A model generated the notes under the pieces. The model ran no database searches and was not told the origin of the DNA. It saw only the letters and a list, made by a program, of their open reading frames with translations. From Rhodanobacter sp. B05 (lineage in GTDB: Bacteria > Pseudomonadota > Gammaproteobacteria > Xanthomonadales > Rhodanobacteraceae): 64,000 nucleotides of DNA. Below, piece by piece: positions 1 through 64,000 of the stretch (position 1 is its first letter; each line of letters begins with the position of its first letter). Made by a program: the position numbers and the translations under genes. The stretch is from assembly GCF_002001085.1 (NCBI RefSeq), contig NZ_MUNU01000010.1, forward strand, positions 62,001 through 126,000. The letters run 5' to 3'.

Positions 1-1619
1 ACGACGGCGGCACGCTCGGCAACCACGAGTTCAACTACGGCCTGGGCTTTCTGTCGCAGGTCACCGGCACGCCGATGAACGTGGACGGCGGCCACGACAA
101 CCGCTGCGCCGGCCCGCACTATCCACTGGTGCTGGCGAACGTGTTCAGCGCGCGCGACGGCAAGCCGATCTTCAAGCCGTGGACGATCGTCAGCAAGAAC
201 ATCCAGGCCTATACGCCGGATGGCAGCGCGATCAGGGTGCCGCTGCGCGTCGGCATCATCGGCTTCGCGCCGCCCCCGATCATGCAGTGGGACCAGCACA
301 ACCTGGCCGGCAAGGTCACCGTCAGCGGCGTGGTGGAGGCCGCGCAGAAATACCTGCCCGAACTGCAGGCGCAGCATCCCGACCTGATCGTGGCGATCCT
401 GCACGGCGGCCTCGACACCCATCCCTATACCAACGCCATGGAGAACGGGGGCTGGTATCTCGCCGGGGTACCGGGCATCGACGTGCTTCTGCTCGGTCAC
501 TCGCACACGCAGTTTCCCGGCCCGCGCTACGCCGGCATGAAGGACGTCGACGCACGACTTGGTTTCGTCCGCAACGTGCCGGCGGTGATGGGCGGCTTCT
601 TCGGCAAGGACCTTGGCGTGATCGCGCTGGTGCTCAACCGCAAGGACGGCCGCTGGGTCGTCGACCTCGACAACACCCACAGCGAAGTGCGCCCGATCTG
701 TCCGGAGAAAAACCAGTGCGTGCCGGCCGACCCGGCGATCGCGCCGCTGGTCGAATCCGTGCACCAGGCGGCGATCGCCCATGTCAACACGCCGATCGGC
801 AGCAGCAGCGTGCCCATGAGCAGCTACTTCGCCGACGAAGGCAACATGAGCGCGCTGGCACCGGTCAATGCCGCGCAGATCGACTACGTGCGCCGCGAAC
901 TGCCCCGCACCCATCCCGAGCTCGCCGGCGTACCGGTGCTTTCCGCGGCAGCCGCCTTCCGCAGCGGCTTCGGCGGCCCCGACGACTACACCGACGTCGC
1001 CGCCGGCCCGCTCACCCTGCGCAGCGCCGCCGACCTGTATTTCTATCCCAACACGCTGGCCGCGGTGAAGACCGACGGCGCCGGCCTCAGGGCGTGGCTG
1101 GAAAAATCGGCCGAACGCTTCAACCGCATCGACCCCGACCAAGCCGGCGAGCAGGCGCTGATCAACAGTCATTTCACCGGCTACAACTTCGACCAGATCC
1201 AGGGCGGCATCCACTACATCATCGATGTATCGAAGCCGGTCGGCCAGCGCATCACCTCGCTCACCTACAAGGGCAGGCCGGTCACGCCGACCGAGCCGTT
1301 CATCATCGCCACCAACAACTACCGCGCCAGCGGCGGCGGCAACTTCCCCGGCCTCGACGGCGCCAACATCGTGCTGGCCGCACCCGATGGCACGCGCGAG
1401 ATCCTGGCGAAGTGGATCGAGCACAAGCGGCAGATCGGCGCGAGCGACCTGGAGCCCACGTCATGGACGTTTGCGCCCTTGAAGACGCGGGGCACGGTGG
1501 TGTTCACGGGGCGGGCGGACAAGCTCGACGTGGCCAGGGCGGCCGGGCTGACAAACATCCAATGGGTGAAGGACAACGGCGACGGGACGGCGGTTTACCG
1601 GATTGACCTGTCGCATTGA
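1..1619 (+). CDS. cpdB: CpdB-like 2',3'-cyclic-nucleotide phosphodiesterase/3'-nucleotidase, 5' end missing
   Basis: This is the C-terminal 538 codons of a metallophosphoesterase of the 5'-nucleotidase/CpdB family, read in the frame starting at base 3. The visible part opens with the metal-binding motif GNHEFNYG. The second signature GHSHTQFPG follows about 165 codons later. The C-terminal nucleotide-binding half contains YNFDQIQGGIHY and ATNNYRASGGGNFPG, which resemble CpdB more than UshA. Family members are periplasmic and release nucleosides from cyclic and 3'-nucleotides. The signal peptide and first metal ligands lie upstream of the window. The stop is at 1617-1619 and the next gene starts about 100 bp later. 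Confidence 0.85.
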   Translation, partial: DGGTLGNHEFNYGLGFLSQVTGTPMNVDGGHDNRCAGPHYPLVLANVFSARDGKPIFKPWTIVSKNIQAYTPDGSAIRVPLRVGIIGFAPPPIMQWDQHNLAGKVTVSGVVEAAQKYLPELQAQHPDLIVAILHGGLDTHPYTNAMENGGWYLAGVPGIDVLLLGHSHTQFPGPRYAGMKDVDARLGFVRNVPAVMGGFFGKDLGVIALVLNRKDGRWVVDLDNTHSEVRPICPEKNQCVPADPAIAPLVESVHQAAIAHVNTPIGSSSVPMSSYFADEGNMSALAPVNAAQIDYVRRELPRTHPELAGVPVLSAAAAFRSGFGGPDDYTDVAAGPLTLRSAADLYFYPNTLAAVKTDGAGLRAWLEKSAERFNRIDPDQAGEQALINSHFTGYNFDQIQGGIHYIIDVSKPVGQRITSLTYKGRPVTPTEPFIIATNNYRASGGGNFPGLDGANIVLAAPDGTREILAKWIEHKRQIGASDLEPTSWTFAPLKTRGTVVFTGRADKLDVARAAGLTNIQWVKDNGDGTAVYRIDLSH

Positions 1620-1715
1620 GGCTGGCCGGGGGCCAGTGCCTTGCCCAAGCCGCCAGGTGCACAATACGCGGCAAGCGCACCAAGGCGCGACGCTGCAAGA
1701 AGAGAACGAAATCCC

Positions 1716-1868
1716 ATGGCCACCATCCTCGACATCCGCCGCACCGAGCTTGCCCACACCATCGAGCGGCTGCGCGAACAACGCGCGCAGATCGACGAGA
1801 AGCTGCGCAAGCTGGAACAGGAGCTCGAGTCGCTCAAGGACTTCGTGCCGGCGACCGACGGGGAGTGA
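1716..1868 (+). CDS. Small coiled-coil protein (50 aa), unknown function
   Basis: A 50-residue ORF starting MATILDIRR, preceded by a purine-rich AAGAGAACGAA stretch that can serve as a ribosome-binding site. Residues 8-43 form a highly charged heptad-like segment (RTELAHTIERLREQ, then KLRKLEQELESLK), predicting one long coiled coil. An in-frame ATG at 1641 would add 25 residues of low-complexity sequence and looks less natural. The gene lies between the nucleotidase and the creatininase-family gene, both on the same strand. No family is recognised. Confidence 0.6.
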   Translation: MATILDIRRTELAHTIERLREQRAQIDEKLRKLEQELESLKDFVPATDGE

Positions 1869-1939
1869 GGCACGCCCTTGCGCAAAGACGCGCCCCTGTC
1901 TCACTGTTCCCCCTACCGTCCACCAGCAGTCAAGTCGCC

Positions 1940-2773
1940 GTGCCCAAGCCCTCCCTGACACGCCGTTCGTGTCGACAACTCCTCGCCTTCACCCTCCTGC
2001 TCCTGCTGGCGCCGCTCGCCTGCGCGCAGCCGCCGCGCACGGTGCTGCTGCAGGACCTCACCTGGACCGAACTGCGCGACCGCATCCAGTCCGGCAGCAC
2101 CACCATCATCATTCCGATCGGCGGCACCGAGCAGAGCGGCCCCTATGTCGCGCTGGGCAAGCACAATGCGCGGGCGGCGTGGCTGTCGCAGAAGATCGCG
2201 GAAGGGCTGGGCAATGCGCTGGTGGCCCCGGTCATTGCCTATGTGCCCGAAGGCAGCTACGCGCCGCCGAGCGGCCACATGCGCTTTCCGGGCACGATCA
2301 CGGTGCCGGATGCCGCGTTCGAGCAGGTGCTGGAAGCGGCGGCGAACAGTTTCGCGGTGCACGGCTTCCGCCATATCGTGCTGCTGGGCGACCACGGCGG
2401 CTACCAGAAGGATCTGCAGCGCGTGGTCGCGCATCTGAACAAGCGCTGGGCCGGCTCGGCCACGCGCGTGTTCGCGCCGCCGGAATACTACGCGGCCAGC
2501 TCCTCCGGTTACGACAAGATCCTGCGCCGGCAGGGTTTCCGCGATGACGAGATCGGCACCCACGCGGGCCTCGCCGATACGTCCCTTCAGCTGGCAGTCG
2601 CGCCGCAGATGGTGCGAGTGGATAGACTGCATGGCGCCGGCAAACCCGATGCCGCCGACGGCGTCTATGGCGGCGACCCGCGCCGCGCGACCGCGGCGCT
2701 AGGCCAGCTGGGGGTCGACCTGATCGTCAGGCAGACCATCCAGGCAATCCGGAAGGACATCCGGGAACACTGA
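1940..2773 (+). CDS. Secreted creatininase-family amidohydrolase
   Basis: The product has the creatininase fold signatures: IPIGGTEQSGPYVALGKHN near the N-terminus and GDHGGYQKDLQ in the middle. These correspond to the family's Glu, His and Asp metal ligands. A GTG at 1940 gives a 277-aa precursor with a good signal peptide (charged start, LLAFTLLLLLAPLACA, then QPP), so the protein is probably periplasmic. Longer upstream frame extensions lack family sequence. Creatininase-family enzymes hydrolyse cyclic or linear amides; the substrate here cannot be told. The stop is followed 35 bp later by the beta-propeller gene, possibly cotranscribed. Confidence 0.75.
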   Translation: MPKPSLTRRSCRQLLAFTLLLLLAPLACAQPPRTVLLQDLTWTELRDRIQSGSTTIIIPIGGTEQSGPYVALGKHNARAAWLSQKIAEGLGNALVAPVIAYVPEGSYAPPSGHMRFPGTITVPDAAFEQVLEAAANSFAVHGFRHIVLLGDHGGYQKDLQRVVAHLNKRWAGSATRVFAPPEYYAASSSGYDKILRRQGFRDDEIGTHAGLADTSLQLAVAPQMVRVDRLHGAGKPDAADGVYGGDPRRATAALGQLGVDLIVRQTIQAIRKDIREH

Positions 2774-2808
2774 CACGCCGCCGCACTCGCGCCGACTTCC
2801 ACCCGACC

Positions 2809-4005
2809 TTGCTGACCAGGACATTCGCCATCAACACGCATCTACCCCGCTTCTGGCATGGCGCCGCCTGCGCCGCCGCGCTCGCTTTCAGTGCCTTGCT
2901 CGGCACCGCAGCGCATGCCGCCACCGCCGTGACCACCGTGCCCGGCATGCCGCCGGTGCTGAACCCGGCCAACCTGTACAGCGAGTCCGGCGCCGACGCC
3001 TTCAGCCCGGCGGTGAAGGGCGCGCTGCAGCGGGTGTACGTGCCGAATATCCGTTCGGACGACGTCTACGTGATCGATCCCGCCACGTTCAAGGTGCTGT
3101 ACAAGTTCAAGGTCGGGCGCAGCCCGCAGCACATCGTGCCCTCATGGGATCTCAAGACGCTGTGGGTGACCAACAACGCCGAAGGCCGCAACGACGGCAG
3201 CCTCACCCCGATCGATCCGATGACCGGCAAACCGGGCGAGGCGGTCGCCGTGGACGATCCCTACAACATGTACTTCACCCCGGATGGCAAGGAAGCGATC
3301 GTGGTGGCGGAGGCGTTCGCGCGGCTGGATTTCCGTGATGCGCACACGATGGCGCTGAAGAGCCGACTCGAGGTGCCGGGTTGCAAGGGCATCAACCACG
3401 CCGACTTCTCGATCGACGGGCGCTACGCGATCTTCACCTGCGAGTTCGGCGGCAGGCTGGCCAAGATCGACATGGTGAACCGCAAGGTGCTCGGCTACCT
3501 GCAACTGGACAAGCGCACCGGCATGCCGCAGGACGTGCGCGTCTCGCCCGACGGCAAGGTGTTCTACGTGGCCGACATGATGGCCGACGGCGTGTTCCTG
3601 ATCGACGGCGACAGCTTCACGAAGATCGGCTTCATCCACACCGGCCCCGGCACCCACGGCCTGTATCCGAGCCGCGACGGCACCCGGCTGTACGTCACCA
3701 ATCGCGGATCGCACCGGATTCACGGCGCGCGCCGGGGCAAGGGCAGCGTCTCGGTGATCGACTACGCCACGCGCAAGGTGGTGGCGAACTGGCCGATTCC
3801 CGGCGGCGGCAGCCCCGACATGGGCAACGTCAACGCCGATGGCAGTGTGCTGTGGCTGTCGGGACGCTTCGACGACGTGGTCTATGCGATCGACACCCAC
3901 ACCGGCAAGGTCAGGACGATCAAGGTCGGCATGGAGCCGCACGGCCTGACCGTGTGGCCGCAGCCGGGGCGCTATTCACTGGGGCATACCGGGATCATGC
4001 GCTGA
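2809..4005 (+). CDS. Secreted YncE-like seven-bladed beta-propeller protein
   Basis: A 398-aa precursor. No ATG is available before the signal peptide in this frame, so a TTG at 2809 is chosen; it gives a signal sequence ending ALLGTAAHA. The mature part has repeated beta-propeller motifs: RVYVPNIRSDDVYVIDPATF, KVFYVADMMADGVFLIDG, RLYVTNRGS and GSVSVIDYATRKVV. These match the YncE/YVTN family (40-residue blades with Y-V-x-N and V-x-V-I-D). Such proteins are periplasmic; some bind DNA or ligands, and many are uncharacterised. It follows the creatininase-like gene closely. Confidence 0.75.
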   Translation: MLTRTFAINTHLPRFWHGAACAAALAFSALLGTAAHAATAVTTVPGMPPVLNPANLYSESGADAFSPAVKGALQRVYVPNIRSDDVYVIDPATFKVLYKFKVGRSPQHIVPSWDLKTLWVTNNAEGRNDGSLTPIDPMTGKPGEAVAVDDPYNMYFTPDGKEAIVVAEAFARLDFRDAHTMALKSRLEVPGCKGINHADFSIDGRYAIFTCEFGGRLAKIDMVNRKVLGYLQLDKRTGMPQDVRVSPDGKVFYVADMMADGVFLIDGDSFTKIGFIHTGPGTHGLYPSRDGTRLYVTNRGSHRIHGARRGKGSVSVIDYATRKVVANWPIPGGGSPDMGNVNADGSVLWLSGRFDDVVYAIDTHTGKVRTIKVGMEPHGLTVWPQPGRYSLGHTGIMR

Positions 4006-4069
4006 GCGGCAGCGCGCCCTCGGCTTTTCCGGGCGCGCCCCGCACGCGCATCGATCCACGCGGGATGAC

Positions 4070-4774
4070 ATGAGCATCGATCCGCTCAGCGAGGCGAAGA
4101 TCGTCGACGCATGGAGCAGGAACGCCACGCCATGGACGATCGCCGTGCGCGAGCGGCAGATCGAGAGCCGCCGGCTGGTCACCGATCGGGCGATTCTCGA
4201 TGCCACGCTCACCGCTTCGCCAGATTCGGTGCTCGACATCGGTTGCGGCGAAGGCTGGCTGGCCCGTGCACTGTCTGCGCATCGAATCCATGTGACCGGG
4301 ATCGACGCCATTCCCGCGTTGATCGACCAGGCACGGCAAGCCGGCGATGGCGATTTCCGCGCGATGTCGTACGAGGACATCGCCGCGGGCAGGCTCGATG
4401 TCATGGTCGATGCGGTCGTCTGCAATTTTTCGCTGCTTGGCAACGAATCCGTGGACGGCCTGCTCGGCGCCGTCCGTTCGCTGCTCAAGCCGGGCGGCCG
4501 CCTGCTGATCCAGACCCTGCACCCGCTCGTCGCCTGCGGCAACCATCCCTGTCAGGACGGCTGGCGCGAGGGTTCGTGGACGGGTTTCGGCGCCGGCTTC
4601 AGCGATCCGGCACCGTGGTATTTCCGCACCCTGGAAAGCTGGCTACGACTGCTCGCCGACAGCGGGCTGCGACTGCGGGAGCTGCGCGAGCCGCTGCATC
4701 CGCAGACCCGAAAACCGGCGTCGGTGATCTTCATCGCGCAGCCGGCGGATGGGTCACTGCCGTCGCGCATATAG
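4070..4774 (+). CDS. Class I SAM-dependent methyltransferase
   Basis: A 234-aa cytosolic protein with the SAM-binding motif I VLDIGCGEGWLARALS (about residues 45-60). The acidic motif II is VTGIDAIPALIDQAR, and a post-motif region reads DAVVCNFSLLGNES then LKPGGRLLIQTLHP. This is the layout of the Methyltransf_11/UbiE-like superfamily. The substrate cannot be assigned. It starts 64 bp after the beta-propeller gene and ends 22 bp before the thr promoter, so it is probably the last gene of the upstream unit. Confidence 0.8.
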   Translation: MSIDPLSEAKIVDAWSRNATPWTIAVRERQIESRRLVTDRAILDATLTASPDSVLDIGCGEGWLARALSAHRIHVTGIDAIPALIDQARQAGDGDFRAMSYEDIAAGRLDVMVDAVVCNFSLLGNESVDGLLGAVRSLLKPGGRLLIQTLHPLVACGNHPCQDGWREGSWTGFGAGFSDPAPWYFRTLESWLRLLADSGLRLRELREPLHPQTRKPASVIFIAQPADGSLPSRI

Positions 4775-4796
4775 CCAGAAGTTGCAAATGAACCTG

Positions 4797-4833
4797 TTGA
4801 CCGCATTGCAGCATCCGCTCTAAGGTCGATGCC
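4797..4833 (+). promoter_or_regulatory. Predicted sigma70-type promoter of the thr leader
   Basis: TTGACC at 4797-4802 and TAAGGT at 4821-4826 are separated by 18 bp. The predicted start site falls at or within a base or two of the leader ATG at 4834. The same architecture and an almost identical -10-to-ATG block occur before the leu leader (8792-8827). AAGG could alternatively act as a ribosome-binding site. Confidence 0.5.
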
Positions 4834-4986
4834 ATGTCGCCGCTTTCCACGCCAGCACGCATGCATCCTGCCCCGGTTTCCCCCGGGCACGTGCGGTTGC
4901 CGGTCGGCGTCAATGCCTGCTCCATCGCCACCACGATTACGACCACCACCACGACTCGGTCGGGGTGGGTGTCCGTGCGCGAATAG
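4834..4986 (+). CDS. thrL: thr operon leader peptide (attenuation)
   Basis: A 50-codon ORF upstream of hom-thrB-thrC. Near its 3' end it encodes SIATTITTTTTTRS, with threonine and isoleucine codons packed as in E. coli ThrL. In that system the ribosome stalls when charged Thr-tRNA or Ile-tRNA is scarce, which prevents the attenuator hairpin. An internal ATG at 4861 is a shorter alternative start. ATG 4834 is chosen because it sits just after the predicted promoter and matches the start context of the leu leader. The stop TAG lies 16 nt before a GC-rich hairpin. Confidence 0.8.
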   Translation: MSPLSTPARMHPAPVSPGHVRLPVGVNACSIATTITTTTTTRSGWVSVRE

Positions 4987-5002
4987 GTTCTTCACTACGC
5001 AA

Positions 5003-5029
5003 CGGCCCCGCCCTCGATGAGGCGGGCCG
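5003..5029 (+). terminator. Candidate thr attenuator hairpin
   Basis: CGGCCCCGCC pairs with GGCGGGCCG around a loop of about 8 nt, with one bulged C. It lies 16 nt after the leader stop codon and 60 nt before hom. There is no following T-run, so intrinsic termination is less certain than at the leu attenuator. Its position relative to the Thr/Ile codon cluster fits an attenuator. Confidence 0.5.
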
Positions 5030-5088
5030 GTGCACTCCCCAGCACAAGCCGATCCGCCAGCGAGCACGGGCCTCAACCGGAGGTCATC

Positions 5089-6243
5089 GTGAACGTCTGT
5101 GCATCCGAATTCGTCGAACACCTGCAGCGGCTCCCGCTGCCCTTGCCGGCAGCGGCGACCACCCGGCGTCGAAAGGTCCTGGCGGTCGGCGTGATCGGCC
5201 CCGGCCGGGTCGGCGGCGCCCTGCTGGCACAGTTGCGTGCCGCACAGCCGCGGCTGGTGCGCGACGGCGGACTGGAACTCCGGCTGTGCGGCGTGGTGGC
5301 CAGCAAGCGCATGTGGCTGGACTGCGACGATACCGAACTCAACGGTCGCCACGACGGCGCGCAGATCTGGCGGCCGAACGACCTGGATGCGTTTGCCGAA
5401 CACGTCCGCGGCAACGACGGCCGCCACGCGCTGCTGATCGACTGCAGCGCGAATGACGAGGTGGTCGCGCATTATCCGCGCTGGCTGGCTGACGGCATCC
5501 ATGTGGTGACGCCGAACAAGCTGGCCGGCAGCGGCCCGCTGGCGCGCTGGCAGGCGATCCGCGCGGCGTGCGCCGGTGGCGCGCGTTTCCGCTACGAGGC
5601 GACGGTCTGCGCCGGCCTGCCGGTGGTGCAGACCCTGCGCGACCTGCTCGATACCGGCGACGAATTGCTCGCGGTCGAAGGCATGTTCTCCGGCACACTG
5701 GCCTGGCTGTGCAACCGCCACGACGGCCAGCATCCGTTCTCGGCACTGGTGCGCGAGGCGCATGCGCTGGGCTATACCGAACCCGACCCGCGCGACGACC
5801 TGTCCGGTCTCGACGTGGCGCGCAAGCTGGTGATCCTGGCGCGCGAGGTGGGCTGGCCGCTGTCGCTGGAGGATGTCGACCTGCAAAGCCTGGTACCCGC
5901 CGCGCTCGCCAGCCTGCCGCGCGAATCGTTCATGGAGCGCCTGCACGAACTGGATGCGCCGATGGCGGCCCGGCTTGCCGAAGCCCACGCCGCCGGCGGC
6001 GTGCTGCGCCATGTCGCCGATCTGGATCGCCACGGCCGCGCCAGCGTGCGGCTGACGGTGCTGCCGGCCAGCCACGCCTTCGCCCATTCGCGGCTGACCG
6101 ACAACGTGGTGCAGTTCCGTACCCGCCGCTACTGCGATAATCCACTCCTGGTGCAGGGCCCGGGTGCCGGGCCGGAAGTCACCGCGGCCGGCGTGTTCGC
6201 CGACCTGCTGCGCATCGCCGAATCGCTGGCGGTGCAGGCATGA
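5089..6243 (+). CDS. hom: Homoserine dehydrogenase, stand-alone ThrA-type
   Basis: Reduces aspartate semialdehyde to homoserine in threonine synthesis. A GTG at 5089, preceded by CCGGAGGTCATC, gives 384 aa. The NAD(P)-binding motif is [13 protein letters not shown] (about 34-46), followed by the substrate region [10 protein letters not shown]. The catalytic segment is [19 protein letters not shown], and the end reads [14 protein letters not shown]. These match the dehydrogenase half of bifunctional ThrA, not the monofunctional Hom with a C-terminal ACT domain. The aspartokinase half is absent and the promoter and leader lie directly upstream, so aspartokinase must be encoded elsewhere. The gene overlaps thrB by ATGA. 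Confidence 0.9.
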
Positions 6244-7229
6244 ACATCTTGTTGCCGGAACCGCACATGTCGCCAGATCGCTCCATCACCCCGCGCGTCG
6301 CACGCGCCTTCGCCCCGGCAAGCGTCGGCAACGTCGGCGTCGGCTTCGACCTGCTCGGCCACAGCCTGGCCGGCGCCGGCGATCGCGCCGAAGTGCGCCG
6401 CATCGACGAACCGGTGGTGCGCATCGCAGCCATCCGCGGCTGTGTCGACGGCTTGCCGCTCGACCCGCTGCACAACACCGCCGGCACCGCGCTGCTATCG
6501 CTGCAGCGTGCGCTCGACCTGCCCTGGGGTTTCGAACTGGTTCTGCACAAGGGCATCGCGCTGGGTTCGGGCATGGGCGGTTCGGCCGCCTCCTGCGTGG
6601 CCGCGCTGGTCGCCGCCAACGCCTTGCTGGAACAACCGCTGCCGCGCGAAGCCCTGTATCCATTCGCCCTCGACGGCGAGGCGGTGGCCAGCGGCAGCCG
6701 CCACGGCGACAACCTCGGCTCGATGCTGCTCGGCGGCCTGGTACTGGCCACGCATGATCGCCTGCTGCGCATTCCGGTTCCCGCGGCATGGCATTGCGCC
6801 CTGGTCCATCCGCATCTGGTGCTGGAAACGCGCAAGGCGCGCGCCGCGCTGGCCGGTCACTACGAGCTCGGCGAATTCGTGGCGCAGAGTTCCAACCTCG
6901 CGTTGGTGCTGGCCGGCTGCTACCGCGGCGATGCCGCCCTGGTGCGCGCAGGCCTCAAGGACGTGCTGGTCGAACCACGCCGTGCGCCGCTGATTCCGCA
7001 CTTCGCGCAGGTGAAGCAGGCCGCGCTCGACCATCGCGCCCTCGGCGCCAGCATCTCCGGCGCCGGCCCCAGCGTGTTCGGCTGGTATGAAAGCCGCGCC
7101 GACGCCGAGGCCGCCGGCAGCGCGATGCGCGAAGCGTTCGCGATCGCCGGGCTGGACAGCGATATCCGGGTATCCCCGATCGACGGGCCAGCTGCCAGCC
7201 TGGTTGAATCCGACGAGGTCCAGCCATGA
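6240..7229 (+). CDS. thrB: Homoserine kinase
   Basis: A 329-aa GHMP-family kinase that phosphorylates homoserine for ThrC. It has the N-terminal substrate segment [14 protein letters not shown] and the ATP-binding motif [15 protein letters not shown] (about residues 103-117). The C-terminal GHMP motif is [15 protein letters not shown]. The start overlaps the hom stop (ATGA) and the stop overlaps the thrC start (ATGA), so the three are translationally coupled. An ATG nine codons downstream is an alternative start. Confidence 0.92.
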
Positions 7230-8626
7230 CCCCCACCCTTCGTAGGAGCCCGCTCGCGGGCGATGCTCTGGTTCTTGATCGGTGGCGGGGATCAAAGCAG
7301 AAGCATCGCCCGCCAGCGGGCTCCTACGTCAGCACGCGCGGTGGCAGTCCGGCGGTGCCGATCAGCCAGGCGATCGCCGCCGGGCTGGCCCCGGACGGTG
7401 GCCTGTACGTGCCCGAGGCATTGCCGTCGATCGATCCGGCTGCTTTCGATCCACACGGCTCGCTGGCCGATACCGCCGCCACCTTGCTGATGCCGTTCTT
7501 CGCCGGCGATCCACTGGCCGCTGAACTGTCGGCGATCTGCGCCGAGGCCTTCACCTTCGACGCACCACTGCGTCCGCTGTCGGCGCATCCCGATACGCTG
7601 TTGCTGGAGCTGTTCCACGGCCCCACCTCGGCCTTCAAGGATTTCGGTGCACGCTTCCTCGCCGCCTGCCTGCGCCGCCTGCCGCGCAACGACGCCCGCC
7701 CGCTGACGATCCTGGTCGCCACCTCCGGCGACACCGGCGCGGCAGTGGGGGCCGCATTCCATCGTCAGCCGAACACCCGCGTGGTGATCCTGTACCCGGA
7801 CGGCCTGGTCTCGCCACGCCAGGCCCACCAGCTCGGTTGCTTCGGCGACAACGTGCGGGCGCTGCGCGTGGCCGGGCGCTTCGACGATTGCCAGCGCATG
7901 GTGAAAGCCGCGCTCAACGACGTGGCGCTGCAGGCGCAGGTGCCGCTGTCCTCGGCCAACAGCATCAGCCTCGGCCGACTGCTGCCGCAGATGAGCTACT
8001 ACGCCCACGCCGCACTCGCATGGCGGCGCGAACACGACACGCCACTGAATTTCATCATCCCCACCGGCAACCTCGGCAATGCGATGGCCTGCCTGTGGGT
8101 ACGCGCGATGGGCCTGCCGATCGGCGAGCTGCGCCTGGCCTGCAACGCCAACGCCACCTTGCCCGACTACTTTGCCGGTGGCGAATACACGCCTCGCGAA
8201 GCTCTCCCGACCCTGGCCAACGCGATGGACGTGGGCGCACCGAGCAACTTCGAGCGGCTGTGCTGGACGTTTCCGGATGGGGCGCAGCTGCGCCGGACAC
8301 TGTCCGCCAGCAGCGTCGACGACGCCACCATCCGGCACACCATCGCCCACCATGCGCGCGAGCACGGCGAAGTATTCTGTCCGCACACGGCGACCGCGAT
8401 GCACGTGCACGACCGCCTCCGCGAACAGGGCGAGCGCGGACCATGGGCGGTAGTGGCCACCGCGCATCCGGCCAAGTTCGAGAGCATCGTGGAACCGCTC
8501 ATCAACGCTCCGATCGCCGTCCCGAAGCCACTGGCCACGATGCTCGCACGCCCATCCCGCGCCGAGTTGATCACGGCGACCGACACTGCCCTGCACGAGG
8601 TACTGAGCGGCGCCGGCACGGCCTGA
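7226..8626 (+). CDS. thrC: Threonine synthase with repeat-encoded N-terminal extension
   Basis: A PLP enzyme converting O-phosphohomoserine to threonine. The family sequence begins at [17 protein letters not shown] (about residue 34). The PLP lysine lies in [14 protein letters not shown] (about Lys138), and GPTSAFKD plus ATSGDTGAA are typical. The first 33 residues are unlike ThrC and are encoded by a palindromic repeat (7241-7328) that keeps the frame open between ATG 7226 and the conserved start. No in-frame ATG or GTG start lies before the conserved sequence, so the extension is probably translated. The gene ends the thr unit, about 166 bp before the leu promoter. Confidence 0.9.
7241..7328. 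repeat. REPIN-like inverted repeat within the thrC N-terminus
   Basis: GTAGGAGCCCGCTCGCGGGC at the left end is mirrored at the right end by GCCCGCCAGCGGGCTCCTAC. The arms are about 26 bp with one mismatch, and each arm contains its own small CCCGC/GCGGG hairpin. The centre carries TTGATC/GATCAA. The layout matches paired REP elements common in Xanthomonadales and Pseudomonas. It lies wholly inside the thrC reading frame. Confidence 0.85.
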
Positions 8627-8726
8627 CTGACGGGGCGCGCGCCGGGCATGGTTCCCGCGGCGCAGGTCCGGTTCGCAAGTCGGCTGCGTCCATCGCGAAT
8701 TGTTGCGATGGTTTCATTTGTATCCA

Positions 8727-8748
8727 TTTGGACACCTAGCCGTCCAAA
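8727..8748. promoter_or_regulatory. Inverted repeat upstream of the leu promoter, possible operator
   Basis: TTTGGAC and GTCCAAA form perfect 7-bp arms separated by 8 bp. The site lies about 45 bp upstream of the predicted -35 of the leu leader, in an AT-rich stretch between thrC and the leader. That position suits an activator such as a LysR-type or Lrp-like regulator, but no regulator is identified. Confidence 0.4.
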
Positions 8749-8791
8749 CACTGTTCTGGCGACTTAGAAGCTTTCGTCATAAAGATTTTTG

Positions 8792-8827
8792 TTGACAGAG
8801 ACCCTCGGCATCGCTTACGGTCGATCC
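8792..8827 (+). promoter_or_regulatory. Predicted sigma70-type promoter of the leu leader
   Basis: TTGACA at 8792-8797 and TACGGT at 8816-8821 have an 18-bp spacer. Six bases then precede the leader ATG at 8828, so transcription would begin at or next to the ATG. The -35 is a perfect consensus; the -10 is weak but matches the thr leader promoter. Confidence 0.55.
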
Positions 8828-8965
8828 ATGTCGCAGCGCAACAGCCATTGCCGCACCGCCGAAATGAACCGTCTCGCGACGGTCGACGGCCTGCTTCAGC
8901 TCGGCGGCACGCTCCTTCTTGCCCTCGTACTCGTACTCCTTATTACCAACGGAGGTGCGGGCTGA
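8828..8965 (+). CDS. leuL: leu/ilv operon leader peptide (attenuation)
   Basis: A 45-aa leader. Its second half reads GLLQLGGTLLLALVLVLLITNGG, with at least eight leucines plus valines and an isoleucine just before the stop. The control codons include CTT, GTA and ATT, which look uncommon for this GC-rich DNA, as expected for ribosome stalling. A strong terminator follows 45 nt after the stop and leuA begins 110 nt after it. There is no obvious Shine-Dalgarno sequence before the ATG, consistent with a leaderless or near-leaderless mRNA. Confidence 0.82.
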   Translation: MSQRNSHCRTAEMNRLATVDGLLQLGGTLLLALVLVLLITNGGAG

Positions 8966-9010
8966 GGGCATGTGTCCAGGTAGCTAGAAAAACCTGAAAA
9001 CACCCAAAGA

Positions 9011-9044
9011 ACCCCGCACCCGGTAACGGATGCGGGGTTTTTTT
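9011..9044 (+). terminator. leu attenuator, intrinsic terminator
   Basis: ACCCCGCA (9011-9018) and TGCGGGGT (9031-9038) form a perfect 8-bp stem with a 12-nt loop, followed by a run of seven T residues. It lies between the Leu-rich leader peptide and leuA, the standard site of the attenuation terminator. Confidence 0.9.
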
Positions 9045-9075
9045 ATGCCTTCGGCGACGCCCACACAGCGGAGCC

Positions 9076-10673
<1,598 letters not shown>

Positions 10674-10677
<4 letters not shown>

Positions 10678-11675
10678 GCACGCCATTCCTGTGGCACAAC
10701 GGCCAGATCAAGCCGTGGGCCGAGGCCACCACCCACGTCAGCGCGCACGCGCTGCACTACGGCTCGTCGGTGTTCGAGGGCGAACGCGTCTACGCCACGC
10801 CGCGCGGCCCGGCCTACTTCCGCCTGGCCGAGCACACCCGCCGGCTGTTCGAATCGGCGCGCGTGTACGAGATCGAGATCGGCTACAGCGAGGACGCGAT
10901 CAACGCCGCCTGCCTCGACGTGATCCGCGCGAACCGGATGCCGTCGGCCTACGTGCGGCCGATCGTGTTCCGCGGTGCCGGCGGACTGGGCGTGCTGGCG
11001 AAGGACGGCGCGCCGGTCGAAGTGGCGATCATCGCGTTGAACTGGGGTGCGTACCTGGGCGAGGCGGCGGAACGTGGCGCCGATGTCTGCGTGTCGTCGT
11101 GGAACCGTCCCGCGCCGAACACGCTGCCGAGCTGGGCCAAGGCCGGCGGCAACTACCTGTCCAGCCAGCTGATCGGACTGGAAGCACGTCGCAACGGCTA
11201 CGACGAGGGCATCGCGCTGGGTCACAACGGATTGCTCAGCGAAGGTGCCGGCGAGAATCTGTTCCTGGTGAAGCGCGGCAAGCTGCTCACGCCGCCATCC
11301 AGCGCCGGCATCCTGGCCGGGATCACTCGCGACGCGGTACTCACGCTGGCTGCTGATCTCGGCATCGCGGTGGAAGAGCGCGACCTGCCGCGCGAGGCGC
11401 TGTACTCGGCCGACGAAGTGTTCATGACCGGCACCGCCGCCGAGATCACGCCGGTGCGCTCGGTCGATCGCAAGGCGATCGGCAAGGGTGTGCCAGGCCC
11501 GATCACGCAGCAGTTGCGGCAGGCGTTCTTCGGTTTGTTCGATGGACGCACCGAGGATCGCTACGGCTGGTTAAGTTTGGTTAATGCGGTCGTCCCTGAC
11601 CGCGAAGATCAAGAACCGGCCATCCATGGCCGGACTCCTCATCAACAGCCGGTTACCACGGAGGTCGCGGCATGA
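10674..11675 (+). CDS. ilvE: Branched-chain amino-acid aminotransferase
   Basis: A fold-type IV PLP enzyme for the last step of Leu, Ile and Val synthesis. The PLP lysine is in [18 protein letters not shown], aligned to Lys159 of E. coli Ilv[16 protein letters not shown] and [16 protein letters not shown] are typical. Family sequence ends at [10 protein letters not shown]. The last 29 residues ([12 protein letters not shown] and onward) are extra compared with the 309-aa E. coli protein and are encoded by palindromic repeat sequence. The stop overlaps leuC by ATGA, and GGAGG before the leuC start lies inside ilvE. Confidence 0.93.
11586..11654. repeat. Nested palindromes encoding the ilvE C-terminus
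   Basis: Two adjacent structures are seen: GCGGTC/GACCGC (11586-11603), and an outer AACCGGC/GCCGGTT (11614-11654) enclosing CCGGCCA/TGGCCGG (11616-11633). They coincide with the 29-residue tail that IlvE homologues lack. A similar CCGGCCA/TGGCCGG core appears after ilvC near 18030. Confidence 0.65.
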
Positions 11676-13081
11676 CCTCACGAACCCTGTTCGAAAAAGT
11701 ATGGGACGCCCACGTCGTCGCCGCCGAAACCGCCGACACACCGGCGGTGATCTACGTCGACCTGCACCTGGTGCACGAAGTCACCTCGCCGCAGGCGTTC
11801 AGCGAACTGCGCGAGCGCGGCCTGAAACTGCGCCGGCCCGATCGCATGCTGGCCACGCTGGATCATTCCACCCCGACCCTGCCGACCAATGCCGACGGCA
11901 GCCGGCCGTATGCGAACGCCGAGGCGCAGGCGCAGGTGACCCAGCTGGAAACCAACTGCCGCGAGTTCGGCGTCGAGCTGCACGGTTGGGACAGCGCCGA
12001 CCGCGGCATCGTGCACGTGATCGGACCGGAGCTGGGCGCCACCCAGCCGGGCATGACGATCGTCTGCGGCGACAGCCACACCTCCACCCACGGCGCGTTC
12101 GGCGCACTTGCGTTCGGCATCGGCACCACCGAGGTCGGCCACGTGATGGCCACGCAGTGCCTGCTGCAGCGCAAGCCGAAGACCATGGCGATCCACGTCG
12201 ACGGCCAGTTGCCGCCGGGTGTTGGCGCGAAGGACCTGATCCTGCACATCATCGGCACGATCGGCGTCGATGGCGGCACCGGCTACGTGCTGGAATATCG
12301 CGGCGCGGCGATCGAGGCGCTGACGATGGACGAGCGCATGACCGTCTGCAACATGTCGATCGAGGCGGGCGCGCGCGCCGGGTTGATTGCGCCGGACGAG
12401 ACCACGTTCGAATGGCTGAAAGGTCGACCGCGCGTGCCGCAGGGCTCGGCATGGGACGCGGCGGTGGCGACGTGGCGCGCGCTGCGCAGCGACGCCGGCG
12501 CACATTACGACCGCGAGGTACGCATCGATGCCAGCACGGTGAAACCCACCGTCACCTACGGCACCCATCCGGGCATGGCGATCGCGATGGATGCGCCGGT
12601 ACCGGCGGCCACGAATGCGCAGGAACGCCGCGCGCTCGACTACATGCAGAGCAAGCCCGGCCAGCCGATGCAGGGCACGCCGGTCGACGTGGTATTCGTC
12701 GGCAGCTGCACCAACTCGCGCCTGTCCGACCTGCGCGAAGCGGCGCGCGTGCTGCACGGTCGGCACATCGCCAGCGGCGTGCGCATGCTGGTAGTGCCGG
12801 GCTCCGAAGCGGTACGCCGCGACGCCGAGCGCGAAGGCCTGCATCACGTATTCACTGCCGCCGGCGCCGAGTGGCGCGTGCCGGGCTGCTCGATGTGCAT
12901 CGCGATGAACGGCGATCTGGCCCAGCCGGGCCAGCTGGTGGTGTCCACCTCGAACCGCAACTTCGAAGGCCGCCAGGGCAAGGGCGCACGCACCGTGCTG
13001 GCCAGCCCAGCGACTGCCGCTGCGTCGGCGATCGCCGGGCGCATCGCGGATCCACGCGAGTACCTGGTGGAAGCGGCATGA
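11672..13081 (+). CDS. leuC: 3-isopropylmalate dehydratase large subunit
   Basis: An aconitase-family [4Fe-4S] subunit that isomerises 2- to 3-isopropylmalate with LeuD. It is 469 aa, the usual length. Cluster cysteines are in [14 protein letters not shown] and in [13 protein letters not shown]. Early motifs DHSTPTLP and [20 protein letters not shown] are also conserved. GGAGG precedes the start and the ATG overlaps the ilvE stop. A 160-bp gap with a long inverted repeat separates it from leuD, its obligate partner. Confidence 0.96.
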
Positions 13082-13088
13082 AAAGCGG

Positions 13089-13208
13089 GAGTGAGAGGAG
13101 AGGAGTGAGAAGTGAGAGAGAGCAAGTCCCGTACGTCGGCAGTTCCTCTTCGCATGTCCTTGCCCTCCGCTCTTCTCTCACTTCTCACTCCTCTCCGCTC
13201 ACTCCTCA
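13089..13208. repeat. Long inverted repeat with purine/pyrimidine strand asymmetry between leuC and leuD
   Basis: The left arm (13097-13119) is almost pure purine plus T (GGAGAGGAGTGAGAAGTGAG...) and is perfectly complementary over 23 bp to the right arm (13174-13196). The similarity continues outward as GAGTGAGAGG and CACTCCTCACTC. The loop is about 54 nt. The gap 13082-13241 holds nothing else recognisable except an AAGAG just before leuD. The RNA would fold into a strong stem between two genes whose products form one enzyme. Confidence 0.85.
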
Positions 13209-13241
13209 CTCGCCCCCTCTCATTTCTACCAAGAGCCAACC

Positions 13242-13823
13242 ATGCAGCCCGTAACCCACATCCACTCCCGCACCGCCGTGCTGATCGACGAAAACATCGA
13301 CACCGACCGCATCATCCCGGCGCGCTTCCTCACCACGACCACGCGCGAAGGGCTGGGCAAGTTGTGCTTCCACGACTGGCGCTACCAGGCCGATGGCAGC
13401 GACAACCCGGCGTTTCCGTTGAACCGACCGCAAGCACGCGGCTGCTCGATCCTCGTCGCCGGGCGCAACTTCGGCTGCGGCTCCTCGCGTGAACATGCGC
13501 CGTGGGCGCTGCTGGATTACGGCATCCGCGCGGTGCTGTGCAGCGAGATCGCGGACATCTTCCGCGGCAACGCGCTGAAGAACGGTCTGCTGGCGATCGG
13601 CATCGACGAACTGGAGCACCGCTGGCTGCTCAAGCACCCCGGCACCGAGCTCAGCATCGACGTGCGCGAACAGTACATCGCGCTTCCCGACGGCGGTCGC
13701 ATCCCGTTCGCTCTGGAGCCGTTCGCACGCCACTGCCTGCTCAACGGCGTCGACCAGCTTGGCTACCTGCTGCAACACACCGACGCCATCACTCATTACG
13801 AACGACAGGAGCAAGCGGCATGA
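13242..13823 (+). CDS. leuD: 3-isopropylmalate dehydratase small subunit
   Basis: The swivel-domain subunit partnering LeuC, 193 aa. Conserved motifs are [12 protein letters not shown] near the N-terminus and [22 protein letters not shown] (about 75-96). [23 protein letters not shown] follows. It overlaps leuB by ATGA. Confidence 0.95.
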
Positions 13824-14914
13824 AGGCACGCATCGTCACCCTGCCCGGCGACGGCGTCGGCCCCGAGGTCACTGCTGCCGCCGTGGCCGTATTGAAAACC
13901 GTTGCCACGCGCTACGAGCACGTGTTCACGTTTGACGAGCAGCAGATCGGCGGCGCCGCGATCGACGCCACCGGCGAGCCGTTGCCGGCTGCATCACTGG
14001 CTGCCTGCAAGCGGGCCGACGCGGTACTGCTCGGAGCCGTCGGCGGACCGAAGTGGTCCGATCCGAACGCACCGGTGCGCCCCGAACAGGGCTTGCTGGC
14101 GCTGCGCTCCGCGCTGGGCGTGTACGCCAACCTGCGTCCGCTGCAAGTGCACCCGGCGCTGGCCGATCTGTCGCCGCTGAAGAACGAGAAACTGCAGAAC
14201 GTCGACGTGCTGTTCGTGCGCGAACTCACCGGCGGCGCCTACTTCGGCGCCAAGACGCGCACAGCCGACACTGCCACCGACGAATGCAAGTACACCGTGG
14301 CCGAGATCGAGCGCGTGGTGCGCCGTGCATTCGAACTGGCGCGTGCGCGTCGCCGCCACCTCACCTCGGTGGACAAGGCGAACGTGCTGGAAACCTCGCG
14401 GCTGTGGCGCAGCACGGTGCAGCGCCTCGCCACCGACTATCCCGACGTGAAGGTCGAGCATCAGCTGGTGGATTCGATGGCGATGCTGTTGCTGACCCGC
14501 CCGAACGCCTACGACGTGGTGGTTACCGAGAACCTGTTCGGCGACATCCTCACCGACGAGGCCGCCGCGCTGGCAGGTTCGCTCGGCCTGCTGCCGTCGG
14601 CATCGCTGAGCGATGGCCGGCGCGGGCTGTATGAGCCGATCCACGGCTCGGCGCCGGATATCGCCGGCACCGGCGCAGCCAATCCGGTCGGCGCGATCCT
14701 GTCCGCCGCGTTGCTGCTGCGTCATTCGTTGCAACTGGAGACCGAGGCGCTCGCGATCGAAGCCGCCGTCGACCAGGTGCTGCGCGACGGCCCGCGCAGC
14801 CGCGACATCGGCGGCACGGCCGGCACCGATGCGGTGGTGGCTGCGGTGCTGGCCGCGCTCGACCGCCATGCCAGCTGCGCCATCGTCTCCGCCGGAGCAC
14901 GCGCATGCGCATGA
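13820..14914 (+). CDS. leuB: 3-isopropylmalate dehydrogenase
   Basis: NAD-dependent oxidative decarboxylation of 3-isopropylmalate; 364 aa starting [17 protein letters not shown]. Typical motifs are [23 protein letters not shown] and [13 protein letters not shown]. The NAD-binding/active-site end reads [20 protein letters not shown]. The start overlaps the leuD stop and is preceded by AGGAG. The tail after [12 protein letters not shown] is slightly longer than usual. A terminator-like structure follows about 110 bp downstream, which may end the leu unit. Confidence 0.95.
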
Positions 14915-14977
14915 ACCGGCCCTGCTGCGCGCCACCCTTTCCCAAGCGGATACATGGACGTGTCCGTATTTTCTGCC

Positions 14978-15081
14978 GCCCCCTGCGTGTTGCCGACACC
15001 GCACGGTTTGCGAACGCCGCGATGGCGCCCCTCTCGCGCTCCGTCCAGTCACCCTCCCCGGCACGCAGGGGGCGCTTTTTT
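14978..15081 (+). terminator. Terminator-like structure with two alternative stems between leuB and ilvD
   Basis: The 3' arm CACGCAGGGGGCGC (15062-15075) is followed by six T residues. It can pair with GCGCCCCT (15025-15032) to form a compact terminator. Alternatively it can pair with GCCCCCTGCGTG (14978-14989), a 12-bp perfect complement further upstream. The two pairings exclude each other. No branched-chain-rich leader peptide is seen. The rest of the 14915-15187 gap holds the half-repeat at 15113-15173 and the ilvD ribosome-binding site. Confidence 0.6.
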
Positions 15082-15112
15082 CTTGCGCTTCGATCAGCGC
15101 CACGGCGAGCAC

Positions 15113-15173
15113 CCGCCCCTCATCCGCCCCTTCGGGGCACCTTCTCCCCACAGGGGCGAAGGGATTTTGTCCT
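15113..15173. repeat. Half copy of the intercistronic repeat family, upstream of ilvD
   Basis: It contains CTCATCCGCCCCTTCGGGGC and CACCTTCTCCCCAC, the reverse complement of the core in the repeats at 16850-16969 and 20519-20669 (GAGAAGGTGGCCCGAAGGGC, then GGATGAG). Only one half of the palindrome is present. It lies about 15 bp before the GGAG used by ilvD. Confidence 0.7.
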
Positions 15174-15187
15174 TCGGAGATTTTTTG

Positions 15188-16894
15188 ATGCGTAGCGACA
15201 TGATCAAGAGCGGCCCCGACCGCGCGCCCGCCCGCGCCATGCTGCGCGCCACCGGCCTCGACGACGAAGCGATCGCGCGACCGCTGGTGGCGGTGGTGCA
15301 CACCTGGTCGAACGTGAGCCCGTGCAACCTCAACCTGCGCGAGCTGGCGGTCGAGGCGGCGGCTGGCATCCGTGCTGCCGGCGGCACGCCGGTGGAGTTC
15401 AACACCATCGCGGTCACCGACGGCATCGCGATGGGCACGCCGGGCATGCGCGCCTCGCTGATCAGCCGCGAAGTGATCACCGATTCGATCGAGCTGGCAG
15501 TGGACGGCCACTGCCTCGACGCGATGGTGGTGCTGTGCGGCTGCGACAAGACCATCCCCGCCGCGGCGATGGCGATGGCACGGCTGAACATTCCCGCCGT
15601 GGCGCTGTACGGCGGCACGATCGCGCACGGCACCCACGACAGCCATCCGATCACCATCCAGCAGGTATTCGAAGCGGTCGGCGCGCATGGCGCCGGCAAG
15701 ATCGGCGACGAGGAACTGACTGCGGTGGAGCGCGACGCCTGCCCCGGCGCCGGCGCCTGCGGCGGCCAGTTCACCGCCAACACGATGGCGATGGTGCTGT
15801 CCACGCTGGGCTTGTCGCCGATGGGCTTCAACGACATTCCCGCCACCCACCCGGCCAAGGGCGCCGCCGCGTTCCGCTGCGGCGAACTGGTGATGGAATG
15901 CCTGCGCGAGAACCGCACGCCGCGCGAACTGATCACGCGCACCTCGATGCGCAACGCCGCGCGCATGGTCGCCGCCACCGCCGGCTCCACCAACGCGGTG
16001 CTGCACCTGCTGGCGATCGCGCGCGAAGCCGGTGTCGAATGGTCGCTGGAAGATTTCGAACCCGCTTCGGCACACACGCCGGTGATCGCCGACCTGCTAC
16101 CCGGCGGGCGCTATACGGCGGTGGAAATGTTCGGCGCCGGCGGCAGCGCGCGGGTGGCGCAAGAGCTGATCGCCGCCGGCATGCTGGAGGACGCACCCAC
16201 CGTCACCGGCCGCTCGCTGTTCGCCGAAGCCGCTGAAGCACCACGCGCCGAAACGCAGGACGTGGTGCATCCGGTCAACGCGCCGCTGAAGCCGCGCGGC
16301 GGCTATTCGATCCTGTACGGCAACCTCGCACCGGAAGGCTGCATTCTCAAGCTTGCCGGCAAGGGCGCCACCCATTTCGAAGGCCGCGCCCGCGTCTACG
16401 AAGGCGAGGAACAGGCCTTCGCCGCGGTGCAGGCCGGCGCCATCGGCAAGGGCGACGTCATCGTGATCCGCAACGAAGGCCCGGCCGGCGGCCCCGGCAT
16501 GCGCGAGATGCTGGGCGTCACCGCCGCGCTGATCGGCCGCGGCCTCGGCGACGACGTGGCGCTGATCACCGACGGCCGTTTCTCCGGTGCCACCCACGGC
16601 TTCATGGTCGGCCACATCGCACCGGAAGCCGCGCGCGGCGGTCCGATCGCGCTGCTGCACGAAGGCGACCGCATCGTGATCGACGCCGCCCGCCGCGAGA
16701 TCGCCACCGACGCCGACCTGGCCGCACGCCGCGCCCACTGGCAACCACCCGCGCCGAAGGTCAGCCGCGGCGCACTGGCCAAGTACGCGCTGCTGGTCGG
16801 TTCCGCCTCTGACGGCGCCACCACGCAGATTTCCCCGCCGCACGAAGTGGAGCCCTTCTCCCATCGGGAGAAGGTGGCCCGAAGGGCCGGATGA
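15188..16894 (+). CDS. ilvD: Dihydroxy-acid dehydratase
   Basis: An Fe-S dehydratase shared by the valine/leucine and isoleucine branches; 568 aa. Cluster and active-site motifs are [19 protein letters not shown] and [20 protein letters not shown]. The C-terminal signature is [32 protein letters not shown] precedes ATG 15188, and longer upstream frame extensions are repeat-derived. The last residues ([14 protein letters not shown]) are encoded by the left half of a palindromic repeat and are not family sequence. ilvC follows after 91 bp. Confidence 0.94.
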
Positions 16895-16969
16895 GGGTTC
16901 GGCATCGCCGCGACTTCTCACCATTACCGAACCCTCACCCCAACCCCTCTCCCAAAGGGAGAGGGGCTC
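16850..16969. repeat. Palindromic repeat overlapping the ilvD stop codon
   Basis: An imperfect 120-bp palindrome. GAGCCCTTCTCCC at the left faces GGGAGAGGGGCTC at the right, and inside it GAGGGTTCGG faces CCGAACCCTC. The core AGAAGGTGGCCCGAAGGGCC is shared with 20519-20669 and, inverted, with 15113-15173. It supplies the last codons and the stop of ilvD and fills the gap up to the ilvC ribosome-binding site. Confidence 0.85.
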
Positions 16970-16985
16970 AATCAGGAGACACCGC

Positions 16986-18002
16986 ATGAGCCCCCAAACT
17001 TCGAACACACTCGCCCAATCCCGCATCGCCGTGCTCGGCTACGGCAGTCAGGGCCGCGCGCACGCGCTGAACCTGCGCGACTCCGGCCTCGACGTCGTGG
17101 TCGGCCTGCGCCCGAACGGCCCGACCTGGCACAAGGCGAAAGCCGACGGCTTCAAGGTTGCCGAGCCAGCCGAGGCGGTGAAGGGCGCCGACCTCGTCGC
17201 CGTGCTCACCCCCGACATGGTGCAGCCCACGCTGTACAAGGAAGCGATCGAGCCGAACATCAAGCCCGGCGCGGCGCTGCTGTTCGCGCACGGCTTCAAC
17301 GTGCACTTCAGGCAGATCGAACCGCGCGCCGACATCGACGTGATCCTGGTCGCACCGAAAGGCCCCGGCGCACTGGTGCGCAGCGAGTACGAGCGCGGTC
17401 GCGGCGTGCCGTGCATCTGGGCCGTGCACCAGGACGTCAGCGGCCAGGCCGAGGCGAAGACCAAAGGCTACGCCGACGGCATCGGCGGCGGCCGCGCGAT
17501 GATCATCAAGACCGATTTCAAGGAAGAGACCGAGACCGACCTGTTCGGCGAGCAGGCGGTGCTGTGCGGCGGCGCCAGCGAACTGGTGATCAAGGGTTTC
17601 GAAACGCTGGTGGAAGCCGGCTACCAGCCGGAAATCGCCTACTACGAAGTGATGCACGAGCTGAAGCTGATCGTCGACCTGTTCTACGAGGGTGGCCTGG
17701 CGAAGATGCTTCAGTTCGTTTCCGAGACCGCGCAGTACGGCGACTACGTCAGCGGTCCGCGGGTTGTCGACGCCGGCGTCAAGGCGCGCATGAAGGAGGT
17801 GCTGACCGACATCCAGGACGGTACCTTCGCGCGCAACTGGACGGCCGAATACGCCGCCGGCCTGCCGAACTACAAGAAGCTCAAGCAGGCCGATCTCGAC
17901 CATCCGATCGAGAAGGTCGGCGCGAAGCTGCGCGCGCAGATGCCGTGGTTGCAGCCGAGCGCAACGAAACCCGCCGTCGAGCCGCTGAAGAAAGTGGGCT
18001 GA
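16986..18002 (+). CDS. ilvC: Ketol-acid reductoisomerase (class I)
   Basis: NADPH-dependent isomeroreductase, 338 aa (class I length). It has the Rossmann motif [19 protein letters not shown] and the cofactor loop [29 protein letters not shown] and [14 protein letters not shown] follow, and [19 protein letters not shown] supplies metal ligands. CAGGAG lies 7 bp before the ATG. It is followed by a 222-bp gap with three hairpins. Confidence 0.95.
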
Positions 18003-18027
18003 GAGTTTGTGATTTTTCAAACTCGAA

Positions 18028-18168
18028 GCCCGGCCAGGGATGGCCGGACGCGGATCGGTCACGTCAGTGATTGATTCGCGTGAGCAGGCCCGGGCATGTA
18101 CCGGGCCTGCGACGGGAAAATTCCACAGGAAGTGGAATTTTCCACAGGCTCTTAGCCCGATCCGGGCT
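18028..18168. repeat. Cluster of hairpins between ilvC and the VOC gene
   Basis: Three stems follow one another. The first, GCAGGCCCGG/CCGGGCCTGC (18084-18110), is a 10-bp perfect stem. The second, GGAAAATTCCAC/GTGGAATTTTCC (18115-18143), is a 12-bp perfect stem. The third is AGCCCG/CGGGCT (18154-18168). A CCGGCCA-GGGA-TGGCCGG palindrome lies upstream near 18031. None is followed by a T-run. The rest of the gap 18003-18224 has no gene; GAGG precedes the next start. Confidence 0.8.
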
Positions 18169-18224
18169 GTTGGCGTGCATCGCGGCGGCCCATCACATCA
18201 CTGTCGAAATACACGAGGTTTGCC

Positions 18225-18566
18225 ATGAAACGCTTCCATATCGCCCTGGCCGTTGCCGACCTGGACGCTTCCATCACCGATTACAGCGCACGCCTGGGCC
18301 AGCGACCGCAGGCCGTGGTCGCCGGAACCTACGCGATGTGGCGCACCGACCAGCTCAATTTCTCGATCAACCAGCAGCCCGAGCACGCCGGCGAGCTGCG
18401 CCACGTCGGCTTCGAGGATGACGATGCGCACGGCTTCACCTGCGAGGCCGACGTCAACGGCATCGCGTGGGAGAACTTCTCCGCCCTGGCGCAGGAGCTG
18501 CGCATCATTTCGACCTACGGCGTGCCGGCGCACGAGCCGGTGGCCGAAGAGCTGATCCGCAACTAG
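18225..18566 (+). CDS. Small VOC-superfamily (glyoxalase/bleomycin-resistance fold) protein
   Basis: A 113-aa cytosolic protein starting MKRFHIALAVADLDASITDY, the usual first strand and helix of VOC domains. It has HVGFEDDDAHGFTCEADVNG in the middle. The His near the N-terminus and His/Glu later could bind a metal. Its enzyme activity cannot be assigned. It is embedded between ilvC and ilvG on the same strand, suggesting a link to branched-chain synthesis, perhaps handling a side product. The family also includes many uncharacterised members. Confidence 0.75.
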   Translation: MKRFHIALAVADLDASITDYSARLGQRPQAVVAGTYAMWRTDQLNFSINQQPEHAGELRHVGFEDDDAHGFTCEADVNGIAWENFSALAQELRIISTYGVPAHEPVAEELIRN

Positions 18567-18637
18567 AAGCCCGCACGGCTTGCCGATCCACCGTTGCACG
18601 AGCCGCCGGCCCATCCGGCGCATCCAGGAAATGCATT

Positions 18638-20506
18638 GTGACTACAGCACCCCTGACAGCCAGCGCTGCCACTGCCTTCAACGTCGATCAACCGCCGCGC
18701 GCGAGCACGCCGTCCAGCGGCGCCGAGGCGATCGTGCAGGTACTCGCCGACGAAGGCGTGGACGTGATGTTCGGCTATTCCGGCGGTGCGATCCTGCCCG
18801 TGTACGACGCGGTGTTCCGCTACAACGCCCTGCACCCGCGCGAAGACGGCAGCGAGCCGATGCCGCTGATCGTGCCGGCCAACGAACAGGGCGCGGGGTT
18901 CATGGCCGCCGGTTATGCGCGCGCCTCGGGCAAGGTCGGCGTGGCGATCGTCACTTCCGGGCCAGGCGCCACCAACATCGTCACGCCGGTGCGCGATTCG
19001 ATGGCCGACTCGATTCCGCTGGTGGTGATCTGCGGCCAGGTCGGCACCGCGGCGATCGGCAGCGACGCGTTCCAGGAGGCGCCGGTGAGCAACATCATGG
19101 GCGCATGTGCCAAGCACGTATTCCTGGTCACCGATGCATCCCGGCTGGAAGCGACCTTGCGCACCGCGTTCACCCTGGCACGCAGCGGACGTCCCGGTCC
19201 GGTGGTGGTCGACGTGCCCAAGGACGTGCAGAACGCCGACGTCGCCTGGCAAGGCAGCGGCGAATTGCTGTTGAGCGGCTACCGGGCGCGCCTGCGCGCG
19301 GTGGAGCAATCCAGCCTGAGCGATGCCGACTGTGCCGCGTTCTTCGCCGCGCTCAAGCAGGCACGGCGACCGCTGATCTACGCCGGCGGCGGCGTGATCG
19401 CAGCCGGCGCGGCCGGTGCGCTGCGCGCCTTCGTCGACGCGTTCGGCGTGCCGGTGACGACCACCCTGATGGGACTGGGCGCCTTCGACACTACCGACCC
19501 GCTGGCCCTGCACATGCTCGGCATGCACGGCACCGCGTACGCAAACTACGCGATCGAGGATTGCGATTTCGTGCTGGCGCTGGGTGCGCGCTTCGACGAT
19601 CGCGTGGCCGGCGTGCCGGACAGGTTCGCGCCACACGCGAAATTCATCGCGCAGATCGACATCGACCCGGCCGAGATCGGCAAGGTCAAGCCGGTGGATT
19701 GGCAGCATGTCGGCCCGCTGGTCCGGGCGCTGGCGCGACTCACCGAATACGGCACGGCGCACGCGATCAAGCCGGCGCTGGCCGGCTGGCATGCCGAAGT
19801 GGCCGCGCTCAAGCGCCAGCACGCCATGAACTACGATCGTGCCAGCGCGCTGATCCAGCCTTGCGCCGTGATCGAGGCGATCAACCGCCACACACAGGGG
19901 CGTGCCATCGTCAGCACCGGCGTCGGCCAGCACCAGATGTGGGCGGCGCAATACTTCGATTTCCGCGCACCGCGGCAATGGCTCACCTCCGGCTCGATGG
20001 GCACGATGGGCTTCGGCCTGCCGGCGGCGATCGGCGCGCAGTTTGCGCAACGTGACAAGCTGGTGATCGACATCGATGGCGATGCCAGCATCCGCATGAA
20101 CATCGGCGAGCTGGAAACCGTGACCACCTACAACCTGCCGCTGAAAGTGGTGGTGCTGAACAACCTCGGCGACGGCATGGTGCGGCAGTGGCAGAAGCTG
20201 TACTTCAAGGGCCGCTTCGCCGCCTCCGACAAGAGCCTGCACAAGAAGGACTTCGTGCTCGCCGCGCAGGCCGATGGCTTCACCTGGGCACGCCGGCTGG
20301 AACACACCGAGGACCTGGAATCGACCATTGCCGCCTTCCTCGCCTTCGATGGCCCGGCCTTCCTCGAAGTGATGATCGACCCGGATGCCGGGGTATACCC
20401 GATGGTCGGGCCCGGCGCCAGCTACGCGCAGATGATTACCGGCGATTTCATCGCGTCGCGCTCAGCACCCACCGTTCACGAGGACACACCGTCGCACATG
20501 TTTTGA
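18638..20506 (+). CDS. ilvG: Acetolactate synthase large (catalytic) subunit
   Basis: A ThDP enzyme forming acetolactate or acetohydroxybutyrate. A GTG at 18638 with AGGA upstream gives 622 aa. The N-terminal PYR domain has VDVMFGYSGGAILPVYDA and the catalytic Glu in VPANEQGAGFMAAGYARASG. The ThDP/Mg motif is DIDGDASIRMNIGELETVTTY. The end reads VGPGASYAQMITGD. It is followed, across a palindromic repeat, by its small ACT subunit ilvM. About 20 residues before SGAEAIVQVL appear non-conserved. Confidence 0.93.
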   Translation: MTTAPLTASAATAFNVDQPPRASTPSSGAEAIVQVLADEGVDVMFGYSGGAILPVYDAVFRYNALHPREDGSEPMPLIVPANEQGAGFMAAGYARASGKVGVAIVTSGPGATNIVTPVRDSMADSIPLVVICGQVGTAAIGSDAFQEAPVSNIMGACAKHVFLVTDASRLEATLRTAFTLARSGRPGPVVVDVPKDVQNADVAWQGSGELLLSGYRARLRAVEQSSLSDADCAAFFAALKQARRPLIYAGGGVIAAGAAGALRAFVDAFGVPVTTTLMGLGAFDTTDPLALHMLGMHGTAYANYAIEDCDFVLALGARFDDRVAGVPDRFAPHAKFIAQIDIDPAEIGKVKPVDWQHVGPLVRALARLTEYGTAHAIKPALAGWHAEVAALKRQHAMNYDRASALIQPCAVIEAINRHTQGRAIVSTGVGQHQMWAAQYFDFRAPRQWLTSGSMGTMGFGLPAAIGAQFAQRDKLVIDIDGDASIRMNIGELETVTTYNLPLKVVVLNNLGDGMVRQWQKLYFKGRFAASDKSLHKKDFVLAAQADGFTWARRLEHTEDLESTIAAFLAFDGPAFLEVMIDPDAGVYPMVGPGASYAQMITGDFIASRSAPTVHEDTPSHMF

Positions 20507-20518
20507 GCACTTGATCTG

Positions 20519-20669
20519 TCCCTTCTCCCTCGGCGACCAAAGGGAGTCCCCTTGCGGGTGAGAAGGTGGCCCGAAGGGCCGGATGAGGGTTCGGGCGAGC
20601 CGCGACACCCCGCTCCGCCCCGAACCCTCACCCGCCTGTCGGCACCCTCTCCCGAAGGGAGAGGGGTTC
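20519..20669. repeat. Palindromic intercistronic repeat between ilvG and ilvM
   Basis: About 150 bp filling the gap 20507-20688. The left half has CCCTTCTCCCTCGG and GTGGCCCGAAGGGCCGG then GATGAGGGTTCGG. The right half has CCGAACCCTCACC and CCCTCTCCCGAAGGGAGAGGG. It belongs to the same family as 16850-16969. GGAGCC just after the repeat serves ilvM. Confidence 0.85.
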
Positions 20670-20688
20670 ACTAACCGGAGCCCCCGCC

Positions 20689-20937
20689 ATGAAACACACC
20701 TTGTCCATCCTGATGCAGAACGAATCCGGCGCCCTGGTGCGCGTGGCCGGGCTGTTCGCCGCGCGCGGCTACAACATCGACACGCTCACCGTGGGTCCCA
20801 CGCACGATCCGGCGGTATCGCGGCTGATCCTCAGCCTGCAATGCGACGACGACGGCCTCGCCCGGATCGTGCAGCAGACCCGCAAGCTGGTCGACGTGCT
20901 GCAGGTCGCCAACCCGACCACGGCACTCGCCGCGTGA
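20689..20937 (+). CDS. ilvM: Acetolactate synthase small (regulatory) subunit, ACT domain only
   Basis: An 82-aa protein made of one ACT domain: LSILMQNESGALVRVAGLFA, then RGYNIDTLTVGPT, then VQQTRKLVDVLQV. It has the short IlvM-type length and lacks the C-terminal domain of IlvH/IlvN. It binds and activates the large subunit and may mediate valine inhibition. Its stop overlaps the GTG start of ilvA (GTGA). Confidence 0.9.
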   Translation: MKHTLSILMQNESGALVRVAGLFAARGYNIDTLTVGPTHDPAVSRLILSLQCDDDGLARIVQQTRKLVDVLQVANPTTALAA

Positions 20938-22490
20938 ATGCGGTCGCGCCACTCGTCGCCGATGATGACGGCGACCTGCTGGCGCAGATCCGCGCCGCGC
21001 GCGTCTACGAGGTGGCGCACGAGTCGGCGCTGGACGAGGCCCCGCTGCTCAGCGCCCGGCTTGGCCAGAGCGTGCTGCTCAAGCGCGAGGACCAGCAATC
21101 GGTGTTCTCGTTCAAGTTGCGCGGCGCGTACAACCGCATGGTGCAACTGGACCCGGCGCAACGCGCCTGCGGCGTGGTGGCGGCATCGGCCGGCAACCAT
21201 GCGCAGGGCGTGGCGCTGGCCGCGGCGAAGCTGGGTATCCGCGCCACCATCGTGATGCCGGTGACCGCGCCGCAGGTAAAGGTGGATGCAGTGCGCCGCC
21301 TTGGTGGCGCGATGGTCGAGGTAGTGCTGACCGGTGACTCCTACAGTGATGCGCAGGCCGCGGCCGCGCGCTTGCAAGCCGCCAACCACGCCACCTTCGT
21401 GCACCCGTTCGACGATCCCGCGGTGATCGCCGGCCAGGGCACGATCGCGCTGGAGATCCTGCGCCAGCATCCCGGCCCGCTGCAGGCGGTGTTCGTGCCG
21501 GTCGGCGGCGGCGGCCTGCTTGCCGGCGTCGCCGCCTGCATCAAGGCGCTGCGGCCGCAAGTGCGGGTCATCGGCGTGCAGGCGGCGGACTCGGATGCGA
21601 TGGCGCGCTCGCTCGAATGCGGCGCGCGCGTCAGCCTGGACGAGGTCGGCCTGTTCGCCGACGGCACCGCCGTGAAGCAGGTCGGCGAACTCACCTTCGC
21701 GCTGTGCCGCAAGCATGTCGACGCCATGCTGCGGGTCGATGCCGACGCGATCTGCGCCGCGATCCGCGACATCTACCACGACACCCGCAGCGTGCCCGAG
21801 CCATCCGGTGCGCTGGCGCTGGCCGGTCTCAAGCAGTACGTCGCGGCCCACGGTACGGGCGTTGGCGCGCTGGTAGCGATCGTCTCCGGCGCCAACATGA
21901 ATTTCGACCGCCTGCGCTTCGTCGCCGAACGCGCCGAAGTCGGCGAGCAGCGCGAGGCGGTGTTCGCGGTGACCATCCCCGAGGAACGCGGCAGCTTCCG
22001 CCGCTTCTGCGCCACCCTCGGCCAGCACAGCATCACCGAGTTCAACTACCGCATCGGCGACACCCGCGCCGCGCACCTCTTCGTCGGCGTGCAGATCGCC
22101 AGCCGTGCCGAACGCGAAGCGCTGGCGGATGCGTTTCGTGCAGAATCCTTCGACGTGCTCGACCTCACCGACGACGAACTGGCCAAGCTGCACCTGCGCC
22201 ACATGATCGGCGGCCGCTCGCCGCTGGCCCGCGACGAGCTGCTATACCGCTTCGAATTCCCCGAACGCCCGGGCGCCCTGGTGCGCTTCCTCGACCAGCT
22301 GCACCCGGACTGGAACGTCAGCCTGTTCCACTACCGCAACCACGGCGCCGACCACGGCCGCATCCTGGTCGGCATCCAGGTGCCACCGGACGAACGCGCG
22401 TTGTTCCAACGCTTCCTGGTCAACAGCGGCTACCCGCACATCGACGAGAGCGCGCATCCGGCGTACCGGTTGCTGTTGCGCGAACCGTGA
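20934..22490 (+). CDS. ilvA: Threonine deaminase (biosynthetic)
   Basis: A PLP enzyme turning threonine into 2-oxobutyrate for isoleucine. A GTG at 20934, overlapping the ilvM stop, gives 518 aa, the usual biosynthetic length. The PLP lysine is in QQSVFSFKLRGAYNRM (about residue 60). The phosphate-binding loop is PVGGGGLLAGVA. The C-terminal portion, from about residue 345, holds two ACT-like regulatory halves (VTIPEERGSFRRFC and FEFPERPGALVRFL) for feedback by Ile and Val. It closes the ilv gene run. Confidence 0.95.
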   Translation: MNAVAPLVADDDGDLLAQIRAARVYEVAHESALDEAPLLSARLGQSVLLKREDQQSVFSFKLRGAYNRMVQLDPAQRACGVVAASAGNHAQGVALAAAKLGIRATIVMPVTAPQVKVDAVRRLGGAMVEVVLTGDSYSDAQAAAARLQAANHATFVHPFDDPAVIAGQGTIALEILRQHPGPLQAVFVPVGGGGLLAGVAACIKALRPQVRVIGVQAADSDAMARSLECGARVSLDEVGLFADGTAVKQVGELTFALCRKHVDAMLRVDADAICAAIRDIYHDTRSVPEPSGALALAGLKQYVAAHGTGVGALVAIVSGANMNFDRLRFVAERAEVGEQREAVFAVTIPEERGSFRRFCATLGQHSITEFNYRIGDTRAAHLFVGVQIASRAEREALADAFRAESFDVLDLTDDELAKLHLRHMIGGRSPLARDELLYRFEFPERPGALVRFLDQLHPDWNVSLFHYRNHGADHGRILVGIQVPPDERALFQRFLVNSGYPHIDESAHPAYRLLLREP

Positions 22491-22531
22491 AGGCACATCC
22501 CGCCTGAATCTGTTGCCTTTTCGTATCCGGA

Positions 22532-23146
22532 TTACTCGTCGATGTAGTCGCCGGAATTGAGCGTCAACTGTTCTCGCTCGTCTTGAGATAGCCGCTCCCA
22601 TCTATCCAGTCCCGCGGCTTTGAGCTTGCTCACAGCGGAGGCATTCGAATACAGAGATTCGCCAGCAGCGGTCATGCCCATGACTTTTGTTTCACCGAGC
22701 CACGTCTTGAATTTTGGATTATTGATTCCGTATTCGGACGGACCGGCATTTCGAATAGGCCGGAGCTGATACCCGACATAAGCAATGAACCGGGACAACA
22801 CATAGTAGCGTTTGCCAGCCTGCACATCTGCACTCAAGACATGTACCCCCATGTCATTGGCCATGAACATGTGCTTCCCCGGGTCCACAAGAACAGCCAC
22901 CTTCCCTTTCGACGGGAGAACATTCAGAAGTTTGGCATTGCCTCCCGTAATATCGTACAGAGGCGTCTCGGCCATGCCGCCAAGCGGCTTGAACGGCTGG
23001 AGAAAAATGATCTGGGCCTTGTCCGGCGGAGGAGAATTGATTGTCTGATCGGTAGAAAGCGCGGTGCGTTGTGGTGCAGGCCCGCTTGCGCAACCTGCGA
23101 ACGTGAAGACGCAAAAAGCAGTAACAGTAAAACCAGAAAGCTTCAT
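22532..23146 (-). CDS. Predicted lipoprotein (204 aa), function unknown
   Basis: The protein starts MKLSGFTVTAFCVFTFAGC; the lipobox FAGC places the acylated cysteine at residue 19. GGGAG precedes the ATG. The mature part has repeated aromatic/beta-rich segments (KVAVLVDPGKHMFMAND, KRYYVLSRFIAYVGYQL) reminiscent of DUF2846-type lipoproteins, but this is uncertain. The base composition looks clearly lower in GC than the neighbours. It is next to IS30 remnants and converges on ilvA, so recent acquisition is likely. No terminator is visible in the 41-bp gap to ilvA. Confidence 0.65.
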   Translation of the reverse strand: MKLSGFTVTAFCVFTFAGCASGPAPQRTALSTDQTINSPPPDKAQIIFLQPFKPLGGMAETPLYDITGGNAKLLNVLPSKGKVAVLVDPGKHMFMANDMGVHVLSADVQAGKRYYVLSRFIAYVGYQLRPIRNAGPSEYGINNPKFKTWLGETKVMGMTAAGESLYSNASAVSKLKAAGLDRWERLSQDEREQLTLNSGDYIDE

Positions 23147-23208
23147 CGATCACTCCCCTGAAATATCGTAGAAAACCGCCTCAAGAATCACGTTCCAGCT
23201 TGATCGCC

Positions 23209-23685
23209 GGCGAGTTCAATTCTGAAGCGCACCACCCAAAGCGGTAGAGTTGCGCAGGTGCGATAGCCTGCACGGCTTCACCGCCAAGTGGAACTGCACA
23301 TGAGCTACGCGCACCTGAGCCAAGACGAACGCTATCAGATTCAGCATCTACATGGGGGGCGAATTCAATTCTGAAGTGCACCACCCCAAGCGGTAGAGCG
23401 GCGCAGGTGCGGTAGCCTGCACAGCTTCACCGCCAAGTGGAACTGCACATGAGCTACACACACCTGAGCCAGGACGAACGCTATAAGATTCAGCATCTGC
23501 ATGGCGGCGGATTTTCAGCTCACGAGATCGGCGTGGAGTTGAAGCGCGCCGGCGACGACGATCAGTCGCGAGCTTCGACGTAACCTGGGTGACACGGCCA
23601 AGTATCAAGCGCGCGCCGCCCACCGGCAGAGTGCAAAGCGCCGGCATGCGGCGAGCACGCAGAACGACCTGAGGGTCAGGTCTTG
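23209..23685 (+). mobile_element. IS30-family remnants: two tandem 5' ends, second with decayed transposase
   Basis: A segment of about 149 bp (23209-23357) begins with GGCGAGTTCAATTCTGAAG and a transposase start at 23300 (MSYAHLSQDERYQIQHLHG). It is repeated from 23358 with few differences; the second start is at 23449 (MSYTHLSQDERYKIQHLHG). The second copy continues through GGGFSAHEIGVELKRAG and then shifts frame to ISRELRRNLGDTAKYQA before ending. No catalytic DDE domain remains. The rest of the gap up to 23817 shows only a possible further IS-end fragment near 23670-23700. Confidence 0.8.
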
Positions 23686-23817
23686 TTTTGACACATTGCA
23701 GCCGAGTTTCGAGTTGACAACGATCCGGCAGCCTCCGAATTTGACATGGCATCGAGTCAGGTGGAGTCGAAATCTGCTATCTGAAATTCATCCAGAATGC
23801 CCCGCGGTGAGATTCGC

Positions 23818-24555
23818 TCAGCCCATCCCCCCATTCACCCCGATCACCTGCCCGTTGATATAGGCGGCCGAGTCGCCGCACAGAAACGCCACCAGCGCCG
23901 CCACTTCCTCCGGCGTGCCCGCACGCTGGGCCGGCACCACCTCGCGGATACGTTCGGGTGGAAACGCCGCGTCGGCCATGCGTCCTTCGATCACGCCCGG
24001 TGCCACCACGTTGACGGTGATGCCGCGCGAGGCCATCTCGCGCGCCAGCGACTTGCTGGCGCCGTGCAGGGCGGCCTTGGCGGCGGCGTAGTTGGTCTGG
24101 CCGCGGTTGCCGAGCAGGGCCGCCACCGAGCTGAGCGAGACGATGCGGCCGAAGCGTTGCCGTGACATCGGCAGCAGCAGCGGCTGGGTCACGTTGAAGA
24201 AGCCGTGCAGGGACACGTCGATCACCCGATGCCACTGCTCGGCGCTCATGCCGGCCATCGGCGCGTCGTCGTGGATGCCGGCGTTGTTGATCACGGCGTG
24301 GATGGGGCCTTCGTCGAGCAAGGCCGCCAGCGCCGCGTGGGTCACCTGCGCATCGCTGACGTCGAAGGCGGTGGCCTGCGCGCTGCCGCCAGCCTCGTGG
24401 ATCGCGTTCACCACGGCGTCGGCGCGATGCAGGCTGCGGTTGGCGTGCACGATGACGTGGTAGCCGCCGCTGGCCAGCGCCAGGCTGATCGCGCCGCCAA
24501 GTTCGCCGCTGCCACCGGTGACCAGCGCGCGTCGAGGAAAAGTTTTGGCTGACAT
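23818..24555 (-). CDS. FabG-like 3-oxoacyl-ACP reductase of the pigment cluster (ApeQ-like)
   Basis: A 245-aa short-chain dehydrogenase. The cofactor motif is ALVTGGSGELGGAIS (about 10-24), the structural motif is VINNAGIHDD, and the catalytic SSVAALLGNRGQTNYAAAK has Ser, Tyr and Lys. The C-terminus INGQVIGVNGGMG is typical of FabG. As in aryl-polyene clusters it is the last reductase after the second dehydratase, 15 bp downstream on the same strand. In those clusters a ketosynthase often follows; here IS30 debris does. Confidence 0.88.
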   Translation of the reverse strand: MSAKTFPRRALVTGGSGELGGAISLALASGGYHVIVHANRSLHRADAVVNAIHEAGGSAQATAFDVSDAQVTHAALAALLDEGPIHAVINNAGIHDDAPMAGMSAEQWHRVIDVSLHGFFNVTQPLLLPMSRQRFGRIVSLSSVAALLGNRGQTNYAAAKAALHGASKSLAREMASRGITVNVVAPGVIEGRMADAAFPPERIREVVPAQRAGTPEEVAALVAFLCGDSAAYINGQVIGVNGGMG

Positions 24556-24570
24556 GCGATTGACCTCGGC

Positions 24571-27465
24571 TCAGACTGGATGGATCACCGCGGCACGCCC
24601 GCTGGCGAGCAGCCGGCCGCGGTGTTCGATGCGGAATGCATACTGGGCGCCGCCATCGTCGGCGTAAAGACAATCGGCGTGGACGTCCAGATGGCCGTCC
24701 AGTCGATCGACGTATTCCTCGAACAGCTTCACGTCGCGCAGGCTGACCAGGCGCCCCGCGCGCGCGCGCGCGACACCGCGCGCGCGCGCCAGCAGGCCGC
24801 CATGCACGGCCATCGCTTGCGCGCCGTACTCGGCCAGGTGCACGGCATGCAGGCCAAGTTCGCCGCGCAACGGGTTGTCGGCGCGCGCATGGCCGGCGCT
24901 GATGGCGTGGATCGTGTGCTCGTCCCATGCGCACACGGCATCGAGCAGGCACATCGCGCCCGTGTGCGGAATCATTACGGCCCAGTCAGTCTTAAGGAGC
25001 CTGCCGGACCTTGGTTGGCCGGGCTGCGAATCCGTCTGTGTGGTCCATATTCCTGCCGCTTTTTGGTCCATAGAACCACTATGGACCGGCAAATCGTCAG
25101 AAATCTGTCCTCCCACAGCCGACTTCTCGCCTCGACCACCAAGGCCCGACAGGCTCCTCGCATGCGGCGCCATCAGGATCGAAAGGCAGAAGTGGAAGGC
25201 CACGCCCAGGCTCACGGTGAGCCCGATCGCTCGCAGCACCGGGATGCTGGCCCAGGCCAGCATGCCGAACACCAGCAGCGCGGACAACACGCAGACGATG
25301 GTGGCGTGCAGGGTACGTCGCTGTTCGGCCGGGTCGCCGGTATCGCGTTCGAAGAACAGCGCGTAGTGCAGGCCCAAGCCTCCGGCCAGGATCAGCGCCA
25401 CCAGATGGAACAGCGAGATCTCGATGCCGGCCACGCGCTCCACCGCCAGCACCAGGAAGGTGGCCAGAGTCATCGGCGCCAGCACGTGCCAGGCGCGGCG
25501 CAGGCTGCGCAGGGCGATCGTGATGGTCAGCACCAGCAGGATGCTGGCGACCAGCAGCGCCTGCAGGATGCGCGTGCGGTAGGCCGCCACCAATGATTCG
25601 GAGGCGGCTTTCAGGTCGAGCAGGCGCACCTTGCCGGCGCTGTTTGCGCCCAGCGCCTGCAGCGCCGCCACGTCGTGCACGCCACTGACGGTACCCAGAC
25701 CAAGCCAGTGACCGTCGCGCTTCACCAGCATGGCGGCCACGCGCTGGCCGAGCGGTGTCTGTGCGTAACGCTCCGGTGTGAGTGGTGGCAGCTGGCGCGC
25801 CGTCTCCACATCATCGATGAACGGCTGGAACAAGTCGGCGCGGAACGGCAATCCTTGCAACGCTTCGTTCAATGCACGTTGCAAGGTGACGCGATCGGGC
25901 AACTTCTGTTGGCGTTCGCGCTGCACGGCCACGCTGGGCAGATAGCGCGACGGCAGTTCGACGGCATCGACGGCGTGCTGCGCCACGAGCGCGTCGACTT
26001 GCGGCTGCAAGGTTTGCGACAGCGCCAGCACGTCCTGCTCGGTCGACGCCTCGAGCACCAGCAGATAGCGCACGTCCGGCGCGCCGAGCGCTTCGCGCAG
26101 GCGCGCGTCGTGCACCAGCATCGCTGGCGGCACCGGGGTCAGCGCGGCCAGGTTGTTTTGCCAGAACGGGCCTGGCGCCAACGCCAGCATCACCACGATC
26201 GCCAGCGCCACCAGCAGCGGGATCCAGCGTGGACGCGGTAGCCGGTCTGCCCAGCGACGTGCCCTGATCAGCCAGCCCATGTCCGCCACGTCGCGCACGC
26301 GCTGCGGCAACAGATGTGGCAGCAGGTAGCGCGTGCTGAAACCGGCCGCCAGCAGGCCGACGATGGTGAACACCGCCAGCTGCTTCAGACCGTTGACGCC
26401 GGAGGCATAGAACGCGAGATAGGCGATGCAGGCCGAGGCGATCGCGGTGAGCAGCAGTGGCCACAGATCGCGCACGCTTTGCACCGCATCCTCGCCCGCG
26501 CGGCGATGGCTCAGCACGCGGATCGGATACTCCTGCGCCACGCCGAGCAGGGTGAAGCCGAACGCCAGCGTGATGCCGTGCACTTCGGAAAACGCCACGG
26601 TCAGCGCGGCGATGCCGGCCAGCGCGGCGCTGGCGATCGGCAGCGCCGACAGCAGCAGCGAACTGATGCTGCGATACGCCAGCAGCAGCAGCGCGATGAA
26701 GCCCACGGTGGAAATGCGCCCGATCCAGTCGGCCTGGTGTCGAGTCTGCGCGCCGATCACGACGCTGAAATAACCCGGCCCGCTCAGCTCGAGCTTCGCT
26801 TCCGCACTGCCGGGCAGCGCGTGGAAGGCCTGCTCGATGCCGTCGATGGCGTGTTGTTGCGCGCCCGGATCGAAACCGGCGGCCACCGTCTGCACCAGCA
26901 GCAGTGCTTCATGGCGTGGCGTGAACCACACGCCTTCACGCAGTTCGGGCGATTTCGCCGGTGCCCAGCGCTCGGCCAGCTTCAGCATCTCCAGCGTGGG
27001 ATCGCGCGGCAGCAGGCCTTTCAGCAGGCTCGCCGCGGGCGAGGACAGATCATCCAGCCGCTGCTGCAACTGGTCGCGCAGGTAGGCCTCGTCCAGCGGC
27101 TGGGTATCCAGTGTGGGCGACAGCAGGTAGCGATACGGCAGCAGCTGCGGATCGAGCGCGGCAAGATCGAAGTTGCCGTTGAGCACCTGGCTGTAGCGCG
27201 GATCATGCTGCAGCGCCTTGACCAGGCCCTGGCTCAAGCCGGCAAGTTGCGCGTCCGGCGCGCCCGAGATGGAAAGCAGCAGCAAACGCGAACCCGGCCC
27301 GTCGCCGACCTGCTCCATCAGCAGGCGCTGATCGGGCGTGGTCGGTGCCGGCATGAAGCTGCGCAGGTCGGTGCTGATCTTCAGTCGCTGGCTGACCACC
27401 CCGCCGAGCCCGGCCAGCGCCAGCAGCCACACCACCAGCAGCGTGGCACGTGCGCCGCGGCGCAT
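24571..27465 (-). CDS. MMPL/RND-type exporter fused to a hotdog-fold dehydratase
   Basis: A 964-aa fusion. Residues 1 to about 775 form an MMPL-family membrane exporter with about a dozen TM segments, two large periplasmic loops, and repeated blocks such as GFIALLLLAYRSISSLLLSA and LALAGLGGVVSQRLKISTDL. A 55-residue linker follows, encoded by an inverted-repeat element (24995-25158). Residues about 830-964 (DWAVMIPHTGAMCLLDAV and onward) form an ApeP/FabZ-like hydroxyacyl-ACP dehydratase. In aryl-polyene clusters these are separate genes. ATG 27465 is chosen because it follows the LolA-like stop by one base (TGACATG). Confidence 0.8.
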   Translation of the reverse strand: MRRGARATLLVVWLLALAGLGGVVSQRLKISTDLRSFMPAPTTPDQRLLMEQVGDGPGSRLLLLSISGAPDAQLAGLSQGLVKALQHDPRYSQVLNGNFDLAALDPQLLPYRYLLSPTLDTQPLDEAYLRDQLQQRLDDLSSPAASLLKGLLPRDPTLEMLKLAERWAPAKSPELREGVWFTPRHEALLLVQTVAAGFDPGAQQHAIDGIEQAFHALPGSAEAKLELSGPGYFSVVIGAQTRHQADWIGRISTVGFIALLLLAYRSISSLLLSALPIASAALAGIAALTVAFSEVHGITLAFGFTLLGVAQEYPIRVLSHRRAGEDAVQSVRDLWPLLLTAIASACIAYLAFYASGVNGLKQLAVFTIVGLLAAGFSTRYLLPHLLPQRVRDVADMGWLIRARRWADRLPRPRWIPLLVALAIVVMLALAPGPFWQNNLAALTPVPPAMLVHDARLREALGAPDVRYLLVLEASTEQDVLALSQTLQPQVDALVAQHAVDAVELPSRYLPSVAVQRERQQKLPDRVTLQRALNEALQGLPFRADLFQPFIDDVETARQLPPLTPERYAQTPLGQRVAAMLVKRDGHWLGLGTVSGVHDVAALQALGANSAGKVRLLDLKAASESLVAAYRTRILQALLVASILLVLTITIALRSLRRAWHVLAPMTLATFLVLAVERVAGIEISLFHLVALILAGGLGLHYALFFERDTGDPAEQRRTLHATIVCVLSALLVFGMLAWASIPVLRAIGLTVSLGVAFHFCLSILMAPHARSLSGLGGRGEKSAVGGQISDDLPVHSGSMDQKAAGIWTTQTDSQPGQPRSGRLLKTDWAVMIPHTGAMCLLDAVCAWDEHTIHAISAGHARADNPLRGELGLHAVHLAEYGAQAMAVHGGLLARARGVARARAGRLVSLRDVKLFEEYVDRLDGHLDVHADCLYADDGGAQYAFRIEHRGRLLASGRAAVIHPV
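24995..25158. repeat. MITE-like inverted-repeat element inside the exporter-dehydratase fusion
   Basis: The terminal arms are AGGAGCCTGCCGGACCTTGG (24995-25014) and, at the right end, CCAAGGCCCGACAGGCTCCT. They are complementary over about 22 bp with two or three mismatches. The interior has GGTCCATA-GAACCAC-TATGGACC, a perfect 8-bp hairpin, plus another GGTCCATA. The GC content looks lower than the surrounding gene. It codes the linker between the two domains on the - strand. Confidence 0.75.
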
Positions 27466-27466
27466 G

Positions 27467-28123
27467 TCAGGGCTTGCCCCGGCACAGCGCCTGCAAGGCT
27501 TCGCGCGTGGGCTCGGCCGGCATCTTCGCCGCCAGCGGACCGAGCAGGTCCACCGCCAGATCGCCATCGGCCTCCTGCATGTGCATGCAGCGCGACTGCC
27601 TGCCCACGCCGTCGATGCGGATGCTGGCGACAGTCTTCGCCACGCGCGCATCGCGCGGCACCAGGGTCAGCGTCCATGCGCCGACCGCATCACCGCCTTG
27701 CCGGATCTCGAATGCCTGCTGCAGGCGCGCGGCATCGCCGCTGAGCAAGGCCACGAAACTGTCCAGCAGCACCTGCAACTGCGGCGCGCGCTTCAGCGAG
27801 AAGTGCCGCGGCGACTTGCCGTCGCGCTGCTGGGTCACTTCGCCGTCGGCGATGGTCGCGGTTTCGTGCTGCGGGTGATCGACGCGCCGCTGCAGCTTGT
27901 CGCCGCCGAGCCAGGACAATTGCCCGGATACCACCAGCGGCCGATCCAGCACCTGCAGGAAGCGCGCTTCGGCAAAAGCCGTATGCGCGGGTGCCGGCTG
28001 GCCGAGGGCAGCGATCAGCGCTTGCGACGAAGACGATGCAGCCGCCGGCTCAGACGCCGACGCGGTGACCGTCCACCACGGCAGCAGCAGGCTCAGCAGC
28101 AGGCATGTCTTGCCAGAAATCAT
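27467..28123 (-). CDS. LolA-like outer-membrane lipoprotein carrier of the pigment cluster
   Basis: A 218-aa precursor. The chosen ATG (28123) gives a signal peptide MISGKTCLLLSLLLPWWTVTASA. The mature part matches LolA-type carriers in pigment/aryl-polyene clusters: FAEARFLQVLDRPLVVSGQLSWLG near the start, with later DGVGRQSRCMHMQEADGDLAVD. It would shuttle a lipid or lipoprotein between the membranes alongside the MMPL exporter. Its 5' end overlaps the acyltransferase gene by about 74 bp. The stop is one base before the exporter start. Confidence 0.75.
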   Translation of the reverse strand: MISGKTCLLLSLLLPWWTVTASASEPAAASSSSQALIAALGQPAPAHTAFAEARFLQVLDRPLVVSGQLSWLGGDKLQRRVDHPQHETATIADGEVTQQRDGKSPRHFSLKRAPQLQVLLDSFVALLSGDAARLQQAFEIRQGGDAVGAWTLTLVPRDARVAKTVASIRIDGVGRQSRCMHMQEADGDLAVDLLGPLAAKMPAEPTREALQALCRGKP

Positions 28124-29006
28124 AGAAGTTGAACCAGTTGTAGGGAGCGACGTGGATGTAATGTTCCAGCCGTTGCGCATAACGCGTGATCAGCGCATCC
28201 AGCGCCGGCCCCCGATCATGCCGCGGAATCTGCACCCGTTCGCTGAACGGCTCGAACACCAGACGATAGCGGTTGCCGCCCAGATACAGGCCGAAGCACA
28301 GCACCACGGGAACCTGCAGCGTATGTGCCAGCAGCCATGGGCTGACCGGGAACGGCGCCGGCGAGCCCAGCAGCTCGGCCCGACGCAGCACTTCATGGCC
28401 ACGGCCGCGATCGGCCAGCATCGCCACCACCGCACCCTGGTGGCAGGCTTCGGCCATCGCCAGCGCGATGCTGGTGCCATCCTGCGCCGCATCGATCACG
28501 CAGGCGCCCACCTCGGGCGCCAGCGCTTCGAGCAACTCGGTCATCGCCGGGGTCTTCTGCTTGTCCAGCACCACCCGCAGCGGCATCGCCGGCCGCCGCG
28601 CGCCGATCGCGCGCAAGGCCTCGAAGCTGCCCTGATGCGAACCGAACAGCAGCACGCCGCGACCCAACGCGATGCGTTCGTCCAGCAGATCGAGCCCCTG
28701 CGTCTCCAATTCGAACGGCTGCTCGCCGTGCGCCAGCAGGAACACTCGATCGAGTATCGTGGCGGCGAATGCGTGGATGTGTTTCAGTACCTGCCATGGC
28801 GTGGCCGGCCGGCCGAACACCCGCTGCAGGTATTGCGCCGACGCCAGTCGCTCCGGCCCACGCCGCAGGTAGAAATACCCGGTGATCGGATACAGGCAAA
28901 GCCGCGCCAGCCGACGCCCGCCATGCAGCGCGATCGCGCGGATCAGCCAGATCGCGAAGCGGCCACCACCTTCCGGCCGGCTCTGCCAATGTTCGTGCTC
29001 GCTCAT
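28050..29006 (-). CDS. LpxL/HtrB-like acyltransferase of the pigment cluster
   Basis: A 318-aa protein of the lipid A late-acyltransferase (LPLAT) superfamily. It has the catalytic HX4E in FGSHQGSFEALRAIG (His about 130), MLADRGRGHEV downstream, and APYNWFNFYDFW near the C-terminus. A hydrophobic N-terminal stretch after FAIWLIRAIAL suggests membrane association. It probably transfers the finished polyene acyl chain to a lipid carrier, by analogy with aryl-polyene and xanthomonadin loci. The start overlaps the dehydratase stop by ATGA. Confidence 0.82.
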   Translation of the reverse strand: MSEHEHWQSRPEGGGRFAIWLIRAIALHGGRRLARLCLYPITGYFYLRRGPERLASAQYLQRVFGRPATPWQVLKHIHAFAATILDRVFLLAHGEQPFELETQGLDLLDERIALGRGVLLFGSHQGSFEALRAIGARRPAMPLRVVLDKQKTPAMTELLEALAPEVGACVIDAAQDGTSIALAMAEACHQGAVVAMLADRGRGHEVLRRAELLGSPAPFPVSPWLLAHTLQVPVVLCFGLYLGGNRYRLVFEPFSERVQIPRHDRGPALDALITRYAQRLEHYIHVAPYNWFNFYDFWQDMPAAEPAAAVVDGHRVGV

Positions 29007-29305
29007 GCCGTTCCCTCGACGATGCCGCGCGCCAGCAAGGTGCCTGCGCGCTCTATCCTGAATCCGATCCGCGCCGTATCCGCGCCGACCTGGCTCAACT
29101 GCAGCTGCGCCGACTCATCCGGCAGCAGCGGCGCCATGAACTTTGCCTCGATCACCCGGCTCAGCCGCTCGCCGCGCCAGGCGCGCAAGGCCAGCGCCAC
29201 CTGCTCCAGCATCAGCACGCCGGGCACCAGCGGTCGGCCCGGGAAGTGCCCCGGCAGCGCGGGATGCGCGCCGTCGAAACGGATCGGCTGCGCGTAATCA
29301 CTCAT
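29003..29305 (-). CDS. Hotdog-fold hydroxyacyl-ACP dehydratase (ApeI-like)
   Basis: A 100-aa single hotdog domain. It has the FabA/FabZ-type signature HPALPGHFPGRPLVPGVLMLEQ (about 13-34) with the catalytic His. IEAKFMAPLLPDESAQLQL follows. It would dehydrate beta-hydroxyacyl-ACP intermediates during chain growth. It is flanked by overlapping cluster genes (COG4648 upstream, acyltransferase downstream). Confidence 0.85.
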   Translation of the reverse strand: MSDYAQPIRFDGAHPALPGHFPGRPLVPGVLMLEQVALALRAWRGERLSRVIEAKFMAPLLPDESAQLQLSQVGADTARIGFRIERAGTLLARGIVEGTA

Positions 29306-30009
29306 GGCGCCACCGCGCGGTGGCCGCGCAGCAGCTGCGGCCAGTGCAGCGCCAGTTGCAGCAGCATCTGGTGCAGGCCGGGATGGCTCAGATGACGCAG
29401 GCGCCAGCGACGGTAGATATATTCCAGTCCGAACGCGACGCCTAGCAGCACGTAGCAACCCAGGTGCAGCCACGCGGCGGCCCAGCGCTCGGGAACCTGC
29501 AGCGGCGGCGTCACGCCGACACGCAACAACAGGCCGCTGTGCGATGCGCACAGCAGCAAAAACGTCAGCAGCAGGGCCTGAGCGGCGAGCAGGAGCGTCC
29601 AGAACCAGGTGACCTGACGCGCATAGCGCAGCACGCCAGGTTGGCGCAGCCGCTCCGGCCCCTCGATCGCCACGACGAAACGCGCCACCAGCGGCTCGGC
29701 CGTACCCAGGCTGCGCCCGAACCAGCACGCCAGCAGCGCGTTGATCAGGATCGGCACCGCCTCCAGCAGCAGGTCGGCCACGCCATGGCGCGACAACATC
29801 CAGATGCCGGCGAGCATGGCCAGCCACGCCAGCCAGGGCAACACGCGATGCGACAGCAGACGCGGCAGCATCACCACGGTCAGCAGCAACACCAGCGCCA
29901 GCAACGCGAAAATCTGCCGCTGCGTCACCGCGCCGGCAATCGCCAGCACGGGATAGGCAAGCAGCAACAGCAACGCATAACGCCGCGTGGTCGCTGCGTG
30001 GTTGGGCAT
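29302..30009 (-). CDS. COG4648-type inner-membrane protein of the pigment cluster
   Basis: A 235-aa polytopic protein with about six TM segments: RYALLLLLAYPVLAIAG, IFALLALVLLLTVVMLP, VLPWLAWLAMLAGIWML, WFWTLLLAAQALLLTFL and others. The block PGVLRYARQVTWFWTLLL is characteristic of the COG4648 proteins found in xanthomonadin and aryl-polyene clusters. Its exact role is unknown. The start at 30009 (MPNHAATTRR) is chosen over an ATG at 30078; neither has a strong ribosome-binding site. The stop overlaps the next start. Confidence 0.75.
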   Translation of the reverse strand: MPNHAATTRRYALLLLLAYPVLAIAGAVTQRQIFALLALVLLLTVVMLPRLLSHRVLPWLAWLAMLAGIWMLSRHGVADLLLEAVPILINALLACWFGRSLGTAEPLVARFVVAIEGPERLRQPGVLRYARQVTWFWTLLLAAQALLLTFLLLCASHSGLLLRVGVTPPLQVPERWAAAWLHLGCYVLLGVAFGLEYIYRRWRLRHLSHPGLHQMLLQLALHWPQLLRGHRAVAP

Positions 30010-30121
30010 GGCCTGGTTCACGCCGGAATCCACCTGGGCTTGACCGCAGGCGGCAGCTTGCCACCGATCGCGCAACATGGCGTGACGAAGACGAAAAGAG
30101 TACGCCAGCGAACCGTCGGCC

Positions 30122-30391
30122 TCAGCCGGCGCGGCTCTGCTCGACGTGGGCGGACAGGTTGCGCAGGCTGGCGAAGATCTGCCGGTTTTCCGGATTGTCC
30201 GAACGCAGCTGGAAGCCGTAACGCTTGGAGACCGCCAGGGCGATTTCCAGCGCGTCGATCGAATCCAGTCCCAGCTCGCCGCCGAACAGCGGGGCGTCGG
30301 GGTCGATCTGCGTCGGATCGACGCTGTCGAGATTCAGGCATTCCACGACCAGGGTGGCCAATTCGTGCTGCGCCGCAGTCTGTTCCGCCAT
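30122..30391 (-). CDS. xanC: Acyl carrier protein (XanC-like)
   Basis: An 89-aa acyl carrier protein with the phosphopantetheine serine in GELGLDSIDALEIALAVSK (Ser about 44). Its position, first in the - strand pigment operon and divergent from a XanB2-like chorismatase, matches the xanthomonadin locus, where XanC carries the 3-hydroxybenzoyl starter. The assignment as XanC rather than a general ACP rests on this context. Confidence 0.8.
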   Translation of the reverse strand: MAEQTAAQHELATLVVECLNLDSVDPTQIDPDAPLFGGELGLDSIDALEIALAVSKRYGFQLRSDNPENRQIFASLRNLSAHVEQSRAG

Positions 30392-30483
30392 GCTCGATTC
30401 CGTACGTCAAGTGCATTGCCTCCCCCCGGTGGCAGTGGCGCCGGAGTGTAACATAGCGCCCTTGTCGGTCCCGGTTGTCGAGC

Positions 30484-31476
30484 ATGGTTCAGGGATGTGA
30501 AACCCCTCAGATTGAAGCGCAGGTGCGGCGGGCACCGCGCGTGTCCTATCGCATGGCGCAGGCGGCGACGGTGCTGGACGAACCCGGAACTCTCGCCGTG
30601 TTCGGCTTCTCGAGCTCCGCTCCCGCCAGCGCCGATCCGCGTTATCTGGAAGTCGCACTGGACAGCTTCGATGCCCCGGCGCCGCTGGAGCTGTGGCAGG
30701 TCGACGCGCCGGTGGAATGCGGCGTCGAGGGCGCGCTGCGCTGGTCGGCCGGCGGCGGCTGGCTGTTCGCCGCGATCGAACTGGACGAGCTCGCGCATGG
30801 CGGCGCCTGCGCCACCGCGAAGCTGGCCTACGAGTTGCTGCATCGCTTCGTCGACGCGCGCGGCGCCCAGCATGTGCTGCGGGTGTGGAACTATCTTGGC
30901 GCGATCAACGAAGGCGAAGGCGACGCGGAACGCTACAAGCGCTTCTGCGAGGGTCGTGCCGCCGGCATGGGCAACTTCTTCGCCGAGGGTTTCCCGGCCG
31001 CCACCGCGATCGGCCACCGCGACACGGCGCAGCGGCTGCAGGTCTACCTGCTGGCCTGCGATCGCTCCGGCAGCCGGGTGGAGAACCCGCGCCAGGTCAG
31101 CGCCTGGCGCTACCCCCGCCAGTACGGTCGCACGGCGCCCAGCTTCGCCCGCGCGATGATCCTGCCGGCCTGCGACGCGCTGGCAATCTCCGGCACCGCG
31201 GCGGTGGTCGGCCACGCCTCGGCGCATCAGGACGATCTGGACGCCCAACTGGAGGAGACCCTGACCAACCTCGAGGCGCTGCTGGCCAGCGCCGGCATGG
31301 CCGCCGGCTTCGATACCCGCTCGCCACTGAAAACCTACGTACGCCACGCTGCCGACGCCCCGCGCGTGCGCGCGTTCCTGCAGCACCGCCTGCCCGGCGT
31401 GCCGGTGCTGCTGCTGCACGGCGACATCTGCCGCAGCGAGCTGCTGGTGGAGATCGATGGTTGGCGCTACGCCTGA
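30484..31476 (+). CDS. xanB2: XanB2-like chorismatase (FkbO/Hyg5 family)
   Basis: A 330-aa protein resembling XanB2, the bifunctional chorismatase that yields 3- and 4-hydroxybenzoate from chorismate for xanthomonadin and ubiquinone. Characteristic segments are HVLRVWNYLGAINEGEGDAERYKRFCEGR (conserved Arg, Asn and Glu) and a C-terminal half with ISGTAAVVGHASAHQDD. The ATG at 30484 is preferred; a TTG nine bases earlier is in frame. It is divergent from the ACP across a 92-bp gap with a possible -10 (TAACAT, 30450). Its last 47 coding bases are repeated exactly at 53245-53291. Confidence 0.85.
   Translation: MVQGCETPQIEAQVRRAPRVSYRMAQAATVLDEPGTLAVFGFSSSAPASADPRYLEVALDSFDAPAPLELWQVDAPVECGVEGALRWSAGGGWLFAAIELDELAHGGACATAKLAYELLHRFVDARGAQHVLRVWNYLGAINEGEGDAERYKRFCEGRAAGMGNFFAEGFPAATAIGHRDTAQRLQVYLLACDRSGSRVENPRQVSAWRYPRQYGRTAPSFARAMILPACDALAISGTAAVVGHASAHQDDLDAQLEETLTNLEALLASAGMAAGFDTRSPLKTYVRHAADAPRVRAFLQHRLPGVPVLLLHGDICRSELLVEIDGWRYA
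31426..31472 (+). repeat. Left 47-bp direct repeat (attL-like), end of xanB2
   Basis: This is the last 47 bp before the final codon and stop of xanB2, identical to 53245-53291. It encodes ICRSELLVEIDGWRY. Confidence 0.9.
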
Positions 31477-31627
31477 TACAGAGGCGGCCGAGCGACGCTG
31501 CGAATGGCACTTCATCAAGCCTGGTTTGCCGAGGTTCGTCAGCCTCGGTGTCTTTGCCCACGCTTCCCGCGACCCCTCCATCCCGCTCATGACCATCATT
31601 TGACCCGCGCTGCCGAATCGCCCGCTC

Positions 31628-31661
31628 TATACTCGCCGCAGCATCGGGGCAGGGGGCGGCA
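31628..31661 (+). promoter_or_regulatory. Candidate promoter of the membrane TPR array
   Basis: TATACT at 31628-31633 is a good -10 about 28 bp before the GTG start at 31662. TTGACC at 31600-31605 is nearby, but its 22-bp spacing is too long for a standard -35, so the upstream element is uncertain. A G-rich GGGGCAGGGGG stretch before the GTG may serve as ribosome-binding site. The rest of the gap 31477-31627 shows nothing recognisable. Confidence 0.4.
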
Positions 31662-33734
31662 GTGGAAGGGTTCTTCGCTCGACTGAGAGAACGCAAGTTG
31701 GTGCAATGGGCACTGGCCTATGCAGCCGGGGCATTTGCGTTGCTGCAGGGGCTCGACATCATCGCGCAGCAATTCGGTTGGCCGGATGGCATCCGACGCG
31801 GCATTACGCTGGCACTGGTGGTCGGATTCTTTGTCGTGCTGGTGCTCGCCTGGTATCACGGCGAACGTGGCGTGCAGAAGGTCACCGGAACCGAGTTGCT
31901 GATTCTGGCGTTGTTGCTGGCGATCGGCGGTGGAGCGCTCTGGCGCTATGCGCAAGCGCCTTTATCCGTTCCGGTTTCAGTTGCCGCCGTCGCGACCGCG
32001 CAAGCCGTGCCAGTCCCAACCGCAGCCGCAATGTCGATCCCGGCCAAATCCATCGCCGTGCTGCCGTTCGAGAATCTGAGTGGGGACAAGGACAACGCCT
32101 ATTTCGCCGACGGCATGCAGGATCTGATCCTGACCAAGCTCGCGGACATCGGCGATCTGAAAGTCATCTCGCGCACCTCCACGATGCAGTACGGCAGCCA
32201 TCCGCAAAACCTGAAAGCCATCGCGCAGCAGTTGGGCGTAGCGACGATTCTCGAAGGCAGCGTGCAGAAGGCGGGCAGCCAGGTGCTGATCAACGTGCAG
32301 TTGATCGACGCGCGTAGCGACAATCATTTGTGGGCCGAGAGTTATCAACGCACACTGGACAACATCTTCGGCGTCGAGGGTGAAGTCGCGCAGAAAGTCG
32401 CCGATGCGCTGGATGCCAAACTCTCGCCGGCCGAGGTGCAGGCCATCGCAAAGGTGCCCACCCACAACAAGGCCGCCCTCGACGCCTTCCTGAAGGCCGA
32501 TTATTACCTGGGTGATTCCAACCGTACCTACGACAAGCAGGAGCTCGAGCATGCCGCCGCGCTGGCCGACCAAGCCACGCAACTCGACCCCGATTTCGGC
32601 GATGCCTGGGATCTGCTGTCACTGGCGTACCTGAAATATGACGACTATGGCGACCGTAGCCGTATCCCGCAGGCAGAAGCCGCCGCGCGCCATGCGCTGG
32701 CGCTGAATCCGAACGATGCCCACGCGCATGGAACTCTCGGTTTGGTGCTGGGCATCAATGGCGACACCGCCGCAGCCATCGAGCAAGGCCAGGAAGCCGT
32801 ACGGCTGCATCCCGGCGTTGGGGAACTTGCGGGTCTTGGAAATTCTTACGGCGGCGCCGGCCGTTTCGCCGAGGCGGTGACCACCTATCAGCGCGCCATC
32901 CGGCTTGCGCCGAAGAGCAACGGCGCGCTCGGTTTCCTGGACAACAATCTCGCCGATTACTACATCGCGCAGCGCCACTATGCCGAGGCGCGGGATACCT
33001 TGCAGGGTGCAGCGTCGCGCGACCCGGCGAACGTGTCCGTGGCGACCAACTTGGCAAGCACATGGCAGTTGGGTTGGGGTGATCTGGCGGCCGCGCGCGA
33101 AGTGCTGCAGGCGGCGCCGACGCCAGTCGCGTCATCCGGGATACTTTCGGATGCGTGGTATTGGCAGGATCTTTACCAACGCGATTACGCGGCGGCGCTG
33201 GCTGTCATTGTCAGGGCGCCGGCCGCATGGTTCGCCAACCGGTATTACCCACACGCGCTGTATCAGGCGCAGGCGTATCAGGCACAAGGCGACACTGCGA
33301 AAGCGCGCACGGCCTTTGCGACAGCACGCACACAACTCGAAGCCTGGATCAAGGCCACGCCGGACAATGCGGTCCTGCATACCCATCTTGCCCTCGTGCT
33401 GGCCGGTCTGGGCGAGAACGATCATGCCATCCACGAGGCGCAACGCGCGGTTGCACTGCAACCCGTCACGAAAGATGCACTCGACGGGCCACAACAACTG
33501 GCTGCTCTCGCGGAGGTTAATGCCCGCATCGGCAACTCGGCTGCGGCCATCAAGCTGTTGAACCAACTCTTGGCGATGCCAGCCGGTGGCGTGATCTCGG
33601 TGCCGCTGCTCAAGCTCGACCCCGCCTGGGATCCGATCCGCCACGACCCACGCTTCCAGGCGCTGCTGAAGAAATACGCCAGCGCCACGCCGTCGGCTTC
33701 CGGCACCCTCATTGAACAAGGAACAACACCATGA
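31662..33734 (+). CDS. Membrane-anchored COG5616/FlgO-like domain TPR protein, paralog 1
   Basis: A 690-aa protein starting at GTG 31662. It has three predicted TM segments (about 14-34, 47-64, 78-94) within the class-1 head RKLVQWALAY...GWPD...AWYHGERG. A Pro/Ala-rich linker follows, then a COG5616/FlgO-like domain from IPAKSIAVLPFENLSG (about 127) through LEGSVQKAG and HLWAESYQRTLDNIFG to about 260. The rest is TPR-like. It ends with the array's shared tail motif DPIRHDPRFQALLKKY. The last domain is probably periplasmic. The function is unknown. The stop overlaps the next start by 4 bp, and the gene heads an unbroken same-strand run. Confidence 0.85.
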   Translation: MEGFFARLRERKLVQWALAYAAGAFALLQGLDIIAQQFGWPDGIRRGITLALVVGFFVVLVLAWYHGERGVQKVTGTELLILALLLAIGGGALWRYAQAPLSVPVSVAAVATAQAVPVPTAAAMSIPAKSIAVLPFENLSGDKDNAYFADGMQDLILTKLADIGDLKVISRTSTMQYGSHPQNLKAIAQQLGVATILEGSVQKAGSQVLINVQLIDARSDNHLWAESYQRTLDNIFGVEGEVAQKVADALDAKLSPAEVQAIAKVPTHNKAALDAFLKADYYLGDSNRTYDKQELEHAAALADQATQLDPDFGDAWDLLSLAYLKYDDYGDRSRIPQAEAAARHALALNPNDAHAHGTLGLVLGINGDTAAAIEQGQEAVRLHPGVGELAGLGNSYGGAGRFAEAVTTYQRAIRLAPKSNGALGFLDNNLADYYIAQRHYAEARDTLQGAASRDPANVSVATNLASTWQLGWGDLAAAREVLQAAPTPVASSGILSDAWYWQDLYQRDYAAALAVIVRAPAAWFANRYYPHALYQAQAYQAQGDTAKARTAFATARTQLEAWIKATPDNAVLHTHLALVLAGLGENDHAIHEAQRAVALQPVTKDALDGPQQLAALAEVNARIGNSAAAIKLLNQLLAMPAGGVISVPLLKLDPAWDPIRHDPRFQALLKKYASATPSASGTLIEQGTTP

Positions 33735-35404
33735 ACACGCGGCTCCGGTGTGGCGTTCTGATGTCGGTCGCGATCGTTGCGATGGCGCTCGCGCCGATGG
33801 CGTGGGCGGAACGGGGCACGACGCCGCAGACCATCGCGGGGCTGGGAACGGTGACATTCCCAACCTCCGCAGAATCGGATGCCGCGCAGACCGCGTTTGC
33901 GCGCGGCCTGCTGTTGCTGCATCTGTTCGAGTACCCGGACGCGGACGCGGCGTTCCAGCAGGCCGAGAAACTCGATCCCGGTTTCGCCATGGCCTACTGG
34001 GGCGAGGCGATGACCTACAACCATCCGGTGTGGAACGAACTCGATCTGGCCGCCGGCCGTGCCACGCTGCGCAAACTCGGCACCACGGAAGCGGCGCGCG
34101 AAGCCCGCGCACCGAGCGCGCGCGAGGAAGCCTATCTCGCTACGGTGAACATTCTGTATTTCGGCGCAGGCGACAAGCGGCAACGCGATACGCGCTACTG
34201 CGATGCGATGCGGCGACTGGCCGCGGCGTATCCACACGACAACAACGTGCAGTTGTTTTATGCACTCGCCCTGCTCGGTCGCGGCGAAGGCGTGCGCGAC
34301 GTACCGACGTACCTGCGCGCGGCCGCGATTGCCAGGCACATTTTCAAGCTCAATCCGCAGAATCCGGGCGCGGCGCATTACTGGATCCATGGCATGGACG
34401 ACCCGCAGCACGCCGCCGGTGCGCTGGTGGCGGCGCGCGCACTGTCGAAGATCGCGCCGGACGCAGGTCATGCCCAGCACATGACCTCGCATATCTTCAT
34501 GGCACTGGGCATGTGGGACGACGTGGTCACGGCCAACGAAAACGCGACGCGCGTGATGTACGCGCACGAGAAGGCGGCAGGCAAACCGCAGGTGCGTTGT
34601 TTCCATTACGACGAATGGCTGGAATACGCCTATTTCCAGCAGGGACGCCAGCACGATGCGGAGAACCTGCTGCAAGCGTGCCGGCGCACCGGTACCGCGG
34701 CGTTGCGCGGGATGGACAAGAAGCAGGCCGCGATGTTCCGCGATCAGTTCCAATGGTCGCTGATGCAGATGCGCGCGACGGCGGTGGTGGAGTTGCATGA
34801 TTGGAATGGCGCTGCGGCGCAGATGCGAATCGACACATCGACGCTTGGCGGCGAGGCGGGGTGGAATGACTTCGCCATCGGCTATGCCGCTGCGGAACGT
34901 GGCGATGCGGCGTTGGCGAAAACCTCGCTGGCTGCCCTGGACAAGCTGGCCGCGACGACCCAGCCGCCGAATCCCGATGACCCACAGCAAACCGGTTACC
35001 TGAAGATCCTGCGCGACGATCTCGACGGATTACTCGCGAGCAAGCGCAGCGATGACGCGCATGCGCTGGACCTCGTGCGTGCCGCCGCGAAGCGTTACGA
35101 CCATATGGCCTTCGACTTCGGACCGCCGGCGCCGGTCAAGCCGCCGCACGAACTGCTCGGCGAATTGCTGCTCGCGGCGGGCAAACCGGCGGCTGCCTGC
35201 ACCGAATTCGAGACGGCGCTCAAGAAAGCGCCCAACCGGACGCAGTCATTGCTGGGGCTGGCGCGGGCGCAAGCCGCGAGCCACGACACCGCGGCTGCCG
35301 CCGCCACCTACCAGCGGCTCGTGAAAATCTGGCACGTCGCCGATGCGGGCTTACCGGGACTGGATGAAGCGCGGCGTTATCTGGGCAGACGATCGCGTGG
35401 CTGA
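33731..35404 (+). CDS. Secreted TPR protein of the array
   Basis: A 557-aa precursor with signal peptide LMSVAIVAMALAPMAWA; it lacks the TM head and COG5616 domain of its neighbours. TPR motifs appear from LLHLFEYPDADAAFQQAEKLDPGF (about 50-75). The centre has conserved His-rich blocks, HYWIHGMDDPQHAAGA and GHAQHMTSHIFMALGMWDD. They recur in a widespread uncharacterised family and could bind a metal. C-terminal TPRs follow (AACTEFETALKKAPNRTQS). The start overlaps paralog 1 by ATGA and the end overlaps paralog 2 by 8 bp, so it is cotranslated with the array. Confidence 0.8.
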   Translation: MNTRLRCGVLMSVAIVAMALAPMAWAERGTTPQTIAGLGTVTFPTSAESDAAQTAFARGLLLLHLFEYPDADAAFQQAEKLDPGFAMAYWGEAMTYNHPVWNELDLAAGRATLRKLGTTEAAREARAPSAREEAYLATVNILYFGAGDKRQRDTRYCDAMRRLAAAYPHDNNVQLFYALALLGRGEGVRDVPTYLRAAAIARHIFKLNPQNPGAAHYWIHGMDDPQHAAGALVAARALSKIAPDAGHAQHMTSHIFMALGMWDDVVTANENATRVMYAHEKAAGKPQVRCFHYDEWLEYAYFQQGRQHDAENLLQACRRTGTAALRGMDKKQAAMFRDQFQWSLMQMRATAVVELHDWNGAAAQMRIDTSTLGGEAGWNDFAIGYAAAERGDAALAKTSLAALDKLAATTQPPNPDDPQQTGYLKILRDDLDGLLASKRSDDAHALDLVRAAAKRYDHMAFDFGPPAPVKPPHELLGELLLAAGKPAAACTEFETALKKAPNRTQSLLGLARAQAASHDTAAAAATYQRLVKIWHVADAGLPGLDEARRYLGRRSRG

Positions 35405-37481
35405 GTTCCTGCAACGGCTGAAGCAGCGCAAGCTGGTGCAGTGGGCGCTGGCGTACATCGCCGCAGCGTTCGCGTTGATCCAGGTGGTCGATGTTGTTGC
35501 GCAGCGCTTCGGCTGGCCCGACCCAGTCGAGCGCTTCATCATCATCGCACTCGCCGTCGGCTTTTTCGCGACGCTGGTACTCGCGTGGTATCACGGCGAA
35601 CGTGGCGTGCAGCGGGTGAGCGGAACGGAGTTGTTGATTCTCGCATTGCTGCTGGCGGTTGGCGGTGGCTTGTTGTGGCGCTACGCGCAAGCACCGCGAC
35701 CCATTCCGATTTCGGCTGCCGCCATGGCGACCGCGCAAGTTCCGTCTACGCGGGCAGTGGCGGCCGCGATGCCGATTCCCGCCAAATCCATCGCCGTACT
35801 ACCGTTCGAGAATCTCAGCGCGGACAAGAACAATGCCTACTTCGCCGACGGCATGCAGGACCTGATCCTGACTAAGCTCGCCGACATCGGCGACCTCAAG
35901 GTCATCTCGCGCACCTCAACCATGAAGTACGCCAGCCACCCTGATGACCTCAAGACCATCGCGCAGCAACTGGACGTCGCCACGATCCTGGAAGGCAGCG
36001 TGCAGAAAGCGGGCAATCAGGTGTTGATCAATGTTCAGTTGATCGACGCGCGCAGCGACAACCATCTGTGGGCCGAGAGTTACACGCGCACACTGGACAA
36101 CATCTTCGGGGTCGAAGGCGAGGTCGCGCAAAAGGTGGCCGATGCCTTGCAGGCCAGACTGACGAACACCGAACAGCAGAACGTCGCCGCGATCCCGACG
36201 CAAAACCCTGCCGCTTACGATTGGTTCTTCAAGGCGGAATACCAGGCCAACAAGGCATTCGATTCCCAGAACGCCGCGGACTTCAAGCTCGCCGAAGACG
36301 ACTATCGCCGGGCGATCGTGCTCGACCCGGGCTTCGCGCTCGCCTATGCCCGGCTTGCCTACTGGCAGATGGTCGGCCACTGGTTTGTCGCGCCGCTGAA
36401 CGACGAAGCATTGGCCAAGGTCAAGGCGACGATCGACCACACCCTGGCGATTGCGCCCGACCTGCCGGATGCACATCTGGCGCTCGGCTACTATTACTAC
36501 TGGGGTTATCGCCGCTATGCCGATGCCGCCGCGCAATTCGAGCGCGTGCTGCAACTCTCGCCCAACAATGCGCAGGCGCTTGGAGGGCTGGCGTTCATCG
36601 ATCGCCGCCGCGGCCGGTGGCCGCAAGCGCTGGCAACCCTGCAACAGGCGCTGTTGATCTCGCCGCGCGACGCCTACCTGCTCGGCCAGTATGGTTGGAC
36701 GTTGTGCATCATGCGGCGATATTGGGAAGCGGATCGGCAATTGACGCGCGCACTCGCGATCGAGCCAGGCAAGACCGACAACAAGGATGGACTTTGGAGA
36801 ACGCGCCTGATCGGATTGGGCGATGCTCCGGGTGCACGCAAGGCTTACGATCCCTTGCCCGGTTGGCGACTCGATACACCCATTGCAGCCGGGGAGATTG
36901 TTGCGCTGATCAATCCGATCGTCTACCCGGATGTATTCGAACGCCATTTTGATGCGGCGTCGAGCGCATGGGATTCGGCGCCGGTCGACACTGATGCGGG
37001 GCGGCTCACCCGCCGATCCGCACGCGTGGCCATCCAGGTTGTCGCAGGGCGGCAAGCGGCGATCCAGCCCGACTGCTCGCAATTGAAGCCATTACTCGAC
37101 GCGGCACTTGCGAAGCATCCCGATGTCATCGGCGACCTCCAGCAGGTCGCGTGGGTGGACGTGTGCCTGGGCCGCAACGCGGATGCCATAGCCGCCGCGC
37201 GTCGCGCATCGGAAGTCATGTCACTTTCCAGGGACGCCTACTTCGGCGCGTATGCCCTGGCGGGGCTGGCCGAGGTGGAAGCCCACGCGGGCGCGAAAGA
37301 CCAGGCGCTCCAGTTGATCGACCAACTGATGGCGATCCCGGCTGGTGAGGTCATGAGCGTGACCCGCCTGAAGCTCGATCCGGTGTGGGACCCGTTGCGC
37401 AGTGATCCGCGGTTCCAGGCGTTGCTCACGAAATATTCCGGCGTGCAGTCAATGGCAGCAACAAGCGGAGCATTGCCGTGA
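35397..37481 (+). CDS. Membrane-anchored COG5616/FlgO-like domain TPR protein, paralog 2
   Basis: 694 aa from GTG 35397, inside the end of the preceding gene. It has the class-1 head MAEFLQRLKQRKLVQWALAY with three TM segments and a COG5616 domain from KSIAVLPFENLSADKNN (about 130). That domain is nearly identical to paralog 1 through HLWAESYTRTLDNIFGVEGE. The TPR part differs (AAQFERVLQLSPNNAQALGG). It ends DPLRSDPRFQALLTKYSG. Paralogs 1 and 2 look like the most recent duplication in the array's COG5616 domain. Confidence 0.85.
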   Translation: MAEFLQRLKQRKLVQWALAYIAAAFALIQVVDVVAQRFGWPDPVERFIIIALAVGFFATLVLAWYHGERGVQRVSGTELLILALLLAVGGGLLWRYAQAPRPIPISAAAMATAQVPSTRAVAAAMPIPAKSIAVLPFENLSADKNNAYFADGMQDLILTKLADIGDLKVISRTSTMKYASHPDDLKTIAQQLDVATILEGSVQKAGNQVLINVQLIDARSDNHLWAESYTRTLDNIFGVEGEVAQKVADALQARLTNTEQQNVAAIPTQNPAAYDWFFKAEYQANKAFDSQNAADFKLAEDDYRRAIVLDPGFALAYARLAYWQMVGHWFVAPLNDEALAKVKATIDHTLAIAPDLPDAHLALGYYYYWGYRRYADAAAQFERVLQLSPNNAQALGGLAFIDRRRGRWPQALATLQQALLISPRDAYLLGQYGWTLCIMRRYWEADRQLTRALAIEPGKTDNKDGLWRTRLIGLGDAPGARKAYDPLPGWRLDTPIAAGEIVALINPIVYPDVFERHFDAASSAWDSAPVDTDAGRLTRRSARVAIQVVAGRQAAIQPDCSQLKPLLDAALAKHPDVIGDLQQVAWVDVCLGRNADAIAAARRASEVMSLSRDAYFGAYALAGLAEVEAHAGAKDQALQLIDQLMAIPAGEVMSVTRLKLDPVWDPLRSDPRFQALLTKYSGVQSMAATSGALP

Positions 37482-39403
37482 CCGGGTTCATCGCGCGCCT
37501 GAAGCAGCGCAAACTGGTGCAGTGGGCATTGGCTTACGTCGCGTTCGCATTCGCGCTGCTGCAAGGCGTCGACATCGTGGCGGCGAAGTTCGGCTGGCCG
37601 GATTCGGTCGAGCGCATCCTGATCATCGCTTCGTGCATCGGATTCTTCGTCACCCTGCTGCTGGCCTGGTATCACGGCGACCAAGGTCGCCAGCGCGCCA
37701 GCGGCACGGAGTTGCTGCTGATCGCGCTGGTGCTGGCGGTAGGTGGGGGCTTGCTGTGGAAGTTTGCTGGTGTCTCGGCAAATCGCGACGTCACGGAAAC
37801 CTCGACCACACTTGTTGCGCAAGCGATGCCGAGGACGACCTCCGCTGCATCAACCGCCGGCAACGCGCAAGCGCAATCGGCCGCCGCGGCCATCCCGGCC
37901 AAATCCATCGCCGTGCTGCCGTTCGAAAACCTGTCGGACAACAAGGACAATGTGTACTTCTCGGACGGCTTGTCCGAGGAAATCCTCAACTCGCTGGCGC
38001 GCATCGACGGCCTGCGCGTGATCGGGCGCACTTCCTCGTTCCAGTTCAAGGGCAAGGACGTGGACTCGCCCACGATCGGCCGGCGGCTGGGCGTGGCCAA
38101 CCTGCTGGAAGGCAGCGTGCGGCGCGAAGGCGAGCGGGCGCGCATCACGGCGCAACTGATCCGCGCCTCCGACGGTACCCAGCTGTGGTCGCAGACCTAC
38201 GATCGCACGGTAACCGACAGCCTGGCCGTGCAACTGGATATTGCCGAGCAGGTCGCCGGCGTGCTCAACGTCGTGCTGGACGACAAGCAGCGCGCGCGCA
38301 TGCGTGCGGCCGGCGTGAAAAACGTGGATGCCTTCATCGCTTATCAGAAAGGCTGGAAGCTGTACATCGACGCGCATGCCAAACCCGGTGTCAACCTGAT
38401 CGATGGACTGCGGCAGGCCAATGTCGAGTTCGACAAGGCCACCGCGCTGGACCCCGACTTCTCCTTTGCCTATTACGCCGAAGCGGATCTTTACGAACAC
38501 ACGCTGATGTCCGATGGCCGCAGCCGTGCGGAACTCCTCGATGCCCAGCGCGCCGCCCTTCACACGCTGGAACGCGCAGGTGCCACCAGCCCCGATCCGC
38601 AGCAGCGCGACCTGGCACTGGCCGAACGGCAGATGCTGAGCGACGACTGGCACGGTTTGGCCGATCGCATCGAAACCGCACTCAAGCAACCGGGTTGCAG
38701 CGCACCGAACTGGATGCCGGTATTCGCCAGCGCGTTCGGCTATGGCGACCTGATCGAGAATCTCGGCGCGCGCGTCAATGTCTGCGACCCGCTGAACGGC
38801 ATCAACTACCACACGCGCGTATCGGCGGCACTGGCGACCGGTCATCCCCAGCGCGCGCTGGACATATGGGCAAAAGCCGAGACGACGTTTGGTGGCGGCC
38901 CCACGCCGACGTCATCCCAGGCCATTGCGCTGACCATGCTGGGGCGGATTGCGGAAGCCCAGGCCACGCTGGACTCGATGGAACCCAGCGGAGATGGGTA
39001 CTACATCGCGCAACTGATCGTGGGCGAGGCGGCTGGCACGGATCCGGCAAAGCTCAACGCCAGTCTGCAAAAAGTGGATCGAAACAGCTCCAAGTTCGAG
39101 AGTTGGGACGTCACCGATGCGGTGGTGGCGGCGTTATCCGGTGATCGCGCGGAAGCCGATCGCCATGCCGCTGCACTGGACGCGCGACCGGCGGGCGGAC
39201 TGCTGCTTGCCATTGTCGTCACCGAATGTCAGTGCGGCGCGCCATTCGACCTGGACGCCACGCCCCGTTTCAAGGCGCTGCTCGCCGAATCCGGACTGCG
39301 TTGGCCGCCGCCTGAAACCATAAAGTATCCCGCTCGCGCAGCGCACCATGGTTCGCCGCCGGTTTCTGCCGCAGCGGCGGCAAAGGCGCGCGTGCATGAC
39401 TGA
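37478..39403 (+). CDS. Membrane-anchored COG5616/FlgO-like domain TPR protein, paralog 3
   Basis: 641 aa, GTG start overlapping the previous stop (GTGA). It has the class-1 head MTGFIARLKQRKLVQWALAY, three TM segments and an Ala/Thr/Ser-rich linker. The COG5616 domain runs from IPAKSIAVLPFENLSDNKDN (about 137) with LLEGSVRREGERARITAQLI and LWSQTYDRTVTDSLAVQ. This is a different subtype from paralogs 1-2. The C-terminal half is helical with few clear TPRs. Two Cys pairs occur late (CQCGAPF). The end is DLDATPRFKALLAESGLRWP, a variant of the common tail. Confidence 0.83.
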   Translation: MTGFIARLKQRKLVQWALAYVAFAFALLQGVDIVAAKFGWPDSVERILIIASCIGFFVTLLLAWYHGDQGRQRASGTELLLIALVLAVGGGLLWKFAGVSANRDVTETSTTLVAQAMPRTTSAASTAGNAQAQSAAAAIPAKSIAVLPFENLSDNKDNVYFSDGLSEEILNSLARIDGLRVIGRTSSFQFKGKDVDSPTIGRRLGVANLLEGSVRREGERARITAQLIRASDGTQLWSQTYDRTVTDSLAVQLDIAEQVAGVLNVVLDDKQRARMRAAGVKNVDAFIAYQKGWKLYIDAHAKPGVNLIDGLRQANVEFDKATALDPDFSFAYYAEADLYEHTLMSDGRSRAELLDAQRAALHTLERAGATSPDPQQRDLALAERQMLSDDWHGLADRIETALKQPGCSAPNWMPVFASAFGYGDLIENLGARVNVCDPLNGINYHTRVSAALATGHPQRALDIWAKAETTFGGGPTPTSSQAIALTMLGRIAEAQATLDSMEPSGDGYYIAQLIVGEAAGTDPAKLNASLQKVDRNSSKFESWDVTDAVVAALSGDRAEADRHAAALDARPAGGLLLAIVVTECQCGAPFDLDATPRFKALLAESGLRWPPPETIKYPARAAHHGSPPVSAAAAAKARVHD

Positions 39404-41150
39404 TCTCTGGCAACGTCTGAAGCAACGCAAGCTGGTGCAGTGGGCGCTGGCCTATCTCGCCGCAGCATGGGCGCTGTTGCAGGCGCTTGGGCTCGCGGCG
39501 GACAGCTACGACTGGCCGCACGGCGTCATGCGCGTTGCGTTCGCGATCATCGCCCTGGGTTTCGTGGTCGCATTGGTGCTCGCTTGGTACCACGGCGAGC
39601 GCGGCGTGCAGCGCGTCACCGGAACCGAGTTGCTGATCCTTGCTTTGCTGCTCGCGATCGGTGGCGCGTTATTGTGGCGTTACGAGCGTCTGTCGCCATC
39701 AACGAGTAGCCCGGATGCAGCGCAGCGGAATCCGGGGCTGATCGCGACAGCGCAAGCCGTTCCGATCCCCGCCAAATCCATCGCGGTGCTGCCGTTCGCG
39801 AACCTCAGCGGCGATCCGCAGCAGGTGTACTTCAGTGACGGCGTCACCGAAGAAGTCCTCAACGCGCTGGCGCAGCTTCCGAACCTGAAGGTGGCCGCGC
39901 GCACATCTGCCTTCACGTTCAAGGGCAATGCAAGCGACGTGCACGAAGTTGGCAGGGTGCTCGGCGTGGCGACGGTGCTGGAAGGTAGCATCCAGAAATC
40001 CGGTGACGAGGTGCGCATCACCGTCCAACTGGTGGACACCCGCAGCGGTTATCAACTGTGGTCGGAGAACTACGATCGCAAGTTGAACAACATCTTCGCG
40101 GTCGAGGATGAAATCTCCAACGCGGTTGCCGATAAGCTGCGCGTGCAATGGAACAGCGCGCAACCGCTGGTCGTGCAGAAGACCGTCGATCCACGTGCGC
40201 ACGACTTCTACCTGCGCGGACTGACATTGCTCGCCGCGCGCGGCCCTGGCTTGCGGAATGCGGTCGCGGACTTCCAGCAGGCGGTCTCGATCGATCCGGA
40301 TTTTGCGCAGGCTTGGGGGGCGATGGCGGACGCTGAAGCGCTGTTGCCGAGCTACGGGCTTGCGGATCTGTCAACTGCGCAGGTACGCGCGATGTCCTTC
40401 GCGCAACACGCGCTGGCGCTGGATGAACGTACAGCATCGGCATACGGAACCTTGGGGGTCCTCTATCTCAGGCGCTGGCAATGGGAACAGGCCAATGTTG
40501 CTTTCCAGCATTCATTGGCACTGGCACCAAGTGATGCAGAAGCGATCGACCAGTACGCACAGTACTTGTTTGCTTGTGGCCAGTTCACGCGCGCTGAAGC
40601 GGAGTTCGAACGCGCGCAAGAGCTTGATCCCTTGTCGGCGATCGTTGCGACGATGCGCGCTGGCACATTGTTTGCGTTGCGTCGTAACCAGGAAGCCAGC
40701 TCGCAACTTGGCCGCGCCCTGGCCATCGACCCGAACTTCCGGTTGGCTCACACCATCGCTACGATTACAGATGCGCAAGCTGGCCGTTTTTCGCAGGCCA
40801 TGGTGCACGCACAATCAAGCTTCGGCCCCGACGCGGCAGAGCTGCTTGTACGCGGCATGGCTGATCCGGGGCTGCGCGGAAGAGTGGTGCAGGAGCTCGA
40901 AACGTCTTCCTCGCCTTCATTTGTCGCGCTGCGCAGCAACTCGTTTGCGTTCGCGCAGTTTCTGGCTTTACTGGGCGCACGCGATCGCGCTCTTGACGCT
41001 TTGGAAGACCTTGCAGCGGATCATGCCGTTCCCGAGCCGATGCAGATCTGGAGCACGGGTCTGGATTCCATCCGCAACGATCCGCGTTTCAAGGCGGTGC
41101 TGAAGAAGATGGGACTGCCGTACAAAGCGGCAGAAAACACGCATGGCTGA
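39396..41150 (+). CDS. Membrane-anchored COG5616/FlgO-like domain TPR protein, paralog 4
   Basis: 584 aa from ATG 39396, overlapping the previous gene by 8 bp. It has the class-1 head KQRKLVQWALAYLAAAWALL with DSYDWPHGVM in the first loop, shared only with paralog 7. The linker after TM3 contains SPDAAQRNPG, encoded by a REP-like sequence (39707-39736). The COG5616 domain runs from IPAKSIAVLPFANLSGDPQQ with LEGSIQKSGDEVRITVQLVD. TPRs include FQQAVSIDPDFAQAWGAMAD. The end is DSIRNDPRFKAVLKKMGLPY. Confidence 0.84.
   Translation: MTDLWQRLKQRKLVQWALAYLAAAWALLQALGLAADSYDWPHGVMRVAFAIIALGFVVALVLAWYHGERGVQRVTGTELLILALLLAIGGALLWRYERLSPSTSSPDAAQRNPGLIATAQAVPIPAKSIAVLPFANLSGDPQQVYFSDGVTEEVLNALAQLPNLKVAARTSAFTFKGNASDVHEVGRVLGVATVLEGSIQKSGDEVRITVQLVDTRSGYQLWSENYDRKLNNIFAVEDEISNAVADKLRVQWNSAQPLVVQKTVDPRAHDFYLRGLTLLAARGPGLRNAVADFQQAVSIDPDFAQAWGAMADAEALLPSYGLADLSTAQVRAMSFAQHALALDERTASAYGTLGVLYLRRWQWEQANVAFQHSLALAPSDAEAIDQYAQYLFACGQFTRAEAEFERAQELDPLSAIVATMRAGTLFALRRNQEASSQLGRALAIDPNFRLAHTIATITDAQAGRFSQAMVHAQSSFGPDAAELLVRGMADPGLRGRVVQELETSSSPSFVALRSNSFAFAQFLALLGARDRALDALEDLAADHAVPEPMQIWSTGLDSIRNDPRFKAVLKKMGLPYKAAENTHG
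39707..39736 (+). repeat. REP-like sequence in the linker of paralog 4
   Basis: TAGCCCGGATGCAGCGCAGC, then GGAATCCGGGG, matches one arm of a REP palindrome. It is translated as SPDAAQRNPG. Related arms lie at 41454-41483 and 45345-45422. Confidence 0.7.
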
Positions 41151-42909
41151 GTTTATCGCCCGCCTGAAGCAACGCAAGCTGGTGCAGTGGGCGCTGGCGT
41201 ATATCGCGTTTGCATTTGCGGTGATCCAGGTACTGGATGTCATCGCGCAGAGATTCGGGTGGCCCGACCAGATCGAGAAGCTGCTGATCCTCGCGCTGGC
41301 GATCGGCTTTCTCGTCGCGCTGGTGCTGGCGTGGTACCACGGCGAACGCGGCGCGCAGCGCGTCAGCGGCACGGAAATCGTGATTCTCGCGCTGCTGCTG
41401 GCGATCGGCGGCGGCTTGCTGTGGCGTTATGAACGCGTGCTGCCATCCGCGATTAGCCCGGCTGCAGCGCAGCGCAATCCGGAAGCTGTCGCAACTGCGC
41501 CCGTCACTCCGATTCCCGCCAAATCCATCGCGGTGCTGCCGTTCGTCAACATGAGCGGCGATGCGAAGAACGATTATTTCAGTGACGGCATCACCGAGGA
41601 AATCCTCGATGCGCTGGCGCAGTTGCCGAACCTGAAGGTGGCCGCGCGCACTTCCGCATTTGCGTTCAAGGGCAAGGCCGAGGATTTGCGCAAGGTCGGC
41701 GAAGTGCTGGATGTCGCGACGGTGCTGGAAGGCAGCGTGCAGAAATCCGGTGACGAGGTTCGCATCACCGCGCAGTTGATCGACACCCGCAGCGGCTACC
41801 ACCTGTGGTCGGAAAAATACGACCGCAAGCTCACCAGCATCTTCGCGGTCGAGGATGAAATCTCCAAGGCCATCGCGGACAAGCTGCAAGTTCAATTCGC
41901 GGGCGGAAGCGGTCAATCGCTGGTCGCCCGGAAAGCTGTTGATCCACGAGCACACGATTTTTATCTGCGCGGTCTGCCGTTGATTGCGGCGCGCGGTCCC
42001 GCGTTGCGCGAAGCGGTTGCCGATTTCCAGCAGGCGGTGGCGATTGATCCGGACTACGCGCAGGCCTGGGCGGCGCTGGCAGAGGCGCAGTTGCTGCTGC
42101 CTCACTATTTCCTGGAACCGCAGGCGACGGCTGCGGCTGCGGGCGAAGCAGCCGCCAAACGCGCGCTGGAGATAGATCCCGACACAGCCTCCGCTTACGT
42201 GGCGCTTGCGATGCACTATCGCGTGCTGTGGAGGTGGTCCGAAGCGGATGAGGCGTTCCGGAAAGCATTGAAGATCGCGCCCGGAGACGCCGAGGCCGCC
42301 GATCAATATGGCCAATACCTGCTCGCGGCGGGACGGCTGCAGGATGCGCTGGCGGAAATCGATCGCGCGCAAAAACTCGATCCGCTGTCGGGAATCATCG
42401 GGGCCACGCGTACCAACGTGCTCACCGCCTTGCACCGTTTCGACGATGCGCAGACGCAAATCCGGCGCGTGACCGATCTTCATCCCGACTACGCGCTCGG
42501 CCATTTCATCGCGGCGGATGTCGCGACTTACCTGCGCGGCTATGCGGAAGCGAAATCGCAATTGAATATCGGCGCCAGGCTCGCCGGCGAAAATCCAGAC
42601 GTGTATATGCTGCTGGTGAATGGCATTGCCGATCCGGCACAGCGCGCCGCGGCGACGCGCGCGGTTCTTGCGGCATCCACCGATGCGCATCAGCGGCTGA
42701 CCCAACCCGCGCGGATCAAGTGGCTGATGTTGCTGGGCGATCGCGAGGATGCGCTGGACGCGTTGCAACACATCGGCAACGAGGTGATGTTCGGACAGGA
42801 CAACGTCTGGCAACCCGCCTTCGACCCGGTGCGCGGCGAAACGCGTTTCAAGGCGGCGCTGACGCGGATGGGTTTGCCGTACGCGCGGCAGGGAGCGCAT
42901 TCGCCATGA
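41143..42909 (+). CDS. Membrane-anchored COG5616/FlgO-like domain TPR protein, paralog 5
   Basis: 588 aa, overlapping the previous gene by 8 bp. It has the class-1 head MAEFIARLKQRKLVQWALAY with three TM segments. The linker has SPAAAQRNPE, a mutated copy of the REP-derived peptide. The COG5616 domain runs from IPAKSIAVLPFVNMSGDAKN with TEEILDALAQLPNLKVAART and SEKYDRKLTSIFAVEDEISK, almost identical to paralog 7. TPRs include FRKALKIAPGDAEAADQYG. The end is DPVRGETRFKAALTRMGLPY. The stop overlaps paralog 6 (ATGA). Confidence 0.84.
   Translation: MAEFIARLKQRKLVQWALAYIAFAFAVIQVLDVIAQRFGWPDQIEKLLILALAIGFLVALVLAWYHGERGAQRVSGTEIVILALLLAIGGGLLWRYERVLPSAISPAAAQRNPEAVATAPVTPIPAKSIAVLPFVNMSGDAKNDYFSDGITEEILDALAQLPNLKVAARTSAFAFKGKAEDLRKVGEVLDVATVLEGSVQKSGDEVRITAQLIDTRSGYHLWSEKYDRKLTSIFAVEDEISKAIADKLQVQFAGGSGQSLVARKAVDPRAHDFYLRGLPLIAARGPALREAVADFQQAVAIDPDYAQAWAALAEAQLLLPHYFLEPQATAAAAGEAAAKRALEIDPDTASAYVALAMHYRVLWRWSEADEAFRKALKIAPGDAEAADQYGQYLLAAGRLQDALAEIDRAQKLDPLSGIIGATRTNVLTALHRFDDAQTQIRRVTDLHPDYALGHFIAADVATYLRGYAEAKSQLNIGARLAGENPDVYMLLVNGIADPAQRAAATRAVLAASTDAHQRLTQPARIKWLMLLGDREDALDALQHIGNEVMFGQDNVWQPAFDPVRGETRFKAALTRMGLPYARQGAHSP
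41454..41483 (+). repeat. Degenerate REP-like sequence in the linker of paralog 5
   Basis: TAGCCCGGCTGCAGCGCAGC, then GCAATCCGG, is a mutated version of the REP arm at 39707-39736 and occupies the same linker position. This indicates descent from a shared insertion. Confidence 0.6.
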
Positions 42910-44744
42910 GCGCGAGGCCGTCTTTTTTCGCCGAACTCCAACGCCGCAACGTGCTGCGCGCGGGCGTGCTATACGCCGGCGCGGTGTGGGCGCTGGCGCA
43001 AGGGCTCGCGCAATTGCTGCCGCTGTTCGGCGATTACGAATGGATCGCGCGCTGGTTTGTGATCGCGGGCGTCATCGGCTTTCCGTTCTGGATCGCCTTC
43101 GCGTGGTTCTACGAATTCACGCCGCAAGGCCTGAAGCGCGAGAGCGAAATCGCGCCCGGCGATTCGGTCGCGCATTCGACCGGCCGCAAGCTGGACAAGT
43201 GGATCATCGCGGTGCTGGTCGTCGCGGTGGTGCTGCTGCTGACCAACACGTTCGTGTGGCGAAGAGGCGCCGGGCTGGACGGCGGCGGCATCGCGCCGGA
43301 TATCTCCTCGAAGTCGATCGCGGTGTTGCCGTTCGACGATCTCAGCCCCGCGCACGACCACGGTTATTTCTCCGCCGGCATGGCCGAGGAATTGTTGAAT
43401 GCGCTGGCGAAGGTGCAGGGCCTGAAAGTCGCAGGCCGCGCCTCATCGTTCTATTACGGCAGCCACAATGCCGACCTGCGCACCATCGGCAAGGCGCTGG
43501 ACGTGGCCAACGTGCTGGAAGGCTCGGTGCGCACGCAGGGCAATGCGGTGCGCATCAGCGTGCAACTGGTCCGCACCGGCGATGGATTCGAAGTGTGGTC
43601 GCAGAGTTACGACGGCGACATGCGCAACATCTTCGATGTGCAGGAGCGCATCGCGCGCGCCATCACCGATCATCTGAAGATCGTCCTGACCGGCAGCGAG
43701 CAGGCGCGGCTGGTCCCGATCGCGACCACCAGCGCGGACGCCTATGCGGATTTCGTCACCGCGCAGGCACTGGTGAACAAGCGCGTCGGAGACAGTCTGC
43801 CGCAGGCAATCGCGTTGCTGCAAAAGGCGACGACGCTGGATCCGAAGTTCGCGCGCGCCTGGTCGAAAATGGCAGTCGCGTATGCAGTCGTGCCGCAGTA
43901 CACGGGGGGCGACTGGAAGGCGAGCTGGAAAATGTCCGATGATGCCGCGCATCGCGCGCTCGTGCTCGATCCGGGTGACGCGGAAGCCTACGCGACGCTG
44001 AGCTACAACCAGTTCTCGCAGCGGCATTACGTGGCGATGGTCGAGCCGATGCAGCGCGCCATGCAACTGGCGCCCGGCAGTTCCGCGGTGAACTACTGGG
44101 CCGCCAACGAGCTGGCGGCATTGGGTCACACGCATGATGCGGAAGCGCGGATCGATACGGCGCTGGCCGACGACCCCGCCAATGTCCTGCTGCTGTTCTA
44201 CAAGAGCATGTTGCGCTGGCGCGAGGGCGATCAGGCCGGCGCACTGGCTTACATCCATCGCACCGGCGTGACGGATTCGCCGTTCGGTGCGCTGATGCTG
44301 GAGTTCTATGACGCCGCGCATGGCGACATGGCGGGCTCGGCCCGGGAGTTCGCCAACTCGACGAGCCAGATGGGCACGAAGATTTCCCGCGCCGATCTGC
44401 AGACGATCTATCGGGGCACCTATGGCGAGGCTACGCAGCGCGCAATCGCACTGAAAATCCTCGATGCGCATCTGGGTGACGACTGGGCGCCGACGATACT
44501 GCTGCAACTGGGCGATCCGGCGCACTCGTTCGATCTTTTCGAGCACGGCCGCAGCGGTTTGTCGGATGCCTATCTCAACTGGCTGTGGCAGCCGGAGCCG
44601 TGGTCGCGCAAGGCGCGCCAGGATCCCGCGTTCCAGGGCTTCGCGCAGCGCATCGGCATGGTCGCCTACTGGAAACAGTTCGGCTGGCCGGACCTGTGCA
44701 CACCCGCGCCGGCCCAAAGCTCCGACGTATTCGTCTGCCGATGA
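42906..44744 (+). CDS. Membrane-anchored COG5616/FlgO-like domain TPR protein, paralog 6 (class-2 head)
   Basis: 612 aa with a different N-terminal module: FFAELQRRNVLRAGVLYAGAVWALAQG, two more TM segments (ARWFVIAGVIGFPFWIAFAW; KWIIAVLVVAVVLLLTNTF), and between them EFTPQGLKRESEIAPGDSVAHSTGRKLDK. This class-2 head is common in TPR/cyclase proteins of Xanthomonadales. The COG5616 domain runs from SSKSIAVLPFDDLSPAHDHG with AGMAEELLNALAKVQGLKVAG. TPR-like repeats follow. The C-terminus (YWKQFGWPDLCTPAP) differs from the usual tail. It overlaps both neighbours by 4 bp. Confidence 0.84.
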   Translation: MSARPSFFAELQRRNVLRAGVLYAGAVWALAQGLAQLLPLFGDYEWIARWFVIAGVIGFPFWIAFAWFYEFTPQGLKRESEIAPGDSVAHSTGRKLDKWIIAVLVVAVVLLLTNTFVWRRGAGLDGGGIAPDISSKSIAVLPFDDLSPAHDHGYFSAGMAEELLNALAKVQGLKVAGRASSFYYGSHNADLRTIGKALDVANVLEGSVRTQGNAVRISVQLVRTGDGFEVWSQSYDGDMRNIFDVQERIARAITDHLKIVLTGSEQARLVPIATTSADAYADFVTAQALVNKRVGDSLPQAIALLQKATTLDPKFARAWSKMAVAYAVVPQYTGGDWKASWKMSDDAAHRALVLDPGDAEAYATLSYNQFSQRHYVAMVEPMQRAMQLAPGSSAVNYWAANELAALGHTHDAEARIDTALADDPANVLLLFYKSMLRWREGDQAGALAYIHRTGVTDSPFGALMLEFYDAAHGDMAGSAREFANSTSQMGTKISRADLQTIYRGTYGEATQRAIALKILDAHLGDDWAPTILLQLGDPAHSFDLFEHGRSGLSDAYLNWLWQPEPWSRKARQDPAFQGFAQRIGMVAYWKQFGWPDLCTPAPAQSSDVFVCR

Positions 44745-44989
44745 ACGTCAGACCGTCCCCCTTTTTCGAATTGCGACGCCGCAATGTGTGGCGCGCTGCG
44801 GTGCTGTACGCGGGCGCCAGCGCACGCGCCATGCTGGAGCGGCTCGCCGGGGTGCTGAATCCGAGCGCCGCCGCGCGGGGACGCGAGTTGACCGATGCGA
44901 TCGCCGGTCACGGGGACCGCCACGCGTTGGCGCTTCGTTATGCCGGATCCGCTGCGAGGCGCGATTTATCGAAGTGGTCAAGAAGATGA
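44741..44989 (+). pseudogene. Decayed class-2 paralog (head and a scrambled remnant)
   Basis: An 82-codon ORF starting in ATGA overlap with paralog 6. Residues 1-27 (MNVRPSPFFELRRRNVWRAAVLYAGAS) are the class-2 head. After that the TM segments, COG5616 domain and TPRs are missing. What follows (RAMLERLAGVLNPSAAARG) matches nothing in the array. In another frame, just before paralog 7, the sequence reads FIEVVKKMKTTDPYYAKVRG, possibly the end of a different lost gene. It is a deletion scar between paralogs 6 and 7; a short functional product is unlikely but possible. Confidence 0.7.
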
Positions 44990-45031
44990 AGACCACCGAT
45001 CCGTATTACGCAAAGGTGCGTGGGGGCAAGC

Positions 45032-46861
45032 ATGGGTGAACTTCTCGCACGCCTGAAGCAGCGCAAGCTAGTGCAATGGGCGCTGGCGTACCTCGCCGCG
45101 GGATGGGCGCTGTTGCAAGCGCTCGGTCTCGCGGTGGACAGCTACGACTGGCCGCACGACATCATGCGCATTGCGTTCGCCGTGATTGCGCTGGGCTTCG
45201 TCATCGCGCTGCTGCTGGCGTGGTACCACGGCGAGCGTGGTGCACAACGCGTCTCCGGCGCGGAATTGCTGCTGATCGCACTGGTATTGGCGATCGGCGG
45301 CGGATTGTTGTGGCGCCATGAACGTGCAGCACCTGCTCAAATCCGTAGCCCCGATGCAGCGCAGCGGAATCCGGGAAGGACCATCCCGGATTCCGTCGCT
45401 GCCGCGACTTCATCCGGGCTACCCATTGCGCCTGTGGCGGCGAGCGCGCCAACCATTCCGATTCCCGCAAAATCCATCGCGGTGTTGCCGTTCGTCAACA
45501 TGAGCGGCGATCCGAAGAACGATTATTTCAGCGACGGTATCACCGAGGAAATCCTGGACGCGCTGGCGCAGGTGCCGGATTTGAAAGTCGCCGCGCGCAC
45601 TTCCGCATTCGCCTTCAAGGGCAAGGCCGAGGACCTGCGCAAGGTCGGGGAGGTGCTGGATGTCGCGACGGTGCTGGAAGGCAGCGTGCAGAAATCCGGC
45701 GACGAGGTGCGCATCACCGCGCAGTTGATCGACACGCGCAGCGGCTATCACCTGTGGTCGGAGAAGTACGATCGCAAACTCACCAGCATCTTCGCGGTCG
45801 AGGATGAAATCTCCAAGGCGATCGCCGACAAGCTGAAAGTGCAACTGGCGGAGGGAAGCGGCTCAACGCTGGTAGCGCAGAAGACGGTCGATCCACGTGG
45901 GCACGATTTCTATTTGCGTGGATTGACCCTGCTGGCCGCGCGCTCGGTGGGCGAAGCGGTTGGCGTTTTCCAGCAGGCTGTCGCGATCGATCCGAACTAT
46001 GCGCAGGCATGGGCGGCATTGGCGGAAGCCCAGGCGCTGCTGCCAGGCTACGGGCCCGCGTCGGCCCAAGTCGCCTACGCGGATTCGCTGGCATCCGCGC
46101 AGCGTGCACTCACGCTGAATCCGGATACCGCGTTGGCTTTTGTCGCGCAAGGCATGGTGTACGGCAACCAGATGCGCTGGGCCGACGCGGATCGCGCCTT
46201 GCGCCGGGCACTGGCGCTCGCTCCCGGCGACGCCGAGGCCCTGAACCAGTACGCACAATTCCTGGACGGCGCGGGCCAGCTCGAACCCGCGCTGGTCGAA
46301 CTGGATCGCGCGCTGCAGCGCGATCCGCTGTCCGGGATCAGCGCCGCGATCCGGGTGCAACTCCGGTTGCGGTTGCATCGCGACGATGCCGCCACTGCCG
46401 CTTCGCAAATCGGGGCGATCGTGGCTGCGCATCCGGAGAGCCTGTTCGTCCACCGCGCCGCGCTGAACATCTATCTTGCCCTTCGGCGTTATCCGGAAGC
46501 GGAGGCCCAGGCTCGCGCGGCGGCTGCACTCGGCGGCACCAATCCGGAAGCCAGGGTGTTGCTGGTCCGGGGTATCGCCGATCCGGCCCAGCGCGCGCGC
46601 GCGGTACAAAGCCTGGAAACTGCATCGGCCAATGCAGAGATTCCTCGCGACGCGATCGTGCATGCCATGTTCCTGATCCAGTTGGGCGAGCGCGATCGCG
46701 CCCTGGATGCGCTGGAAGAATTCGCGGCGCGAGGCAACAGCACGGTTCCGCAATTGCTCTGGATTGAGGCGTTCGATCCCATCCGCAACGATCCGCGCTT
46801 CAAGGCGGTGCTGAAGAAGGTGGGATTGCCTTACGTGCCGCAGGATGCGGCGGCACCATGA
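45032..46861 (+). CDS. Membrane-anchored COG5616/FlgO-like domain TPR protein, paralog 7
   Basis: 609 aa from ATG 45032. It has the class-1 head MGELLARLKQRKLVQWALAY with DSYDWPHDIM, closest to paralog 4. The linker is long and contains a complete translated REP pair (45345-45422; peptide SPDAAQRNPGRTIPDSVAAA). The COG5616 domain, from KSIAVLPFVNMSGDPKNDYF, is nearly identical to paralog 5. So the protein appears mosaic, with a paralog-4-like head and paralog-5-like middle. TPRs follow (RALRRALALAPGDAEALNQY). The end is DPIRNDPRFKAVLKKVGLPY. The stop overlaps paralog 8. Confidence 0.84.
   Translation: MGELLARLKQRKLVQWALAYLAAGWALLQALGLAVDSYDWPHDIMRIAFAVIALGFVIALLLAWYHGERGAQRVSGAELLLIALVLAIGGGLLWRHERAAPAQIRSPDAAQRNPGRTIPDSVAAATSSGLPIAPVAASAPTIPIPAKSIAVLPFVNMSGDPKNDYFSDGITEEILDALAQVPDLKVAARTSAFAFKGKAEDLRKVGEVLDVATVLEGSVQKSGDEVRITAQLIDTRSGYHLWSEKYDRKLTSIFAVEDEISKAIADKLKVQLAEGSGSTLVAQKTVDPRGHDFYLRGLTLLAARSVGEAVGVFQQAVAIDPNYAQAWAALAEAQALLPGYGPASAQVAYADSLASAQRALTLNPDTALAFVAQGMVYGNQMRWADADRALRRALALAPGDAEALNQYAQFLDGAGQLEPALVELDRALQRDPLSGISAAIRVQLRLRLHRDDAATAASQIGAIVAAHPESLFVHRAALNIYLALRRYPEAEAQARAAAALGGTNPEARVLLVRGIADPAQRARAVQSLETASANAEIPRDAIVHAMFLIQLGERDRALDALEEFAARGNSTVPQLLWIEAFDPIRNDPRFKAVLKKVGLPYVPQDAAAP
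45345..45422. repeat. Complete REP pair in the linker of paralog 7
   Basis: GTAGCCCCGATGCAGCGCAG with GGAATCCGGGA on the left is faced by TCCCGGATTCCG and TCATCCGGGCTAC on the right. This makes an inverted pair of REP arms about 78 bp long, fully inside the reading frame. It is the intact version of the arms in paralogs 4 and 5. Confidence 0.75.
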
Positions 46862-48630
46862 GCACAAGGTACTCCTTGTTCGAAGAACTCAAGCGCCGCA
46901 ATGTGCTGCGCGCGGCAGCGTTGTACGCCGGTGCCGTGTGGGCGCTGGCGCAGGGCATTTCGCAGCTCGGGCCGCCGCTTGGCGCGCCGGCATGGATCAC
47001 GCGCTGGTTCGTGATCGCCGCATGCGTTGGCTTTCCGTTCTGGATCGCGTTCGCGTGGTTCTATGAATGGACGCCGCAGGGGCTGAGGCGCGAGAGCGAA
47101 ATCGCGCCGGACGATTCGGTCGCGCATTCGACCGGGCGCAAGCTGGACAAGTGGATCATCGCGGTGCTCGCCGTGGCGGTGGTGCTGCTGCTGACCGATC
47201 GATTCATCTCGCCCAGGGGAACGGGTGGAATCACGGACAAGTCCATCGCGGTATTGCCGCTCAGCAACGAAAGCGGCGAAAGGGACCAGCAGTATTTTTC
47301 GGATGGCCTGTCGGAAGACCTGATCACCGCGTTGTCGCAGTTCGCGGGCCTGAAGGTGATCGCGCGCGATTCATCGTTCAAGTTCCGCAATTCCAGCGAC
47401 GATCCGAAGACCATCGGCGAGAAACTCGGCGTGGCGCATCTGCTGGAAGGCAGCGTGCAACGCGCCGGCGACGTCGTGCGCGTCAGCGCGACCCTGATCA
47501 AAGCCGCCGACGGCACGGCGGTGTGGTCGCAGCACTACGACCGGCCGTACAAGGATCTGTTCGCGCTGCAGGACGACATCACTCAAAAGGTCGCCGCCGC
47601 GCTGAAAGCGAAGTTGCTCGACAACGGCAAGGCGGCACCGCAGGGCGATCGGCCGCCCAGCGGAAGCCTTGATGCATGGAACGCGTATTCGCGCGGACGC
47701 TTCCATGCCGTCCTGATCGATCCGGCAGACGCCCACGAGGCGATCGCGTTTTTCCAACAGGCGACCGCGATCGATCCGCATTACGCACGGGCCTATGCCA
47801 ATCTGGCCTACACGTGGGCGACGCTCGGAGGCACGTTCCTGAGCGGCGAGGAACAGCGGCAAGCCTTCGTCAAGGGCCGGGCCGCGGCCGAGCGGGCATT
47901 GCAACTGGATCCCGACATGGCGATGGCGCACGTGTCGCGCGCGGTGCTGCTGCAGTGGGCGGATTTCGATTGGACCGGGGCGGAGGCCGAATACCGTCGT
48001 GCCGTGGAGCTTGCACCCAATGACAGCCTGCCGCAGTTTGGACTGGGCCTCGTGCTCGGGGCACTCGGAGACCCACGGCGGGCGATCCCATTGATCCGGC
48101 GATCCATCGCGACCGATCCCCGCAGTGGCGCCGCCTGGTATTGGCTGGGCTGGAACCTCGCTGCCGCGGGCCAGCTCGATCAGGCCGAGCTCGCGGCGCG
48201 CAAGGCCATCGAGGTCATGCCGGGCAAATCGTTCCTTCCCGCCGGGCTCGCGCTCATTCAGATCCAGCGCGGCGAAGCCAAGGCCGCGCTGGCCACGGCG
48301 CAACGGGAACCGCCCGGCACATGGCGCGATATCGCGCTGGCCTTCGCCCTGCAAGTCGGCGACGACCGTGCTGCGGCCGATGCGGCGCTGCAGAACCTGA
48401 TCGCAAAGAGCGCTGACGGATCGGCTTACCAGATCGCCGAGGTGTATGGCTTGCGCAAGGACCCGGACAACATGTTCCAGTGGCTGGATCGCGCGTGGGA
48501 TACCCGTGATCCGGGCATCCAGCGATTGCTCACCGATCCGTTCATCCTGCGCTACAAGGATGATCCACGCTTCGCCGCGTTCTGCCGAAAGGTCGGCCTG
48601 CCGGCCACCGGCGCCAAGGCGCTGCCGTAA
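46858..48630 (+). CDS. Membrane-anchored COG5616/FlgO-like domain TPR protein, paralog 8 (class-2 head)
   Basis: 590 aa, ATGA overlap with paralog 7. It has the class-2 head SLFEELKRRNVLRAAALYAG with three TM segments and WTPQGLRRESEIAPDDSVAH. The COG5616 domain runs from DKSIAVLPLSNESGERDQQY with LSEDLITALSQFAGLKVIAR and LLEGSVQRAGDVVRVSATLI. TPRs follow (YRRAVELAPNDSLPQFGLGL). The end is LRYKDDPRFAAFCRKVGLPA. It is the last intact member of the array. The following 278 bp (48631-48908) have no gene. Confidence 0.84.
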   Translation: MSTRYSLFEELKRRNVLRAAALYAGAVWALAQGISQLGPPLGAPAWITRWFVIAACVGFPFWIAFAWFYEWTPQGLRRESEIAPDDSVAHSTGRKLDKWIIAVLAVAVVLLLTDRFISPRGTGGITDKSIAVLPLSNESGERDQQYFSDGLSEDLITALSQFAGLKVIARDSSFKFRNSSDDPKTIGEKLGVAHLLEGSVQRAGDVVRVSATLIKAADGTAVWSQHYDRPYKDLFALQDDITQKVAAALKAKLLDNGKAAPQGDRPPSGSLDAWNAYSRGRFHAVLIDPADAHEAIAFFQQATAIDPHYARAYANLAYTWATLGGTFLSGEEQRQAFVKGRAAAERALQLDPDMAMAHVSRAVLLQWADFDWTGAEAEYRRAVELAPNDSLPQFGLGLVLGALGDPRRAIPLIRRSIATDPRSGAAWYWLGWNLAAAGQLDQAELAARKAIEVMPGKSFLPAGLALIQIQRGEAKAALATAQREPPGTWRDIALAFALQVGDDRAAADAALQNLIAKSADGSAYQIAEVYGLRKDPDNMFQWLDRAWDTRDPGIQRLLTDPFILRYKDDPRFAAFCRKVGLPATGAKALP

Positions 48631-48847
48631 GGCGGAATACGCCCGCCACTGCCGCCGCGCACCCGGTTTCGTTGCCCCGGCGGGATTCGCCTGGTCTTCC
48701 CGCCCGCCGATTGCGCTCTGCATCGGTCATGACGGTGCAAAGGCTTTCCGAAAGTGCGCATTCGCGGCACTTGTGCGGCGGGAATCGCGCCGATAGCGTG
48801 GCGTCGCTGCGGGAGGCGGCCAACCGGCCGCGGCATGGCATCAAGAC

Positions 48848-48862
48848 TGCGCATGATGCGCA
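48848..48862. promoter_or_regulatory. Palindrome upstream of the first cytochrome gene
   Basis: TGCGCAT-G-ATGCGCA is a perfect 15-bp palindrome 47 bp before the cytochrome ATG. It could be an operator. The rest of the 48631-48908 gap has only a weak GGCG/CGCC hairpin after paralog 8 and a GTGGGGA ribosome-binding site before 48909. Confidence 0.35.
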
Positions 48863-48908
48863 CGTCGATTCGGGTAGGGAGTCACTCCTTTTCTGCGGTG
48901 GGGATGTC

Positions 48909-49919
48909 ATGCGTTTCCATTTGAAAGCTCGGGCTGCCGCCTGTGCGGCAGTGTGTGTGTTCGCATGTGTTGCCGGCGCGGCGATCGCCGCAACGGCCGC
49001 GAATGCAGCGGGCGATGATCCATTCCGCGCCGCGGAAGCGTGGGCGTTTCCAGTATTCCCGCCGCCGCCGGATCCGCACGCGCCGAAGCCAAAGTCCGAT
49101 CCGCGCAAGGTCCTGCACGTGACCGGCAGCGCAGTGAATTACACGCAGGCACAGATGGATGGCATCGATGACGCGGACTGGTTTCCGCAGGATCATCCGC
49201 CTGCGCCGCACATCGTGGAGGTGGGTCGCAAGCCGGCCCGACCTTGCGCCGAGTGCCACCTGATCAGCGGCATCGGTGTCCCCGCCACGGCGTCGCTGGA
49301 CGGCCTGCCGAAAGCGTACATCCTGGAACAGGTAGCCGCGTTCCACGCCGGCAAGCGCGGCATCGGTGGCCCCGCGACTGCGCACGACATGATCGATGAA
49401 GCGCGCGCACTGACGCCGGCCGATCTGCAGCAGGCAGCCGACTGTTTCTCGGCGACGAAGTTCGTTCCGCGCGTGCACGTGGTCGAAACGGCGAGCGTGC
49501 CGAAGATGCACTGGAAATATTTCGTGCAGGTGCCGGACGAGGGCGATGCGCGCGGACCCATCGGCGAGCGCATCATCGAAACGCCAGCAAGTTTCAGTGA
49601 CTACTCCCTGTCCGACGATCGCGTCCGCTACCTCGCCTACGTGCCGACGGGCAGCATCTCGCGCGGCGCGGTCATCGCCGCGAACGGCACCGGCGCGGCG
49701 GCATCGTGCGAATCCTGTCACGGCACGAAGCTGCAAGGCGTTGGCGACATTCCGTATCTCGCCGGGCGCTCGCCAACTTACATCGCACGCGAACTGATCC
49801 TGTTCCGGCTGGGACGCCGTACCAATCCCGGCGCGGCGCCGATGCGCGCGGAAGCCGCGCAGTTGACGCTGAATGACATGATCGACGTCGCCGCGTATGC
49901 GGCCTCGCGCAAACCTTGA
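48909..49919 (+). CDS. Periplasmic di-haem c-type cytochrome, copy 1
   Basis: A 336-aa precursor with an Ala-rich signal peptide (about 1-34). It has two haem c motifs: CAECH at about 113-117 and CESCH at about 275. The conserved block DADWFPQDHPPAPHIVEVGRKPARP lies before the first haem. GERIIETPASFSDY precedes the second domain, and the C-terminus has RSPTYIARELILFRLGRRTN. It resembles the cytochrome c subunits that accept electrons from secreted dehydrogenases. The partner enzyme is not identified. It is strongly similar to 51644-52651. Confidence 0.85.
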   Translation: MRFHLKARAAACAAVCVFACVAGAAIAATAANAAGDDPFRAAEAWAFPVFPPPPDPHAPKPKSDPRKVLHVTGSAVNYTQAQMDGIDDADWFPQDHPPAPHIVEVGRKPARPCAECHLISGIGVPATASLDGLPKAYILEQVAAFHAGKRGIGGPATAHDMIDEARALTPADLQQAADCFSATKFVPRVHVVETASVPKMHWKYFVQVPDEGDARGPIGERIIETPASFSDYSLSDDRVRYLAYVPTGSISRGAVIAANGTGAAASCESCHGTKLQGVGDIPYLAGRSPTYIARELILFRLGRRTNPGAAPMRAEAAQLTLNDMIDVAAYAASRKP

Positions 49920-50015
49920 CTTCCAGTAACACGACGCGGGATGCGGCGCTGTATCCACCGTGCAATCGCCTCGGCCTTCTTCGCGACAAATCATCAACAC
50001 ATGGCGGGGTGATCC

Positions 50016-51245
50016 ATGAAGAAAACCATTTCCTGCTGCGCGCTGCTGCTGGCTCTGATCTCCCCTCGGATCGCCGACGCAGCGCCGGGTTCCAGCCACT
50101 ATCTCTTTGTGTGGGCGATGGAAGCCCAACATCCTCATGCCTCGGTGCCGGAGATGACGCCGGCCGACATTCCCGCGCGGCGAAGCGGTCTGGGATTGGG
50201 CAAGGACTTCCTCGCGGTGTTCGACATCCGCCCTGGTCCATCGTTCGGCAAACTCGTGGCGATGCTGCCGGTCGGAGATGCGGCGCAGGCACATCACACG
50301 AACTACGCGGAACCCCCGAACGACATCCTGTACGCCAACGACTGGCTCGGGGATCGCACTTACGTCTTCGACCTTCGCGATCCCGTGCATCCGCGCCTCG
50401 CGCGGAAATTCGGCAGTGTCGGCGCATTCGGTTACCCCCACTCGTTTGTCCATCTCTCCAACGGCAACACACTGGCAACGTTCCAGTATTCCGGCGGGTT
50501 TAACCATGCCGCAGGCGGGTTGGTCGAGTTCGATCCGCAAGGCAAGGTCGTGAAGACCGCTTCGGCAGCCGTGGCCGGGCATCCCGACGTTCGCCCGTAC
50601 AGCTTGGCGGTGGACGAAAAACACGACCGCGTCGTCACCGGCAGCGCGGACATGATGGCTGCGCAGGTCAGCCATGTGGCGCAGGTCTGGCGGCTTTCCG
50701 ATCTGAAGCTGATGCAGACCATGCCGCTGCCGCCGCAACCCGACTGGTATTACGACACGGCTGCGGATTCGTCCGAGCCGCGCCTGCTTGCCGACGGCAA
50801 GACGGTCGTCGTTCCGACCTTCAATTGCGGTCTCTTCCTGGTCCGGAATCTGACGGGCGACCATCCTACGCTGCAGCATGTCTACGACTTCGGCTACCGC
50901 ACATGCGAAGTGCCGGTGGCCGTCGGCAATTTTCTGGTGGAAGCCGCGCAAAGCGGACACGCCATCGTGAGTCTCGACATGCGCGATCCGGAGCATCCGC
51001 GCGAAGTCAGCCGTATCCTGCTGCCGCCGGACGAATATCCGCACTGGCTGGCGCTCGAGCCGGGCGGAGGTCGCTTGGTCGTCACCGGTTACGGTGCGCT
51101 CGATACCAAGGTGCGATTTGCAACGATCGACCGCCAGACGGGCGAACTGAAGCTTGACCCGGCGGTGATCGATTTCACACGCACGTGGCCGGACGGCTGG
51201 CAAGGCAGCGCCATGCCGCACGGCGCCGTATTCAGCAATCCATGA
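50016..51245 (+). CDS. Secreted beta-propeller protein (selenium-binding/LVIVD-like)
   Basis: A 409-aa precursor with signal peptide MKKTISCCALLLALISPRIADA. Repeating propeller blades are visible: DILYANDWLGDRTYVFDLRD, AFGYPHSFVHLSNGNTLATF, YSLAVDEKHDRVVTGSADM and GHAIVSLDMRDPEHPREVSR. The overall pattern resembles SBP56/methanethiol-oxidase and LVIVD-repeat proteins, but the copper/selenium ligands cannot be confirmed by eye. It lies 96 bp after cytochrome copy 1, so it may be the enzyme or binding partner feeding it electrons. Confidence 0.7.
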   Translation: MKKTISCCALLLALISPRIADAAPGSSHYLFVWAMEAQHPHASVPEMTPADIPARRSGLGLGKDFLAVFDIRPGPSFGKLVAMLPVGDAAQAHHTNYAEPPNDILYANDWLGDRTYVFDLRDPVHPRLARKFGSVGAFGYPHSFVHLSNGNTLATFQYSGGFNHAAGGLVEFDPQGKVVKTASAAVAGHPDVRPYSLAVDEKHDRVVTGSADMMAAQVSHVAQVWRLSDLKLMQTMPLPPQPDWYYDTAADSSEPRLLADGKTVVVPTFNCGLFLVRNLTGDHPTLQHVYDFGYRTCEVPVAVGNFLVEAAQSGHAIVSLDMRDPEHPREVSRILLPPDEYPHWLALEPGGGRLVVTGYGALDTKVRFATIDRQTGELKLDPAVIDFTRTWPDGWQGSAMPHGAVFSNP

Positions 51246-51262
51246 GGACGAGGAGAACGCAC

Positions 51263-51535
51263 ATGAAGAAAATCGTTGCGGTTGTGGTGATGGTTTGCAT
51301 GGGCTTGTTTGCGGGAAGTGCCTGCGCGCAACCGGCTTTGTCGGCGGCGGAACAGGCGATCCGGCCGCAGATGGCGAAGATGTTCCAGGCCGCGAACGCG
51401 CACGATACCGATGCGTTCATGGCGACGATGGTGCGCGGTCCGAACCTGGTCTTCGCCATCAACGGCACGGTCATCCATTGTGGGATCCGGGTTTCGACCC
51501 GATCCGCGACGATCCGCGCTTCAAGGCAGTGCTGA
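51263..51535 (+). pseudogene. Truncated NTF2/SnoaL-like secreted protein
   Basis: Residues 1 to about 72 (signal peptide VVMVCMGLFAGSACA, then AANAHDTDAFMATMVRGPNLVFAINGTVIH) match the intact protein at 52675-53145. After TVIH the frame enters the 3' end of a membrane TPR gene in the wrong register, ends RSATIRASRQC and stops. The last 80 residues of the NTF2 fold are missing. The join is at shared TGGGAT bases. AGGAG precedes the start, so a short secreted peptide could still be made. Confidence 0.8.
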
Positions 51536-51582
51536 AGAAGACGGGATTGCCGTACAAGCCGCCGGAAACGGCGGCGCAGTAA
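51475..51582 (+). pseudogene. Orphan C-terminal tail of a lost membrane TPR paralog
   Basis: In frame 1 the bases read GFDPIRDDPRFKAVLKKTGL, then PYKPPETAAQ and a TAA stop. This is the tail shared by array paralogs 4, 5 and 7 (DPIRNDPRFKAVLKKMGLPY). No head or COG5616 domain precedes it. It overlaps the truncated NTF2-like gene in another frame, so a paralog once stood between the two cytochrome units and was deleted. Confidence 0.85.
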
Positions 51583-51643
51583 TCACCTGTGTTTGCAGAC
51601 GACGCGAATCCGAAAACATTCCTTTGTCGATCGGGGTTTTGAT

Positions 51644-52651
51644 GTGCGTACCGAAATTGGGAAATGGACCACCATTTCAGTAGCCGTATCGCTTGTGTTG
51701 CTGGTGACGGGCAGCTCGGTTGTCCTTGCACAGAATGCGCGGACATCGAGGAATGCCGAAATCCGCACCGCGATGACCTGGGCGTTTCCGCTCAATCCGC
51801 CGCCCGACCCGAACACGCCGCCGCCGGATATGCACAAACCGCTGCATGTGCCGGGCAGCACGCGCAGCTACACGCTGGCGCAGTACGACGCCATGTTCGG
51901 TGCACCCGACTGGTTCCCGCAGGATCATCCGCCGATGCCGCGCATCGTGGCCCGCGGCCGCAAGCCGGCGTGGGCCTGCGCGTATTGCCATCTGCCGAAC
52001 GGGCAAGGCCGTCCCGAGAATGCGGCGCTTGCGGGCTTGCCCGCTGCTTACATCATCGAGCAGGTCAAGGCGTTTCGCAGCGGCGAGCGCGCCAGCGGGC
52101 GGGCGGCCACGGCGAAATTCATGCCAGCCGAGGCACGCAACGTCGGCGACGTCGATCTCCGACTCGCCGCGGCCTATTTCTCGAAGCTCGAGTTCAAACC
52201 GTGGACGCGGGTGATCGAATCCCCGACGGTGCCGAAGACGCACATCGCGCACTGGATGCTGGCGGCAGATGCCGGGGGCGCACGCGAGCCGATCGGCGAG
52301 CGCATCATCGAAACCTCTACCGACATGGAACGCACCGAATTGCGCGATACGCGCTTCGGGTTCATCGCGTACGTGCCGCCCGGCAGCATCGCGCGCGGCG
52401 CGGTGATCGCGGCGAAAGGTATCGGCGCCGCGCAAGCCTGCGAATCCTGCCACGGCGCCGATCTGCGAGGCGTCGGCAATATCCCGCCGCTCGCGGGCCG
52501 GTCGCCGACCTATATCGTCCGTGAGCTAATCCTGTTTCAGACTGGCGGCCGTAGCAATGCCGGTGCCGCGCCGATGCAGCGGGAAGCGTTGCACCTGAGC
52601 TTGCGCGACATGATCGCGGTGGCGGCTTATGCCGCCTCGCGCGAGCCCTGA
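51644..52651 (+). CDS. Periplasmic di-haem c-type cytochrome, copy 2
   Basis: 335 aa from GTG 51644 (signal peptide ISVAVSLVLLVTGSSVVLAQ). A TTG at 51593 would give a longer, less natural N-terminus. The haem motifs are CAYCH and CESCH. It shares with copy 1 the blocks APDWFPQDHPPMPRIVARGRKPAWA, EPIGERIIETSTDMERT, YVPPGSIARGAVIAAKG and AGRSPTYIVRELILF. Divergence is moderate, so the duplication is not recent. The following NTF2-like gene starts 23 bp later. Confidence 0.84.
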   Translation: MRTEIGKWTTISVAVSLVLLVTGSSVVLAQNARTSRNAEIRTAMTWAFPLNPPPDPNTPPPDMHKPLHVPGSTRSYTLAQYDAMFGAPDWFPQDHPPMPRIVARGRKPAWACAYCHLPNGQGRPENAALAGLPAAYIIEQVKAFRSGERASGRAATAKFMPAEARNVGDVDLRLAAAYFSKLEFKPWTRVIESPTVPKTHIAHWMLAADAGGAREPIGERIIETSTDMERTELRDTRFGFIAYVPPGSIARGAVIAAKGIGAAQACESCHGADLRGVGNIPPLAGRSPTYIVRELILFQTGGRSNAGAAPMQREALHLSLRDMIAVAAYAASREP

Positions 52652-52674
52652 GGCTCGAATCGAGGAGAACTCGC

Positions 52675-53145
52675 ATGAAACGGTTTTGCCTGGTGGTTGT
52701 GATGCTTTGCATGGGCCTTTTCGCGGGCATCGCTTGCGCGCAATCCGCATCGTTGTCGGCGCAGCAGCAGATCGAAGCTGTCGAGGCCAACATGGGGCGC
52801 GCAGCGAAAGCACATGACGCCAAGCGTTTCATGGCGGCCTTCCAACACGGCCCGGAATTGGCTTTCGCGTTCAACGGCAGGGTCATCCATGGCTGGGATG
52901 CATTGTATGCGCAGCAGTTGAAGTGGTGGCGCGGCGGCAAATCCGACGTGGTTTACAGGCCGACTACCGCGACCGAGTTCTTGCAACTTGCGCCCGATGC
53001 ATGGGTGACCACCGCGACCCTGTCCTCGCGGCGGACCGGTCCTGACGGGAAGCCGGCGGTCGGAACCTTTACGGTCACCAGCATCTGGCGGAAATTCGCA
53101 GATGGCTGGCGCATCGTGTACGGCCACGAATCCTGGGTGCGCTAG
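52675..53145 (+). CDS. Secreted NTF2/SnoaL-like (DUF4440-type) protein
   Basis: A 156-aa precursor with signal peptide LVVVMLCMGLFAGIACA. The mature part has the alpha+beta cone pattern: RAAKAHDAKRFMAAFQHGPELAFAFNGRVIHGWDAL, then GTFTVTSIWRKFADGWRIVYGHESWV at the C-terminus, where the W-R-I-V-x-x-H-x-S ending is typical of DUF4440. Activity is unknown. It is preceded by GAGGAG and follows cytochrome copy 2. A broken paralog follows the beta-propeller gene. Confidence 0.78.
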   Translation: MKRFCLVVVMLCMGLFAGIACAQSASLSAQQQIEAVEANMGRAAKAHDAKRFMAAFQHGPELAFAFNGRVIHGWDALYAQQLKWWRGGKSDVVYRPTTATEFLQLAPDAWVTTATLSSRRTGPDGKPAVGTFTVTSIWRKFADGWRIVYGHESWVR

Positions 53146-53244
53146 CCTCGGCAGATTCCTGGCGAACCGGACTGTGCGTGAATGCATCACTGCCAATAGA
53201 GCGAAACACAGATGCGGAAAAATCTACTTCTGCCCACTTTCATT

Positions 53245-53291
53245 ATCTGCCGCAGCGAGCTGCTGGTGGAGATCGATGGTTGGCGCTACGC
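53245..53291 (+). repeat. Right 47-bp direct repeat (attR-like) of the xanB2 3' end
   Basis: Identical to 31426-31472, followed by GCG TAG in the xanB2 frame, so it would also complete that protein. The bases before it (CCCACTTTCATT) are unrelated to xanB2. The gap 53146-53364 otherwise holds nothing recognisable; no integrase fragment is seen. Confidence 0.9.
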
Positions 53292-53364
53292 GTAGATGAC
53301 GTCCTTCGTCGATCAGCGCAGCAAGTAGATCGCCGATCTGCAGCTGCGCCAACCCGCATCCCGC

Positions 53365-53937
53365 TTACTGCGATCGATACGAGGGATCCACGCCAGCGAT
53401 GAAGGCTTTGACCTCGGCGCGAAGGTAGATATTCGCATCGACTTTGTAAGCAGCCACGCGCTCGTCGTGCAGGGACAGGTTGCGCAGCTGTTGGCCGGTT
53501 GCCGCATCGAACACGTACAGGCTGGCGCGATAGCTGACCTTGGGCGGCGTGTAGCCGCCGGAAAGATTGTCCCCTTTCACGTAGACCTTGTTGTAACTGG
53601 ACACCACCAGCGGCGTGATGCTGACGGCCAGCCGATACGGCGTAGTGGCCTGTCGATCCGGCGGCGGCGCATCCAGCGACTCCACCATCCGCATGTGGAT
53701 ATGCCGATCGCCGGCCCAGTGCTCGAAGCCGTGGCGGATCGTGTTGCACGAAACAAATTCACCCAGGCACGACAGCTCGAGGCTGAGACGCGGCGTGCCA
53801 TCGCGAGCAAACAGCGGCAACGATTGCAGTGACTGCCGGTCGGCGGCGCTGAGCACCTGGGCTGTGCCAGCGCAGCCCTGCAAGGCGACAGCGACAAGCA
53901 GACCCCCGAAAACATGCCACGATGGCTTCATGCGCAT
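53365..53937 (-). CDS. Predicted lipoprotein (190 aa), function unknown
   Basis: It starts MRMKPSWHVFGGLLVAVALQGC; the lipobox is LQGC (Cys about 22). GGGAG precedes the ATG by 8 bp. The mature region reads LPLFARDGTPRLSLELSCLG, HIHMRMVESLDAPPPDRQ and YRASLYVFDAATGQQLRNLSLHDERVAAYK, with two cysteines (SCLGEFVSC). No family is recognised. It lies just outside the right repeat and may be the original neighbour of xanB2 before the island arrived. An inverted repeat GGCCGCG/CGCGGCC (53999-54023) separates it from the end of glmU. Confidence 0.65.
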   Translation of the reverse strand: MRMKPSWHVFGGLLVAVALQGCAGTAQVLSAADRQSLQSLPLFARDGTPRLSLELSCLGEFVSCNTIRHGFEHWAGDRHIHMRMVESLDAPPPDRQATTPYRLAVSITPLVVSSYNKVYVKGDNLSGGYTPPKVSYRASLYVFDAATGQQLRNLSLHDERVAAYKVDANIYLRAEVKAFIAGVDPSYRSQ

Positions 53938-54026
53938 CCGTGCCACTCCCCCTGTGTTTTCGCTTGGAAATCGTGTCCCGGAAAGGATTGGTGCCAACGG
54001 CCGCGAAGCCGTGGCACGCGGCCCGA

Positions 54027-55424
54027 CTATAGCGGCTTCTTCACCGGCCGCTTCCAGCCCTCGAACGTCTGCTGCCGGCCGCGCGCGACCGTCAGCTGCC
54101 CTTCCGGCGCATCGTGGGTGATCACCGAGCCGGCGCCGATGGTGGCCTGCGCGCCGATCGTCACCGGTGCCACCAGGGCGGTATTCGAGCCGATGAAGGC
54201 GCCGTCATCGATGCGGGTGACGAACTTGTTCACGCCGTCGTAGTTGCAGGTGATGGTGCCGGCGCCGACGTTGACGCCGCGGCCGATCACGGTGTCGCCG
54301 AGGTAGCTGAGGTGGTTCGCCTTGCTGTTCTCGCCGATGCGGGTCTTCTTGGTTTCGACGAAATTGCCCACGTGCACGCCGCTGTCGAGTTCGGTGCCGG
54401 GGCGCAGCCGCGCGAACGGGCCGATCGTGCAGGGCCCGTGGGTGACGACGCCATCGAGATCGCAGTGCGAGTGCAGCACGGTACCGGCGGCCAGTCGCAC
54501 GTTTTTCAGTCGCGTGAACGCACCGATGCGCACGTCGTCGCCGAGTACCACATGGCCTTCCAGGATCACGTCGACGTCCAGTTCGACATCGCGGCCGGCC
54601 TCGACCGTGCCACGCACGTCGACCCGCGCGGGGTCGGCCATGCGCACGCCGTCGCGCAGCAGGGCGTGCGCAGCGCGACGACGGAACGCGGCCTCCAGTT
54701 CCGCCAGTTGCACGGGGTCGTTGGCGCCGGCCGCTTCGACCGGATCGGCGCACTCGACGCTGAGCGCGCCACGACCCTCTTCGGCAGCCATCCGGAACAC
54801 GTCGGTGAGGTAATACTCGCCTTGCGCATTGTTCCGATTGAGCTGCTTGATCCAGCTACGCAAGGCCAGCGCCTCGGCGACCAGGATGCCGGTGTTGACC
54901 AGGTTCACCGCGCGCTGGCCGGAGTCGGCGTCCTTCTCCTCGACCACCTCGCGCACGCGGCCATTGCCGTCGCACAGCACGCGGCCGTAACCCTGCGGGT
55001 CGGCCAGCCGCGTGGTCAGCAGGCTGAACTTGCCCTCCGCTTCCAGCAGCTGCTGCAGGGTGTCGACGCGGGTCAACGGCACGTCGCCATACAGCACCAG
55101 CACTCGCGCCACACGAGGCACCTCGGCCAGCGCCTGCTCCACTGCATGGCCCGTGCCCAGCCGCTCGGCCTGCAGCACCCAGCGCAGAGCCTGCCCCGGA
55201 CTTGATCCGGGGTCGGCCTGGTCCGCAAACGCCGCCCGCACCTGCTCGCCGCAGTGGCCGTAGACGATGTGGATGGCGGCCGGCTGCAAGGTCCGCGCGG
55301 TGGCGATCACATGCGCCAGCAAGGGCTTGCCGGCCAGCGGCATCAGCACCTTGGCGCGATTCGATTTCATCCGCGTGCCGGCACCGGCGGCCAGCACGAT
55401 CACATGCAGCTGAGCATCGTCCAT
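54027..55424 (-). CDS. glmU: Bifunctional GlmU: GlcN-1-P acetyltransferase / UDP-GlcNAc pyrophosphorylase
   Basis: 465 aa. The N-terminal uridylyltransferase has [20 protein letters not shown] (about 8-27) and [10 protein letters not shown]. The C-terminal left-handed beta-helix acetyltransferase has [19 protein letters not shown] and [20 protein letters not shown]. It makes UDP-GlcNAc for peptidoglycan and LPS. A short peptide (PGSSPGQA, about residues 72-79), which the E. coli sequence recalled from memory lacks, is encoded by a palindrome at 55194-55212. The gene lies near atpC, as in many gammaproteobacteria, but two small genes intervene. Confidence 0.95.
55194..55212. repeat. Palindrome inserted in the glmU reading frame
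   Basis: CCCCGGA-CTTGA-TCCGGGG is a perfect 7-bp-arm palindrome of a type common as dispersed repeats. It codes most of the extra PGSSPGQA peptide in the nucleotidyltransferase domain, just before [15 protein letters not shown]. Confidence 0.75.
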
Positions 55425-55679
55425 CTCGACCCCGTTTGTCGTTCAATCAAACCCCGTCGAGGATACATCGTGCGCCCGGGATCAGCAGCGCCCGGCAGTC
55501 GACTTCCACTGCCGCCGCCGCGACGCACAGGCCCTGATCGAGGCATTGCGCCGCTCACGGAGAATCACCTTGAAAGACGCCCGGTTGCCTGTCGTCGATG
55601 CGCCCGCTGATCGGGATGTGGGTGGCGAACTGATCCTCTTCGCCTGGTTCTGGTTGTGCCGCCGCCCCAGGCGAGCCGG

Positions 55680-56231
55680 CTACGAACCTGGCGCGGTGCC
55701 GACCGGCTCCACGCTCACCACCGGCTTGCCGGCGTGGCAGGCGAACCGGAATACATAGAACCGGTCGAAGGGCTCGTCCGCGCTGTCCACCACATGGCTG
55801 TTCCCATCGATATCGGCCGCCCAGTGAGTCACCTGCAAGGGGTTGAAGCGCCATGTCATCACCGCTACCCGGACGGCAAGCAAGAACGGCTGCCAGCGTG
55901 CCGTCGCCGCGGCATCGTCGACGACCATGCTGCGCACTTCGCGGACGCGCCCGGCGCCGTCGACGCTCACCCGGGCACGCACCCGGACCAGGGCCGGACA
56001 CGCCGCCAGCAGGGCCGCCGGATACACCGGCGAATGGCGCACGATGGCGGTTCCACCGCTGGAAATATCGCCCATCGGCAACACGTAGTGTTGCATCGCG
56101 ACCGGCTTCGACGGATGGCCGCCAGCGCTCGTCGCGATGGCCGCTGGCGTCCGCAGCCCCGCCGCGGCGCAACCAGCCAGCAGCAGGGGCGCGCAACACA
56201 GATGCCCCAAACGGGCATGCCGTACCGCCAT
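55680..56231 (-). CDS. Lipoprotein with TonB-like C-terminal domain (possible)
   Basis: 183 aa from ATG 56231, preceded by GGAGCGACATTG. It begins MAVRHARLGHLCCAPLLLAGC; the lipobox is LAGC. The C-terminal half reads SPVYPAALLAACPALVRVRARVSVDGAGRVREV and MTWRFNPLQVTHW. The P-x-Y-P-x-x-L, V-x-V-x-V-D-x-x-G-x-V and W-x-F-x-P pattern is typical of TonB-type C-terminal domains. An in-frame ATG far upstream would add a poor N-terminus. The 255-bp gap to glmU (55425-55679) shows no convincing gene. Confidence 0.6.
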   Translation of the reverse strand: MAVRHARLGHLCCAPLLLAGCAAAGLRTPAAIATSAGGHPSKPVAMQHYVLPMGDISSGGTAIVRHSPVYPAALLAACPALVRVRARVSVDGAGRVREVRSMVVDDAAATARWQPFLLAVRVAVMTWRFNPLQVTHWAADIDGNSHVVDSADEPFDRFYVFRFACHAGKPVVSVEPVGTAPGS

Positions 56232-56371
56232 CAATGTCGCTCCGGCAGATCGAGGCTTTGATGCTGGCGCAGGCCTGCACCGGGCGCAAGGCGCTACCAA
56301 ACGCACACGAAACCGCAACGCAAGTCGTGCCAGGCTGTGCGTCGGCGGCAGCAACGAGACTGAGGTGGATC

Positions 56372-56941
56372 ATGAAACGCATGACGGGATTGAACCTGCG
56401 CGGCATCGTCGCCCTTGCCGTGATTGCGGTGGGCGTTGGACCAGCCCTGGCCGCAGCGCCGGCCGCCGCACAGTCGCCGGCCGCGGCGACGCCCGCGGCG
56501 GAGGCCAGAGTGACGGTGACCTATGTCAATCCGGAGAAATTCAGCGAGGCACGCGAGTTCGGCCAGCAGGACAGCTACAACGACGCCGACTACCTGAAGT
56601 CGCTGAAGAGCCACCTGATCAAGCGGGCAATGCGGATGCTGCCACCGGACGACCGGCTTGAAGTCAGCATCACCGACATCAAGCTCGCCGGCGGCTACGA
56701 GCCCTGGCACGGGCCGAACTTCAGGTACGTGCGTTTCATGAAGGATGTCTATCCGCCGCGCATCGACCTGACGTTCCAGCTCGTCGACGGCAATGGCAAG
56801 GTGCTGCGCGAGGGGTCACGCAAGTTGCGCAACCTCGGCTACCTGCAGAGCGGCGTGGCGATGCCGACCGATACCGACCCCTTGCGTTACGACAAGGCGC
56901 TGATCGACGACTGGTTGCGGCGCGGCCCGGAAAAGCTCTAG
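56372..56941 (+). CDS. Secreted DUF3016-like protein
   Basis: 189 aa with signal peptide IVALAVIAVGVGPALAAAPA. The mature part has VTYVNPEKFSEAREFGQQDS and RMLPPDDRLEVSITDIKLAGGYEPW. RFMKDVYPPRIDLTFQLVD and LRYDKALIDDWLRRG follow. This matches the DUF3016 pattern (a putative periplasmic protein common in Xanthomonadales). GAGGT lies 6 bp before the ATG. It converges with the atp operon; the 88-bp gap contains a hairpin at 57004-57025. Confidence 0.72.
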   Translation: MKRMTGLNLRGIVALAVIAVGVGPALAAAPAAAQSPAAATPAAEARVTVTYVNPEKFSEAREFGQQDSYNDADYLKSLKSHLIKRAMRMLPPDDRLEVSITDIKLAGGYEPWHGPNFRYVRFMKDVYPPRIDLTFQLVDGNGKVLREGSRKLRNLGYLQSGVAMPTDTDPLRYDKALIDDWLRRGPEKL

Positions 56942-57003
56942 GAGCGTGGGCCGCAGAAATCTTCCGGGCTGCAAAAGCGGCTGCGTGGTCCCGAGGCGCC
57001 GAT

Positions 57004-57025
57004 GATCCGGCCTTGTTGCCGGATC
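57004..57025. terminator. Hairpin between convergent DUF3016-like gene and atpC
   Basis: GATCCGGC and GCCGGATC form a perfect 8-bp stem with a 6-nt loop, positioned 4 bp after the atpC stop. No clear T-run follows on either strand, so it is a candidate bidirectional terminator only. Confidence 0.5.
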
Positions 57026-57029
57026 CCGC

Positions 57030-57455
57030 TCAGTGCTTGAGGTTCTTGCGCAGCCGCTCCAGCGCCTGCAACTGGGCCATGGCCTCGGTCAGCTTGGTCT
57101 GCGCTTCGGCGATCTCGATCGCATCGCTGCGGTTGGCCAGCGCATCCTGCGCCTCCTTCATGGCGCGCTGCGCCGAGGCCTCGTCGAGGTCGGCCGCACG
57201 CGCCGCGGTATCGGCCAGCACGGTGACCACCTGCGGCTGCACTTCGAGGATGCCACCGGACACGTAGAACTGCTGGCGGTCACCGTTCTCCAGCAGCACG
57301 TCGACGTGACCGGGCTTCAGGCGCGTGATCAATGGCGCATGGCGCGGCGTGATGCCCAGCTCGCCCAGCTCGCCGGTCGCCACGACCATGGTCGCGTCGC
57401 CGGAGAAGATCTCGGCTTCGGCACTGACGATGTCGACGCGGATGGTTGGGGTCAT
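57030..57455 (-). CDS. atpC: ATP synthase F1 epsilon subunit
   Basis: 141 aa starting [20 protein letters not shown], with [22 protein letters not shown] (the conserved beta-sandwich). The C-terminal helices read [14 protein letters not shown] and [16 protein letters not shown]. An upstream in-frame ATG lies inside repeat sequence and is rejected. It is the last gene of the atp operon, separated from atpD by a palindromic repeat. Confidence 0.95.
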
Positions 57456-57478
57456 TTCTTTTGTCTCGCTTTGCTCGA

Positions 57479-57565
57479 CGGGATTCGGGATTCGGGATTC
57501 GGGATTCGCAAAAGCCGCAGGTCGCAATTCTTTCGAATCCCGAATCCCGTCTCCCGAATCCCGGA
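57479..57565. repeat. GGGATTCG-type inverted repeat between atpD and atpC
   Basis: GGGATTCGGGATTCGGGATT repeated on the left is faced by CGAATCCCGAATCCCG and CCCGAATCCCGG on the right, enclosing CAAAAGCCGCAGG. A second copy lies between atpA and atpG (60038-60120). The direct GGGATTCG units within each arm allow alternative pairings. Confidence 0.85.
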
Positions 57566-57575
57566 AGGTGGCGGC

Positions 57576-59033
<1,458 letters not shown>

Positions 59034-59091
59034 TTAGGTTGTGTTGCGGCGCCGCTGCGCGTCGCCATGAATTTTTCAAAAGCTGCCGCGG

Positions 59092-60009
59092 TTACACCGC
59101 GGCCGCTCCTCCCACGATCTCGGAAATTTCCTGGGTGATCGCCGCCTGGCGCGCCTTGTTGTAGGTCAGCGTCAGCGTGTCGATCACCTTGTTCGCGTTG
59201 TCCGACGCGGCCTTCATCGCGACCATGCGGGCGGCGTGCTCGCTGGCCAGGTTCTCCAGCGTGGCCTGGTACACCACCGATTCGATATAGCGGCCCAGCA
59301 CGTGTTCGATCACGGTCTGTGCATCCGGCTCGTAGAGGTAGTCCCAGTCGTGTCCGACCTCCAGCTTCACGCCGGCGTAGGCCGATTCGCCCGCCGCCTG
59401 GTGCGCTTCCATCTCGGCCGCTACCAGCGGCAGCGGCAGCAGCGCGTCGATGGTCGGCTTCTGCGTCATCGTGTTGACGAAGTCGCTGTAAGCCAGGAAC
59501 ACGCGATCCAGCGCATTGGCCGTATAGGCGTCCATCATCACCTTGATCACGCCGACCAGCTGCTCCAGCTTCGGCTTTTCGCCGAGATGGCTGACGCTAC
59601 CGACCAGGTTGACGCCCTTGATGCGGCGGAAGAACGAGATCGCCTTCTGGCCGATCGCCACCACGTCCACCTGCACGCCCTGCTTCTGCCACTCGGCGAT
59701 CGCCGGCAGCAGGCGACGGAACATGTTGGAGTTGAGGCCGCCGCACAAGCCGCGGTCGGTTGACACCACGATGTAGCCGACCCGCGCCACCTGCTCGCGC
59801 TCGCTCAGGAACGGATGACTGAACTCGGTGCTGGCCTGCGCCACGTGCGCGATCACCTTGCGCATCAGGCGGGCATACGGACGCGAGGCCTTCATCAGGT
59901 CCTGCGCGCGGCGGATCTTGGCCGCCGAGACCATTTCGAGCGCGCGCGTGACCTTGCGCATGTTCTGCGTGCTCTTGATCTTGGTTTTGATTTCGCGTCC
60001 GCTGGCCAT
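59092..60009 (-). CDS. atpG: ATP synthase F1 gamma subunit
   Basis: 305 aa. The N-terminal coiled coil [20 protein letters not shown] and [16 protein letters not shown] is conserved, as is [17 protein letters not shown]. The C-terminal helix [38 protein letters not shown] is the rotor shaft. It is slightly longer than the 287-aa E. coli protein. An 82-bp gap to atpD holds nothing notable. Confidence 0.97.
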
Positions 60010-60037
60010 TCGCTACTCGCTCGCTATGCTCACTCGT

Positions 60038-60120
60038 GGGATTCGGGATTGGGGATTCGAGATTCGTAAAAGCCGCGACTTCAAGCTCTTCCGAATCCCC
60101 AATCCCGTATCTCTATTCCC
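60038..60120. repeat. GGGATTCG-type inverted repeat between atpA and atpG
   Basis: GGGATTCGGGATTGGGGATT and CGAGATTCG on the left face CCGAATCCCCAATCCCG on the right, enclosing TAAAAGCCGCGAC. It belongs to the same family as 57479-57565 and takes up most of the 115-bp gap 60010-60124. Confidence 0.85.
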
Positions 60121-60124
60121 TGCC

Positions 60125-61675
<1,551 letters not shown>

Positions 61676-61862
61676 GGGTCGTTATCCTGAAATTTTGTAA
61701 ACGCGATGCTTTCTTTGAGAGTCCGGCATGGATGCCGGGGTTTGCTCTCCGCGAAATGGACTTCGCGTGAAACTACTGGCGAGGAGTGAGCGGTGAGCAA
61801 GAGCGGCGGCGTGATCGTTGCAACCCACTCGTTTCTCAGTTCTCTCCACTTTTCATCTGCTT
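61676..61862. other. atpH-atpA intercistronic region with hairpins and a GAGTGAG-type repeat
   Basis: No gene. It contains GAGAG-TCCGGCAT-GG-ATGCCGG-..-CTCTC (61720-61753), a stable hairpin around CCGGCAT/ATGCCGG. Next come CGCGAAATGGACTTCGCG (61754-61771) and GAGGAGTGAGCGGTGAGCAAG. The last resembles the purine-rich arm in the leuC-leuD gap and faces ACTCGTTTCTCAGTTCTCTCC about 25 bp later. Confidence 0.6.
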
Positions 61863-62396
61863 TTAATTTCCCAGCGCGCCGGCCAGCTTGGCCAGGCGCC
61901 CGCGGGCGGAACCGTCGATCACTTCGCTGCCGGTATCGATCACCGCGCCAGCCAGCAGCGAGGCGTCGACCCGGGTTTCCAGTTCGATCTCGCGCTTGAA
62001 GCGGCGCTTCAGCGAGGCCTTGAGCTGCTCGGCCTGCGCCGCATCGATCGCCATCGCGCTGGTCACCTTGACCAGCAGTTGCGATTCGGACTCGCGCTTG
62101 AACGTCTCGTACAGCTCGGCCACTTCCGGCAGCAGAGCCAGCCGACGCTGTTCGGCCATCTCGGCGAGGAACTGCCCGAACGGCGCATCCTTCGCGACAC
62201 CCGCGGGCAGGTGCAGCGCGACCAGTTGCGCCGGGATCACCCGCGGATCATTGCCGAGGCCGGCTACGCGCGGATCGGCCGCGACCGCGCCGGCAAACGC
62301 CAGCGCCTGCGACCACGCATCCAGCGAACCGGCGGCGTGCGCCACTTCGAACGCGGCGCGGGCATAGGGACGGGCGAGGGTGATTGCCTGGGCCAT
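61863..62396 (-). CDS. atpH: ATP synthase F1 delta subunit
   Basis: 177 aa. It starts MAQAITLARPYARAAFEVAH, the conserved N-terminal helix binding alpha, with LLPEVAELYETFKRESESQ. The C-terminus is RVDASLLAGAVIDTGSEVIDGSARGRLAKLAGAL. It connects F1 to the b-subunit stalk. It starts 3 bp after the atpF stop. Confidence 0.95.
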   Translation of the reverse strand: MAQAITLARPYARAAFEVAHAAGSLDAWSQALAFAGAVAADPRVAGLGNDPRVIPAQLVALHLPAGVAKDAPFGQFLAEMAEQRRLALLPEVAELYETFKRESESQLLVKVTSAMAIDAAQAEQLKASLKRRFKREIELETRVDASLLAGAVIDTGSEVIDGSARGRLAKLAGALGN

Positions 62397-62399
62397 CGA

Positions 62400-62870
62400 T
62401 CAAAGGCCTGCCGCAAGCTGGTCGAGCAAGGCCTTGTGCGTCGAGGCATCGACCTCGCGCTGCACGATCTTGCTGGCACCCTGCACCGCCAGCGCACCGA
62501 CCTGCTCGCGCAGCTGGTCGCGCGCGCGCTGCGCCATCGAGGCGATGTCGTCCTGCGCCGAAGCCTTCAGCCGGTTGATCTCGTGCACCGCTTCGCCACG
62601 GGCCTTTTCGATGATCTGGTTGGCCTGCTGCTGGGCCTTGTCGATGATCTCCGAGGCCTGCAAGCGCGCCTGCTTGATCTCGGCCGCCACCTTGGAGTCG
62701 GCGTCCTTCAGCTCGGCATGCGCGCGCTCGGCCGCATTCAGGCCTTCGGCGATCTTGATCTGGCGCTCTTCGATGGCCTTGTTGAGATGCGGCCAGATGA
62801 AGTGCACACAGAACCAGATCAGGATGGCGAACGAAAGCATTTCGCCAATCAAGGTCGCGTTGAAATCCAT
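62400..62870 (-). CDS. atpF: ATP synthase Fo b subunit
   Basis: 156 aa. One N-terminal TM segment ([22 protein letters not shown]) is followed by a long charged helix ([20 protein letters not shown] and onward) that forms the peripheral stalk. The length equals that of E. coli AtpF. Confidence 0.95.
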
Positions 62871-62960
62871 CGCTGCGTTACCTGCAAATACGGGTTGAAC
62901 CGAACCCGGGCGTCAAGACACCCGGGTCGAACCGGCGGCGCCGCGGCGCCGCCACGAGGC

Positions 62961-63257
<297 letters not shown>

Positions 63258-63308
63258 TCAAACTTGGGAAAGCAAAACGGTTGAAACGAAGGGTTCGAGA
63301 GCAGCCAA

Positions 63309-64000
<692 letters not shown>

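What the first reader, a model, noticed from the sequence alone, without database searches (positions are those of the whole stretch)
31426..53291. A 47-bp perfect direct repeat of the xanB2 3' end brackets 21.8 kb: an island that restores its target gene
The last 47 bp of xanB2 (31426-31472) recur exactly at 53245-53291. In both places the frame closes one codon later (GCC TGA, GCG TAG) and the flanks differ. That is what site-specific integration at a gene 3' end leaves. The DNA between carries a tandem array and a cytochrome module unlike the housekeeping flanks. A pigment-gene 3' end as attachment site would be unusual. No integrase is visible, so the element may be a relic, mobilised in trans, or made by another duplication event.
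Basis: partly seen in the sequence, partly recalled or inferred. Interest (0 to 1): 0.82.

Follow-up and report, generated by a model that had tools for sequence, protein, structure and literature searches.

The report
Integrase-less island behind a pigment gene
A 21.8-kb block of accessory genes has been inserted at the very end of a pigment-related gene in one bacterial genome and left a second copy of that gene's last 47 letters on its far side, so the gene still reads through to a stop; it looks like a mobile island that has lost, or never carried, its own integration enzyme.

Summary
The last 47 bp of xanB2 (31426-31472) recur exactly at 53245-53291, and both frames close one codon later.

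The 21.8 kb is an insertion. In 42 of 43 congeneric genomes examined (the 43rd ends at a contig edge) glmU follows xanB2 without these genes; 9 of the 42 keep an o210 homologue between them, as the window has right of the second copy. The right copy marks the native gene end. Joining the flanks still gives a 333-aa XanB2.

Cargo: nine TPR genes, two cytochrome c genes, a 409-aa exported protein, a DUF4440 gene. No recombinase was recognised there.

A recurrent attachment site is not supported: of 233 family genomes 143 match the xanB2 end and only this one has two copies; viral contigs gave no exact match.

Site-specific integration at a gene 3' end, integrase now absent, is the best reading but unproven. 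The last ~270 bp of xanB2 resemble a non-sister lineage, so homologous transfer of the finished island is a serious alternative.

The parts
30475..31476 (+). xanB2 (FkbO/Hyg5-like chorismatase), 333 aa, target gene kept whole
   Evidence: PF21168 E 2.5e-34; TIGR04444 194.5 bits, below its 325-bit cut-off
31426..31472 (+). left 47-bp repeat copy, inside xanB2, followed by C TGA (new gene end)
   Evidence: the DNA beyond the stop beats the best of 30 shuffles in only 2 of 35 congeners, by one point
31473..53244 (.). inserted DNA between the two repeat copies; not found between xanB2 and glmU in 42 congeners (a 43rd inconclusive)
31662..48630 (+). tandem array of nine TPR-repeat ORFs of 557-712 aa
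48672..49919 (+). cytochrome c gene 1
   Evidence: PF00034
50016..51245 (+). 409-aa protein with an apparent signal peptide (my reading), weakly like methanethiol oxidase (38.8 bits, cut-off 650)
51185..51535 (+). probable truncated copy of the DUF4440 gene; my reading of the translation, no Pfam match
51593..52651 (+). cytochrome c gene 2, paralogue of gene 1
   Evidence: the gene-1 query matches it at 55% identity
52675..53145 (+). DUF4440 / SnoaL-like gene
53245..53291 (+). right 47-bp repeat copy, followed by G TAG: the native xanB2 end
   Evidence: with its flank it aligns continuously with the xanB2 end and downstream DNA of G031; the flank beats 30 shuffles in 5 of 35 congeners
53365..53997 (-). 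o210, native neighbour; homologues lie between xanB2 and glmU in 9 of 42 congeners
54027..55424 (-). glmU, conserved right neighbour

Best explanation
Shown: a 21.8-kb block of accessory genes lies in the last codons of xanB2 with a 47-bp duplication of the gene end; the native end now lies right of the block and a new end, with its own stop codon, closes xanB2. Inferred: the block came in as a circular or recombining form that carried a xanB2 3' end (GCC TGA) and crossed over with the chromosomal end (GCG TAG), as tyrosine-recombinase islands do at gene 3' ends. The recombinase was supplied from outside or has been lost, so the block is now an integrase-less island of the cis-mobilizable type.
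For: Empty site in 42 of 43 congeners examined, the other inconclusive. Right copy continuous with native downstream DNA. Joined flanks still give a 333-aa protein. Identity stops at the wobble base of the last codon and both sides then have a stop; 1.2-2.7% by chance. GCC TGA and GCG TAG end 14 and 4 of 35 relatives' genes. 47 bp lies within the 8-60 bp given for such repeats. No recombinase recognised in the block, which fits a decayed element.
Against: No integrase and no recognisable relic of one. Only 1 of 143 matching family genomes has a second copy; no viral, phage or plasmid record with the end was found. No recombinase-like inverted core: 331 of 1000 random 47-mers score as well. A comparable TPR/cytochrome cassette in the sister species G028 and G005, at a site empty in this genome, shows no repeat at its edges in G028 (11-12-base matches only away from the edges; G005 edges not tested), so such cassettes can enter without attachment sites. 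The lineage patch in xanB2 is not predicted by it.
Confidence: 0.5

Rival explanations
1. The finished island, with both repeat copies, was moved into this lineage by ordinary homologous recombination (transformation or conjugation) from a strain of another Rhodanobacter-like lineage, with one crossover inside xanB2 near 31.2 kb and one in o210 or glmU. How the repeat first arose is then unknown, and no integrase was needed here.
For: The xanB2 5' half groups with sister species G005/G028 (support 0.995) but 31200-31472 does not. Informative sites at 31203-31449: 24 of the G008/G035/G021 type, 3 of sister type; 0 of 5000 permutations reach this for the last 27 sites, 10 of 5000 for the last 35. 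Both repeat copies carry that type at 3 of 3 informative sites. The first 400 bp of glmU show no sister preference (6:6); further right sister type mostly prevails.
Against: The right flank is only weakly mosaic, and some later segments there also lack sister preference. The patch was noticed before it was tested, and a best-segment scan over the whole left flank is not significant (1022 of 5000; in blocks 1281 of 5000). The tree of the 3' end has low support (0.287, 0.713). The island was not seen at this site in any congener examined. The patch may be an independent gene conversion.
Confidence: 0.27
2. Non-specific insertion: a break near the end of xanB2 captured foreign DNA and repair duplicated 47 bp of the target.
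For: Gives perfect identity for free; an unrelated 5.7-kb insert at the same gap in G014 (helicase-like gene and hipA) has no copy of the gene end with up to 16 mismatches; the G028 cassette has no repeat at its edges.
Against: Needs luck for the in-frame stop (1.2-2.7%) and for landing in the last codon.
Confidence: 0.15
3. Homology-facilitated illegitimate recombination: donor DNA with a complete xanB2 plus the cassettes recombined in xanB2 and joined illegitimately 47 bp before the native end.
For: Would leave this layout; the process is known (PMC3240628, abstract).
Against: The residual native 47 bp should be sister-like, yet it is identical to the left copy and not sister-type at 3 of 3 sites; cross-species identity of 47/47 is rare, 4 of 630 pairs.
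Confidence: 0.06
4. Assembly artefact: a misjoin at a 47-bp repeat.
For: Short exact repeat at a junction; draft genome of 19 contigs.
Against: The right copy has its own distinct upstream sequence, and the contig is 230 kb; a misjoin alone does not create a second copy.
Confidence: 0.02

Closest known systems
CIME (cis-mobilizable element), decayed ICE/IME keeping attL and attR (PMC5704250, passages)
   Same: Flanking direct repeats of which one completes the target gene; no integrase recognised. Transfer genes were not searched for by name; the domain scans showed none.
   Different: No related ICE or IME with the same site was found, and movement is not shown.
Microcin H47 genomic island of E. 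coli (PMC3191183, abstract and part 1 of Results; PMC5426353, abstract)
   Same: Island between direct repeats without its own recombinase; there, excision and integration were detected with functions from outside the island, also without RecA.
   Different: H47 repeats are extensive and imperfect and the cargo is a microcin; here the repeat is a perfect 47-bp gene end and mobility is untested.
IMEs at protein-gene 3' ends, e.g. SGI1 (trmE) and GIsul2 (guaA) (PMC5704250, table passage)
   Same: Insertion at a gene 3' end with a repeat that keeps the gene whole.
   Different: Those are listed with a tyrosine recombinase; none was recognised here, and xanB2 is not among the targets in the passages shown.

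Membership tests
Site-specific genomic island at a gene 3' end | Direct repeats flank the block and one completes the target gene | tested here: met
Site-specific genomic island at a gene 3' end | Empty site with a single copy in relatives | tested here: met
   42 of 43 congeners, 1 inconclusive; one copy in 142 of 143 matching family genomes, 90 of 233 had no match
Site-specific genomic island at a gene 3' end | Encodes an integrase | tested here: not met
   PF00589: 6 matches in the genome, none on the window's contig; PF00239: none in the genome; domain scans of island ORFs show none
Site-specific genomic island at a gene 3' end | Same site used by other elements (typical, not required) | tested here: not met
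CIME | attL and attR kept, integration and transfer genes lost | tested here: inconclusive
   repeats present, such genes not seen, but recombination at the repeats is not shown
CIME | Related ICE/IME with the same att specificity | tested here: not met
   none found among 233 family genomes, viral contigs, phages or plasmids at the sensitivity used
CIME / H47-type island | Excision and circular form | not testable with these tools
   needs PCR or reads

The most novel reading that the evidence does not exclude
TPR/cytochrome cassettes of this bacterial family are a passenger class that moves without any recombinase of its own, using a short stretch of host gene-end sequence as a docking site for host or foreign recombination, as claimed for the H47 island.
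Probability: 0.1. Interest if true: 0.6.

Novelty: new member of a known kind. Interest (0 to 1): 0.36.

Why it matters
It is a clean and apparently recent insertion with an intact target gene and no recognised recombinase. It offers one more case in which to ask how islands without integrases get in: by a lost integrase, by help in trans, or by homologous exchange of flanks, which leaves a testable mosaic pattern like the one hinted at here in xanB2.

Tried and rejected
Recurrent attachment site: searched with a 97-bp query and a degenerate 35-base pattern with up to 3 mismatches in 233 family genomes, a 30-base exact degenerate pattern in viral contigs (none), and an 81-bp query in phages (117 records at E up to 10, best E in the 20 rows shown 0.2) and plasmids (159 records, best E in the 20 rows shown 4e-3). 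No phage or plasmid match covered 80% of the query; four plasmid rows lie in Streptomyces FkbO/Hyg5-family chorismatase genes, that is homologues. In one search the match list was cut, so weak second copies could be hidden there; one search covers up to 3 mismatches.

Repeats around related cassettes: exact direct repeats of 20 bp or more were sought in 42 fetched regions, some from the same genome twice. Most found lie within TPR/cytochrome paralogues; a few (in G072, G063, G074, L095, L098) I did not follow up. In G028 I looked for shared 11-mers between two stretches around the cassette edges: five hits, forming 11-12-base matches, none at the edges.

xanB2 as a wholly foreign gene: rejected; its full-length tree groups it with G005 and G028 (0.977). 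Only the 3' part departs.

tRNA or other RNA gene as target: ARAGORN and Rfam at gathering threshold found none in the window.

Phage or plasmid origin of the cargo: the 409-aa protein has one plasmid relative at 34.6% identity and no viral relative found; TPR gene 6 matches 165 plasmid records, mostly rhizobial, at 60-90% identity, none covering 80%, about a fifth of the gene in the 10 rows shown.

Literature: 'xanB2' with 'integrat' and 'genomic island' gave 4 papers (listing only); 'chorismatase', 'integration site', 'attB' (two of three) gave 701 papers, of which 10 were listed, none containing 'chorismatase'. I found no report of xanB2 as an integration site in these searches. A Rhodanobacter genome paper (PMC8809349, passages) reports 27 to 43 predicted genomic islands per genome, so islands as such are common there. 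Searches were seen as listings, apart from the papers named.

Full report
Observation. The 47 bp at 31426-31472 and 53245-53291 are identical; the left copy continues C TGA, the right G TAG. In the whole genome (19 contigs, 3.8 Mb; the window lies on contig C17) the query finds these two full copies and one 26-bp partial match elsewhere.

It is an insertion. I fetched the region downstream of xanB2 from 35 congeneric genomes (G001-G035) and later from 8 more (G208-G211, G213-G216); one further congener of the family list, G212, gave no DNA match and was not fetched. In 42 of these 43 glmU follows xanB2; in G027 the contig ends first. None of the window's TPR, cytochrome, 409-aa or DUF4440 genes was detected in the gap. 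In 9 of the 42 (7 of the first 35, 2 of the 8) an o210 homologue sits in the gap. In the window o210 ends 73 bp right of the right copy. The right copy and its flank align continuously with the xanB2 end and downstream DNA of G031. Scored against 30 shuffles, the right flank beats them in 5 of 35 congeners, clearly in 4; the flank beyond the left stop does so in 2 of 35, by one point. So the right copy is where the gene used to end. Outside the genus, 10 of 12 genomes fetched show xanB2 then glmU; G060 and G074 do not within about 6.5 kb.

The gene is kept whole. Joining the flanks as the empty site gives a 333-aa XanB2 with the same last residues as the present one. Random island DNA would close the frame in the next codon in 1.2-2.7% of positions.

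Cargo. Nine TPR ORFs (557-712 aa), two paralogous cytochrome c genes, a 409-aa protein with a weak methanethiol-oxidase match, and DUF4440. No tyrosine recombinase lies on the window's contig (6 matches elsewhere in the genome, 5 over the cut-off); no serine recombinase was found in the genome. Ten further ORFs of the island, nine of them antisense, have no domain. At the thresholds used, and this genome included, the 409-aa protein occurs in 18 of 233 family genomes, TPR gene 6 in 49 and cytochrome 1 in 21 of 233. TPR genes next to cytochrome genes recur in other genera and in the sister species G028 and G005; the best DNA matches elsewhere reach 85-90%. In G028 such a cassette lies within 6.9 kb, and in G005 within 5.2 kb, of DNA at another site that is empty in this genome; no repeat was seen at the G028 edges, though 11-12-base matches exist away from them. 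The cassette kind is thus ordinary accessory DNA of this family.

One event. A degenerate pattern of the xanB2 end with up to 3 mismatches matches 143 of 233 family genomes; only this genome has two. The 47-mer differs from those of all 35 congeners compared (39-46 of 47 identical), and only 4 of 630 species pairs are identical. The second copy therefore comes from the same or a very near lineage, or was made by duplication, and the event is recent on the scale of species (inference).

Mosaic. Trees of five segments around the island and of xanB2 put this genome with G005 and G028 (0.977-1.0). The xanB2 5' half does so too (0.995), but 31000-31425 and 31200-31472 do not, with modest support for where they go instead. 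At sites where the sisters differ from G008/G035/G021, 31203-31449 has 24 of that type and 3 of sister type, while the rest of the left flank is near even (308:272, summed). For the last 27 sites 0 of 5000 permutations match this, for the last 35 sites 10 of 5000. Both 47-bp copies have that type at 3 of 3 sites. On the right, 54045-54444 is 6:6; beyond it sister type mostly prevails, but not in every segment. Against this: the region was seen before it was tested, and a best-segment scan over the whole left flank is not significant (1022 of 5000; in blocks 1281 of 5000). I read it as a hint that DNA of another lineage came in together with, or before, the island.

Mechanism. Best: recombination between a xanB2 end on the incoming DNA and the chromosomal end, as in tyrosine-recombinase islands, recombinase absent now (0.5). 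Main rival: homologous transfer of the finished island (0.27). Third: insertion with target duplication (0.15). Shown: insertion, duplication, intact gene, no recognised recombinase. Inferred: strand exchange within the 47 bp, source of the recombinase, route of entry.

Known kinds. A review gives 8-60 bp direct repeats for tyrosine-recombinase elements, lists protein-gene 3' ends as targets and defines CIMEs (PMC5704250, passages). The H47 island excises and integrates without its own recombinase (PMC3191183, abstract and Results part 1; PMC5426353, abstract). This element may work like these; membership is not shown.

Noticed in passing
L058 (G014:C29), about 1000-6700: A different 5.7-kb insert between xanB2 and glmU: a helicase-like gene with ankyrin repeats, and a hipA gene with an HTH partner; no copy of the xanB2 end with up to 16 mismatches.
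   Followed up: partly
window 31203-31449: The last ~270 bp of xanB2 carry the sequence type of a non-sister lineage, right up to the island.
   Followed up: yes
window 12000-22300: In the stretches upstream of xanB2 fetched from 20 congeners (about 20 kb each, two shorter), this region was matched only in G028; in others it may lie further away.
   Followed up: no
window 22500-23900: Low-GC stretch (about 0.60) without long matches in the stretches of the 20 congeners and with a 34-bp direct repeat at 23275/23424.
   Followed up: no
window 51185-51535: Probable truncated second DUF4440 copy between the two cytochrome genes, suggesting a partial tandem duplication.
   Followed up: partly
window 16868 and 20560: A 35-bp exact direct repeat, not examined.
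   Followed up: no
L131 (G028:C69) about 6765-13700 and L140 (G005:C17): Sister species carry a TPR/cytochrome cassette (within 6.9 kb in G028 and 5.2 kb in G005) between a transporter-like and a peptidase-like gene (my reading of translations), at a site empty in this genome.
   Followed up: partly
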